64,000 bases of DNA from Branchiostoma floridae. Taxonomy: Eukaryota; Chordata; Leptocardii; Amphioxiformes; Branchiostomatidae. The DNA is taken from NCBI RefSeq assembly GCF_000003815.2, contig NC_049989.1:17835143-17899142 (forward strand), given 5' to 3'. Shown here piece after piece: positions 1-64,000 of the stretch (positions are counted from its first letter, which is position 1; each line of letters starts with the position of its first letter). The position numbers and the translations under genes were made by a program. Below the pieces are notes generated by a model. The model saw only the letters and a program-made list of their open reading frames with translations. It was not told where the DNA came from and searched no databases.

Positions 1-1
1 G

Positions 2-84
2 CGCTAGAGGAGTCATCCGGCTGATTTGGTATATCTCCAAACCACATGGAGATGTCCCTAATCGGCCGGCTGACTCCCCTAGCG
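2..84. repeat. Short inverted repeat (MITE-like foldback)
   Basis: Arms at 2-26 and 60-84 are imperfect inverted repeats (22 of 25 positions match) around a 33-bp loop. The arm begins CGCTAGAGGAGTC. No coding content. It is probably a tiny non-autonomous DNA-transposon relic or foldback. Confidence 0.6.
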
Positions 85-1040
85 TACTGTATTTACTCTA
101 TTTGACCAATTTCTACAATTAGACCACCAAACCACGAAGCCTGGTAGAGGCTACATATAGGGGACTTTGGCAAGTCAGGAATAAAAGTCTAGTAGGAGTC
201 AATTGGCCTAGGAGTGAACTGGCGGGCCGACAGGTAGTTGGATAGACTGCAAAGACTACCTGAAACCCTATGGAAACTTATTCGTCCGACATTTTTTTCA
301 TCCAGCTGACACGGCTGCTTGAAGACTAGCCAGCTGTTTCCGATTGTTTGCGAAAGTCGTTAACAGTTGCCAGCACATCGCCAATCAGTAGCCATATGTC
401 ACTTGGTATGAGAGGAACATTAATTACTATACCTTATGCGCATACTTACCCTATTGGTAAATTGTGAGACTATTAGCGGCAAATGTAGGTTAGAGTAAGG
501 TCAACATCATGAGAAATATTTATGAGTACCTATCATGTCAGGGGTATACGTAAATATATATATGTATACAGTTGTATGTGTATTAATTATAACTGTCAAC
601 GTCATTCGGGCTACAATTTCTTTGTATGTTTGTGTACTCTGCAATGTTGTTTTGTTAATAAAAGTTGAATCGAAATTTAAAAAGACATAAACTGTGTAAA
701 TTTGGACGTCATTTCCGAAAACAACAAGGACATTCTGATAAAACTCATGAAAAGGGATAAAACTTTGATATTCCCAACATGCGTATTTTGGAAAGTGGTT
801 GTACATTCAATACAATTCAAATACATTATGCTAACAAGACTAGTTTTATTCATTATTCATATGCTGATAGTGTCAAGATATAAGGCTGGCCCTGGCAAAG
901 GAAAGTAGGGCACAGCTCTCCATCTTCATGACTACCTCACCATACCATCACCCCCCCCCCCCAAAAAAAAAACTGCCAGGAGGGTCAAGGGGCTATCTAG
1001 GTAGGTAGGTAGATAGTGTCATCAAAACGCACCAATTTAA
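85..1040. other. Intergenic, no gene seen
   Basis: AT-rich sequence with short random ORFs only. It holds a C-run followed by an A-run near 950-970 and a short GTAG microsatellite near 1000-1015. I see no splice-bounded exon or RNA gene. Confidence 0.6.
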
Positions 1041-1062
1041 CCGTCTTTTGGACCATGTTGCC

Positions 1063-1068
1063 TTTATT
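1063..1068 (-). promoter_or_regulatory. Probable polyadenylation signal of zinc-finger gene 1
   Basis: TTTATT on the plus strand reads AATAAA on the gene strand, about 960 bp after the stop codon. The same hexamer in the same context (GTTGCCTTTATT) is kept in the paralogous unit at 8717-8722, which supports a function. Confidence 0.5.
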
Positions 1069-2030
1069 CTTGGAGATATGTTTGTTCGCTGAACATCATC
1101 AGGTATAACATACAAGTAGTATTAGTACAGCTAATTTCTAACAAAGGTCAATTGCGGAAATTAGTCAAAATCTTACGTGCGACATATCTACAAACTAACA
1201 AAATCTCAATTTCAATTGTACACGTTTTAATTATATTGTTATATTAAGAAAAGTGTTCAATGCACTCTACAGTATAATCGGACGTACAATTTCAGTTATA
1301 TGTTAGAGCGGCAGTACAAAAATTTCCAACACCGGCTCAAACAATGAGGCTCAATTGTCCATTCTATATCTCATTACACTTCCAAGCGATACAAATGTTT
1401 ATTCCACGCAGCTATGTTATCTACTCTAATGTATCTAAAATGTAGAGGGACATATACCATACTAACCACCGCGACCTACGATATTAGTTTTTCTATCTAA
1501 CTAACTACTAGTATTGTTTGTTTGCTGCAATTCTTACACCTCATGTAGTCTCAATATGCTTCTACCACATAAGGTGTAAATTATCATCATCATCATAATT
1601 ATTATCTTTCGTCATCAAAAACTAGACGCGCAGTGGCAAGGGACAAAGGGTTAATATTGAAAGTACAAGAGTACAATAAGAGAAAGGTAAACCTTCAATA
1701 CAATAGAAAAAGTTAAAGTAGAGAAGCGTATCACATGATCTTTGATGATTTATCAACAGTCTTCTTCCTCATCTCAAAACCACAAAAATCAGTGACACTG
1801 AAGTTTTAACTTTAAAAATGCAACTGTTTTTCTAAACAGCTCGCATTCATCAATTTCTAACACGATCTTAAATTAAATAGTTTGTGAGCGGAGGGAATAG
1901 AAACCCCAGTAAACGAGATAGGGTTATCTACTTGCATCAGTAAAACATACATTTGCAAACTTTAGTTATCTTGGTTCTCTGTGTAACTGTCTCTTCTGAT
2001 TACCCCGTCTGCCGAACTTGGCTGTTGCCT

Positions 2031-3635
2031 TCACATCTGTAGCCGTACACTTTCATTGCCGTGGGTTCGCATGTGAACTTTTAGATTACTTGCCTTACCG
2101 AAGCTCTTACTGCATTCTTTACACTGATAGGGTTTCTCACCAATTTTATGGATCCGCATATGACCGTTTAGAGAACCCAGCTGACCAAACTGTTTGCTGC
2201 ATTCATCACATTTGTAAGGTTTCTCTCCAGTGTGAGTCCTGATATGGTTCTTCAGGTTATACAGTGTACTGAACTGCTTGCTGCATTCATCACATCTGTA
2301 GGGCTTTTCACCGGTATGAGTCCTCATATGCTTTTTCAGAGAACCCAGCTCACTAAACTGTTTGCTGCACTCCTCACATTTGTAAGGTCTCTCTCCAGTG
2401 TGAGTCCTCATGTGCCTCTTCAGATGACCCAGCTGACTAAACTGTTTGCTGCACTGCTCACATTTGTAAGGTTTCTCTCCAGTGTGAGTCCTCATATGGC
2501 TCTTCAGAGAACCCGGCTCACTGAACTGTTTGCTGCACTCCTTACATCCGTAGGGTTTCTCTCCGGTATGAGTCTTCATATGCTTCTCTAGATTACAAAG
2601 CTGACTGAACTGTCTGCTGCACTGCTCACATTTGTAAGGTTTCTCTCCGGTATGAGTCTTCATATGCTTCTCTAGATTACAAAGCTGACTGAACTGTTTG
2701 CTGCACTCCTCACACCTGTAAGGTTTCTCTCCCGTATGAGTCCTCATATGCTTCTTAAGAGAACCCAGCTCGCTAAACTTTTTGCTGCACTTTTCACACC
2801 TGTAAGGCTTTTCTCCAGTATGAGTCCTTATATGTCTCTTCAGATGACCTTTCTCACTAAACTGTCTGCTGCACTCCTCACATTTGTAAGGCCTCTCTCC
2901 CGTATGAGTTCTCATATGCTTCTTTAGAGAACCCAGCTCACTAAACTGTTTGCTACACTTTATACATCTATAAGGTCTCTCTCCAGTGTGAGTCCTCATA
3001 TGATTCTTCAGAGAAGCTAGCCCGCTGAACTGTCTGCTACACTCCTGACATTTGTAAGGTTTCTCTCCAGTGTGAGTCCTCATATGATTCTTCAGGTTAC
3101 CCAGGTCACTGAACTGTTTGCTACACTCCTGACAACGGTAAGGTTTCTCTCCGGTATGAGTCCTCATATGATTGTTCGCATGACCCAGCACACTGAACTG
3201 TTTGCTACACTCGTCACATCTGTAAGGTTTTTCACCGGTGTGGGTCTTCATATGTCTTTTTAGATTACCCAGCCGACTGAACTGTTTTCTGCACTCCTCA
3301 CAACGGTACTGTTTTTCTCCGGTATGAGTCCTCATATGAGTCTTCAGAGAACCCAGCTCACTAAACTGTTTGCTACACTCTTCACACCTGTAAGGTTTCT
3401 CACCTGTGTGAGTCCTCATATGGCTCTTCAGATGACCCATCCTACTGAACTGTTTGCTGCACTCCTCACACCTGTAAGGCTTCTCACCGGTGTGAGTACG
3501 AATGTGTCGCTTCAATTCACTCGCACGACGAAACTGCTTGTCACACTCGCTGCACTTGTGTGTACTCGGAAGATCCTCCCCACGTCCATCCCCATCCTCC
3601 TCTTGATTCAGTTGTGGTACAGCTTTGGTTGCCAT
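2031..3635 (-). CDS. C2H2 zinc-finger protein with 18 fingers
   Basis: A single coding exon gives 534 aa. A short acidic N-terminus (about 25 aa, ending [10 protein letters not shown]) leads into 18 tandem C2H2 fingers of the form C-X2-C-X12-H-X3-H, joined by almost invariant TGEKP linkers; the last linker is altered to KIGEKP. There is no KRAB, BTB, SCAN or other effector domain. Predicted role: sequence-specific nuclear DNA binding; no target can be stated. An acceptor (TTTTTACTGCAG) lies about 22 bp before the ATG, so the 5' UTR is split by an intron, with a matching upstream exon ending at 5229. Several fingers share the same putative contact residues: fingers 8, 10 and 15 all read SELGSLKKH, and fingers 11 and 12 both read SQLCNLEKH. 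This points to finger duplication inside the gene. The closest relative here is the 11-finger gene at 9951-10955. Confidence 0.95.
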
Positions 3636-5228
3636 GTGGATTTAGTCTTCAGCACTGCAGTAAAAATATCGTAAAAGAAATTATAAAAATGCATCAGGGA
3701 TTTTAATAGAAATAGATATTTGCCAGTATACACTGACAAATTCGCGTTTGTGCTAATCTTTGTGGAAAGTTGTGAGTATGTGACACAATTTGTGAGTATA
3801 TACCAACACTATTTATGTCAGCATTGCAAGCAGTTTTGAAGTGTTCATCATAAAACTGCAGACTGGAGTTGAAGCATTGCTTATATACTGCTTTTGTTGA
3901 TGCTCTTATTCAGGAAAGGGACATTTAGATGTAGAAGGAAGCTGTTAGAAATAGATGGAGACAAGCGTGACCTGCTATTAATAACTAGCGAGAAGCGAGA
4001 CATGTTTTAAGATGGTTGCCATCTTGGGATTTTCACATGTACATCTATCGGTCACCTACAGATTTCTGTCAACTAGTTAATAGGCAAAACCCAATGTCTT
4101 CCGTCCTTTCAATGTTGCAGTACCATTCTGCATTACTAGTCTGCGCTTCAGCACCACCCGATTATAGTAAAATAGCCAGCAATCAATAACAGGAAATAAT
4201 TGTTCACTGCAACAAATCATGTCACCTATTTACAATTTCCTCCGACATACATGACATTAAAACACGGAACTACTAACAAATAGATACTGGTAATTTGTAT
4301 TTCTGCCCACCTAATTTCATACTAAAGCTACAGCATCTGTCGCAATAATACAGCTGTTTTTGTTTAGAAGATTATCAAGATGCTTTCATCGTGAGAGCTC
4401 CTTCGTAATATTCAAGAGGCGAAGATAGAGTCAGATTGAAAAATCAAGTAGGGCTAGATTTAGATCACCAGGCTTTTAGCGGATGTTTGAAAATCTTAGA
4501 AAACGTTATGACTTCCATCCCAACATCTGCTTTGAGATTTATCTACAAGCAGATGTGAGGTCAGACTCACTATTTAAGGTGTTTTGACGTCTTTACAGTG
4601 GCCCGTGTTTCCCTTGTTCGCCATGCACATATAAAGGAGAGTTACGCAAAAAAGTATCAAACACACTCCAAAAAGCCTGAATCGGATTCCATATCTGCTT
4701 GGAGATTGCCCGTCCCACAACTTATCCCGAATTCCATTGGAACAAGACAAAGGAGTGGAAAGTAAGAGGAAAGAAAGAACGGTTCATCCAGGGGAAATGA
4801 TTTGCATTGGGACAATGGGACCTTCGGTATATCTCAGATAATGGCTTTGTATTGCCTGGCTTCATCGTGAAAGCTTTTGCACAGGGCCCTTTGTGTTCTC
4901 GTATTCGCCAGGCAGATGTTACGGTGGGTAAATACCGCTAACAATTTTTATATAACAATTACCTACACAATTCTTAACCGCCAAATTTCCTCTCACAAAA
5001 CAAACCAAAATTTTTTCTGGCCATAAATTTACAAAACTCATCAAATTTTGTCTGAGTCCTTGAATAACGTCATTGCTGGGACCAAGGAGGTTGCTTGGAT
5101 TATGCCATTTTAGAACTTTACGCTTTTGTGTGAGTTTGAACAATGCGGCTAGTTGGAACATCGTTTTTACCAGAACAAATAGCTAGTCCAGACAAGGGCT
5201 TGAGGACAGCAACTAAGCAATAGTCTTA
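3636..5228 (-). other. 5' intron of zinc-finger gene 1
   Basis: Non-coding sequence between the UTR exon donor at 5228 and the acceptor near 3658. Much of it aligns with 10975-13026 of the paralogous unit. Fragments of the CAAGCAGAT terminal-repeat family occur near 4530-4560 and 4690. Confidence 0.55.
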
Positions 5229-5345
5229 CCTTGTGGATGCTCGTGGGAAGAAGTCGCTTTCCCAAGTCAAAATTTGACCTCCTTGCTTGGACGCAGGACT
5301 GTGACAGTGTACGTGTCCGCTAACAGACCTTGCTTCACATGGAAT
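5229..5345 (-). other. 5' untranslated exon of zinc-finger gene 1 (3' edge defined)
   Basis: On the minus strand the sequence ends CATCCACAAG, followed by a good donor, GTAAGAC. The paralogous unit keeps the same donor (CATTCACAAG then GTAAGCC at 13026). There is no in-frame start, so the exon is read as untranslated. The upstream edge is not determined; the alignment with copy B continues to about 5365. Confidence 0.5.
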
Positions 5346-5366
5346 GAATGACGTACTCCGAGATTA

Positions 5367-5572
5367 CTGTAAATGCAGAAACTTTCGCGGTGGATTGATG
5401 TTCGCGGTATTCGATGGGGCCGCTTCACCGCGTATTTAAAACCACAGCGAACATTTTTCCATGGCAGTAAGAGACTACAGTGCATGGTGCTACCGCGAAC
5501 TTTAAACCACCGCGAAAAGTTTTTTTCCAGCTACCGCGAATTAAATCCCCGCGAACTTAAATGCATTTACAG
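5367..5572. mobile_element. TA-flanked MITE, CTGTAAATGC family
   Basis: A 206-bp element with terminal inverted repeats starting CTGTAAATGCA and a body rich in TTCGCGG motifs. It is flanked by TA on both sides (5365-5366 and 5573-5574). The paralogous unit near 13165-13170 lacks it, giving an unoccupied site. Relatives lie at 27663-27848 and 36825-37033, and one end is at 42575. TA duplication suggests Tc1/mariner-type mobilisation (inference). Confidence 0.85.
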
Positions 5573-5643
5573 TATGCAAATCTCACCTGCTGTGGCGAAG
5601 CAGGGCTCGTTTCTGAGACACTCACTTGACTGCGTTCTTTCAT

Positions 5644-5715
5644 ACTCTCCAAGCAGAGGTTAGGCTCCGGCTGTTTTTTTAACGTTTTTAAGAGCCTAAC
5701 CTCTGCTTGGAGAGT
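5644..5715. repeat. Perfect 24-bp inverted repeat, CTCCAAGCAGAGG family
   Basis: Arms at 5644-5667 and 5692-5715 are perfect reverse complements around a 24-bp T-rich loop. The same end, CTCTCCAAGCAGAGG, occurs in an element at 36310-36482 and as fragments near 12645, 17070 and 21600. It is a MITE foldback. Confidence 0.75.
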
Positions 5716-7118
5716 AGTTCTTTTAGACAATCGTTTCTCAATCATCTCCTTTGATAAGGACAATGATGCTTGATAAGAGCAAGGTAAAAGCTCCTTGATA
5801 AGAGCAAGGACGTTATAAATGATTTACTCCCTCTTCTTTATGGAAGACGTACTAGTGAAAGGGAATGACATTTGCCAGGAGATCAGTGGCCAGGACTAAT
5901 TTCTGTCCCGGAACCGGTCGTAGCCTTTACGGCTTTAGCTACAAAAAGGTCTTGAATGTAAATTGTAGCGCCCCTTCAGGGAACAATGAAGTGGTCGGGG
6001 CGATCAAAACAAATCCCGGCTCTCTTTGCGCGTCGCACCTACTTCGCCTCTGCAGACAATCTTGCAAGAAATGTCAAATTTCTACGTCACTTGTACGCAT
6101 GTGTATGCAATTTCTTCAGGATATTCAATACAAAGCTATGTTTCACAACACGAGCTGTATTAATCGTGAAACTCATTGATTAAAATGTATGGATGGTAGG
6201 GAAAAGTATAGACAGGGGGGCCACAAATAAGGATTACCCAGAAAATTGGCCCTATATAATCGGCGTACACACCTGTGGTCTCTCGGATGTGTACAGTAGT
6301 TGCTGTTTCCGGTTTGGCATCACCCCGTCCATAGATCGCCCCCTAGTGTGTTTCGGCTGATCTGGCTGGTTCCGTGTTGCCTCCGCCACATCCGCATCTC
6401 TTCCACCGGCTCTCCCGACGCCTCGCGCTCGGTCGAGAGTCTACCTCCTCCCCGAGTCAACCCCCTGTGATTGCCGAAAGGTTGGGTGAAAAGCGTAGCT
6501 GCAGCCCCTGATGTTCTCCACTGCTAGGCTCAGAGAGCGTCCTGTCGAGCGCAGCAAAGTCAAGCGCCACACACATCCAATACGGCGCTGCCACGCAGGC
6601 GGCTTGCCATTTTTGCGCATCATAATATCTCTCAAGATATTTTTGTAATCATGTTGATATCTAGTTTTAGAGCAATAGATGAAGTAATTTCTTCAAGGTC
6701 GAGTGAATTACTTTGCTGAACTCTGATTGGTTAAGCCACCTAGGACACCTTGCACCTGGTCAGGGCACTATGCACCTGGATTATAAAAACAAGGGAATGC
6801 TGTTATATGCTCATTCGAGCCCATAACACTGAGGAAACCATACGGCGAAACGTGTTTGTTGTGTATCGGTTCGAAAAAAGTTCCTAAACGGGGAACATGC
6901 GGCTCCGGCGTCTTTTCTGAAGATGTGGCGTAAGTGTCAACGGTTGTCCTTCTCCACATACCCCATGATAATCTAGTTTGTGTATCACAACTCTGTTGTC
7001 CGGGGCTGTAACTAGCCCCTCCCCTGTAGATGGAATCCACTTCATCGTAGAGACGTAGATTATATTATGTATATTGATGAGTTATCCGAATGAAAGCTCA
7101 TCTGTGTTGGTAAATTCC
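5716..7118. other. Intergenic, no gene seen
   Basis: It contains a GC-richer stretch at about 6290-6610 with several CpGs that could be a promoter-like block, but I found no exon or start attached to it. Around 6990-7020 is a dispersed-repeat fragment (GGGGCTGTAACTAGCCCC) with relatives near 46705 and 62360. Confidence 0.5.
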
Positions 7119-7400
7119 ATATTGCAAAAGTTTAAACTTTGTTCCAACACAAAGAAAAGACTCACCATAAATTTTCGGTCGAGCACTCCGACCTTCTTCA
7201 GATGAAATGATTCGCTGACTAATCCGTGATGGTGGCAGGTTTCGCCTTCCAAACTGGAAATACAAACATTGTTGTTGCAAAGCGTTTTACTTCGGATTAG
7301 TCAGCGAATCATTTCATCTGAAGAAGGTCGGAGTGCTCGACCGAAAATTTATGGTGAGTCTTTTCTTTGTGTTGGAACAAAGTTTAAACTTTTGCAATAT
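7119..7400. repeat. Long perfect inverted repeat (108-bp arms)
   Basis: Bases 7119-7226 and 7293-7400 are exact reverse complements over 108 bp, separated by a 66-bp spacer. A transcript would form a long perfect hairpin. Part of the arm resembles sequence near 23030-23075 (AAAATTTGGGTGAGTCC context), so it belongs to a dispersed repeat. The perfect match of the arms implies a recent origin or gene conversion. Confidence 0.95.
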
Positions 7401-8700
7401 TGATGAGTTAGTTGTATATAGATAGAAAGTAGGTTGGATCACCTTAGAGATATGAGTAGCATGAAAAAATTATATTCCTCATATATTTTGTTAAACCAAC
7501 TACTGTATGTTAATGCAGTGATTTTAATTTCTCGGTTTTGCTCTGACTTTTGCCCGCTGGGCCTCCTTGTCTTTCTTACTATCTCTAAGCACTACAAGTA
7601 CGTACTGTGCATTGTACAGTACAGTGTATTATGGTGTGTTAACGATGAAAACGCACGGATAATAACAAGACTCAATGCACACATGGATTAAATCCTTGAA
7701 TGCATATCTATTAAGAATAGGCATTCTGGCATGTACATATTGTTTTTGTTTCCTTGCGATAACAAATGGAAAGGGACTGCCATAATTACGTTCCTTTGTA
7801 CCCATAATCAAAATGCAACCAGGCAAAACATTCACCAAAAACTGAAAAGCATAAAGGCACACTGAAGAATCATGACCTTTTTCTAATTCTCCTCACTTTA
7901 GCACTCAGGAATTGTTGCTTGCTGAGCTGTATAGAGTTGGAGAAAGGCCCCGTGTATGTTTGCACTGTGCAGGGACAGGTGTGTTTACTTGTGTGGGTGT
8001 TCAGCACCAAGGACAGGCATGCTCGCTTTTGGGTGTATGGTGTTCCGTGCCAGGGACAAGTTTGTTTACATGTGTGTGGGTGCTGTCCAACACCAAGGAC
8101 AGCTGTATTTGTATTACTTAAACAATGTATACATGCAAGAAGCACTTCATACAGATAACCATGACAACCGTAAGCAAGATAGGCCTGAAAGAGTCAACTA
8201 GGCTATCATAACATGGTTCGCAAGATTTGATGTTGCCCCCCCCCCCTCAACCTCCCAAACTAGCGAAATCCTGGTGTCGATCCAATGTTAGCTGCGTGTT
8301 TGGCGATCATAGGAACAAACCAGGGCTAGAATTTCAAATAGAATGGATGGCACATTATTGTTTATTTATTTGAATAGTTATTCTTCGTCATTATTCACCA
8401 AATGTGCGACTTAAACAACAACTTCAGGAAGGTCACTATTCTTCACTCTTATAACTTCGAGAATACTGCAGACCTGGAAAGACTGAACAGGTATCCTTTG
8501 TACGCCTGAACATTTGTTAACTTTATTTTTATCTGTGGCCTTGAGCAGTAAGAGTTGACTGACAGCAAACTTTATTGAGTTGTCTTGTCAGAGGAAGAGA
8601 GAGTTACCAGTCTAAAGTGAAAGATAAACTTAAATAAATTATGCCAATAGGGAATGTTATTCATCTGCGGATAGTCATCAACACGTAACAATCAAGTCTT
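7401..8700. other. Intergenic with a degenerate tandem repeat
   Basis: At about 7960-8105 a unit of roughly 45-50 bp, containing ACCAAGGACAG and TGTTTACxTGTGTGGGTG, is repeated about three times. The ORFs there result from the repeat. Nothing else is recognisable. Confidence 0.5.
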
Positions 8701-8716
8701 TTTGTGGCATGTTGCC

Positions 8717-8722
8717 TTTATT
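8717..8722 (-). promoter_or_regulatory. Probable polyadenylation signal of zinc-finger gene 2
   Basis: AATAAA on the minus strand, in the same context as 1063-1068 of the paralogous unit. It would give a 3' UTR of about 1.2 kb. Confidence 0.5.
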
Positions 8723-9646
8723 GTTGGAGATATATGTTTGACAGTCACTAAACATACAACAAATCACCAGGTAACATACAATTAGTGTTAGTACGGCTAA
8801 TTTCTAACAAAGGTTAATTGCGGAAATCATTCAAAATGTAATGTACTGTATGTTAATGCATGTTGATTTTAATTTCAATTTTACAAAGTAACAAAATACC
8901 GCGAAGAATTACAATTCTACACGTTTGAACTATACTGTTCAGTGCACTCTACAGTATAATCAGACATACAATTTCAGTGATACGTTAGAGCGGCAGTACA
9001 AAAAAATTCAACTCTCTCACAAGGAAGTTCAATTGATAAGGCTATATCTAATTACCTTTAAGTGATACACCTTTTCTTTCCATGCAGCAATGTTATACAC
9101 ACTAATGTACGTATCTATATCTAGAAAGACACACATCATACTAACCACCAAACTACGATCACCTCATATAAGTGTTTTCTAACTACTAACGTTACTATTG
9201 TTCGCTTTTCAAACGCTGCATTTCTTATACCTCAGGTAGTCTCAATGCTCTTCTGCCACAAGAGATTCTTAAACACTAATCATCATCATGATCGTAATAA
9301 TCATCATTCCTCATAAATCATCTGTTAAACTCACATTAGACTTTGAAGTGTCACATTTTAATCATTCCGAATGAGATCGATTTTATTATTGACATAGATG
9401 TATATATACTTGAGGGTGTGTAGATCCACACTTTTAAATTGTAAAGTTTAGTGGAAATTGTGAGAAGTATATTTAGATTAATGCACTTAGGCAGGACATT
9501 CCATTGTTTTACTCCTAAGCGCCAGGCTGTCCTGTACACTGTACGAGGCAATTTAGTCCTCCGACTATAATCTTGTACATGACATTGTGTGTTTAAATAA
9601 ATAAACCAGTTCTCTCTCATAAAGAATAGTTCCAGCTGTATATTTA

Positions 9647-9950
9647 AGGTTTGTCATCAGTGTGGATCCACATATGAGTCTTCTCCAGATGAGTTTTCTG
9701 CAGGCACTGTTCACAAGTGCCTGCTACACTGTTCACATTTGAAAGGTTTCTCTCCACTGTATGTGTCTTCAGGAAGCCCAGCTGACAGAACTGCACTGTG
9801 CACACATGTAGGACTTCTAACAACATTAAACGTTTAGATCACTTGGGTGACGGGAGCTCCAATTGCATTTTTTAACCGGAAGGGTATCTCGACTATGTGA
9901 TTCTTCAGAGAACCGAGCTCACCGAACTGTTTGCTGCACGCTTCATGTCT
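9647..9950 (-). pseudogene. Decayed zinc-finger remnants after the stop codon
   Basis: Directly after the stop at 9951, and still in frame, the sequence reads like another finger (EACSKQFGELGSLKNH). Its first cysteine is replaced by histidine and its last histidine is lost. Further on, at 9647-9826, frame-shifted remnants of two or more fingers survive (QLGFLKTH, CEQC, LEKTHMWIHTDDKP). The ancestral array was therefore longer, as in the paralogue. Confidence 0.8.
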
Positions 9951-10955
9951 TCAATGTTTCCCTCCACTGTGAGTCCTCTTCATATGAGTCTTCATATTAC
10001 CCAGCTGACTGAACTGCTTGCTGCACTGCTCACATTTGTATGGCTTCTCTGCAGTGTGCGTCCTCATATGCGTCTTCAGATGACCCAGCTGACTGAACTG
10101 TTTGTCACACTTTTCACAACTGTAGGGCTTCTCGCCAGTGTGAGTCATCATGTGCTTCTTCAGATGACCCAGCTGACTGAACTGTCTGTTGCACTCCTCA
10201 CATTTGTAAGGTCTCTCTCCAGTGTGAGTCCTTATATGCGTCTTCAGATTACCCAGCACACTGAACTGCCTGCTGCACTCCTCACATCTGTATGGTTTCT
10301 CTCCAGTGTGTGTCCTCATATGGTTCTTCATGGAACCCAGATCACTGAACTGTCTGCTGCACTCCTCACATCTGTGCGGTTTCTCACCTGTGTGAGTCCT
10401 AATATGCCTCTTCAGATCGCCCATCTCACTGAACCGTTTGCTACACTCCTCACATTTGTACGGCTTTTCGCCGGTGTGAGTCCTCATATGCTTTTTCAGG
10501 GAACTCAACTCACTGAACTGTCTGCTGCACTGCTCACATTTGTATGGTTTCTCACCTGTGTGAGTCTTCATATGCCCCTTCAGATGATTCAGCACACAGA
10601 ACTGCTTGCTGCACTCCTCACACCTGTATGGTTTCTCGCCAGTGTGGGTCCTAACATGCGACTTCAGATTACACAGCTGACTGAACTGTTTGCTGCATTC
10701 ATCACATTTGTAAGGTTTTTCGCCAGTGTGTGTCTTCATATGAGACTTCAGATGACCCAGCCGACTGAACTGCTTGCTGCACTCCTCACACCTGTAGGGT
10801 TTCTCTCCAGTGTGAGTTCGCAGGTGTTGCTGCAATTTACTCAGATGACGAAACTCCTTGTCGCACTCGCTACATTTGTGGGTACGCGGAAGATCCTCTC
10901 CACGTCCATCCCTATCCTCCTCTTGTTCCAGAAAAGCCATAGCTTTGGTTCTCAT
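9951..10955 (-). CDS. C2H2 zinc-finger protein with 11 fingers
   Basis: A single coding exon gives 334 aa. The N-terminus ([19 protein letters not shown]) is nearly the same as that of the 18-finger gene. Eleven C2H2 fingers with TGEKP linkers follow. The last finger has an extra residue between its histidines (HMKRTH), and the protein ends SGGKH at a TGA that interrupts what was another finger. It is a nuclear DNA-binding protein by family; no effector domain is visible. The acceptor (TCACTGCAG followed by TGCTG) just before the ATG matches the paralogue, so the 5' UTR intron is conserved. The reading frame is intact over all 11 fingers, so the gene may still be functional. Its finger order and helix residues differ from the paralogue, so the binding sites should differ. 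Confidence 0.93.
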
Positions 10956-11362
10956 GTTTCCAGCACTGCAGTGATGATAATGGAAAATATGTATTTAGAG
11001 ATTCTTCTAGAAATAATAGCTATCAGCATACGCAGATTTGCGTTTCATCGTTTTTCATGTCGGGGAAAAGTTGTAAAGAAGCGGTACAATTAGCGTGTAA
11101 CACGTGTTCTTATTGAGTACTATCTTATGTCAGGAGCGAGAAGCGTTATTGAAGCGCCAGCTAGCACTTTATGATAGTATTGCAGGTGGATGTATTATGG
11201 TAGCAGAACACGGGTCTATGATGTTGGTACACAAAGTCAAAGTTGTACTGATAATATTGCTGAAGGCTGAGTAGAAAGTCTTATTTGAGAGGCAGTCAGA
11301 TATAACATGTGTTGCGTGGCCAAGGAATGTGTTGACTTTGAAACTGTATGCCAAGGTTTTCT

Positions 11363-11605
11363 AATCTCAAAGCAGATCCTATGGGAGCATAATTATTCAT
11401 TCATTCATTAATCTTGTAGGGTAGTACCTTCTGTTGAAAAAAACTGATTTCCAAGGGAGCCCTGCATGAGATGAGGCAAATCAGTGTAGCTGACCTAGGA
11501 GTGTGTATTAGGTAGCCAATGGGCAATACACACTCCTAGACAGGTTGCACTCCTTTGCCAGCTTTTGATACTATCTTATGCTACCGTAGGTTCTGCTTGG
11601 AGATT
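11363..11605. mobile_element. MITE, AATCTCCAAGCAGATCC family
   Basis: The ends AATCTCAAAGCAGATCC and GTTCTGCTTGGAGATT are inverted. The inside has TTTGATACTATCTTATGCTACCG and a palindrome around CACTCCTA. Relatives: 20905-21016, about 33270-33345 (half), 52757-52893 and 55041-55206. Here it lies in the 5' intron of zinc-finger gene 2. Confidence 0.75.
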
Positions 11606-12819
11606 ATAGATTTTCGAGTTGGTGTATAAAAGCACCCCATTACACAACTGCGCTTCTAGTGTGAGACGGCTACACTTATTCGACCTCCGCAGACCACCAT
11701 TTGAAAGTGGGCACGAGAAGGCGATACGCTGAAAAAAAATATTTAGGGTTGTACCCAAAACTCAAACATAGTATTCGTTTTCTTGTACTCCTCTAGTGCA
11801 CATTACACGCACTATATGTATAGATATTTCTAAATACCGCGTCCTCGGTCCAAACCTGTTGCCCTGTTGCCATTGACTATAGAAATCTGCATGGGTCAGA
11901 CCTTCAAATGACTAAGTGTCTGAGCAAGCCTCCTTGATCAGGGAGTGTATTTACGTTTTATATGCCTTTCCAGTGATCTGGGTTTTTGTTCTGTCCGCCT
12001 TCCGAGTGTTACACCTAAAAATCTCCAAGCTAGCATTCCAGAAAGCCTGAACAGAACCCTACATCTGCTTAGAGATGATTTTTTCTGTACTATCTCCGGA
12101 TGCCTCTGTATGACAAAAGGGTTGGAAGTAATAAGAAAAAGGAATTAATCGCAGTGAATTGATTTGCATTGAGACAATGGGACCTCCGACATATTTCAGA
12201 CAATGGCTTTGTGTTGCTTGGCTTCATGTGGAAAGCCTTTGTACATGTCTTTCTGGGCAGACATGAGCAGACATGACATGTGTCCATATGTTGAAAATCG
12301 GGAGCCAAACGAAAAAAATCGTAACCATTATTCCCCACAAATCATGCTTATTCCAAGGACATCCCGCAACCGTATGGCTTCCAGTGTATGATTCAAGCTA
12401 CTAGTATCTTTTATAGACTTTTAATCTGATTTGAGATCCTTGACCTTGGCAATTTGATATACCGGTAGTACACCATTTATATAAGTACTAGAACAATGGC
12501 CTACAGAAAGCTTATCCGCCATTTTTTTTTTCTCACAAAACAGACCAAAACGGTTTCTGACCCTGATGGAGTATATTTAAACCAAGGAGTTTTCATCAAC
12601 ATTGAAAGCTCAATGGTTACACGGCTCATCAACTTGTAACTAAGTACTCTCCAAGCAGAGGATGGTGGGGAAATCGTGACCATTTCCTTTCATCCGTTTT
12701 TTTTCGATCGGGAAATTTACTCCTTTGTGTGCGTTTGAATCCTCAGAGTGAAGCAAGGAGCTCGATATATAATTTTTACAAGAACTGTAACAGTGGTGTT
12801 CAAGGACTGCTAAACCGAA

Positions 12820-12970
12820 GACGCCTAACGGCTTAAGCCTTTATGGCCGAACGGTTTGCACGTTCGATTTGTGATCCGGCTGCCCGGGTTCGGCGCGGGT
12901 TCGAATCCCGGTAGTCGGGGTGTCGGGGTGTTGTTTCTTTCTGTTCTTACTCGCCCCTCTGGTTGTTTCA
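12820..12970 (+). mobile_element. tRNA-derived SINE
   Basis: A box-A-like TGGCCGAACGG at 12844-12854 and a consensus box B, GGTTCGAATCC, at 12898-12908 sit at tRNA spacing. The 5' and 3' acceptor-stem sequences do not pair, so this is not a working tRNA gene. It interrupts the alignment between the two segmental copies, so it inserted after the duplication. Confidence 0.7.
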
Positions 12971-13026
12971 GAACATACAGCTAACAGACAAGGGCTTGAG
13001 GGTAGATTCAAAAGCAACAGGCTTAC

Positions 13027-13140
13027 CTTGTGAATGTTCGCGGGAACAAGTCGCTCTCCCGAGCTAAAGAGATACCAGTATCTTGCTTGGACCAACGCAG
13101 GACTAACAGTGTTCGTGTCCACTCACAGCGCTAGCTTCAC
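13027..13140 (-). other. 5' untranslated exon of zinc-finger gene 2 (3' edge defined)
   Basis: Minus-strand CATTCACAAG is followed by the donor GTAAGCC. It aligns with the exon ending at 5229 in copy A. No start codon is in frame. The upstream edge is uncertain. Confidence 0.45.
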
Positions 13141-13349
13141 ATCGAATGAATAACATACTCCGAGATTGTCCAAATCCAACCAGCTGTGACCAATCAGGGC
13201 TCGTTTCTGAAACATGTGACGGCGTCCTCTTTTCAGACAACTGTCAGACCATTTTTAACCTCCTTGGTCAGACAATCATAGAAACTTCTACCCCCAACAG
13301 AAGGTTTATTGAACTAGAAAGGCCGACATTTGCTTGAGAGCAAATACAG

Positions 13350-14107
13350 CATATTTCAGCCATAATGCAACAATAGGCCTTGAGGTCGTTGGCCATTGGA
13401 AAATGACCCAAAAAAATCCCAAATATATCATTTTAAAGTGTTCCATGCCAAAAATTATACATGGGTCATTTGGATAAATATCTAGAGCACCGCTTAACCA
13501 AATTTCGGGTCATTTGGTTGTAAAACGAGGGAACAGGAGCCAAAAATGTCCAATTTTTGTCCAAAAACGGCCATAAAATCGCAATATTTAGCATTACGTT
13601 GTACTGTATGGAAAAACTGTTATTGAATTCATGCACACATAATTGAAGGGCACTTTTGTACCAAATTTCAGGTCATTTGGTTGTAAAACGAGGGTACAGG
13701 AGGCAAAAATGTGCTTTTTTTGTCAAAAAATGGCCAAAAATCGCAAAATTAAGCATTTTGTTCTACCGTATGCCAAAACTGTTATTAAATCTGGGTGGGC
13801 ATATGATCAGGGCACCTCTGTACCAAATTTCATGTCATTCGGCTGTAATACCAGGGCACAGGAGCCCGAAATATACATAAAAATTGACAAAAAACTCAAT
13901 AAAATCATTTTGAAGGCAGATATGAAAAAAATGGAAAAAACACCTGAGGGTATTGGCTTACTCTACCTTTGTGCCAAATTTCAAGTCAATCGGTTTAAAA
14001 ACGGCGGAGTTGATTCGATTTGAAGATTTGACAGGAGAAAGAAAGAAAGAAAGAAACATTACGAATACAATATATTTCACCATACCTATGGTATGGCTGA
14101 AATATAA
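13350..14107. mobile_element. Non-autonomous element with a 150-160 bp internal repeat
   Basis: A phrase built on ACCAAATTTCxxGTCATT(T/C)GG recurs at about 13500, 13662, 13823 and 13975, then come a GAAA microsatellite (14037-14057) and a terminal palindrome at 14068-14107 (CACCATACCTATGGTATGG). ATATTTCAGCCAT at the left edge matches the end of the palindrome. The 126-codon ORF inside is a product of the repeat. The family is not identified. Confidence 0.65.
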
Positions 14108-15410
14108 TAAGTACAGATTTTCGCACGGTGGTTATTTCGTTATTAGCTGAAATAATGACACCAAATTTGACGTTTCGATAAATCGGCTTTAATCAAACGG
14201 GTTGTTTATAATCATAATGGCAAAGTGGATTTAGATGTTATCACGCTGTATAATGTTTACCGACCCTGGTTGAAATAAGGACATTAACGTTATATATATC
14301 ATATATATGTATGGATTCTATAAGCAATGACATTCTATATTTCCTGGAAATAGAGACTGGAGATATATATTGCAAATTGTAGTTTCGGGCCGGCCAACTC
14401 CTTTGGTGTGTTATTTGTCTATCTGGACAATTTCTACTATTTCCAGCGACATGTGGATCCTGGTAGAGGCTAGCTACGAGGTCCTGATGTGTATAGTTAT
14501 TTCAGCCGCTCCTGGTTTAGCTAAGGACATTAACGTTATACGTATTATATGACCAAGGACAAGCGATATAGCCTGAACAAAATAGTTTTCGGGGGACAAA
14601 CTGCCTTTTATTACAACAAGTAGGAATTAACAAGCAAATCCTTGGAATGGACCACAGAAGATACATACTTCATTAGACATATGTTCTATCAAGGAGATTT
14701 TGTAACGTCCTTGATTTACAACAATGTACATGCCCCATGTAATGTTCTTGCTTTCTTGTTCACAAATGGTATCGTCCAGCGTAAGTGCTCTGTCATAGGT
14801 CTTCTGTTTTAGGTATGCAACATATAACGGAAACCTTATAGTTCATTAAGATTAACTCTCGAATATGCAAAAAATTCAAAGTATTTGTTATGCATAAAAT
14901 GAAATAAAAACTTTAGGTATGCGTAAGAATAACTCTCGGTTACATACAAATTAAACATTAAATGAGATTCATTCCTTAACCATTTACTAAACTCTGCCAT
15001 AAATGTGCAAACATTTGCATCTAATAAATAGTGTTGTGTTATAGTACTACATGTAGTAGCATACACTGACTACTGAAGTATTCAGTTCTGAAAAGTCTTT
15101 TAACATGAATATTTCAATAAGCTCGTTTACCATTCCGAGCATGCTGAAGGCCCATGTGACAGAAACAAAACGCTTCCGCAGTATGTGTAAGGATGTGTGA
15201 TTTGCTTTCTTCTCAGCCCACTGACTCATTTATGTTACAAAAATGGTAGGAAATGGTAAATAATCGTAGGATGTTGCTACCATTATTTAGAAATTATCTG
15301 AGTTATATTATATTCCATATTCTGAATATTTCCAAAGTTTCAAACAACAATATTGAAAGTTGAAGTAACGTTCATATATTCCCAAAACATCAAATCTCTT
15401 CGACATACAT
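14108..15410. other. Intergenic / probable 3' region of the LRR gene
   Basis: AT-rich with no supported exon. It should contain the 3' UTR of the LRR gene, but I could not choose a polyadenylation site. Confidence 0.4.
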
Positions 15411-16823
15411 TTAGCCGGAGACTTGGTCCTGTCCTGTCTGATCATGACCACTGGTAACTACAGTAGCATTGGAGTTTGCCTTAGTTATGACAAGGTGCCC
15501 CATCCTCCTCTTTCGCCAGATTGCGACAACGATGCTGCCAATAAAGACAATGGCAGCTATTGAGCCACAGATAGAGCCGATGAGAGCAGGTAGGGGGAAA
15601 CTGGGACGGGATTTGTGGGAACCGTATGATGTGATTGCGAGGGGTTTAGATAGTGGTTCTGTTGTTATGTCTACAGGATGTGCTGTTGAGCTAGCATTGG
15701 TTTTGAAGTACCAATAATGGTAAGAAATGGCAGTGGCATTGGAATCGTTATTGGCCCCTTCAAATTGGCTTGGAAGGGACTGTGTGGCGGTTGTGGAGAG
15801 AGTATTGTTTTCTGTGTTGCTAGAAAAAGAAGATGGTGACTTAACAGGTGACGAGAATGTGGTTCGGATGTCAACAGACAGTGTGGCAGATGTGGAGTCC
15901 ACATGATTCGGGATTGGGTTGGTATTGCATTCTATGTTGCCAATTGAAGAAGACGTTGGCACTGAAGTTGAGGTGAATAAGGAATGAACACCATGATCAA
16001 AAGGCAACGTTGATATGGTGGTCTCTTTACAAATCAGACCTCTAGGACTGATATCTTTCAGTTTTTGTTTACGGAATTTGGCAGGTTGGGCACAAGTCAT
16101 CAGGTTTTCGAACGAAGCAGACCCGCTCATTTTACGCCTGAAGGGAACCATCCTACAGTCACACCGCCAGGGGTTGTACTGAAGGAGTACTTTTCTGATA
16201 TTTGCGAACATGCCGTGAACATACACGGGAAGGACTGATAGCTGGTTTGACTGCAGATCCAAATTTGCGAAGTTAGGTAGATTAGTGAATGCACCTGGCT
16301 GGATAGCAGTTATCCGGTTCTTAGCCAAATCCAAGCTCTGGAGCTTGGGTAGGTTTGAAAATGAATCTGTTTGGAGCTCTGTTATTTTGTTTGAGCTGAT
16401 GTGCACATAGGATAGCTCATGGTGATCTGAGAATATACCGGGATCAATTTTAGTTATCCCGTTATTGTACAATTGCAACAATCTGAGCTGGGGTAAATTT
16501 GAGAATGTACCTTGTTGAATGCTAGTTATCTGATTATTTTCTATATACAAATAAGAAATAGCTTTCGGGAGGTTCTGGGGGAAGCTTGTTAGCTGGTTTA
16601 GTGCCAAATATAAGAAAGATGTGGATATTGGGAGGTCGTGGGGAACGCTAGTGAGGCCCAGCCCTATGCATTTGCAGCAAGGTGTTCGTGTTTTTCGCCA
16701 GGAAGGTCTTCTATAACAAGGTGAGGACGATGAACATTCGCATCCCGCGCCAGCTTCGGGTAGTTCGGCCTCCTTCAGGATCATGAGAAGGAAAATCAGC
16801 ACGTGCCGGAGCCTTCCACTCAT
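15411..16823 (-). CDS. Leucine-rich-repeat single-pass membrane protein
   Basis: The product is 470 aa from the chosen start. Residues 1-25 look like a signal peptide (VLIFLLMIL core). A cysteine cluster at 28-52 caps the N-terminal end. About six LRRs fill 55-205 (LxxLxLxxNxIT pattern). A C-terminal cap runs over about 217-265 (NPWRCDC, then CAQP and LIC). A Ser/Thr-rich stalk with several N-x-S/T sites spans 266-405, a membrane helix lies at about 411-435, and a basic stop-transfer WRKRR begins a 35-residue tail with no TIR, ITAM or kinase domain. I chose the ATG at 16823, not the upstream one, because an acceptor (TTTTGTGCAG) lies 15 bp before it, making the longer ORF intronic. Likely a cell-surface adhesion or recognition receptor; no orthologue can be named. 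Confidence 0.85.
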   Translation of the reverse strand: MSGRLRHVLIFLLMILKEAELPEAGAGCECSSSSPCYRRPSWRKTRTPCCKCIGLGLTSVPHDLPISTSFLYLALNQLTSFPQNLPKAISYLYIENNQITSIQQGTFSNLPQLRLLQLYNNGITKIDPGIFSDHHELSYVHISSNKITELQTDSFSNLPKLQSLDLAKNRITAIQPGAFTNLPNFANLDLQSNQLSVLPVYVHGMFANIRKVLLQYNPWRCDCRMVPFRRKMSGSASFENLMTCAQPAKFRKQKLKDISPRGLICKETTISTLPFDHGVHSLFTSTSVPTSSSIGNIECNTNPIPNHVDSTSATLSVDIRTTFSSPVKSPSSFSSNTENNTLSTTATQSLPSQFEGANNDSNATAISYHYWYFKTNASSTAHPVDITTEPLSKPLAITSYGSHKSRPSFPLPALIGSICGSIAAIVFIGSIVVAIWRKRRMGHLVITKANSNATVVTSGHDQTGQDQVSG

Positions 16824-18226
16824 GATGCCATGCAACCTGCACAAAACAAGGAAAAGAAATCGTTTGTAAGTTTGTATTGCATACCCGGTAAACAACGCAT
16901 CACACCGAAGAGTACATACATGTACTGCATGTCCGAACAGATTTAATCGATCCAAAAACAACGGAACTTGACCTGTTATCCGAAGCTAGGTTCTTATTTA
17001 CACATGAGTGAAGTGAGGAAAGCCGTGTAAATCTGCGGCACATCAATCAATCCTGGACCTCTGGGTTACAAGCAGAGGTTAGGCTGCGGCTGTTTTTTAC
17101 AGGTTTTTTTTAGTCGTGTGTTTGTCTTCTCCCATTGTCATTAGAAGTGCACAACGTATGCTGTTTTATGGTCTTCAAAGTTAGAGCTCTGCATGTATGA
17201 ACAGGACTACCTCGCCAACAACATTCACTCAACAGAGACGGCGGGCGGTATGAATGTCTTGGCACTTTGACCAATTGCTGGTCTAGAGAGCGCCCCCCCC
17301 CCCCACAATAATTGTTGCAATCCGCATATGCTTGCAAGCTGAGGACATTTAAGAAACGGGTTCACATGAAAACACAGCAACGGCAAAGCTATGGCAAGTA
17401 GAATAATCTCGTATCAACTACCTTAACATGATGTTATCAATATGTAACTGCCAGGTCTGCACGTCATCAACATTTACGTCATAAATATTTTCAGGTTTTA
17501 TTGTCTGGGGTGGCAACGTGTAAACGTGTGTACACCTGTTTCGCCATCCCGTACATTTTTCTACGGTAAATCCTAGTGATAAAAACAATAAACAACATAA
17601 ATAAACAATAATTAACTGCTCGAAGCCCAGAAAATGGTAATAATGACATGTTAAAAATAAACAAAGAGCTTATGGTGAAACCAAAAGCTGGTGGATGAAA
17701 AAAAACGGTGTCTTATACTCTAAATCATCTATGTTGCACAACGTATCAAATAATATTGGCGACGTTGCGTGGGTGAAAAAGCGGGACATCTTGCACACAG
17801 GTACTTGCGATAATTTCAGTATGATTTGTACATTAACAGTCCCCATACACATTTAAGGGCATGGAATACTCGCCATAAAAGTTCCTCCGAAGACCACATA
17901 ATTAAATAGTAATTAATTCAGGCGAGCCAACTTATTGTTCTTAAATCCTTTAAAATTATGTAGACATTATCATAAAATTCATAAAAGCATGGTAACGTTG
18001 CACACATTTCATGAGTTCTTTGAATTTTCACACATGGTTTGCAGGGATTTCTTACTTTGAAACAGGTCAGATTCCCATGTGTGTGACCAAATTTGTCTTG
18101 ACAATGTTGTTTTTGGAAAGATTTGAATGCCCCTCTAATAGGGCTTTACAACGTTGAAGGCTATGAAGGGTACTATCCAAACAGAAGTTGTTTTTTTTTT
18201 GCAAAAGATTGATCCAAACTTACCTT
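16824..18226. other. Upstream of the LRR gene, no coding exon seen
   Basis: It probably contains the 5' UTR intron and promoter of the LRR gene. It has a C-run at 17293-17305 and a fragment of the CAAGCAGAGGTTAGGCT repeat near 17070. Confidence 0.45.
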
Positions 18227-18373
18227 TCAGTCTAGTAAGAATATCTCCAGTTGGTCCCCACTTGCCGGGAATTATAAGGAAGGTGCCGCGCCCTTGTTGC
18301 TGCTGTGCTGGTACAATGCGTGTATCGATAGCCGATCCGCAATGCAGTGTGACAAACAGTTTTAGATTAGTCT
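18227..18373 (-). CDS. Possible orphan exon
   Basis: The minus-strand frame contains TLHCGSAIDTRIVPAQQQQG and then PGKWGPTGDILTRLK, and ends at a strong donor, G then GTAAGTTTGG, at 18226. The codons are GC-richer than the surroundings. The acceptor side is weak (candidates near 18373). Splicing it to the LRR exon at 16838 would hit a stop after a few codons, so it does not extend the LRR protein. I do not recognise the sequence; it may be part of another gene, a transposon or chance. Confidence 0.25.
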
Positions 18374-21300
18374 TACTTATAGGGTGGTGCTGATTGTCTG
18401 AAGCTGGGTATTTGAATATCAATACATGTATTGATATTAATAAAAGATGGTTTATTTGTTGCACATAATTTCACGGAGTTGTTTGTTGGGCTAGGAAAGG
18501 TTCTGCCATCTTCCATTGCCTCCCCGTTTAGAAAAGAAATATATATACAAAATGTGCAGGTTAAATATAGACTAGACAACTTGAACGTCATAAAATGTAT
18601 ATAACTTGAACATTGCATGAAAAATACACTTACGAGGCTCCACCCATACGCATAATATATATTGATTGTCTGAATCTGCTAATTTGAATATTACCATTGA
18701 GCAAGTTGTTTACGCCCGTTGCCTTTTGTTAATCACAATAAAAATTGAGTTCCACGAACACATACCATCGTCAAATGATGTTGTTTCCCATTGATGATGC
18801 AAATAAAGCACTGTTGTGAACTAATCGCATGCTTGCTTATAGTTGAAAGAAGAAAGATATGATTAGGCTTTGAGCCCCTAGATGGCTTCCCATGGTACTG
18901 CAGCAGTACCTCCGGTTTTTGTATTATATGTTTCGGACAAGCAAGCTATAGTCTAGTTATGTTTAAAAAAAATTTGCCATATATACTAGTAAATAATTAG
19001 ATGTTTACTGTGCAATGATGGTATAAATATTTCTTCCATATATGTCACTGGCTGTCCATTCGTATTATAAGCAATAAAAGGCAACATATATGAAATTCCC
19101 CAAAAGTATTAGTTATCTTCCTGCGCTATCCGTTCTAGTAGAATTCTATCTGATTTAAACACAAACACGTCTATTTATTAACACGTTTATTTGCCTTTTA
19201 ATATACCACATACAAATCATCCGTCAATAAAATACATCCCTAGGTCTTGGTTTGTGCCCATGGCAACTCGTAGACTTATTGTTTTACCATAAAATATTAT
19301 TTTCTTCCGACGGGATAAACCATGTTGAATAGGAGGAACATAAGTGAATCGATGCCAGGAAGACTGTACACAAATTGTTGCTCTGTTGAGAAGGAGTACT
19401 AGTAATATCTGAACCTTTACTAGAGTGATCTTTCCAATACCTTTTCTGCATACAATATCTACAGGAGAAAGGGGGTCAATTTTTGCACAGTTCCAGTGGA
19501 TTCCTCATGGTTTATGGGTTTCCTTTTACAAAAATGTACTTTGAATTTCTTGCATTGTAGAAGAATTGAACTCCTTCTTCATTCATGTTACATCTCCAGT
19601 CTCACAAGTAAACTGTCAATACATTAATTGTACTAACTTGCAGTGACAGAAACCACTGGAAAAGTAGTCATCTAATCACAAGTATTACAGAGAAACAATT
19701 ATGTTTAATGGAGATCATTCTATAACCTACCTGCTTTACCAAATTTGTACATGGTTGCACCCATTCTATGCTTCAAATTATTAATACAACCTTCTTCACA
19801 AATGAAACTAGTCGATAACTACCTGTATAATTACAATAAACACAAAAATTCCTACCATTTTCAATATGAAAGATTTCTAACAGCACAGGACAAAACGACA
19901 TTAAGTAAATGTTTTACAACTACTATAATTATGTGTGGATAAATCATTAGAAGCAATTCCATAAGTTGTCCTTGAGTAATGTTGAATGTCCAGACGTAGT
20001 TTGTTTATGGCTGAGGGGCCATCAACTTTGTCACATTACCCAAAATGCATCATACTGTGCATGCACAGTTAAATCTTTTAACATGCTTATACTTTGAAAC
20101 AACATCAGAGTTGCACATGAAACTATGTGGTACATTACAACAAGTATTTAAGAAATGTACACAACTTGCAAAAACATATTATGTCTATACTATACACGCG
20201 CAGTTCATGGTTTCTTGGGCAATCAACTCTTGCTTACGTACTCTGTGGCAATGTGCGTTAAAAGTTTATATGAAATTTCATTCAGTTATTAAAATGAGTA
20301 TGCTGAAAACATCTTCTCAAACAATTCATTAGGCATTGTAATAAGAATTTACTTACTGAAATTGTAATGATACCAATAGCATTGAAATGTCTAATACAAC
20401 AAGACCTTACATTGTATTAGAAAGGTTTGGATGAAAATACAGGCTTTAGAGCAATACCACTACTTGAAACAGTGCATTGTTTCTCCTCAGTTGAGGATGG
20501 CCACTTTACCTTCTAACCAACTCATAAAATTTCTACCTAATAATGACATTTCCTTTTACATCTACACATTACTGACCCCTCTTATACTTAAATCTAATGT
20601 ATAACTGTAGTTTTCCACGTGACCTCCTGCATTAAGGCATAAAATGACAAAAGACCAGAATACCACTCTTACCACAAAAGCACTACATAACAGATACATG
20701 TATATCTAACCTCATGCTGTTCAAGCACATGCAGTCACTTTGACACAACTGAGATGGTTACAGAAATATCCTTATCGTAAAGAACGTACAGCAGCAAAAC
20801 TTCATAACATTAGGTAGTTGTGGGGATGGCACCCCTGCATTTTTACCTGTGTGTCATCTCATCTACAAACCGATGAAATAACATTTTGGCTTTTGTAGTT
20901 CACAATTATCTCCAAGCAGATTTACCAGTGGCATAAGGCAGAATCAAAAGCTAGCCAATCAGTGTCCAACAGCCTTTTTGCTTTGCCAGCTTTTGATACT
21001 GTTTTATACCAACAGTAAATTTACTTAGATGTTACTATGGCAGAACGCTATCTGTATACTAGTATGCATGTATGTTTAATCCATTGTAAATTAGGGTACA
21101 ATATTCATGAGATGACATGACAAACACAGAAATACTGAACCATTAGTGAACAGTACATCAATTATTGATATTTATGAAAAGCTAATTTGGGTACAAGGTA
21201 CATCATTATATTTACATTGTCACAGTAGAGAGCACTGAGGCAAAAATTGAGGTATGCTGTCATCAAAAGGAAGAAGATCACACAATAAGACACTAATAAT

Positions 21301-23153
21301 CAGTACAAACATGCACCCAGTAGTACAAGTACCTCATCAATCATCTAACATATCAGATGATTCTTACTCCAATCACGTTACAAATTGCACTCACAGAATA
21401 TAGACTACCAAAATGTTGATATCAAAGCAGATGTTGGGAGGCTAACTTTCGATGTTTTCCTGGCTGCCATTTTCTATGTCAAACTGTTGACTACATGCAA
21501 AGGCTTGTCAGTCTCTTTTTCTACGTCAATGTTAAATTTAGGCAGTGGTTTAATACAGAAAAGGGCAGCAAGGAAAACATAATAATGTAGCCCCAAAAAT
21601 CTGCTTGGAGAGTACCTAAAACCATTACCAATGTTTAGATATGACTTACAAACCCTACATTTAATCTGACCTGGGTACAGCTTTACACTCGCTCATCTTG
21701 CACCCCCCTCAAGAATAAGACTGTTACCCAGGCTATTTTACATCTGGATCATAATCTTTGTTACAACCATTTATGACAACCATTACAATAAGCAATACCT
21801 AACTGCACATAACCAGTACTGACAAAATCTTTATCTAAACAGAACTATTTCAGCAAAGGTACAAATCACTACAGCTGTCCTAGTCTGTAAAAGGAACGGT
21901 TTTATTTTTTTGCTTAATCAAACTAATAGTGCTTTCTTTGCATGGCTGTGTGTAAGAAAAGCTAGAGAAATAAAAGGGCAAGTCCATGTTCAAAGCTCAA
22001 GGGAAATATTTGTTCTTCCTCTTATGTATTTTCCTCTTCAATTTGAACTTTCGCTTCAATATGAAGAATCAACCAGACCAACTTTAGCCTCCCTGGAACT
22101 TCCTTGAATGGAACAACCCTAATAACCTACATTTGTTGCTGAAATCCTACAAGGTTGAGTATCACAGCTGTCATAGTGCTATTGGAAGTATTTCTCTTAC
22201 TGTATTACAAAAGATAGTCTTTAAATACAGTACTTAAAAAGGTACATGTAGGACTATAGACACTGATATTTTCAACCAAAATTTGTCTAATGTAGCTTGA
22301 AAGGTAAAAGCAAATTATTTCAACTGCATGTATTTCTATGAATGACATGAGAGAGATTCTTCTATATTTTTGTACTACCAACTATGACAAAAGCATTGAG
22401 CTTAAACTCATAAGAGGCAGATCTACTTAACCTTATTATTTCTTGAGCAGTAAATACTCCAGTAGCCCATGATGTATATTCACAACTTCTTGCTTGACAA
22501 CAGAAGGATAAGGATCGTTGACAACAGTTTTTTTAGGCTGCTAGTTCTAGAAATCTTTCTTCATCCCTTAGTCTACTTCTTTTGAGCCAAATTTCTTGCC
22601 CACTTTTGAAATATGTTTCACGCATACGTACGCAAACCATCAACGTTCCTGGTTCACCAAACACAAGAACTGTACACTTTGAATACTCTTTAAAAGTCTA
22701 TTAGTACCCTGGCACCTTGGATCCTTCTTAAGTTGTCCATTCTAACACAAAGTCATGAAAGAATGTTTAAAAAAAAACACCTAGTGGTACTCCCAATTCT
22801 GTACAAGCTAACTCCTCACTCACTCACACTCACTATCCGGTTTAGCGTCCGTTCTTCCCTGTCTTGCAGAGGTTGTCCTGTGTTTGAAAAAGCCTCTGCC
22901 CTCGAGGCATCACCAAAAAAAGAGTCATATACTTTCTGCAACTTATGATCCACTGCTTACTGCGTCACGTGTTCTATCTACATAACGTGATGTCACGACA
23001 GCAGTGGATTCCTTGACAAAGACTGGTGCTGTTCAGTCAAAAATTTGGGTGAGTCCAATTTTTGTGTTGGATATTACAGTTAAACTAGTTCAAGAATGAC
23101 TTCTACCATCACAGATGATCTTTCAAGTTAAAAAAAGGGTCTGCCCTGTTGTT
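18374..23153. other. Long stretch without a supported gene; may include the POR 3' UTR
   Basis: Mostly AT-rich unique sequence. Recognised items: a repeat fragment near 18870-18945 related to 35700, a MITE at 20905-21016, a solo terminal repeat near 21600, and a fragment near 23015-23075 related to the arm of the 108-bp inverted repeat. The part adjacent to 23154 should be POR 3' UTR. Confidence 0.4.
20905..21016. mobile_element. MITE, CAAGCAGAT family (one end eroded)
   Basis: It starts ATTATCTCCAAGCAGATT and contains GCCAGCTTTTGATACTGTTTTATACC, a variant of the family interior. The second terminal repeat is degenerate. Confidence 0.55.
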
Positions 23154-26100
23154 TTAGCTCCAGACGTCGCAGGCGTATCTGCCCTTGTTCCTGAGCCCCT
23201 TGATGAAGTCCTTGGCCTGGCTCTGAGTCATGTTTCCGTTCTTCTCCACGATCTCGTGGAGGACCATGTCCACGTCGTGCGCCATGTGACGGGCGTCTCT
23301 GTGGACAGCAGAACAGTGTGTCGTTGATTAGCACTTGAACTATACATCAACAAACCAGCCCGTCATAAGTTTTGCCTCCCATTGATTTATCCTTCTAACT
23401 CTCTTGAAGATTTCTTAGCATCACTGTGGAGAGCAGAACAGGAAAAGGAAAATAAGGAAAGTGATCTCGATCCAGTTTTAGCTCACTGTGGAGTTAGTCT
23501 CCCACTGGTTGTGAAAGAGAGGACAGCTGCTATGTGCAGTATTTACAGGTTCATTGTAATGGGGAAATCCCCCTAGCTCTTTTCGACAAGCACAATGAAC
23601 AGTGGACCACAGCTTAACGTCCAGTCTTAAGGACTGCAAAACTTTCCGGTAGCGTGCAGGTCGGGTTAGCGACACAGCCGGAATCAAACTCGTAGCTTCT
23701 AGTTCCAGAGGCAGGGTCGCTAACCACTGGGCTATGCTCGCTAGCTCAACAGTGCGTTGTTGAACAACATGTAATAAATTCTTTTGGTTAAGCTTTAACA
23801 AGTCATTCAGGGTGATGTAACAAAATTCTGCCACCTGAATGCAAAGCTGGTGAGTCATACCAGTTCACCAATTCAGATTCAGCATCTGAGACAACAGCTA
23901 TGTTCAAAATATTATTCAACCTTCAGAGACAAAATGAGTTTCTAAAAAAATTCAGAGGATGCAACAAAAATCAATATCTACATGATACTGGGCAAAGCTC
24001 CTCGCGGGACATTATGCCAAGGGAGGTGTCCAAGCTTGACGAGTGGTGGTTAAACAAAATGGTGAAGTGAAATCATTCAACAACAAAAAAAGGCAGTGCT
24101 ATACATCGTGGCTTGCAAGGGTATAGCATTGGTCCTACAGCTGGGCAGAGCTGGGGTAGCCGTAATGCTTGGCTACCACAGCTTTGAATTGCTCTATAGA
24201 TGCAAGGTCTATCAGGTGTTTTGGTAGACAGGTGAGACTTACCCGCACACATACAGATGTGCCCCATCGTTCAGCAGATTCCAGACCGACTCAGACTTCT
24301 GTTTGATGAGGTGCTGAACGTACACCTTCTGTGCCTGGTCGCGGGAGAACGCCATGTTGAGCTGCGAAAGCGTCCCGTCTCCCTCGTATCCTTCCAACTC
24401 CTCCTGGTAGATGTAGTCCTCCGACTTCTTACGGCAGCCCGAGAACAACACGGTGTCTCCGATTGGTTTGCCTAAACAACAAAGTTTTCAATCACAACCT
24501 TTCTATACAATCAGAGTGCTCAAGTTTCAGATTACATATCAGTTCGAGGACAGGATGGTGTCTCCGACTGGTTTGCCTAAAAAGCAAAGTTTTTGATCAC
24601 AGCCTTTCTCTCCAATCTGAGCGCAGCTAGTAAAAATTTGCTCCAGTTTTAGGTTACTAAACGAGGATGAGACAAAGAGCAGCAATTGCTTGTCTGGGAC
24701 TTCTCCTCGAACAACTACTAGTATGCAAAAGTATCCAGAGAACAGGGCGGTGTCTCCGATTGGTCTGCCTAAAAACAAAGTTTTCAATCACAACCTTTTT
24801 TAACAAATTTTTTTCATTCACATTTTTTAAACAAGGATACAATGAATAAATAAACAAAACATTTATCTCTTTATTTACCAATGTTTTGTGTATTTTTTGT
24901 GTCTATGGAAAATGAATAATAAAGAACAAAAGACAAATCATGGATGAAATCTCACCTTCGGCCTTGGCATGATGCCTCTCCTGGATGAACCCTCGGAATG
25001 GCGCCAGCCCGGTCCCGGGTCCGATCATGATGACGGGGGTCGTGGTCTTGAACGGGAGGCGGAACGGCGACTTGCGGACGTAGATGGGGACGCGGGGGCC
25101 GTCGGGGCCGTTGGGGATCTTGGTGGCGAGCCAGTTGGTGGCCACGCCCTTTATCCTGCGGTCAATCTTACTGTGGTAGTCCACCAGGACAGCAGTGATG
25201 TGGATTCTCTCGGGATGCTCCTGAAAACATATGGAAACATTCTTTCTTCATCTGCCATTTTCAACTAAAGTGAAGCACAATGCTTTTTCCAGTATGTAAA
25301 ATTGGGGCTATGTGGCTTTGCTACAGCTTGTATTTACTATGCCAAGCACACCGGGACACTCCTACTGTTTTGAGTGTGTTGGGTTCTTTTACATGCTTGA
25401 GGCTTACACCTGAAGCTAGCCCATACAAGGGGCTGCTGGTTTTTATGTAACTACATTTTGTATCTGGAAATGACAAATGTAACACCCTTTCAGTCTTCCT
25501 ATTCTGACAAGTGTTGCGCAGGGGAAAAGTGGGGTTCTGAAGTCCTTACCTTCGGTGAGGATGATATGGAGTAGTAGCGGGCGTGCAGGCGCGGCAGCAG
25601 CTCACACAGGTGGTCCAGGGGCGGCTTGAGGGACGGCAGGTCCTTCAGAATCTGCAGGATGTCACGGTGGCTCTCCGTCACCCACTCAGCAAACTCTTTC
25701 TGTGGGAGAAAGAGAGGGCACATATAGATATATGAGGGATTAAAGAACTTAAACCACAAAACTGGTAAACTTAGTCACTGGTAGCAAGTTTAAAGGCAAG
25801 TGTTATTAATGTCACTATTAACATATTTTTTTTATTAATTCACAGTAAACTCTTGTACTTGATTCCTTCATATACACATCTTTAAAGTCATTTTTTTGTC
25901 ACTTCAGTCACAAAAAGTATTCAACAAAGTAATATTCTTGTATGCAGATACAGAATGAAAGTAGCAGTACTGTGCCATGTTTATATCAGTTTTCAACCAC
26001 AGATGACCTTGCTTGCGATAGCTCCCAACCATGGTCTGGAGAAGGTCAGGAGGAAATGGTCGGCTTTGTGTGTCACATGTTACTCCCAACAAAGGTCTAG

Positions 26101-29100
26101 AGAAGGTTGGGAGGCGACGATACTTGGCTACAGAGTTAGTGACAGGGACTCTACCTTTCCAGCGGATGCAGTGATCCTGGTGAGGAACTCCCTGTCCTTG
26201 GGGTCGGAGGCGTAATCGATGATGTCGTGGAGGACGTTGGTGCGCGGGGGGTGGGTGATGTCCACATAGTGCAGGAGGGCGGTGCGGTATGTTGTTGGGC
26301 ACGGGAACGGGTGCTTCTTGGCTGCCTCATCTGCGAGAGAATTATTATGGTGAATATCACAACAGCCATCATAAATTTGTTGCTTTTTAAAAAAAATTGT
26401 TTGCTTGTTGACATATCAGGACCCCAGAAGCAAACTCTATATTGATGGTAAAAACTCATTTTTTCATTTAATACATGACATTTGAACAAAACGATACTGT
26501 AAAACTAATACATGAAAATCCGAAACAAATCAATTTTTTGTCATGTTTTGTGCTCACATTAATGATAACCCAAATTGCATTAGGAATTAAAAATAACCAA
26601 CAAATTTTACTACCAAATTTTACTACTAGCCAATCACTGCATTGTATATAATCTAACAAAATCTTGTTTAATTTTTAACCATTTACTTACTTTTCTCAAG
26701 TTTGCTTTAATTCTCTCTACTTTATTACTCTTCTCTTTGTGAAACAAATTACATAGAATTCAATTTGTGGGAAGAGAATTTTTTCATAATCTTAATTAGG
26801 AAATTAGATCTAGCATTTCACCATCCACGTTGTTTAGAGTGAAGACTTCGTCCAGGTTGACGTTGAGGAGATGAGCGATTTCCTCCACCATGGAGGGGTC
26901 GTTGGTTGCGTATACGGCCACGTGGTCACCTGCCTCGTACCTGTACAATAATGACAACATGTCAATCATTACCTTGTCTGAGTAGTTAATTTTTTTAAAA
27001 GTATTTGTGGTTTAGCACTAAAGCAGGACTCCAGAAGCTATGGATGGATTGATGTAAAATTTGGCATGACCTTAGGTTTTGGGCAATCGAACTAATGATT
27101 AGATGTTGTGTCCCCTGTCAATATAGAACTCACAGTACATTTTTTATCATCTCAGGTCCTGAACAAGCTTTGGTCTTGATTTTGGGGGTGGTAGACAGGT
27201 CTTGTTCAATCATTTCCAGGTCTTCTTCTAAATAATTAAATAAAAAGAGGTCTCCTTGACAAGAAATTCTACCCTTGAATTTCTTCTTAACTAAGAGGAC
27301 AGTGAACTACATGTAGTTCTTGATATGGGATAGGGGATAATTAGTGCTATCAAAACACATGTAACTGGCATAATAATCACAGAGAGTTTAGGCCTAGCTT
27401 TCAAGTCCACATACCAAAGCAAGGTCACTAAATGTAAAAATGTATGATACTGTCAATCTTGTTGAGGTACAGAAAACACCTGTAGCAAACTCTCATCCTT
27501 TTCTTGTACAGTACATTTGACAGTATCTAAATGATAATGAAATAACTGGAAGCCTACTGGTATGCACTTATCTTGACAAGAGATTATACTGCCACCTCCC
27601 AGGTACCTTATCTGTACTTTCATTTTTCAAAGTAATAATCTGGTTATCATGTGGGCCAACAACTGTAAATGCAGAAATGTTCGCGGTGGATTAATGTTCG
27701 CGGTTTTCGCGGTGACCACTTCACCGCGGACTTAAAACCACCATGAACATTTTTCTATTATGGTATTAGACTGCAGTCAATGGTGTTACCGTGAACTTAA
27801 ATCCAATGCGAAATTAAATCCCCGCGAACTTTAATGCATTTACAGTACTCTCTCTCCACAGCCAGAATTGCAAGGGTCTTAAGTGGGTGCCATTCAGTGT
27901 TTAATTTAAGTGAACTCATACTATGATTTCACTAACTATGGAACTGTTGGGTTTTGAACCACTCACACCACACACAAAAAAACCTACTTTTTTCAACAAG
28001 TGTTGTCTTCAGAAGTATCAAACCAAGAAACAATCCAGTGCTGTATTACCTGATCCTGGATCCTGAGATGTCAAACTCGATGTGCATGCAGGACCGGTCC
28101 CCTCCCTTGTGCAGCTCTCGGTTCACCTTGACAGATGACATGTACGGGTTCTTGGCATCGTAGGGTCTGAAAAAAAAGGATCATTACTTTAATTAAGTGA
28201 ACATTAAATGAGAAGATGGTCACATGCCATTTAGTGATTTGTGCTTCAAGTAGGGTACTAGTCTGAATCTTGCATAATGAATTTGAGTAAGCACCTAGGC
28301 CGCACAATAGCAGTTAGTAAATGTGAACACAACTTGAAGCAAATAAATTCAAATTTATGCTGTTTTCTTCTCTATCTCCATGTAATTTTGCTTGAATCAG
28401 GACTTCTACACTTTCTGTTATGCCCTTGCTTGAATTAAAAAAAAAAGTGCTCCCTACTGGCATTGTCTCTACAAACTTGTGAATCACCTACTGCAAGCTA
28501 CACAATAACTCAGATAGAAAGATAAACAAAAAAAACAACATTTATAGTTTTGTATCCTTCCCAGAACTGTACCACCTTGAAGTACTTTTCCCATTTATCC
28601 ATAGTATTCCATACAATAACCAGAAGCAAAGTAGCACCCCAACTTTAATAACAACAGCTTGCAGCACCTTTTGGACTTTGAAAAGTGCAAATTTCGATAA
28701 CGTTACAGAAAATACAGTAAATACAAGACTACTGTTGTGAAGACTCACGGTTTCTGCTGTGTAAGTGAGTTGAGTCGGGTGGGCTCTCCCGTGAAGATCT
28801 CGTTCTGGTTGATGTCCTCGTGTTTCTCCAGTGTGTACTGCCTCATCCTACACACCACGGACAGGAAAACAGCTGTTAGACTCAGCAACACAACCTTTAC
28901 TCCCATCTTCTGCTGCTTCCCTTCTGTTTTCCCTCCCAATCTTTGTAAAAATCACAAGAAGTTCTTCTTCTTCTTTTTTACTGCTAAGCCGCTATATCAG
29001 AGATTGTCCCTTCTTGCTCCCTTTCCTACATAATACACTGATCCTGGCTGTCTATCAAAGTAAAACAGCCGTTAGACTGAGCAACACTGTCTTTACTCCC

Positions 29101-32100
29101 ATCTTCTGCTGCTTCTCATTTTGTTTTCCCTCCCGTCTTTGTCAAAATTCAAAAGTTGTTGACCCTTCTTCATCCCTCTCCGATCCTGACTAAACAAAAG
29201 CTTTACTGCTATCTTCAGCCGGTTCCCATGCTGTTTTCCCTCCCGTCTTTGTAAAAATTCAAAAGTTGTTGACCCTTCTTGATCCTTTTCTCATCCTGAC
29301 TGTCCATCACAATTAGAAATTCAACCAATGGTGGCATGGTAATTATCAGTTGAACAACAAGAGAGTGGTCGCATGTCCATCAAACAATTGCCATTGTATG
29401 TTTTCATTTTGCATTTCTACCCTCTGACGGAGGTGGGCAGGGCTATGGGGTAAGTCTATTTACTTCTAGTTAGAAGTTAGAAGTTCAAAACAGGTAAAAG
29501 TTTTGACTGCACTTAGGGTTGTTCTGTGTCTAATAAGACATCAGTAGCCAGTCGTTAATGTACCATTCATCAGTTTCACTAAAAATAGAGTTGTGTTTAC
29601 CAAGATCCTTCCATTTATCAATGCATTCAGTCTGAATGGAAATCTGATTGGACAAGGATGTACGCGTGTAAAGTTGTTGCTAGGTTACCGTTGCTAGGAG
29701 ACCCTGTAGGAACCTTTACCACGTAGATGTCACCCAGGCTTCCTGATTTCAATAACAATTCAACAGCCTCTTGGTAAACCCAAGGACTTCTATATAATGT
29801 CCTTGGTAAACACAATTGTTGACCTTGGCTTTAGTTTTTTTCATTGGTGGATCAAACCACATGTGGCCAAACAAACTTTACTGGTCAAAAGAGTCGAACG
29901 ACACAAAAACAAAAACCTTACTAATGAAAAATCCCCATGAAAATTAACGAATTTACTGTATTCAAAACTGGATTGTTCAATAGTGACCTAAACAAGACAA
30001 GACTTACACTCCCTCCTCTCCCACGGATTCGATACCGAAGTGTTCGCACACCGCTGGCCACAAGGTCTCTCTCCACGTTACAAAGTCCTCCTCAATACTG
30101 TAAGGAAAGATACACAACATGTGGATATATTATAGACCACATTTCATACTGAAGATAAAGCTCATAGATTTATGAATGTATGTGGCAAACCAAAATAGAT
30201 GGTGGTTGTAAAAGGGTAAAATATATTCAAATGCAAAAAAAAATTATAAGCATTACAAAAATTATTTCTACTGACAATAACAATAACAACAGGTCTTTAA
30301 ACATTGTCTGTTCCAGCTAAAGATGCATTTTGGTTGTGTTTACAAGAACTATACTATACGAGTAAGGATCAAAGTCATGGGATGATCCTAAATGTGTAAT
30401 GGGACATCTTGGCAAAAACCATATGCATGTGGTACATGAGGTACATTTGTATGTGCAAATAAAAAACAACAAGACAAAGTACTGACTTTGCATCATCGTC
30501 CCCCATTCCGGCTGTACAGAGTCTGACAGCACCCATCTCTTCAAGCCTCTTGTCCACAAAAATTCCCATGGCATTGAAGTGCTCGTAGGTCTTGTTTCCC
30601 AACCCAAACACCTAGAAATCAACACATCAATACATTGTTAAAAACAACTGACATTCCATGATTTTTGCTACCACTGAAGAATGAAAATAAATGTGAAGGA
30701 TCTTGCACAAGTTTCAAGTGTTGACATAGTCATATAACATCTGGAAATTTTAAGATAAAACAGCCAAAATGCAGTGCTATGATTTAAATCTTTAGCCATA
30801 CTTTTGTATATTGGATAGTATTTAGAGCCTTTAAAATGCTAAGTGACAAGTGACTACCTCTACAGAAGAACCACCTGGCCACTGATATACAGTCAAACCA
30901 GTACAAGTAACCAACTCTACATAAGGACCATCTAATTTTTCCATTGGCACAAGCACTAAAAATCCTGTCTAAAGCTACCACCTGTCCATCCAAATTCTAA
31001 TTATCCCAAGTGGTCTTCTTGTACAGTTATACATATCAACAATTGCCATATCTTTATCACAACAAAATTTGCTTTTCTTGCTTAAAAAAACAACGAAAAA
31101 ACAATTTTCTTGTTGGACTCACAGCATATCTGAGCTCGCTGAGATCGTGGTCCTCCTGTAGCCAATCGAAGAACTCCTGTGCATTGTCTGTTGGGTCGCC
31201 CTCACCGTAAGTCGCCAGACAGAAGAGAGCAAAGGAGCTCTCTACCTCCCCCATTCTGGTCAGCTCCTCCTAATAGATGGAAAGTAATAAGGATTCAGAC
31301 ATTAATGTGGACCAAGGATAAATATTGAGATGTCCTGAACTTAGTTTGACTATTAAGATGCGACTACCAAAAATACTGAGGGTTTGCATGGGGAATTGTG
31401 GTAATACTACGGTCACATTTCCAAACTGGGGCTTGGCTGGGCAGCTTTCAGGAACAAGAAGCATAATATAAAAGACAGCAAAACAACTCCATGACTATGG
31501 GCAATCTTAAAAGACACTAATCAGTGACAGAACTTAATGATAAATCAGAGCGGGCCACTACAATCAATGGTGAGTTAAGATAGCTCGCCATTCCTTGAAC
31601 ACGGCAAAAGGCATAAATCCTCAATGTTTGTTGTTGATAACCATGATATTTAATAAGCACATTTCCCATGTTCTTTCGTCATTCTGTCAAATGTCAACTC
31701 ATCAAATATGTGTTACATATCATTCATTGTCATTTAAAAAAAAATGCCTACCATTTCACACTCCTCTGGGTCTACAGCGAATCCCTTCAGCCCGTAGCGT
31801 ATACAGTCCCGCGCCAGTCTGCCGGCAAACTCCTCCGCAGTGCCCGTCTGGGAGCCGTAAAACACTGCTACATTCTTCTTCTGCACAAACAAACACACAA
31901 ACAACTTCATTTGTATACTGAAGACCAAAATTGTCCATCAAAACACAAAATGAAACACTACAAAGCCTCCTTAGCAGACTTCTTGTAGTGCCAGCATGTA
32001 CGTATATTCTTTTTTTGTTTCCCTGTTTAAATGAATGAATGAATGAAAGACCTTTATTGTACATTCAAGCCTCCACGGGCTAGGTACAGGTCACTGATAA

Positions 32101-33815
32101 CAGACACAACAGACATATGCAGGGACAACAAGATACAATTTAACTAATTGAAGGTACTAAGCTAACATTCATGGTCCACATCTTCTCGCTTCTTTGTACA
32201 GGTGTAGATATAGGAACAAATAATGTTTAATATACAGGGTTTATCTAGGCCCATCAAAAATAGAAATTTATCTGTTACATTAAGATGTTCAAAATATGGA
32301 AACTCTTTTCTTATATATGCATAAAGCACAATCCGTTCCTTATGGTACAATTTACAGTGTAAAATAAAATGTTGTTCATCTTCTACCTGTTGTAGATCAC
32401 AAAATTTGCAGACTCTATGCTGCAGAGGAGTGCAGTTGTGCCTTCCAGTTTCGATATGTAATTTGTGGCAACTTATCCGGATGAACAGTGTTACTGTGCT
32501 TGATAAAAGCAACTTAACTTTGTTGATAAAATTCTTCTGAATCAGGATTTGTGGTTTCATTACAACGTTTAAAAAAAAACTTAAGTCTAATTCTTATTGA
32601 AAACTTAAGTCTAATTCTTATTGAAAACTTAAGTCTAATTCTTATTGAAAACATGACACTGTATTACCAATAGAGAAAATCACTGGAGAGGGGAAAACAA
32701 TACTAACCGTTTTCTTCATGCGGTTGATAAAGCTTGGATCTCTGCTTGCAGTTGACAGTGGACTGAAAATAACAACACGAAAATGTGTTAGACAGCTAAC
32801 AAGACGGGTGTGCTTCTCAACCATCAAAAACCTTAGCTTTTTTATCCTCTAGTCTTAATTAATATCTCACTTCATTAAGTAGCTAATAGTAATAGTAAAT
32901 CAGATTCAAGTAACACCTGATTCACCTTTTTTTCAACTTGTCTGGCAAAACAAAAGGAGAAGTTGTAGGACAAATCAAAATCATGTACTCTATTAGGCTT
33001 GCTACCAAAGATTTGCCAAAAACAAGGGATAAAAAAAATATACATTGTATGTGTGTTCCCAGAGAATGCAGAACAGCACGCATGATGGTCTCAGACATTG
33101 ACCTTGAGTTTGAAAGGTGGAACAGATTAGGGGGGGGACACATTGGGGGACTCTGGTTCCATAGATTACATACAGCTGTGCTTGAAGTGCAGGACATGCT
33201 GACATTTTCGCATTGGCTTGGCCAAGTAGGTTTTATGTATAAAACCTCCCTGGCTAGGCATAAACAATCCTGGGCCGGCTTACTCCTCTGCCAGCTTTTG
33301 ATACTATATTATGCTACTGTGCACGTAGGATCTGTTTGGAGATTAAGGTCAAAGGTCAGCTGACCGGGTATACTGTATATGTTTCCGTAAGTGTACCAGG
33401 GCTGTCTCCAGGACCCGTCCTTCTCTCCCAGGATAGAAATTTGCTTGTTGGGACAGAAAATAATTTTACCCCATCTGTCCTCAAAACGACATGAAACTGT
33501 TGAAAATATACTTTCATCAGCTTAAAATGACATATTCAACCAGGAAAATCATCAACATGGGATCCCAAACAACGAGTGGGATGGAAAAAATTCTAAGCTG
33601 GAGATGGCCATGAGGTGTACTCACACAACAGTGAGAGGCTTGACGAGCTGTTGAGGCGTGGCGGCGGCCTTCCTGTCCCTGAAGAACCACCAGTAGATGG
33701 TGAGCCCCAGGATCATGCACACCAGGAAGATGTCCGTCATTCCGAGGAACGGCTCCTCTTCTGTTGCCGCCGGCAACGGCACGGACTGTGTCTCGTCAGG
33801 GTCCATGTCTGTCAT
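23154..33815 (-). CDS. POR: NADPH-cytochrome P450 reductase, 14 coding exons
   Basis: Exons (minus strand): 33815-33625, 32762-32708, 31880-31752, 31269-31123, 30611-30487, 30097-30008, 28847-28749, 28166-28050, 26940-26822, 26330-26155, 25699-25550, 25220-24956, 24471-24243, 23298-23154. All have GT-AG borders and joined phases and give 678 aa, the usual family length. An N-terminal membrane anchor lies at about 23-45. The flavodoxin-like FMN domain has YGSQTGTAEE (90-99) and ATYGEGDPTDNAQ (144-156). FAD and NADPH binding are shown by RYYSIS (457-462), GVATNW (491-496) and GPGTGLAPFRGF (533-544). The protein ends DVWS with the conserved penultimate Trp. It moves electrons from NADPH through FAD and FMN to microsomal P450s at the ER. 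An acceptor just before the ATG (exon border at 33824) shows a further 5' untranslated exon. Introns carry MITEs, a SINE, a LINE tail and decoy copies of the exon 13 start. Confidence 0.97.
23595..23755 (-). mobile_element. tRNA-derived SINE in POR intron 13
   Basis: On the minus strand a box-A-like TAGCCCAGTGGTTAG and a box-B-like GAGTTTGATTCC are separated by tRNA-like spacing. A shorter relative on the same strand lies at 58086-58145 in NFATC2IP. Confidence 0.65.
24540..24790 (-). repeat. Two partial copies of the POR exon 13 start in intron 12
   Basis: The acceptor and first 25-35 bp of exon 13 (GGTGTCTCCGATTGGTTTGCC on the plus strand, 24452-24472) recur at about 24557-24580 and 24749-24772, together with flanking intron sequence (CAAAGTTTTxxATCACA). 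Both copies keep the AG acceptor. Reading from the outer copy stays open through the inner copy and then stops at the inner copy's TGA. Confidence 0.9.
27663..27848. mobile_element. MITE, CTGTAAATGC / TTCGCGG family, in POR intron 8
   Basis: Ends CTGTAAATGCAG and GCATTTACAG, with the TTCGCGG-rich body of the 5367-5572 element. The right side is flanked by TA; the left flank is changed. Confidence 0.8.
28858..29290. repeat. Three diverged tandem copies at the 3' end of POR intron 6
   Basis: A unit containing TTTACTCCCATCTTCTGCTGC and GTTTTCCCTCCCxTCTTTGT recurs from about 28858, 29057 and 29192. The array ends about 10 bp from the exon 7 acceptor. On the gene strand it is purine-rich, so the acceptor lacks a good polypyrimidine tract here. 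Confidence 0.7.
32045..32575 (-). mobile_element. 5'-truncated LINE tail in POR intron 2
   Basis: A 132-codon minus-strand frame (32162-32560) contains RVCKFC, VEDEQHFILHC and LYHKER, the Cys/His-rich pattern seen at the C-terminal end of non-LTR retrotransposon polyproteins. After the stop come an AATAAA and a CATT microsatellite tail (32030-32055), as in CR1/L2-like elements. The reverse transcriptase and endonuclease domains are absent, so it is a dead copy. Confidence 0.75.
32581..32652. repeat. 24-bp unit repeated three times exactly
   Basis: TTAAGTCTAATTCTTATTG plus GAAAAC-type filler makes a 24-bp unit at 32581-32604, 32605-32628 and 32629-32652. The array abuts the truncated 5' end of the LINE fragment. 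Confidence 0.9.
33270..33345. mobile_element. Half MITE, CAAGCAGATCC family, in POR intron 1
   Basis: It contains CCAGCTTTTGATACTATATTATGCTAC and ends GATCTGTTTGGAGATT. Only one end is clear. Confidence 0.55.
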
Positions 33816-33829
33816 GATCGCTTTCTAAA

Positions 33830-36020
33830 GCAGACAATATCAAGATGGCATTAGTGCAATTTTTCAGATTCAATTAAAATGCAAACTTCCTATGCTTCTT
33901 TTAACTTGATGTCTTGTTACTCTGTGACGGAGGGTAACCTCCGATGGCAGAGTATTGTTGTTGTCCAATGTGATGAGTGTTTGCATCTGTATTTCTATGT
34001 TCCCTTTGCCGTATTCGTATGTAGTTTGGCATGTCGTCTACACACAGTTGCGCGATGATGCACACAACTGATCCGGCGGTATTTTACCTATGGTTCCACT
34101 TTTTAGCCACTTTTCAAATTCAATGAAAGGTTGAGCCCATATGGAGGGGGAGGGGGGCATGGATCATGATAAAATCATGAACAATTAACAACACAGTTAA
34201 CAAATTAATACAAATGTTATAGTATACATTTCACCTTAAAAAGCCAAGTGCAGGCCAGGCAGACATGTCGCCTAACCCACGAGTAACTACTGTCTGACGA
34301 CCATTGTCGAGACAGATATCATAATATAGTATACATTTGTATGCCTTTTTATTTGTAGAAGGTTATGTAGCAAAGCCAGGAGACAATAGACTATTGCAGT
34401 CATTCGGTTTCAAAGTGTGCAATATCCAAATTTTTATGGTTGACCGTGTAGTCTATTTCTTTCTTACTCATAGGAAAATTTCATGTGCAACACAACAAAA
34501 TAACCTTCAGAAATATCTGAACCAGCAAGTATCATTCACAGAAACTTTATGAGAAAGTCATGAGGTATTGCATAATCACACTCACTTACCATCATTGCAT
34601 AATAAATATATTATATTGCATAACTCATACCTGAAAAAGCACCTAAACCCAAATACATGTACCTCCAGCAACCTGGAATTCTCAACTATACGACAACATC
34701 AAACCGTTGGGTCCTGAAAGTCTCAGAAATAAAACCAGCACGCACGCACACTCGGCAAAAACAAATATGCCACGAGGACGGAAATGCTTTCAAGGACAAA
34801 TTGGATGATAACAAGGACAAACTCCAAATTCCAGTCATCAATATCTAATCTTTTTCTCATAGAAGCAAGCCATATTTTCACTGTCATCAAGTATAAACAA
34901 AAAAGTGTACAGGGTAGTGGTACATACCTAGACTGCCTGGAGGGTAAATTTCGTTACATTAGTGACAGACAGATAGTCGTTATAAGCTGGATTGTAGAAA
35001 TCTTAACATATTATAACTATTACTTTCTGTATTAAAATACTGGTAGGTTTGAACTGAATTCAGTCATGTTTTTAAAATAATCATATTACAATTCCAATCT
35101 CCATTCTAACCTTAGCATAAATTGGCCTCAAGACATTGGACAAATCCTCATGTTTAGACATCCCTAAGTTCTGACACAACCGTGTTCCGACACCCATATG
35201 TTCTGAAAACCCTATGTTTCAACACCCATATGTTCTGAAAACCCTACATTACACCCCTATTGTCTGACACCATTGTCACACCAATATGTTTAAGTGCCCT
35301 TATCACATGTTCCAACACCCCTATGTTCTGACACCCTTATGTTACCAATACCTACACAAATGCACAAATGTATGAACACAGACTCATTACATTCGCCGAT
35401 AAGGTTATATTTTTGGTTATGTTGTGTCCCAATATGTAGGTCAACAGCGTATAACTAGAGAAGCTGTGTATGGATTTTACTGATATTTGGTATTTGAGTG
35501 GCGGTTGCACCGATGCGGACAGGAAGGTCGTGTTCGAAAATGGTTGGCGTAGCCTTTTTCCATCAGGGCGGTAGCGGGCCGAATGTGTGCGTCTGCTTTC
35601 TTGTAAACAGCATAACTCGAGAACTCTTGAATGGATCCTGATGATATTTGGTAGGTGGGTGGGGGCCAGGAAGATGAAGGTCAAGTTCGATAATGGGCCC
35701 CCTAGCGGCTTCCTAAGGTACTGCAACAAAACTTGAATTTTTTAAATCTTATGTAGGTGGGTTAGAACAAAGGATGTCCTCCTACAAGCCAGATCTAGAG
35801 GACAACAATGCACAATTTTCTATTTCATTTATGATTTTATTCATTAAGTACAAATGTACGTTTTTCTGATGGGCAAGAGTTGAGCATATGTACTGGTCCA
35901 CAGATCAGATGTTTCCAACGCTGGCCCTCATGTCCTTCACATTTACATGTAAGACTGACCTACATGTAATACACATCAAGAGCAAATAAAACTGAGGCAT
36001 ACACATACTATTACTAGTAG
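33830..36020. other. Non-coding, probably POR 5' intron; degenerate repeats
   Basis: At about 35170-35350 the phrase TATGTTCTGACACC recurs as a degenerate tandem array. At about 35455-35735 a unit of about 165 bp (ATGGATxxTACTGATATTTGG, then GGAAGxTCGTGTTCGA) occurs twice. No supported exon. Confidence 0.5.
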
Positions 36021-36290
36021 GGCTGGGGTGTCGCTGTGGCTCAAGTGGTAGCAGTCTCACAGTTGAGCTCCTGGTGTCAACATTGAAATCTGGAGACCCT
36101 GGTTCAATTCTGGGTATTGAGTGTTTATTGAGTTGGGCATCTAGGTTGGAGCTGCCTCTGCCTTTGTAAATACTAGTAGGGGTCCCTGTATTTGAAGAGG
36201 TGCCTCAAGCTGCAATAAAGGGGAGGGTCTGGCCCCACACTGCTCTCTCCGTAAAAATATATTCTGCTAGCGCTACAGAAACAGCAAGGA
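36021..36290 (+). mobile_element. tRNA-derived SINE
   Basis: Box A TGGCTCAAGTGG (36037-36048) and box B GGTTCAATTCT (36101-36111) are followed by a non-tRNA body. A fragment with the same TCTCACAGTTGAGC stretch occurs at 62228-62300. Confidence 0.75.
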
Positions 36291-36309
36291 AAGTTGCTAC
36301 CCTATATTT

Positions 36310-36482
36310 CTCTCCAAGCAGAGGTTAGGCTCCGGCTGTTTTTTTTGCGTTTTTATCAGTCTCTCTACCTTGTACCGTTTTGTTGACGTCTCGTTAGGGC
36401 CACGAAATACGGTACAAAACAGAAAGCCCGATAAAAACGCCAAAAAGTAAGAAAACACCAAAAAAACAGCCAGCTTGGAGAG
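36310..36482. mobile_element. MITE, CTCTCCAAGCAGAGG family
   Basis: Both ends carry CTCTCCAAGC in inverted orientation. The inner arms (GCGTTTTTATC, TTGTACCGT) are also inverted, so the whole element folds back on itself. Confidence 0.75.
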
Positions 36483-36824
36483 AAGCCCTGTGTCAACTTG
36501 TGGCACTAGGCACGACAAGGTCAACAACACAAATGTAGGGTATCATGCTTTCCTCCCTGCCTCCATGTCCATTTGACATATTTTTACCCAAGATATGAGA
36601 AATCGATAAAATGACTTCAAGTTGCCCTAAATATAAATACAAACGTATGTCATACATGTATGTATATAAGCTCAAGGTCTTCATCATACCATACCATCAA
36701 AAGAGGTAGAAGTCCACTCCTGGTATTGCAGTATAGTCCAAAGTTTGAGATGAAAATATGACCTTGACAAACCTTGTACACAGCTGGCACACCGCCAGGG
36801 TCCTTGACCTTGTGACCAAAAACT

Positions 36825-37033
36825 TTCGCGGTGGTTTAATGTTCGTGGTTTTTGGGGTGGCCGCTGTACCGCGAACTTAAAACTACTGGTACTGCGACCA
36901 TTTTTCCACGGCAGTAAGAGACTACAGTGCAAGGTGCTACCACGAACTAAAAACCACCGCACGCAAAAAGTGCTTTTTCCACTTCCAGCTACCATGAAAT
37001 TAAATCACCGTGAACTAACATGCATTTACAGTA
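36825..37033. mobile_element. MITE, TTCGCGG family
   Basis: The body matches the 5367-5572 element (ACTTTCGCGGTGGTTTAATGTTCG). The right end, GCATTTACAG, is followed by TA; the left terminal repeat is lost. Confidence 0.7.
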
Positions 37034-40000
37034 TGTCCAAAGTGCAAAAAAATCCATCAGAAAATATAGATTAGACCAACAAACTGCAACAGGTTACATA
37101 CTATTAGAATTTATGTTGTATATACTGTAACAGTTAAGGATTTCATGACAAAAACCAGCTTATGGTTTGCACAAGGTCAAAGGTCAAGGCCCATCTTGTC
37201 TAGTACATGATAAGTAGATGTCCAGACAGACTAGTGTATGACTCAGGGGCTTTAAACTGTGACATTAGGACATATTAGGACAACAACAACAACATATTGG
37301 GATTTCACAGCTTGATTCACAGTTTGATTCACAAATTGTGAGCTGGCTTATTATCATTAGAGATAAAAGTCCTTGATCACTGTCACTCCTTGCTGTGAAG
37401 GCCTGCAAGCATGATTGACAGGACAGGGAAAGGATGGATACCAAATGAAGGAGTGACCCAGTTAGAGTTTAGACAGTATTCAAACACAGACAGAATCTAA
37501 ATTCTAACACACTTGTCTTCGCACGGAAAAAAATGGCTGCCTTGTGTAATGTATGGTTATCCTGAATACAAATCTTGAGGATAGAACCTACCAGAAGGGG
37601 CCCACTAGCCAAGGGTTGGGGTTTTGTGCGCGTGAAAAATGTGCGCGTGAAAACTTGCGCGTGAAAAATCTGCGCGTGACAATATGCAAATTAGCTGATT
37701 CCCAAGGGATTCAAAAAGTTTTTGCAGTTTTAAACTTAAAAAGCTAAAACAAGATGGCACAGAATGGAATTAAGTATTGTATTGTTGCATTCTAGGGTAA
37801 AAAATCTCGATCTGATTGATTTTCAAGTGATTTTCAAATGTTAAGTTTTCACGCGCAAAAAAGTTTGAAATCTGCGCGTGAAATAATTTGCTTCAAAAAA
37901 GATGAAATGAAGCTACTAGAATGGAGAAAAACCTCAAATTGTAACATTTTACAATATAAAACCTCATACAAGTAATTTTTCCATGTATTTCTGTGAAATT
38001 AATGGGATTTTGGATTGTTCAAAATATGCAAATGAACCTATTCCCAAGGGATCTAAAAATCAGGATTTCTTCAAACAAAAAATTCTGGTTACATATGGGA
38101 AATTATATCAAAGGATCAAATTTTTCTGCCTTAGAATTCCATGCTGCAAATTTTCTGACATATTTCAGGAACTTTATTTTTTCACGCGCAAATTTTTCAC
38201 GCGCGCGCGCAAATTCTCCACGCGCAGAAAACCCGTTCCCCTAGCCAACCAACGAATTAAAACAATTAACCTTACCGTAACTTAGAAAGACAAGAAGTAA
38301 ACAAAGCTCGAAGATCGACCTATGAGTTTATACCTCTGTCAGTCTGTGCATTCTTTTAGAGTCAATCCAGTTAAATTTTCCCCTCCAGTTTACCTCCAAG
38401 CCTTCTGCTTGCACCATATCTGCTTGCTATACATGTAACGTTATCTTCACTCGAAAATGTCATAGAAATACAGTAGTAGAAATACAGTAGAATGGTATTG
38501 CCCTACATATCATGGATACGGTAGTTGTGTAATACAGGTACGCAGATTGTGTAACACAAATGTGGAGATTGCGTATCATAAATATAGGACTGTGTACAGT
38601 AACACAGACCTAAGTACGATACTCCGCGCTCATAACAAACCTTTTGTGCTGTATAACATTTCTTGTAGGTTAAACTAATATAAGTATTATGTATTAAGTA
38701 TTATGTATTAACAAGGACGTTACATCAGACCTTGGTATTAAGTACTGCTCTATGTAAACAGTTTTTTAGCTAGCCTAGTGCTTTGAACTCAAGATTGACA
38801 ATTAAATTTTAGAAAAATTAATATCCCAACACTGTCATTAAACCTTCTTGTCTCTCAAAATGTAACAAAGTCAGACTTGAAAAAGATAACATTGACCTTT
38901 GGTAACCCCTACACTGAACTTTCTACCAACATGACCATATATGGTATGTTCAGATACATGACGAAATCGCAAGGTGTGTTCTGACTCTGAGGTCATCGTT
39001 TGGTACACAAAGTTGACAGCTGACTTCTATATCCTTCTGAAGCATTTCATACATATGAAGACTTGCGCTTGTAAACTTTGCACATAGAAATAAGCAAATT
39101 ATATCATCAAGTGTTAAACAAAAAAGGAATTAAAGAAATTACTGAAATCCCAAGGCATCTTTCATACAATGCCTTTATAGGGAAGTTATCAAACAGGTGC
39201 CACATGTGGTAAGTTAAGCAGAAGTTCCAGTACTCAGGGGAATTTAAAGGGTGCAAAGAAGAAGAGGCTAATATACATGTGTATCAATAAGTTATGAGTA
39301 TGACAGCTGTTCACTAGAATCAGAACAACACAGGTGGTCTTCTGGTATGGGTTGACTTGTTGAATCTTTATTCTGGGCTGAGATCCTTATGTTAGCAACC
39401 CTCAGTCAATGTGGTGCCCTTGGGAAAGGTACAGTAACACCAAGGAGCTTTATCCTTGGTAACACCAAGTTGGCTTCAGTTAGGAATGTCTTCTTGCTTG
39501 AATGGGACATAAAGTCGTGGTCTCCGAATTTCAGAAGACACATCTGGGACACATTGAAAATAAAGTCACTCCAAAGTAGAGTAGAGTAGAGTCCTTTGGT
39601 TAATCAGGAGTCTTGCTCCAGTTGAAACCGTTCCAATTACTGAAAAAAGCCTTCCTACTTTGATCTTCCTAGAATGAATCAAAATCTTACAGTCCAGTCT
39701 TATGCAGCTCGTACCTCTCGTACACAACTGGTGTGTTGCTAACTGAATAGTTTCTATGACTTTCTACGTTTACAAAAGCTGGATATTACGAAGCAAAATA
39801 ACCAAGTACTCACGTTTATACAACTTATACCCTCCTTTAGAATCGTTAAGTTGCTGGTGCAGTTCATATTTTACTGAATCGGTGATAAAAATGTGTCTTA
39901 AAGTTTTCTTGCACAACCCCTTATATACTGTGTGGATTACGTGATCCCTATGCCGGTCATTACTCACCTATTGTGTAAACTAAACCATGTGTTGCGTGGA

Positions 40001-40520
40001 AATTAAGATGGGGTCAAGAACCTTAAAGTTGTACTTGTTTGACTCTCCAAAAGATATGTGGCTCATCAAGGTTAAGTCGAGGTTTACAAAGAATCTGGTG
40101 AAAAGTAACAGATACAAATGACAGCTAAGAAGCAAGGACATATTATGTAAGGAGTTGTGAAACCTCCTTTGTCAAGTCTCAAGACAAGTATGGAAAACCC
40201 AAGTCGCCAAGCAGATATAGTTTGAGCTAATAATTTTACAGCTACGATTTTGTAGCTGGTTAAGGGTTATGATTATTCACTTGCAAACCTTTTTGCTTAC
40301 TCATATGTTTTATGGCTGCCTTAGTAGTAAAAGTGAAATGAAGGCGTACAAGAAAGAGCCAAAACCATTTTGCATCTGCTTGAAAATGAAATCGCAATGA
40401 GGCGTATGAAGGTTTAACGTTATGTAAACGTTAAAATGGCGCAGATATATCGTTTAAGACGCCGATGTCGAACTTCAGAGTAAGACAGTATCACAGAGGA
40501 ACAGGATAACATCGTCTTAC
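37034..40520. other. Non-coding, no supported gene apart from one transposon
   Basis: It holds the GCGCGTGAAA element at 37613-38240. Otherwise it is AT-rich unique sequence with a few short direct repeats (ATTAAGTATTATGT near 38690). If the POR exon 1 proposal at 40521 is right, this is POR intron. Confidence 0.45.
37613..38240. mobile_element. Non-autonomous DNA transposon with an exact 8-bp target duplication
   Basis: 628 bp, flanked by CTAGCCAA at 37605-37612 and 38241-38248. The ends are inverted (GGGTTGGGGTTTTGTGCGCG versus GGGAACGGGTTTTCTGCGCG) and are followed by several direct GCGCGTGAAAA motifs. An 8-bp duplication is typical of hAT-type transposition. There is no transposase frame. 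Confidence 0.9.
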
Positions 40521-40660
40521 CTTTTCCTCTTGTCGAGTTTCTTCAAGAAATTGAGATTTCTTATGAAACAGCCTTGGTGAATGCTGAGGTGGTCGTGGCT
40601 GTACGCCTGCGTCTGGATGGACCTGGCCACAAGGACGTTGACCTTTGGCCCACTAATCAC
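40521..40660 (-). other. Candidate 5' untranslated exon of POR
   Basis: A minus-strand segment ends AGAGGAAAAG, then the donor GTAAGACG at 40520. It is open in one frame but has no in-frame ATG, which suits an untranslated first exon. The next minus-strand acceptor that needs a partner is the one at 33824, before the POR start. The link is inference from position and signals. Confidence 0.3.
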
Positions 40661-40963
40661 ACGAAGCTTTTAGGGGAGATAAGTTTTTTTGAAAGTTTTT
40701 ATTCCATGTATTAAACAAAAAACAAGACAGAATAATTAGTTTTATATATAAATACAAATATTATAAAATGAAATGTTTTATAATCTTGTTATTTGGTACA
40801 GTTTCTTTTGTTTTGTATAAAGACGTGTTGAGAAAGAAATCAAAACACGCCTGGCCTTTTTTTCTAGTGAACTCGTCCAGTTAATCTCTTACCACGCGAG
40901 ATTTCAAACTGACGAGAAATCGCGAGATTCCTGCCCAACGACGAGAGACCGGGAGTGACAAAG
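40661..40963. promoter_or_regulatory. Likely CCT6 promoter, possibly bidirectional with POR
   Basis: About 300 bp between the CCT6 start codon and the proposed POR 5' exon. Near the CCT6 start there are two CGCGAGA motifs (40897-40903 and 40921-40927), resembling half of the TCTCGCGAGA element found in TATA-less housekeeping promoters. No TATA box is evident. Confidence 0.35.
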
Positions 40964-43900
40964 ATGGCTGCGATCAAGGCTCTGAACCCGAAGGCTGAAG
41001 TTGCCAGGGCCTCACAGGCCTTGGCCGTCAATATCTCCGCAGCTAGAGGACTCCAAGACGTTCTCAAGTCCAACCTTGGGCCGAAGGGCACCATGAAGAT
41101 GTGAGTTGTGGCTTCCACGGGGACGATTTTTACCGTTTTGTGGGGTGACAGGAGGGTGGGCAAGGGAAGCACGTGCAAAGATCTAGAACATTCTGCAGCC
41201 GGCAAAATGTATTTGCACTCCGCATAGGCTATTTTGTAGACTTACTTTGCGATACAAACGTAACCTTAACATTTCTTAAGCTCTTTTACGGTAAAATTAG
41301 TCCTCTACTTTTTCCTGTGACGATTCTGTAGTTGTTACAGTTAATGCAATTAAGAGAGAAGGCTACAGCAAAAGATATCTCGAATAATTATATGAGAGGC
41401 ATTTTTCTATGAGAGATTCTCAAAATTTTATATTGTTGAAAATTTGTATCCTCTTATCTCTCAATATCTGTAATCATACCTTTGAAAGTAGATAAGATAG
41501 ATGAGGGTACAAATAAGATACAAATCTCCAGGGAGATGTGTTAGTTGTGTGGTATCAGATGCAGAAACCCAGAACAGAAACAATGGAAATTCAATCCTTC
41601 CATGATATTTGATACTGTAAATTCATTAGTGTCCCAATTTTGAAAACCAAGAAAGTGCGTTTTAAAATCATTGTACTGTAAATGGAGAAAGTAGAATGTT
41701 TGCAGTAGCGCAATAGTCACAAAATGTATTACAATGGAAACGAAGCGAAGCCGTCACTGCGAAAACTGCAAACATACAACGAACCGCTGCAAAAATTTGA
41801 AGAATTACAGTAATGCAGTGGAAGATAGCACTTCTTTGCAGTGGACTTAGCACAGAGGATATTAACTAATTAAGTCATCACCACATATATTTCAGGATTT
41901 ATAGTAATGTTCCATCTTTTCTGTGCCTGTCCAGGTTGGTGTCAGGAGCGGGTGATATCAAGCTTACCAAAGATGGCAATGTACTGCTGCATGAAATGGT
42001 AAGAACAAACTCAAGTTCTTTCCTTTAGTACAAAATCCATCTTCATTCACTTGTTCGTTTTTCTGCATTGTGAGAATTGTCCTGTTTTCATTTCTACTTG
42101 TGTGGTGTTGAATGATCGAGTGGCCATGTTACTTGTAAGTTGTAGCAAACATGAGATTGGCATTCCTGGCTAGACGTTCTGTCCTTGGTAAAGCCTAATG
42201 GGACTTTACACGACTTTCCTCCCTGCATCCAGGTGTAAAAATGGGTACCAGACTTTGATTGCAGAGGTAAAAGGCGGTAGAAGGAAGTAGGAGGCAGATG
42301 GGCTCTGCCTTCAAATACTGTCACTGACATGTGCTAGACACAGTAGATAACAACCCACTGGCCCTTGGCCTAAAAACAAGAAGAAAAGGCTATTGCAGCT
42401 CCTTTACCTATGTCCCTTCTTTTTCTTATATAATAGCAAATCCAGCACCCGACGGCATCCCTGATCGCGAGAGTTGCGACGGCTCAGGATGACATCACGG
42501 GTGACGGGACCACCTCCACAGTCCTGATCATAGGGGAGCTGCTCAAGCAGGCCGACCTCTACATCTCTGAGGTACTGTAAATGCATTAAACTTCATTGGG
42601 ATTTAATTTCATGGCAGGGAGAAAATGGAGCAAAGGGGTGGGTGGGCAGAAAACAGAATTAGCATTTCCACAGTTGTTTTATGTTTGCTGTAGAGGTTTT
42701 CATTTCAGGTTTTCATAATTCCACAAGTGCATGTGTATCCCAATGTACTATTCTTGCCTTGATGTACTGTCGGCTTAAATGTCATATGTGTAGTTTTCAG
42801 ATCTGATCTAATATTTGTGTTCTTTTACAGGGTCTACATCCTAGACTCGTGGTGGAAGGGTTTGAGTTGTCAAAGACAAAGGCCTTGGAGGTGAGTAGTG
42901 TTTATATAGTCCTGTACAGTGTTTCCGCCAGAGGGGCGTCCACCCGTCCATTGACGGTCTCATTTCGTTTTTGACGGCTTGAACGCAAACAGAGGCCGTC
43001 CTCATGAAAAAAATGCGACCCACATTTTGCCGAGAAATCTGTACAAAGTCGATAAATGTAAACCGCAGTTTTGTGTTTTGTATTGAAGCTAGAGGCTTAG
43101 GGGACGCCGTCCACAGTCAGAAAGCCGCTTACTGTTTATTTTGCTATTGTTATGATTGTTGACAATGTGTGTCGGCGCCCTTTCACATACGATTATCTCA
43201 TTAAAACCCGTTTTTCAAGGTCTCAGTTATGCGAATTTTCCCTGCCACATATTCGAAAACTTGGCGGTAGGTCGATCTCGCTATTACACTACAAACTAAT
43301 AGTTGTTATTGGGAGAAATAACTAATAAGAAAACACACTAACTTTGTCTAGATATTAACAACTTTAGTCTCTGTTTTCATCATCAGTCATCGTATAAATA
43401 AAACAAAACAAAACACGATGATCAGAAACATGTGCCCACCGGGACTTGGCACAGGAAATCCCCGACCTCTTTCAAGTTCGTTATCGGCAACACAGCGGAA
43501 AAATAAAGTGTTCACATAAGAGGTGATGGACGTAAAAAATATCAAGTATAACTTTGGTTCCTTTTTATATGAGTTTTGAGCCCGCAAAATCTCCGAAAAC
43601 GGCAGAAATTTTCGGGATAAATACGCATCAAAAATGGCGGTCAGTAGCTGTTGTGTACCCTAGCCAATCACAGCGCTACTTTCCCGTGACGTCGCTAGCT
43701 TTCCCAGATCTCGCGAGAAGTCACCACGTGAGATTGCGGGATTTCGGCCGCCATTACGCTCACTGTCGCCGATAGGATGTTTTTCGTCATTTCTGAACGC
43801 AAATTTCTCGATCTATGGAAGGTTTTAGATGATTTATAAGTATACTACAACATAAAAGAGAATATATACAAATGCTATTTCTTTTTTGAAAGTCCAAGAA

Positions 43901-46900
43901 CCGTTTCTAGAACTTTTTAAAAGTCGTAGTACCCGTTCGGTGCGGCATACCGGTACGCGGCACAGATCATAACACTTCGGCACTAACTTAATCGGAAGTT
44001 AGTTGTTTTGTTTTTTCTTGCGACAGTTAACAATTAACTTTAATTTTCGCGATTTTACAATTAAATTCAATTTCGCGGTTTTACAATTAAATTTAATGTT
44101 CGCGGTTTTGCGATTAAATTTAATTTTCGCGGTTTTCGCGCCCCAAGGTGGACGGCCTCCCAGCTGAGGTCTGGCGGAAACACTGGTCCTGTACCAATTT
44201 TGCTAGACTGAATTTTATGTCTGATAGTTTCATTTTCAGAAATTATCCTGACACTAGTGCCACCAATGTTAAGAAGAAAATCAGAGGTTGCTATCCTCAC
44301 ATACATGCCTTTCCCACCTTGTCAACAAAGTAGAATGCATATGGTATAGAATTTTAAAGTTTGGGATATTTATATCAGAAACATTGTAATCCATTGAAAC
44401 TGACTTAAATTTGGTGTTGGTTCCCTTGGCCGAACATCTTGCCAAATTAAAGATCCTAAAAAGTAAAATTCTAAAACATAAAATGCGACCTTCTGTTTCA
44501 TTGATGAAGGTTCAGGTAAACCAGGTCAATATCTAAAGACAATTCAATCTCTACAACTGGATAGTATATAGAGATAAAGGGATATTTTGGGTGATATCCA
44601 TCACTCTTCTTCAGCGTCACTAGAATGAAGCGAACTCTTAAGTTTCTGAAGGTTACATATCCTGGTAAACAATATCTAAAGACAGTTCAATCTCTACCAC
44701 TGGAAATGATTCAGAAATAGTTTCAGGAGTTCATCCGGAAATTTAGAGGGATAAGGCCCTATAGTTTTCATTGCCAGTGTTGGATATAAAGTGTTAGCAT
44801 TTTTCTATAACTTCTGAATGTTTTAAAAGAATCCCACCTCACTTCTTCAGCATCACTAGAATAAAGCAAACCCTGTGTTGTTGTAGGTGTTGGAGCAGGT
44901 TAAGATTCATATATCACTTCCGTAGGTTTTGAATGACACCCATCACTTTCTTCAGCATCACCAGAATAAAGCAAACCTTGTATTGTTGTAGGTGTTGGAG
45001 CAGGTGAAGGTACAGCAGGAGATGAACAGGGAGATTCTCATTAATGTGTGTTGTTGTAGGTATTGGAGCAGGTGAAGGTACAGCAGGAGATGAACAGGGA
45101 GATTCTCATTAATGTGTGTCGTTGTAGGTATTGGAGCAGGTGAAGGTACAGCAGGAGATGAACAGGGAGATTCTCATTAATGTGTGTTGTTGTAGGTATT
45201 GGAGCAGGTGAAGGTACAGCAGGAGATGAACAGGGAGATTCTCATTAATGTGTGTTGTTGTAGGTATTGGAGCAGGTGAAGGTACAGCAGGAGATGAACA
45301 GGGAGATTCTCATTAATGTGTGTTGTTGTAGGTGTTGGAGCAGGTGAAGGTACAGCAGGAGATGAACAGGGAGATTCTCATTAATGTGGCCAGAACTTCC
45401 CTCAGGACCAAGGTACACGAGGACCTGGCCGATCACCTGACCGAGGTATGACAACAGTCTGTTTTCTGGACCAAAAAGAACATGATTTGAATATTGGAGA
45501 ACAGCATGTATAAAGGTGGTATCTCACTGCATTTCGGGCACCAAAAGTAACATCTCAGTGCCGCAGTGAATGAATGCTGCAGTGCCGCACCCGTACCCCA
45601 AGTGCAACAAAAACATTATGCAATGTTATTGTTGTGTAAAAAGAGTGTCTTTATCTTGCATTTGGGTTTTATACATGAACAAGGTCGTATTTTTCACAAG
45701 CCTATTCCAATGCATGTGTTGAATAATTTATGTATTGAATACAAATTTTGCATATGCTATGTTCACAATGGAAAATTGTTTTTATGATTTTATGTCTGTA
45801 ATTATTCTCTACCAATAGTACTATAATATAATATTGTGCACTGTGACAGCCAGAAATTGATTTTTGACAACAACTTATTAAAAAAAGTTGTGGGTTGCAC
45901 ACAAAAAGTTGGCTGCACATAATCATAAAATAAAGTTAAATTTTTGCAAAATATAAATAAAAACCTAGCTCTCTTTAAAGCTTGGATTTTAAATTCTATA
46001 CTGAATTTTAAGTTATGCAGTGCCACAAAGGTGTTATCTTATTTTCTGGCACTGAAATGTCAAGAATATGCTGTATACTAGTGTGTATATTAGTACCTTT
46101 AGACATATAACCCTATGTGGCTAAAGTACACAAAAATCTAGGTGCACCAGTGCATTCACAGTCAAAAATTAGGTACACAGCTCCAATTATGGTTGCACAA
46201 TTTTCGCAGCGAGGACTAGTAAAGGTGACACCACCTGTTCCCTTGCTCCTTCCACTTGAGTGGTGAATTTTGTTATACAAATAAAGTATGTCGAGCCCTT
46301 CTTGCAGTCATATTTATTATCTTTTATTCCATTTTGAAATATAGTGCATAGTAGATGCTGTCCTTGCCATCAGAAAGGAGGGTGAGCCCCTGGACCTGCA
46401 CATGGTGGAGATTATGGAGATGCAGCACAAGACTGACTCTGACACACAGTGAGTTCTCACGATGTCCAATGTATTACTACTGAATTGTTTCACCTGCAAA
46501 TTTAAATCACGATGAAAACCCCATTTTTGTTCCTTCCCGAAAAACAAAATGTGTTTTCAACATGTTTAAATTTCCTAGAAGGACTTTGCAAACTTGCCTT
46601 GTAAGAGTCTGAAAGTCCTTGGGCATTCATAAATTGGTCCTTCAGTTTCTGATTTCTTAAGATATAGAAGTATACTAGTCCATGTAACACAAACTCTGCT
46701 GTCTAGAGCTGTAAACTGGCCCTACAGAGCCAGGCTGCTATAAGTGAGATTTGATCAGGCTATGTAATATAAACAGCGCACAATAGACCAATCTCATAGC
46801 CTTGCTGATTGCAAAGTAAGAACATAAAAATGCAAGTTTGGGGCAGACAAGCACCCAGTCTCTCATTGGTCAAACTGCAGATTTCTGTGTTATCATTGGT

Positions 46901-49900
46901 TGAACTGATAAATGTGATGGACAGTCAGAATTGGTGTTTTTGTTATGGAGAGCTAAAACATTTGCCCATGCTGTTAGGTTGGTGCGAGGCCTTGTGATGG
47001 ACCACGGTGGCCGCCATCCAGACATGCCCAAGAGGGTGGAGGATGCCTACATCTTCACATGCAACGTTTCCATGGAGTATGAGAAAACGTAAGTCCAACC
47101 TATCAGGTAGGCTACGGCCAAGGTGTGTTGATACACCTGATCCCTTCATCTTGGAATTAAGCAAAGTGCAGTCGGGTCAGTTCTTGGATGGGATAAGAGA
47201 CCACAAAGGAAGACTGGATGCTGTAGCTTGGTCATACCAAAGACTCTTAAAAATGGAACATACATGTACTTCTCTCTCTGCTAAGAGGGAGAGTATGGAA
47301 CCAAAAACACAGTGGACTAGCCCGCTGCTGTAGTGCATGCACCTATGTGTGGCCCAAGGCTTAGAAGTTGAGATGGTCACCGGACCCGATGCATCTTCTG
47401 ATCAGGGAGGTAAACCCTCTCGTTCTGATTTATGGGCAACTTCAGTTTAAACATGTCAGATGTTGCTTTAGGCATTATGATTACCAGTCAGTAAGAATAG
47501 CTTTTTCTGCTACATTTTCTGGTTCTGAAACTTGCCAATTCACCCATAATATATTACAAATAAATCAATGGATGTAAATGTTTTTTTCCTTTAGCGAAGT
47601 GAATTCCGGGTTCTTCTACAAGAGCGCAGCGGAGCGCGAGAAGCTGGTGCTGGCCGAGCGGAAGTACGTCCTGGAGAGAGTGCAGAAGGTCATCGACCTG
47701 AAGAAGAAGGTCTGCGAGGGAAACAAGAAAGGCTTCGTGGTCGTCAACCAGAAGGTAGGAAGGCTTGTATTTCTGTTCACATGCCTTATAGTTAAGATTT
47801 TGTGAAATTTTGGTCCTTTCCAGCAAGCAAATTTCCATCCTGGTATGGAGGGGTGGGTCCTGGATACAGCCCTTTCTAAATCAGGGCTGAAAATACTTTT
47901 TTCTGCATACCTGCTCAGGTGCAGCTCATTACATGCACCGGACAAATGTTACCTGCACCACTCTGAATTTAGGAAGTATGGATCATACTAAAATTGTTGA
48001 GGAACCATTGCTATTTTTTTCTTTTATATTTTATAGGTGGTAACAGCCAATGCAGCTAAGAACAGTCCACATACACCTACATTGTATGGAATTTATGTAT
48101 AAAACCCAGTACATGGACCAGTGCAGGTAAGGTGCAGGTAGACACCAGAAATACCTGCACAGCTCCAATTTTACCTGCACTAGCCTACATATGCAGGTGG
48201 TATTTTGAGCCCTGTAAATGAAACTGACTTTTGTACTTGCAGGGTATCGACCCGTTCTCCCTGGACATGCTGGCTAAGGAAGGCATCATGGCGCTCAGGA
48301 GGGCCAAGCGAAGGAACATGGAGCGCCTGTTGCTCGCCTGCGGAGGGATGGCCATGAACGATGTCAACGACCTCACGCCGGACTGTCTCGGGGAGGCAGG
48401 GCTCGTCTACGAACATGTGCTGGTAAGGGGTCAAAGTTGAAAGGTTGTGATGTATAAGTCCACATCATGAAACATGTCTAAATACACTCAGTACATGAAC
48501 AAGTGCAGGTAGATATCTGGAACACCTGCACAGTTTTAATTTTACCTGCATTAACCTGCATGTGCTGGTTGTATTCTGAACCCTGGGATTGTTTCAATCA
48601 TGATTTTTCTCCTATTTCACACTTAAGTTAATAAGAAAATGAACAAATTCAGATTCACATCGATGAAGGTTAGACATCCAGGTAATAAGATACGCCTAAA
48701 AGCAGTTACACACACGGACTTGGTGCGCTAGTTGCTTTGATTTGTTGTTTGTTTGTTTACATCTGTATTTGTTTTGCAGGGCGAGGCTAAGTACACATTT
48801 GTGGAGGAGTGCAAGAACCCGAGGTCAGTGACCCTGCTGGTGAAGGGGCCCAACAAGCACACCCTGAACCAGATCAAGGACGCCATCCACGACGGGCTCA
48901 GGGCAGTCAAGAACGCCATCGAGGATGGTACGCAAGTTATTGTTGTGTCCTTTAGGTTATTTTTCCCATTGACACAAGTATTAAGATGTCTTGAGTGGTC
49001 TTCTTTGTCAAGTTTGACTGCATCACTATCCGTGATGGGCTCAAGAACGCCATTGAGGATGGTACGCAAGTTATTGTGTTAAAAGTGTGTTCCAGTGCAA
49101 GTGGCCACCTGTGTAGAAAAGACACATAAATGATGTGACCTCTTTTTTGGTGTTTCTTACTTCTGGACGTTTCGAGTGACATCCATCACTTTTCTTCAGT
49201 CACTGTAAGAATTATTTGATGCAAGTACAGCTAACTAGGAGTTGCAGGGATTGAAATGTATTTGTATATTGTTTACCTTGATGGCTAACCTTCAAAAAGA
49301 TAAGAGGGATGTTGTTTTCCTATGGCAGGTTGTGTGGTACCAGGAGCTGGAGCTTTTGAAGTTGCGTGCCATTCCGCGCTGTCAGAGTACGCCAAGACCG
49401 TGAAGGGTCGTGCCAGGCTTGGGGTCCAGGCGTTCGCTGATGCTATGCTTGTGATTCCAAAGGTGGGTCACTCTTCTTATCTATCAAAATGCTGTTTGGT
49501 TCTTTCTTTTATTCTAAGTAAAGATAATCCTACATCATGGGTTTTTCTCAAAAAGTGAAAAGGGGCGTGTCCCCCTAATACTTTACCCACCTACCTCTTA
49601 CCATTGCATCAAGTTCAAATAATCCAGGGATGCTCTTCGACGCCATGTGTGATCACAGTGGCACAGTCTTTAACTGTGACCAGTCGGACAGTAATCTTGC
49701 ACCTCACCTTAGAATGCCCCATTTTAATCTATGAATCTCCACAAGTACATACTGTGTTAGGGTGAATACCCTTTCATACAACACACTTCTAGGTGGCTCA
49801 GTTCAATTTCTCATTGTTCAATTTAACAAAATAAATGTGTGCACAGATGTTTACCATTAGGTCATGTTTTATGTGTTTTGATCACTCTTTGTTGTGCAGG

Positions 49901-51308
49901 TCCTTGCACAGAACTCTGGACAGGACCCCCAGGACACCATGGTGAAGCTACAGCAGGAGTACGCAGAGGCAGGCATACCTGTGGGCTTTGATATCTCAAC
50001 AGGTTAGTAGATCAGTTTAAGACCGGCGCAATGGCCTTGTGGGTAGGTGTTGGCCTTGCATTCTGTGGGTCGTGACTTTGATCCCCGCCGAGTCATACCA
50101 AAGACTTTAAAAAAGGCACATGCTGCTTTCTCTGCTCAGCACTCAGCACTAATGAGGAAGAGTATGGAAGTTAAACACACATCACTACCAGCGGACCAGC
50201 CCCCTGCTGTAGTGACTTGCACAAATGTATGGCCCAAGGGCTACTCTAAATGGAGATGGTGGCCACCCCTAAGTATCTGTACAGATGTATGGGCAACTTT
50301 TTAGTAGACCTCTCTTTTTAGTCTATAACGTTCAGGCTCATACCATTGCTCTATTGTTCGTCTGATATTGCATACATTACAAGATGGAACTAGATTGAGC
50401 ACTTAGCCTGCCCATCTCGGTCAAAGTGTAGAAATGTACAAAGAAAATGCCAACATTTGACTGACATGTACGGCTCTCTCTCTCTCCGTGGCCATGATGC
50501 TAATTGCTATGCTACTATTAGTTGACCTGCTAATCGTGATAGACAATCTGGATTGGTCTATTGTAATGAAAACAGAAAGAGGTAAAAAAAAGTACTGTGC
50601 TCCAGTTTGTATGTTTTAATGGTGTTATATGACAGTCCTTATCTTAAATCTTACATCGAGTGAGATCCTACCTTTGCCATTAGCACTGCAAAATTTAGTA
50701 TGAACCTTCTGGTCTTTCCCTTGTTGATCAGGTGAGGCAATAAATGCTGGTGATGCCGGGATCTGGGACAACCACTGTGTCAAGAAGCAGATTATCAACT
50801 CTTGGTGAGTCTTAGTCAAACATAATCTCCACATTGCAAATGTTGAGGGATGCAAAATCATATTTGGTTTGACACCTATACACTTACTTTACACCAAAAC
50901 TGTTTTATGAGAAAAAGGCAGCTACGAAAATGATAATGATTTAGCCTCTGCCAACAGCCATTTTCTTGGAAATGAGGATGATACAATTTGACCTTTGTAA
51001 AGTTTTCCTTCATTACTCAAGTCACTTTGATGTGATTGTCAGATGGTTTTAGCGGAAATCTTTCAATGCTTTTACCAGAGTACCTTCTGAGGAGCAACAA
51101 CGAAGTGGAAACAACAACGCTTTAGCATGAGGATATCACTGTAGACTATTGGCTTTTCTTCAATTGAAATAGCTTATGTTCGTCAAAGGTACAGATCCTA
51201 GCTAACATCTACTTTGTTTTTGTCTCCAGCACGGTGATAGCATCAAACCTGCTCCTGGTGGATGAGATCATGAGAGCTGGCATGTCCTCACTCAAGAAGG
51301 GGTCCTAA
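40964..51308 (+). CDS. CCT6A: T-complex protein 1 subunit zeta (CCT6), 14 exons
   Basis: Exons: 40964-41100, 41935-41998, 42437-42571, 42831-42890, 45332-45445, 46345-46448, 46978-47088, 47595-47754, 48243-48422, 48780-48927, 49329-49462, 49900-50002, 50732-50804, 51230-51308. Phases join throughout and give 533 aa, matching the family's length. It is one of eight subunits of the cytosolic TRiC/CCT chaperonin, which folds actin, tubulin and WD40 proteins in an ATP-driven cycle. Visible ATPase landmarks are [11 protein letters not shown] (37-47), TKDGN (57-61), GDGTTS (89-94), PGAGAFEVA (409-417) and GDAGIWDN (490-497). [15 protein letters not shown] lies near the apical/intermediate junction. 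The ATG (AAGATGG context) has no better upstream choice. An ATTAAA at 51335-51340 could serve polyadenylation. Exons 3, 5 and 10 have unusual splice-site surroundings (see findings). The symbol assumes one zeta gene; vertebrates have two. Confidence 0.97.
41676..41810. mobile_element. TA-flanked MITE in CCT6 intron 1
   Basis: 135 bp with ends CTGTAAATGG and AATTACAG, flanked by TA at 41674-41675 and 41811-41812. The terminal repeats are related to the CTGTAAATGC family. Confidence 0.65.
42575..42625. mobile_element. End of a CTGTAAATGC MITE abutting the CCT6 exon 3 donor
   Basis: From 42575 the sequence CTGTAAATGCATTAAACTTC, then GGGATTTAATTTC, matches the terminal 45 bp of the 5367-5572 MITE read inward. 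It starts two bases after the GT of the exon 3 donor, and the preceding TA is the expected target site. The other end of the element is not recognisable. Confidence 0.7.
42917..44185. mobile_element. Non-autonomous hAT-type transposon in CCT6 intron 4
   Basis: 1269 bp with ends CAGTGTTTCCGCCAGA in inverted orientation and an exact 8-bp target duplication, GTCCTGTA (42909-42916 and 44186-44193). There is no transposase frame. The interior around 43630-43770 is CpG-rich and promoter-like, with CCAATCA, TCTCGCGAGA and GCCGCCAT. The part at 43260-43640 is homologous to 62740-63110. Confidence 0.92.
44992..45331 (+). repeat. 68-bp tandem array duplicating the CCT6 exon 5 acceptor and start
   Basis: Five units begin at 44992, 45060, 45128, 45196 and 45264, exactly 68 bp apart, and the real exon begins at 45332. 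Each unit has the first 54 bp of exon 5 followed by a TGTTGTTGTAG acceptor. Units differ from each other by only one or two bases. A degenerate start is also seen at 44887, and the left flank (44827-44901 versus 44932-45006) is duplicated too. Confidence 0.97.
47180..47410 (+). mobile_element. SINE body fragment in CCT6 intron 7
   Basis: The stretch from GGTCATACCAAAGACT to GGCCCAAGGCTTAGAA matches the body of the element at 50024-50290. The tRNA-like head is missing. Confidence 0.6.
47882..48214. mobile_element. MITE with CAGGGCTxxAAATAC ends in CCT6 intron 8
   Basis: Inverted ends CAGGGCTGAAAATAC and GTATTTTGAGCCCTG (near-match) enclose many ACCTGCAC motifs. TAAAT occurs next to both ends. 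A shorter relative lies at about 48490-48585, and elements with similar ends are at 51605-51937 and 54725-55019. Confidence 0.6.
49030..49077 (+). repeat. Copy of the CCT6 exon 10 end and donor inside intron 10
   Basis: TGATGGGCTCAAGAACGCCA, then GAGGATGGTACGCAAGTTATTG, repeats the exon end at 48895-48940 about 133 bp downstream, with a 9-bp deletion in the exonic part. The donor GTACGCAAG is intact. Confidence 0.9.
50024..50300 (+). mobile_element. tRNA-derived SINE in CCT6 intron 12
   Basis: The head GCGCAATGGCCTTGTGGGTA, then GGTCGTGACTTTGATCCCC, resembles tRNA box A and box B. A body shared with 47180-47410 follows. Confidence 0.65.
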
Positions 51309-51604
51309 CCTCGAGGGCAGGCTCCAGTAGTGTCATTAAATCATTGTGTGCACCTAGATAGCCTTTTATATATCATATTCTCAATTGGAATCTGGAAGCA
51401 AATACTGCACACCGTGCCATTGTACCATTTATTTGTTGCTAAGGAGTAAAATGTTTTGATTATCAAGGACTTAAACAGTCTACCTGCAGAAAAGGATGTG
51501 AATTTACAATGTAAGTCATATGATTCATTCAGTTATGACATGTATCCTGGTATATTATTTACATTATTGGATATTTGGAGTGTACTCTGTTGGCATGCTG
51601 TTAG

Positions 51605-51937
51605 CAGCGTGCAAAATACCCACTTGCACACTTGCACATTGCAACCACTTTTTGCTTGGTGCAACTTACTTCTAAACTCAGGTTGCACAGGGTGCAACTT
51701 AGATTTTGAGCCTCAGAACTCGATTTTGTTGTCAATTTACTTGGAAGAAATTAATGGACCGAGACAGCTCCGTTTCATATCAGCCAAACTTGTCAGTAAT
51801 TGCCAAATATGATAGTAAAAAGGTTTCAGAAATTAGTGAATTGTAGGTGGTGCAACTTAAAATTCAGTTGTGCAACCTAGTTTTTGCCCCAGGTTGCGCA
51901 CTGTGCAACCTGACTCATAAAAGTATTTTGTACGCTG
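51605..51937. mobile_element. MITE with a 6-bp target duplication
   Basis: Ends CAGCGTGCAAAATACC and GTATTTTGTACGCTG are inverted. TGTTAG flanks both sides (51599-51604 and 51938-51943). The interior has repeated TTGCAC and GTGCAAC motifs. Confidence 0.7.
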
Positions 51938-52756
51938 TGTTAGGGTGTTTTGCCCAGAACCTAGAGGTCCTTGGTTGTAAGAGGTCCTTTGGATCCCCTG
52001 AGATGCCACCTATCTTGTCCCCTTAGGAAAGGCACTTCCCCTGACTTTCCTCACTCCACCCATGTGTAAGAATGGTTATATGAGTATGACTTTCGTTAGG
52101 GGGTATGGGATGGGCTCTGCCTTCCAATAGAATGTCGCAGACACCGTGGATAACAGCCCACTACCCCTACAGCCTCAAAAAGGCTATGGGACTACCTTTA
52201 CCGTTTGTTACTCTATAACTATAAGGGAAGAAGATAACAGTTATCCTATGTGACAGTGGAACCAGAAAGGGCCACGATGATGTTCATCTTGAGAGTGCAA
52301 ACCAATATCTCTCAGAGTTGATTGATAAAACATAAGCCACATGAGATTGGAAAATGGCGGGGTGTGCAGTTTTTGTTTCTATCAACTTTGTTGTGTCTTG
52401 CTTTTGCAATGTTTGAGTGTGGTGCAGACGGAGAGCCGAGAATGTGTTACTGATAATATGTATTACTGTAATGGGGCCAGTACGGCCTTCAAATTTTCGC
52501 AGAATGAGGGGTTTATGTACAAGTTACTGGTACATGCACAAGACAAATGCATTGTGTTATCCACATTAAAATAGCCTTTCAGTATGTACAAGTATTTAAG
52601 GACAACAGCTTCACTCACTCTCATTTTGGAATCCTTAAGTGTAATATGGAAGGCTTGTGTTTCCAAAATCTATGTCTTTAAATACAAAGCAGCTTTCTCT
52701 ACAGTGAAATACAAAAGATGGAATGTATGTGAATGTGTTAACCACATGTAATATTC

Positions 52757-52893
52757 AAGCAGATAGCATACGGTAGCATAACAGAGTATCAAAAAGCTGG
52801 CAGAGGAGTGAAGCCGGCTTAGGAGTGTGTTTGGCTACTGCAACTCCTTAGCCAGTTTGGTACTATCTTATACCATTGTAGGATCTGCTTGGA
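52757..52893. mobile_element. MITE, CAAGCAGAT family
   Basis: Inverted ends TTCAAGCAGAT and ATCTGCTTGGAGATT with the family interior (AGTATCAAAAAGCTGGCAG and GGTACTATCTTATACC). Confidence 0.75.
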
Positions 52894-54724
52894 GATTAAA
52901 CCACCTGTACAAGCAGTAAAATGTAGCAACATCAAATGCAAGTACTGGAAAGCTTTGGAGCTGCCGTTGCACATCTTTCATAATTGACTAGAGTACAAAT
53001 GTACCTCCTGTACCAAGTTCTTGCCTCTCAGAGTCGCCTACCCCTCATTTCTGCTGTATTACTTTGCATTTCATGCAAATAAAAACAGATGCAAACATTC
53101 ATGTCTGCTTGCTTATTGCTCGAATGTAAATGTTAGCAGAGTTTGACATTGAAAGTTCCAGTGCACACTTTTTGTTAACTGTAGTGCCCTAGTAACACAA
53201 CATGCATACTACTAATAGTATTTGGCTTAATACAAGTACATGCATTCAAATGAAGGTAATGCACTCAGCATTTCTTCTCAACTTTTAATGGGATTGAACA
53301 ATGAAAACAAAATGTTTCTGCACATTAATAGATTTATCTTAGATTTCAACTACCTTAAACTACGATGACAATACATACATTTGCACAACACATTAGTGTT
53401 CGTGTTCTTTACACCATACTATACATGTAACCATTAGTGACAGTATTACATGAATTTACTAGATAACTGGAATTACATGTAGACGCTTGAGTTAACTTTC
53501 AATAATGAATTGACCAGTTTATGTGTGTCTGAGGCTTAACAACTTAAAGGGAAGTGTTTTTATTTTAATTTCAAACAAAAAGATGGTGTGTATTACATCT
53601 TTAGTAACATACGAATTATGAACATATTATGCCTCACTCTCAAAACTAATGATCTTCAATACATTTTATTATACAAAAACATTAAAATCAATAAAATGAA
53701 GATTATACGACAATATTCTTACCCCTACTTCATTTACAACAACTTGTATGTAACTTAAGTTTCATTTTCTAGATTAATAGAATCTTGGTACATTTTCCTA
53801 TTATAATAGTTTCTTCTACTCTTCAAAAGCTGTGACTAGTTTGAGTGCATGTGCACATTTTCATAAAGTGTAAATAGCTCCAACAGCAGTCTCCATATTG
53901 TACAAGGAAAAATATATGTGGATCTTATCTGTTACATTGAAACGAGTAGTGGACTACATCCGCTTACGCCAAACTCACCGCTTGGTGTATAATTATCAAG
54001 AAACAACCCTGAAATGCTGGCCTGTGATTTGTCCTTACCGCATTACCACTGACCAATCAAATACTTCTGCTGTTGGAAGGAAGGTGTCCAGCAAATGACA
54101 TTCCTTCTTGATGGAAGGCAGCAACTTGATTGGCTGGTGATGGCTGGCCAGCTCTAAGGCAGCAGAGAGGACAAGATATATACAGGGTGGTAAAACATGC
54201 CCGTCGCTCAATGTCAACACACGGCTAGCCCGGAATGAAAGTATTCGTGAGGGAAGCACATGGTGTGGAAGGTTCCTAGAATAAATGTGAATCGGTAACA
54301 ATAATGTCCATTCTTGGAGCTTTAAGGTAACTTTTCACCAGCAATATACATGTACATTATCATTACCCTGAAGTAGTCTTTGAAAAGATGGGTGGACAGT
54401 TGGTAGGTAATCGATCCCCTTCTCCTGTATGTATCAAGCAATGGCTGTGGTATACCGGACTGTGATCCTTTCTTGTTATAATAACTCTTGAGTTGTCTCC
54501 AACCAATCACATCGCTGCCTATGGTCAAGAAGTAATGTGATTGGCTGATAAATTTCCAACAAAAGGAGGGGGACTCTCTGATTGGCTGGATGATGCTTAA
54601 GCAGCTAAAAAGACTGTACACAGGCCAGTGTGCCAGGGTCACTGCTTGATACAAACAGGTATGAGAGTATGTATGGATAATTATTTGGCTGGAAATGCCA
54701 TTAACGTTATAGGTACAACTACTA

Positions 54725-55019
54725 CAGTGCTCGAAATACACACTTGCAAACGCAACCACATTTTCCTTGGCGCAACTTGATTTTAAACCCAAGTAGTGCA
54801 GTGTGCAACCTGAAATTTTGCAGTGGGAACAGTTTTCCCATACCTATGAGCATGAGCTTTTGTATCTATTTCTTGATTAGATGAAACATAAAGTAGCTGA
54901 TTTGAGAATAACTTGGAAGTGGGGCAACCTGAAATGTTCATGGTGTAACCTGGCTTTTGATGACTCAGGTTGCCACCTGGGCAACCTGGCTGAAAAAAGT
55001 ACATGTATTTCGAGCACTG
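54725..55019. mobile_element. TA-flanked MITE, CAGTGCTCGAAATACA ends
   Basis: Terminal inverted repeat CAGTGCTCGAAATACA versus TGTATTTCGAGCACTG is exact over 16 bp, with TA on both sides. The interior is rich in GCAACCTG. Confidence 0.8.
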
Positions 55020-55040
55020 TACTTTATAACATCTGTAAAT

Positions 55041-55206
55041 AATCTCGAAGCAGATCCTACGGTAGCATAAGATAGTATCAAAAGCTGCCAGAGGAGTGAA
55101 GCCGGCTTAGGAGTGCGTTTTGCTACCGGCCAAATGGACACCCTTCGGCTGACTACACTCCTTGGCCAGTTTGGTACTATCTTATGCCAGGATCTGCTTG
55201 GAGATT
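55041..55206. mobile_element. MITE, CAAGCAGATCC family, in the NFATC2IP 3' UTR
   Basis: 166 bp with ends AATCTCGAAGCAGATCC and GGATCTGCTTGGAGATT. It lies 18 bp downstream of the NFATC2IP stop codon, so it is probably transcribed in the 3' UTR. Confidence 0.8.
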
Positions 55207-55223
55207 AATCTGTTAAGTTATGA

Positions 55224-58200
55224 CTACTGTAAGGCTCGAGCATCGATGGTCTCTCCGCCCTCCATGTCCAGATCTTCAGGCGTGTCGTCAGGGGAGACGG
55301 ATTCGCCGTCGAACTTGAAGTGGAGTCTGCTAAGGGGGAGCTGCCGGAAGTCTGCGTACTCCTGCATTATCCTCTGCAGCTTTTCTGACTGGAAAGGACA
55401 AATTTTATGCTGTAAATTGTGAATTATTCATGGTGGCTTTATGTTGGTGGTTTTCTCAGTGGGACTATCACACTACAAACATGTATTCTGTCTTAGTATC
55501 CCCCTAGCCTGTTATCCAGCCGATTTATAGCTCATAAATCTCTTCTGTCCTCTCCGCAAATGCACAGAGGACAAGAGGACAGAAGAGACTCGGGTGCTAT
55601 ACTACAGTTGGATACCAGGCTAAGAATTCCCTCCTTCTTGCTTCACCATAATCCTAACAAACCATGAACACCTCCTTTCCCCCTAACCATAAAATTGAGT
55701 TCCCCGCAAACCTACATAAATTTACAATATTGCAATAGATTGTGTATATGTGCTACTACTGTACATACAAGGTACAATGGGTGCCTAGCCTTGCATAAGA
55801 CAAAAAGGTTTTAAACCAGAAGTTCCATGTTTGAGGAGAGCCACACCCTAAACATGTCAAATATCCACATCAGGAGTACTTGTACATCCCCATGTGATTT
55901 GATCAAATCCTTCAGTACTGTCTTACACAGCTTGTACCTACTGAATGAAAATGATGTATATATTTCACCTTAAGGAAGTTCATCACTTATGTAAAACAAA
56001 CAAACAAACAAACAAGCAAACACACCCACCTTGTCAACAGTGAAGGTTTTCTCAGTTTTCCTCTCCTTGCCTTGGATCTTCAGTTCAAGTTTCCCCTCAG
56101 TTGAAGTTTCCTCCTCCTCCTCCTCTACAACCATGCTGGCATTGCTGATGGAACAGTCTGGAAACACATTTACAAATCATGAGGATCAAACATTCCTTTC
56201 TTGAATTATCCTTTTTAGGATATCTTAACAAAATGCCCCTCCAATTCTACACCCAGACTAAATCCTGACTTTCATCCTCCCAAGACCTATATACAAATAC
56301 CAAATACAGTAGAAGCCAGTTAATTGCACAATGGATAACTGCACAATTCTGTTAATTGCACGGAATTCTGAAATCCCAAACCGGTGCGGTGCAGCTGGAT
56401 AACACCGCATTATTGCACCATCTGGATAATTGCACAAAATACACAGGCAAATGGGGTGGGCAATTAAACAGCTTCTACTTATAACTATGTCATTACAATT
56501 CATTTCAACCATTATTAAGTTATGCTGGCCATCAATATCCAAAACACAATCAAAGAAACACACACAAAGGCACAGTAAAAACAATACTTCCATTTTTCAT
56601 GTAATTATGGTCCGTTACGGATTAGCAGAAAACATCTACTACTGTAAATCTTTAAATGTTTGTAGTAGCTTTATTTTTGCAGTTAATACAGTGATGTCTC
56701 CACCATGGTTTCATGATGCCAAAAATATGTGTTTCCACCATATTACTACTGTACTTGAGAACTTGTTTCAACTGTGAACTTACTAAAACACCTTGAAAAC
56801 CTCATTTACCCTTCTTGCAAAATTAAGTCCTGCGAAAACGAATGAATGTACAGTAGTTGTAAGTAGCAACACTCTGGTCAAATGAGGTAAATCTACCATT
56901 GATCTGTTTACATCAGTCATCTCTGTGTCAACAAACATGCATGATGCTATTTCAGGACAAAGTTTGTTTTCAATCCTGTCTGTTAATAACATATCCACAT
57001 TGGAATCAGATACGTGGATGGATGAGTACTGGATCCAGAATTATTGTCTTTGCTCAAACAAGATTATTTTTGCAGTATTCGTATTGGTGTACATTTTCAT
57101 CCTCGAGACATTCAGGTAAAGCCTGGAAAAATGGTATTGAACTTAGGTGGTGTCTATTCCAATGAGTCACATGCTTTTCAGTGTCCTAAAATTGGACAGG
57201 AAAGATGCTTGAAAGCATAGTGTGTGATGTTTCAAGAGCTTTCTTCTTTAAGAACATCAATTCAAGAAAAATTCAAACAAAAGAACTCCTCTCACTTGCA
57301 CATGTGACTTCACAAATTGCAACAATGGGCATAGAGTGTGTTCTATTTAATTGATGGAAGCCTGCGTGATCCAACTAAGAAGCCTTTGTGATACGGAAAA
57401 TCATCATCCGGTCTGGAACACCTGTATCGAACGCTATCACGGCCCTGAGGTATCAAAATAAAATAGTGGATAATACTTGAGGAATAAATGCTACCAACCT
57501 ATGATATCAGCGATGTGCAGGCCGATGCTCTGTGGGGTGTCTGTCTGCTGTATGGTGTAGTCCCTCAGCATAAAGGAAGCAATGCTACCTACCAATGATA
57601 TCAGCGATGTGCAGGCCGATGCTCTGCGGGGTGTCTGTCTGCTGTATGGTGTAGTCCCTCAGCACCAGCAGAACTCTGTCTGTGGGCGCGCCTTCTCGCT
57701 CCGACATGCACCGGAAAAGCTTCTCAAACCTGTCGCTCTGGGACAAAAACAAAAGACGAGTTTTGTTACATGCATGAATATCATCATGGACTTCCCAAAC
57801 TGTCAGACAAAGTATGGGCAAGACGGCTGAGGTTTGCTGGACACAACAAGGTAGAAATGTCCAGCCTAGTTCTATGGATGCCAACACATGGGAATAGGAG
57901 GCAGTGAAGACCACCCCTCACCTACATAGATGTGCTGAGAAGGGACTTCTGCGCAACCACAGTGGTTTGGGTGGCAGGGGAGAAGTAGCACCCGACATAA
58001 GTCAAGTAAGTCAAGTCATGGGGAGACAACGTGATTGAGTTACAAGTCTAGAAGTCTGAATAAGATGAAAGACCTGTCCTCACAATCCTCATGTTGAAGT
58101 CACGGATTCTAGTTCCAGAGGCAGGGCCGCTAACCACTGGACTACACACACTACCTAACACTGACAAGCAATCAAACAGAGAAAAAGCATCCTGGAACAC

Positions 58201-61200
58201 GAAGACCTCTACTCACCATCCTCATGTTGATCCTGTGCACACCTGCACCTGACGACCTGCTGCGCACCTTGACTGTGATCTCCCTGTCCACAGGTGTGAC
58301 AGGTGAGGCTAGACCGGAACTGTCCAAACTGAAGCTCGATGGGGAGGACAACCCTGCTGGCTCTGCCGTTCTTCTCACCGTCTGCAGCGCAGCATCCACA
58401 CCCCTGAGGAGAAATGGAACAGTCCAAAAAACATTAAAAAGGATTTCTCCCCAATACAATGTTTACTGACATTGATATACTTTATCATAGTGCATGTACA
58501 TGTACAACTTTCTTGGACTGCAAAATTTTCGAACTTTATATCCTGACAACTGTTTCCCTGCCAAATACATCTCCAAAGCCTCACTTTTCATAGTCATGGC
58601 ATCAAGCATTTGTCAACTCAGAACAATAGAGCTAATAATAAAAGAATTCCATTCCTTGAAGTAAAAATACATAGAAGAACAAGAAAAGTTGGTTCGGGCA
58701 AGTAATTTCTACATGCCTGATAGGACAAGTACATTTTAGAAAACGTGTCCGACCCTATCAACTGTGAGGCTGTTACTTGTTGAGCTACAGGGACATCCCT
58801 TCATAATTGAGTAGGTTTTCTTTTTTTACTTCTTTTTGTTTGCCTACCTGAGAACCTTCTCGGTCCCTTTCCTTGCCTTGGTGGCCCCGTGAGGCTGCTC
58901 CCAGTTGAGCTACAAAGACATCCCTTCCCTGTACGATAAGTTTTCTTTCTTCTTTTCTTTCCTTTTGTTTGCTTACCTGAGAACCTTCTCGGTCCCTTTC
59001 CTTGCCTTGGTGGCCCTGAGCCTGCCCACATCATGGAGCAGTGTGTCAAAGGAAGGGGGAGGGGGTGGGGAGGGCGACTGCTCTCTGGTGACATGCCTTC
59101 TGTCCTCTGGAGACCTGTAAGTGTCACATGTCATTAAAAACCTTCACCAATATCATAACCGACATGTCAAGATTGTATCGTCATTTCAGCCTGTTACACA
59201 TTGTCATAGCCAACCATACTGGTTGGGAGCAAAGTCGTGTGGAGAACATAAATGTGTGAAAGGGGCCTACAATCCTCAATTGCATGTTAAGCTATTTCCC
59301 AAAGAAAACTATTAACATCTGTATAGATGTTTGCTACCCTATAGTAGTAGAAGAGACATGCACCCTATAAATTTAGTCACATACTACTGTATTAATTTCT
59401 TGATATGTTCTTGTTCTTTTTAATTTTGCGTTGACCTCTCAACCATGTAATCATGGCATCCAAAAAATGTTTTAGCAGTGTATTACAACTGTACTACAGA
59501 ACTGCTTCAACCAAGAATTTAAATTACAGTGGAATTCGCTTATTTGGATAGCTCATTTGTCAGCGCATTTTATCCAATAGTCCGAAGTATCCAACAGTCC
59601 GAAGTTGGGCCACTAACACCCCGAAGGGAGCCGGGAGGGGGGCGAATATAGGATTACTACTACGCAAGACACAAACACCACACATATCATACGATACGGA
59701 ACTTCATTTACAAAACTTTTGAATCAGACGTTTGTTCATCTAGAGCAGTAGTAGTCAAAGCAGTAGTTATTAATAACTTACAGTACTGTTTTGAACGAAT
59801 GGAACGTCAACTGTTGGAATCTACAACATCACTAAGCAAAAGATCGAACAGATTCCAGTTACAAGCTTTACATAATTATACGTCCCGATATTATAAAATT
59901 TACGTGCGGTGATAAATCTAATAAAGATTTTTAAGTCGGTGGCTAAATGAACATGTAGAAATATACGCTTGACTCGCACTGCCGAGAGCATAACTAATTG
60001 AACCACAACAAAGACAAACACAACTCCGCTTGTATGCCGAAAAAAATATGTTGATATCGTAATTTTGAGCAAAATGACGGGAGGTATTGGAGAGATAAAC
60101 TCTTCACCTTCTTATTTACATCTTGTGCCCACAAATTACGCTGAAATTTTAAACTCGACGCCGTCTTTCGCGGTGGTAGACGGAAAATTTCACTTTCAAA
60201 ACAATTAAAATGGCGTCGCAGCGTGGCTTGAGATATCCCGCCATTCAATGCGGCTGATTGCGACATCACAGTTCATTGACCCTGTTGCGTTACGTGCGCT
60301 GTATAAATCTACGTAGTGCAGCCGAAATCAGCTCAATAATGAGACAGTGGATATGTAAAAACACATTTTGTAGGGTAAACCAAGTTTAGACGTTGTCTGA
60401 AGGGGAAATATGAACTCAAAAGCGCGTTGACGTTCCCATGACGTCCGCCCATCATGCCTTGCGGCAACCTATCAAAATGGCGCCTAACAGCGGTATCGGC
60501 AAGATTTTCTGTGGAATCTACCTATCTTACGGTCCTTTTCATGCTTTAATACCTTCATACATACAGTTGTTGGTTGATTTTGGCCTCATTTTGTAAGTTT
60601 TAGCGTTTATTTTCCCATTTTATTCGCTATAATTTGACGTAATTCTATCCAAAAACCCGAAGTTTGAAACCGGGGGTTATCCAATTCTGCGAAGCCTTAT
60701 ACAATAGAATGAATGGCAAATGGTTTGGGATTTCGCAATTCTATGCAATAACCCGAATTATCCAAAAAGGCGTAATACGAATAATTGGAATCCACTGTAC
60801 CATGAAATGTCCCTGCAAAAACAAATAAATCTAAGAACATTTATTTTGAACCCAAACCAACCTCAGGTCTGTACTTAGCTCCTCTTCATCAGAGCTGATA
60901 ACAAAAGTGCTTGGATCTTCGGTTCTGGAGTTGACCTGGTCGGCTGGACTGGTTTTCCTGACTTTGGACTTGCTTGGAAGAAATACGACGTTACCACCAT
61001 TGTTCTCTTCATCTGTAAAACAGAGGGAACAAAAAATTGAAAATCTTGTATCTCCATGAATTATCTAGAGTTTCTAAGTTTTCCTCATTATAGTGTTGTA
61101 AATTGTAAATTTCTTACTAATTCTGTCTATGTTACCACCATTGTTCTCTTCATCTGTAAAAATTGAACATCTTGTATCTCCATGAATTATCTAGAGTTTC

Positions 61201-62144
61201 TAAGTTTTCCTCATTATAGTGTTGTAAATTGTAAATTTCTTACTAATTCTGTCTATGTTGCCACCATTGTTCTCTTCATCTGTAAAAATTGAACATCTTG
61301 TATCTCCATGAATTATCTAAAGTTTCTAAGTTTTCCTCATTATAGTGTTGTAAATTGTAAATTTCTCACTAATTCTGGCTATGCATCTTACTGCCTTCCT
61401 GCAGCACTTTAGGCTAAGGCCAGGCCTAGAGCACCAAATTTGAAATTGGGCCAAACTGTCTTCCTATTCATTTTCCAAAAATTTGAGTGTACAAATATGA
61501 CTTTTTTTATAACTTTTACAAAAATCATATTACGTGCATAGCTCTAATTCTGGGTGCAGAAAATTCTGCATAAAACCAGCATTTCAGACACTGGCTGCCA
61601 ATCTATAGCAAAATAATAAATCTAGCCTAGCATCTCACCAGAATCATGTTTGTCTGAAAGTGGCAATGTTCACAGAGAACAGATCCTTTACTTTCTAATC
61701 ATAAACAAACAAAAGTCCATTTTAACACAGCATTTCGGGGCCCTGCAAATCTACATATAACAAAAATAATAAATTTAGCCTAGCATCTCACCAGAATCGT
61801 GTTTGTTCGAAAGGGTGACCATGTACAAAGAGAACAGGTCCTTTACTCAGAAGACTCTAATCAAAACACACAAAAGTCCATTTGAACACAGCATTTTGGG
61901 GCCCTGTAAATCTACACAATAGCAAAATTATCAAGCCTAGCACCTCACCAGAATCATGTTTGTCTGAAAGAGCGGCCATGTTCACAGAGAACAGGTCCTG
62001 CTTTACTTTGCCAATATAAATGTTGCCAGTCTTGGCTGCGCTGGCGTTCATGTTGAACTTCCTTCTCCTAGGAGGGGGCTTCTTGGTGACGACTATCCTC
62101 TCTTCCTCATCACTATCACTGGAGCTGCTGTCATCCTGGAAAAC
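55224..62144 (-). CDS. NFATC2IP: NFATC2-interacting protein (NIP45), 5' partial
   Basis: Exons (minus strand): 62144-61949, 61012-60862, 59114-58977, 58403-58217, 57737-57593, 56157-56030, 55388-55224. All phases join and give 369 residues, against roughly 420 in vertebrates, so only the N-terminal part is missing. Acidic Ser/Asp tracts (DSDEEE, VISSDEEE) precede a basic stretch; FVISSDEEE looks like a SUMO-interacting motif. Two SUMO-like domains follow. The first starts REITVKVRSR and ends GLHIADIID; the second runs from GKLELKIQGKE to MEGGETIDARALQ. There is no C-terminal Gly-Gly for conjugation. This is the Rad60/Esc2/NIP45 (RENi) family: nuclear proteins that use the second domain to bind UBC9, affect SUMO-chain formation and genome stability, and in mammals assist NFAT transcription. 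Introns contain duplicated exon edges and a pogo-like transposon. No start codon is visible. Confidence 0.88.
56306..56445. mobile_element. DNA-transposon fragment in NFATC2IP intron
   Basis: ACAGTAGAAGCCAGTTAATTGCAC after a TA looks like a Tc1/pogo-type terminus. Inverted TAATTGCACA / TGTGCAATTA phrases recur across the segment. The far terminus is not found. Confidence 0.45.
57498..57572 (-). repeat. Copy of the end of the NFATC2IP exon at 57593-57737
   Basis: The last about 70 bp of the exon (ATATCAGCGATGTGCAGGCC on the plus strand) are repeated 94 bp downstream in the intron. The exonic part differs by only a few bases; the donor in the copy is altered. Confidence 0.93.
58841..58893 (-). 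repeat. Copy of the end of the NFATC2IP exon at 58977-59114
   Basis: ACCTGAGAACCTTCTCGGTC and on to TTGGTGGCCC repeats the exon end and donor about 130 bp downstream. The duplicated unit also includes the neighbouring T-rich tract and a SINE-like GAGCTACAxxGACATCCC phrase. Confidence 0.93.
59527..60797. mobile_element. Non-autonomous pogo/Tigger-like transposon in NFATC2IP intron
   Basis: 1271 bp, flanked by TA (59525-59526 and 60798-60799). Ends CAGTGGAATTCGCTTATTTG and CAGTGGATTCCAATTATTCG are inverted; the CAGTxxAATTCGCTTA form recalls pogo termini. No transposase frame. The interior has two ATGGCG-rich, CpG-containing segments. Confidence 0.85.
61125..61380 (-). repeat. Two copies of the acceptor and start of the NFATC2IP exon at 60862-61012
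   Basis: The first 25 bp of the exon with its acceptor (CACCATTGTTCTCTTCATCT on the plus strand at 60995) recur at about 61136 and 61259, followed by shared intron sequence. The period is about 123-140 bp. The acceptors are intact. Confidence 0.93.
61620..61855 (-). repeat. Two copies of the end of the NFATC2IP exon at 61949-62144
   Basis: The last 45-50 bp of the exon and its donor recur at about 61635-61690 and 61790-61850, about 155 bp apart. The nearer copy keeps an open frame (SNKHDS in place of SDKHDS); the farther copy is frame-shifted. Both keep the donor GTGAGATGC. Confidence 0.93.
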
Positions 62145-62227
62145 CTGGGAAAACACAGCACATACCAAATATTAATACAAATTCATGTTTATACATTTTG
62201 TTGGCTTTTCTTATTTATACTTCAAAG

Positions 62228-62300
62228 GGATATCCCTGTAGCTCCACTAGTAACAGTCTCACAGTTGAGCGCCTGGTTCCAATATGCCTGGTTCATATCC
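62228..62300 (+). mobile_element. SINE fragment
   Basis: TAGCTCCACTAGTAACAGTC, then ACAGTTGAGCGCCTGGT, is related to the head of the SINE at 36021. Confidence 0.5.
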
Positions 62301-62415
62301 TACGAAAGAAGTTTTGGGTAGGACTCCAACCGTTAGTCTGTGTAACACAAACTCCGCTGTCCAGGGCTGTAACTGGCCCCTCCCCGGGCCGGGGGGATGT
62401 TTAGCGGGCTGCTAT

Positions 62416-62515
62416 NNNNNNNNNNNNNNNNNNNNNNNNNNNNNNNNNNNNNNNNNNNNNNNNNNNNNNNNNNNNNNNNNNNNNNNNNNNNNNNNNNNNN
62501 NNNNNNNNNNNNNNN
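62416..62515. other. Assembly gap of 100 N
   Basis: Exactly 100 N, which is usually a placeholder of unknown true size. Repeats flank it on both sides. Missing 5' exons of NFATC2IP could lie here. Confidence 0.99.
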
Positions 62516-63935
62516 TACCGGGACGTTTATTTTTTTCCCAGGAAAATTCCACCCGGTACGTTCTTATTTGGGACGGTACGTTTATTATTTTTTTTGAAAA
62601 TTGGGGCTTTGCTAACCAGGGACAACCGCATAATAAAAAGTTTGGGGTTTTCTGTCCATATGTCCGCGGTATTTTTGCTCAAAATTGACACTATTTTCGG
62701 CCGAAGCAGCTCGGATTTCCCCTCCACTGTGACCTAAACATCCTAGCGATTATGTAAAATATCGGTCGATTTCGCTATGAATGTACAAAGTAAATATTAT
62801 TATTGGGAAAATAAGCCGCCACACTGACGTTTTGAAGCACAATTTTGTATATAAACAACTTTTACAGTCTCTATTTACATCGTAAATGAACACACTGATC
62901 ACATAATTTAGCATGTACAGTATATTTCCGACCATGTGGTTCCATGCGCTATCGGCAGCGACAACGGGGCGGACAAATAATTCCTTCACATAAGAAACAA
63001 CAATTAGAACCTTCTTTCCCTTGTAATGTGAGTTTTGGGGCCGCAAATTCTCCAAAAACAGCAGAAATCCGTCAGTAAAAACAGCTTTAAACTTGAAGAA
63101 AAAGACCGAAACTGATCCAACATGGCTGCCAGGAATAACACGCACTGACAGTAAAGCTAGCACCCTGTTGGGAGGCAGATTCGAATCACTAAAATGAGGC
63201 CATAAACGGGTGAAAATGATTTTATTTCGGTGTAATGATGGGCTCAAAATGTCATATATATTTTCAGAGTGTTGAATTTCAGAAATAATCATAAAATTTT
63301 CTAATTTTAGCGGTTTTCTAGTGTCAAAATATAATCTGTAACATATTTAGTATTTGGGCCTGAATGCTGGGCTACTTCACAGACGAGCTCTCACAAAAAC
63401 TTTGTGAACATTTTGGGAGTGTTGATGTGTGTTTTAATTGGTGGTAATGTCTAAAACATATATGGTTGAGTACTTGGAGCTATATTTATAATGATTTTAT
63501 TGATATGCCAGTAATTTTAAGTAATGTACAAAAAATATTTATTGATTACTTGCTTCAATTTATCAGTAGAAAATTCATGTATCATGTAAATTTTCACTTG
63601 TTGAATTTGAAAGCACTGTTGGCCCCCGGTTAGGAGTATGTATACCTTTCATTAGAAAATGGAGAAAATATTATAATTTGAACAAGATATCTATAGTTAT
63701 TCAATATTCATTATTCATACAGCTATATTTAACTGATTTGGTGATCAGGTATAAGTAAATGAAAATAACCTACCTGCTTATTATCTTCTTTCCCTTGAAC
63801 AGAAGTAGCATGGACACAGTCTACCTGTCAATTTGGTCATTTTCCGGGGGGTATGTTTATTCCGGGGGGTATGTTTATTAGATTTTGAAGATTTGTCCGG
63901 GGGGTATGTTTATTCCGGAAGGTATGTTTATTAGG
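62516..63935. mobile_element. Repeat region related to the 42917-44185 hAT element
   Basis: 62740-63110 aligns with 43260-43640 of the CCT6 intron 4 element (TCGGTCGATTTCGCTA and GAGTTTTGxGxCCGCAAA phrases). GGTACGTTTATT / GGGGTATGTTTATT motifs occur near both edges (62520-62590 and 63846-63930, four copies on the right), perhaps subterminal repeats. The left end is in the gap. Confidence 0.6.
63774..63824 (-). CDS. Possible upstream exon of NFATC2IP
   Basis: A 51-bp segment between an AG (TTGACAG) and the donor GTAGGTTA would add VDCVHATSVQGKEDNKQ in phase with the exon at 62144. The acceptor has a poor pyrimidine tract and the segment lies in a repeat-rich region, so this is weak. Confidence 0.25.
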
Positions 63936-64000
63936 GACATGAGAGTAGGTTCACCAAATGTTACTTACAACTTACAATTACTGTAAATTCATTTATTTTC

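Follow-up and report, generated by a model that had tools for sequence, protein, structure and literature searches.

Partial copies of exon borders in the introns of three neighbouring amphioxus genes: most likely harmless products of local tandem duplication

In a 64,000-nucleotide stretch of the Branchiostoma floridae genome (hereafter the window), introns of three neighbouring genes carry partial copies of the exon edges that they adjoin. Copies of this kind, known as mirages, have been described in amphioxus for Adh3, the globins and PGBD5 in the available parts of PMC3087553 and PMC3902484, and the original mirage paper is Canestro et al. 2002, as cited in PMC3087553. This locus raises the question of whether exon borders attract duplication, whether the copies serve a purpose in splicing, or whether small duplications simply happened to fall there.

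The models of the three genes (POR, CCT6 and an NFATC2IP-like gene; Table 1) are sound: the joined exons are open in a single frame with no internal stops, and the other frames hold 14-24 stops. Together they provide the 65 exon edges that we examined. The copies lie in intron, and the coding frame of all three models is intact. Elsewhere in the window, 84-bp tandem arrays at 2170-3497 and 9902-10817 are consistent with C2H2 zinc-finger coding units. The published B. floridae reference comprises 19 chromosomal scaffolds, as stated in the portion of PMC7269912 available.

For each edge, the terminal 60 nt of the exon (or the entire exon if shorter) was locally aligned with the edge's own intron, over at most 1000 nt. 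An exon copy was found in the adjoining intron at 7/65 edges, with scores of 57 for the start of CCT6 exon 5, 56, 44 and 40 for the NFATC2IP-like edges 57593, 58977 and 61949, 24 for the start of POR exon 13, 23 for NFATC2IP-like 61012 and 19 for the end of CCT6 exon 10. The remaining 58 edges scored 13 or less. When all 65 edges were aligned with control sequences, scores reached at most 12 on the reverse complement of their own intron and at most 15 on introns of the other two genes, and two versions of block-shuffled gene spans gave no matches in an ungapped self-scan. The self-scan of the actual sequence added an eighth edge, NFATC2IP-like 58217, with a copy at 58069-58097 (offset 133) and an edge-alignment score of 13. 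In all, a tandem-repeat unit spans 8 of the 65 edges if a 6-nt margin is required and 7 if the margin is 10 nt.

The seven edges that an earlier note on this DNA had named are exactly those scoring 19-57, and only 58217 had escaped it. Its figure of one to five copies per edge holds except at CCT6 exon 5, which has six. The exon portion of each copy, which it put at 25-70 bp, measures between about 14 and about 72 nt when self-scan coordinates are set against the gene models, and its periods of 68-155 bp become spacings of 68-157 bp between neighbouring copies, plus 192 bp between the two POR copies. Acceptor copies do lie upstream and donor copies downstream, as the note had said; in 58 comparisons of an exon end with the intron on the opposite side, the best score was 10. 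This arrangement is a consequence of geometry and does not amount to extra evidence.

Table 1. Genes and exon-border copies in the window (positions in the 64,000-nucleotide stretch)
Feature	Span	Strand	Details
POR (NADPH-cytochrome P450 reductase) gene	23155..33815	-	14 coding exons
Acceptor copies upstream of POR exon 13	24435..24806	-	real start 24471; decoys 24576, 24768
CCT6 (T-complex protein 1 subunit zeta) gene	40964..51305	+	14 coding exons
Mirage array, CCT6 exon 5 start	44843..45388	+	real exon 45332-45445
Donor copy downstream of CCT6 exon 10	48907..49077	+	real end 48927; decoy 49061; offset 134
NFATC2IP/Rad60-like gene, C-terminal Rad60-SLD domain	55224..62144	-	last 7 exons; model without 5' part
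Donor copies after first in-window NFATC2IP-like exon	61610..61999	-	exon 62144-61949; decoys 61792, 61639
Acceptor copies before second in-window NFATC2IP-like exon	60990..61383	-	exon 61012-60862; decoys 61153, 61279; 126-bp array
Donor copy after third in-window NFATC2IP-like exon	58764..59016	-	exon 59114-58977; decoy 58848; offset 129
Donor copy after fourth in-window NFATC2IP-like exon (eighth edge)	58069..58230	-	exon 58403-58217; decoy 58084; offset 133
Donor copy after fifth in-window NFATC2IP-like exon	57480..57664	-	exon 57737-57593; decoy 57499; offset 94

The array at CCT6 exon 5 is built of a 68-bp unit, composed of 13 nt of intron tail and about 55 nt of exon, and presents six decoy acceptors (44887, 44992, 45060, 45128, 45196 and 45264). 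The copy at 44887 is truncated and is the oldest of the six. Measured against the exonic portion of the real unit, four of the five near-identical copies differ by one silent base and the fifth by none, and this near-identity points to recent growth of the array. Among the matches listed, one is a full-length match to the array in the assembly.

Several other repeats were noted in the introns of these genes. A piece of a dispersed repeat occupies 44896-44970, between the oldest and the younger CCT6 exon 5 copies, and similar pieces occur near 44600 and 49180; the CCT6 array query has at least 42 further matches in the genome, nearly all within query positions 52-129 (40 of the 62 first-look candidates were scored). 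In the self-scan, CCT6 exon 9 is bracketed by direct repeats at 48104-48214 and 48486-48585, which are 371-382 bp apart. A tandem array in POR intron 6 (28863-29301, offsets 110 and 196 bp) is perhaps an eroded mirage, its similarity ending about 16 nt before the exon 7 acceptor at 28847. A motif of the form GGGATGTCCCTGTAGCTCAAC recurs in NFATC2IP-like introns, at 58760-58930 and near 62200-62260, overlapping a mirage unit; our guess is a dispersed SINE-like element.

To what extent do duplications favour exon borders? Tandem duplications in the three window genes were compared with those at 15 gene loci elsewhere in the genome, which were found via Pfam families and whose models came from spliced alignment against human proteins; these are conserved housekeeping genes and may be poor in tandem duplications. 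The event scan covered ungapped duplications at offsets of 50-200 bp, so that CCT5 exon 11, at an offset of about 205, falls outside it. Expected crossings were obtained by placing units of equal length at random, except where a unit would fall within an exon or cover one completely. Among the window genes, 8/14 events in 28.1 kb cross an edge by the 6-nt margin against 1.8 expected (P=7e-5), or against 3.1 if border-crossing events are allowed a two-fold detectability (P=0.004). With the 10-nt margin, 7/14 cross, and the expectation is 1.43 (P=1.2e-4), rising to 2.51 under two-fold (P=0.004) and 3.37 under three-fold detectability (P=0.025).

The 15 other genes yielded 18 events, of which four low-complexity ones, none crossing an edge, were removed. 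Of the 14 left in 135.2 kb, four cross by the 6-nt margin against 2.05 expected (P=0.13), or 3.44 with two-fold detectability (P=0.47). Two of these four (CCT7 exon 9 and CCT5 exon 4) cross by just about 6 nt on one side, and the 10-nt margin leaves 2/18. The 18 genes pooled give 12/28 crossings against 3.84 expected (P=1e-4), a result driven by the window. Duplication density is 0.50 per kb in the window genes and 0.10 per kb in the others, a roughly five-fold difference to which the same window selection applies. Because the window was picked for this very feature, the excess seen in it cannot serve as an independent test. More border crossings than expected are thus shown for the window only, and the earlier caveat that part of the pattern reflects ascertainment was apt; the unselected sample has no clear border excess, though a two-fold one is compatible with 14 events.

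Counting edges rather than events gives a similar contrast. An exon copy scoring 19 or more adjoins 4/338 edges in the 15 other genes and 7/65 in the window (Fisher P=4e-4), the 338 being what is left of 378 edges after 20 of 189 introns (40 edges) with a poorly aligned flanking exon were set aside. Two of the four, CCT2 exon 4 and ATP6V1B exon 12, are clear mirages, the third is a GT-less border copy at CCT5 exon 11, and the fourth, at ATP6V1B exon 13, looks like a duplicated coding exon rather than a border copy. The ATP6V1B intron before the last exon (C4:12199500-12209499) contains a 56-nt stretch resembling the last coding exon; the differences are scattered and by eye look largely silent or conservative, and the stretch is a possible alternative last exon. 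Random intron positions were tried as a further control, and 7.5 percent of them have a local repeat at a score of 19 or more, compared with 7/65 edges. This control was judged circular, since the mirage arrays themselves account for many of the positions covered, and event counts took its place.

The window and pooled counts are what would be expected if exon borders were true hot spots, with duplication targeted to exon–intron junctions by, for example, splicing-linked R-loops or base-composition steps. The near-chance crossings in the 15 unselected genes, the two marginal cases among them and the scarcity of exon copies at their 338 edges argue against such targeting, and we consider it improbable. 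A narrower form, in which duplication is actively drawn to borders at least in duplication-rich regions and the eight events are a sample of a local hot spot instead of window luck, likewise has in our judgement only a small chance of being correct. Were duplication drawn to borders, these would be recurrent birthplaces of spare splice sites.

The copies do create decoy splice sites, as had been proposed for tandem duplications crossing a border: AG or GT is kept in 16/16 copies across the eight window edges. Scored with a matrix built from 200 real donors and 202 real acceptors of the 18 genes, all 16 decoys exceed the 5th percentile of the real-site scores. It is thus conceivable that the copies are functional, either as alternative exons or in splice-level regulation whereby use of a decoy would lead, for instance, to mRNA decay. 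However, extension of the exon to the decoy introduces a premature stop in all 16 cases, and none of the 16 outscores its own real site. At CCT6 exon 10, the 9-nt donor is identical in the real site (48927) and the decoy (49061). The NFATC2IP-like decoy 61153, whose acceptor sequence is identical to that of decoy 61279, is without 15 pyrimidine-rich nt of the tract at the real acceptor 61012. In the border copy at the end of CCT5 exon 11 (C16:14041000-14057000), the decoy donor matches the real one except that the two bases GT are missing.

Pairing each decoy with a partner site that scores no lower than the 25th percentile of real sites gave 23 candidate internal exons. Five are open and in frame, and all five represent one 12-nt segment recurring in the CCT6 copies. 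These copies contain CAG|GTGAAG and would yield 12-nt in-frame microexons; that these segments might serve as new exons is a bare possibility. According to the available part of PMC3087553, cluster length varies among amphioxus mirages and regular splicing is reported to be undisturbed. A functional role for the copies consequently seems very unlikely to us, the preserved splice signals and the conceivable CCT6 microexons notwithstanding.

The array at CCT2 exon 4 (C19:6920000-6936000) bears on how splice sites are chosen. Its 67-bp units present 13 decoy donors, six of which score above the real donor and seven equal to it, and a premature stop follows in 13/13. Since these decoys are as strong as or stronger than the real donor, strength alone cannot explain site choice. 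Presumably position decides, and the site adjoining the exon body would be the one used.

The copies are partial, sit at offsets of 68-157 bp and carry mismatches and indels, unlike whole allelic segments. The usual Sanger read is longer than most arrays in the window. An assembly artefact in which divergent haplotypes were merged in tandem therefore has little to recommend it, since the published assembly, although built by resolving two highly divergent haplotypes, rests on Sanger reads (as given in part of PMC7269912), and re-sequencing of PGBD5 spoke against assembly error in the accessible text of PMC3902484.

We conclude that the mirages of the window are very probably small local tandem duplications, with units of about 70-160 bp, that happened to span an exon–intron border and are most likely harmless by-products. 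Each set of copies would have started as one local duplication, arising via end joining or template switching, and some arrays (those of 68 and 126 bp) may later have grown by slippage or unequal exchange. Such copies could persist if splicing takes the site beside the exon body, in which case they turn into intron sequence that can decay freely. Border-crossing copies would seem frequent in part because a pair with one partner held by coding sequence stays recognisable longer, and in part owing to the wealth of tandem duplications in this stretch. As a counterpoint, the border excess of the window survives a two- or three-fold detectability correction, and plain random duplication explains it only together with window selection.

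These observations add eight mirage edges with coordinates. We found no published mirage frequency across amphioxus genes in the open-licence literature; the exon copies at 4/338 edges of 15 conserved genes provide a rough one from a small sample. CCT6 exon 5, with six decoy acceptors, and CCT2 exon 4, with 13 decoy donors, offer natural tests of spliceosome choice among near-identical sites. The window copies also bound the idea of intron gain, because nearly everything that they offer ends in a premature stop. In the three window genes we saw nothing to indicate new exons or introns derived from mirage copies, and the suggestion of the earlier note that the copies could seed them finds no evidence here.

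Published amphioxus mirages resemble the present ones in unit length: 150-160 bp in BflGb6, 157 in BflGb9 and 10-72 in Adh3, from the available part of PMC3087553, and 60 and 108 bp in lancelet PGBD5, from that of PMC3902484, where troponin C is cited as another case. They differ in the genes concerned, which here are POR, CCT6 and the NFATC2IP-like gene, and in that eight edges within three neighbouring genes form a dense cluster. A border-crossing tandem duplication created an intron in potato (PMC4974935, in the portion available); as in the window, the duplicated segment crosses an intron–exon boundary and offers splice signals for a new intron. In potato the new intron was detected, whereas the window gene models need none and none was seen.

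The globin intron-gain model (Figure 7 of PMC3087553, as far as the accessible text describes it) proposes that mirage copies can become exons, leaving new introns, which is the same idea as that of the earlier note and is hypothetical both in that paper and here. In all eight window arrays the copies lie beside their own edge, whereas the model requires them at the opposite end of the intron; old, decayed cases would be missed by such a comparison. The phenomenon and the idea of intron gain are thus already in print, within the part of PMC3087553 available, and the POR, CCT6 and NFATC2IP-like loci are new cases.
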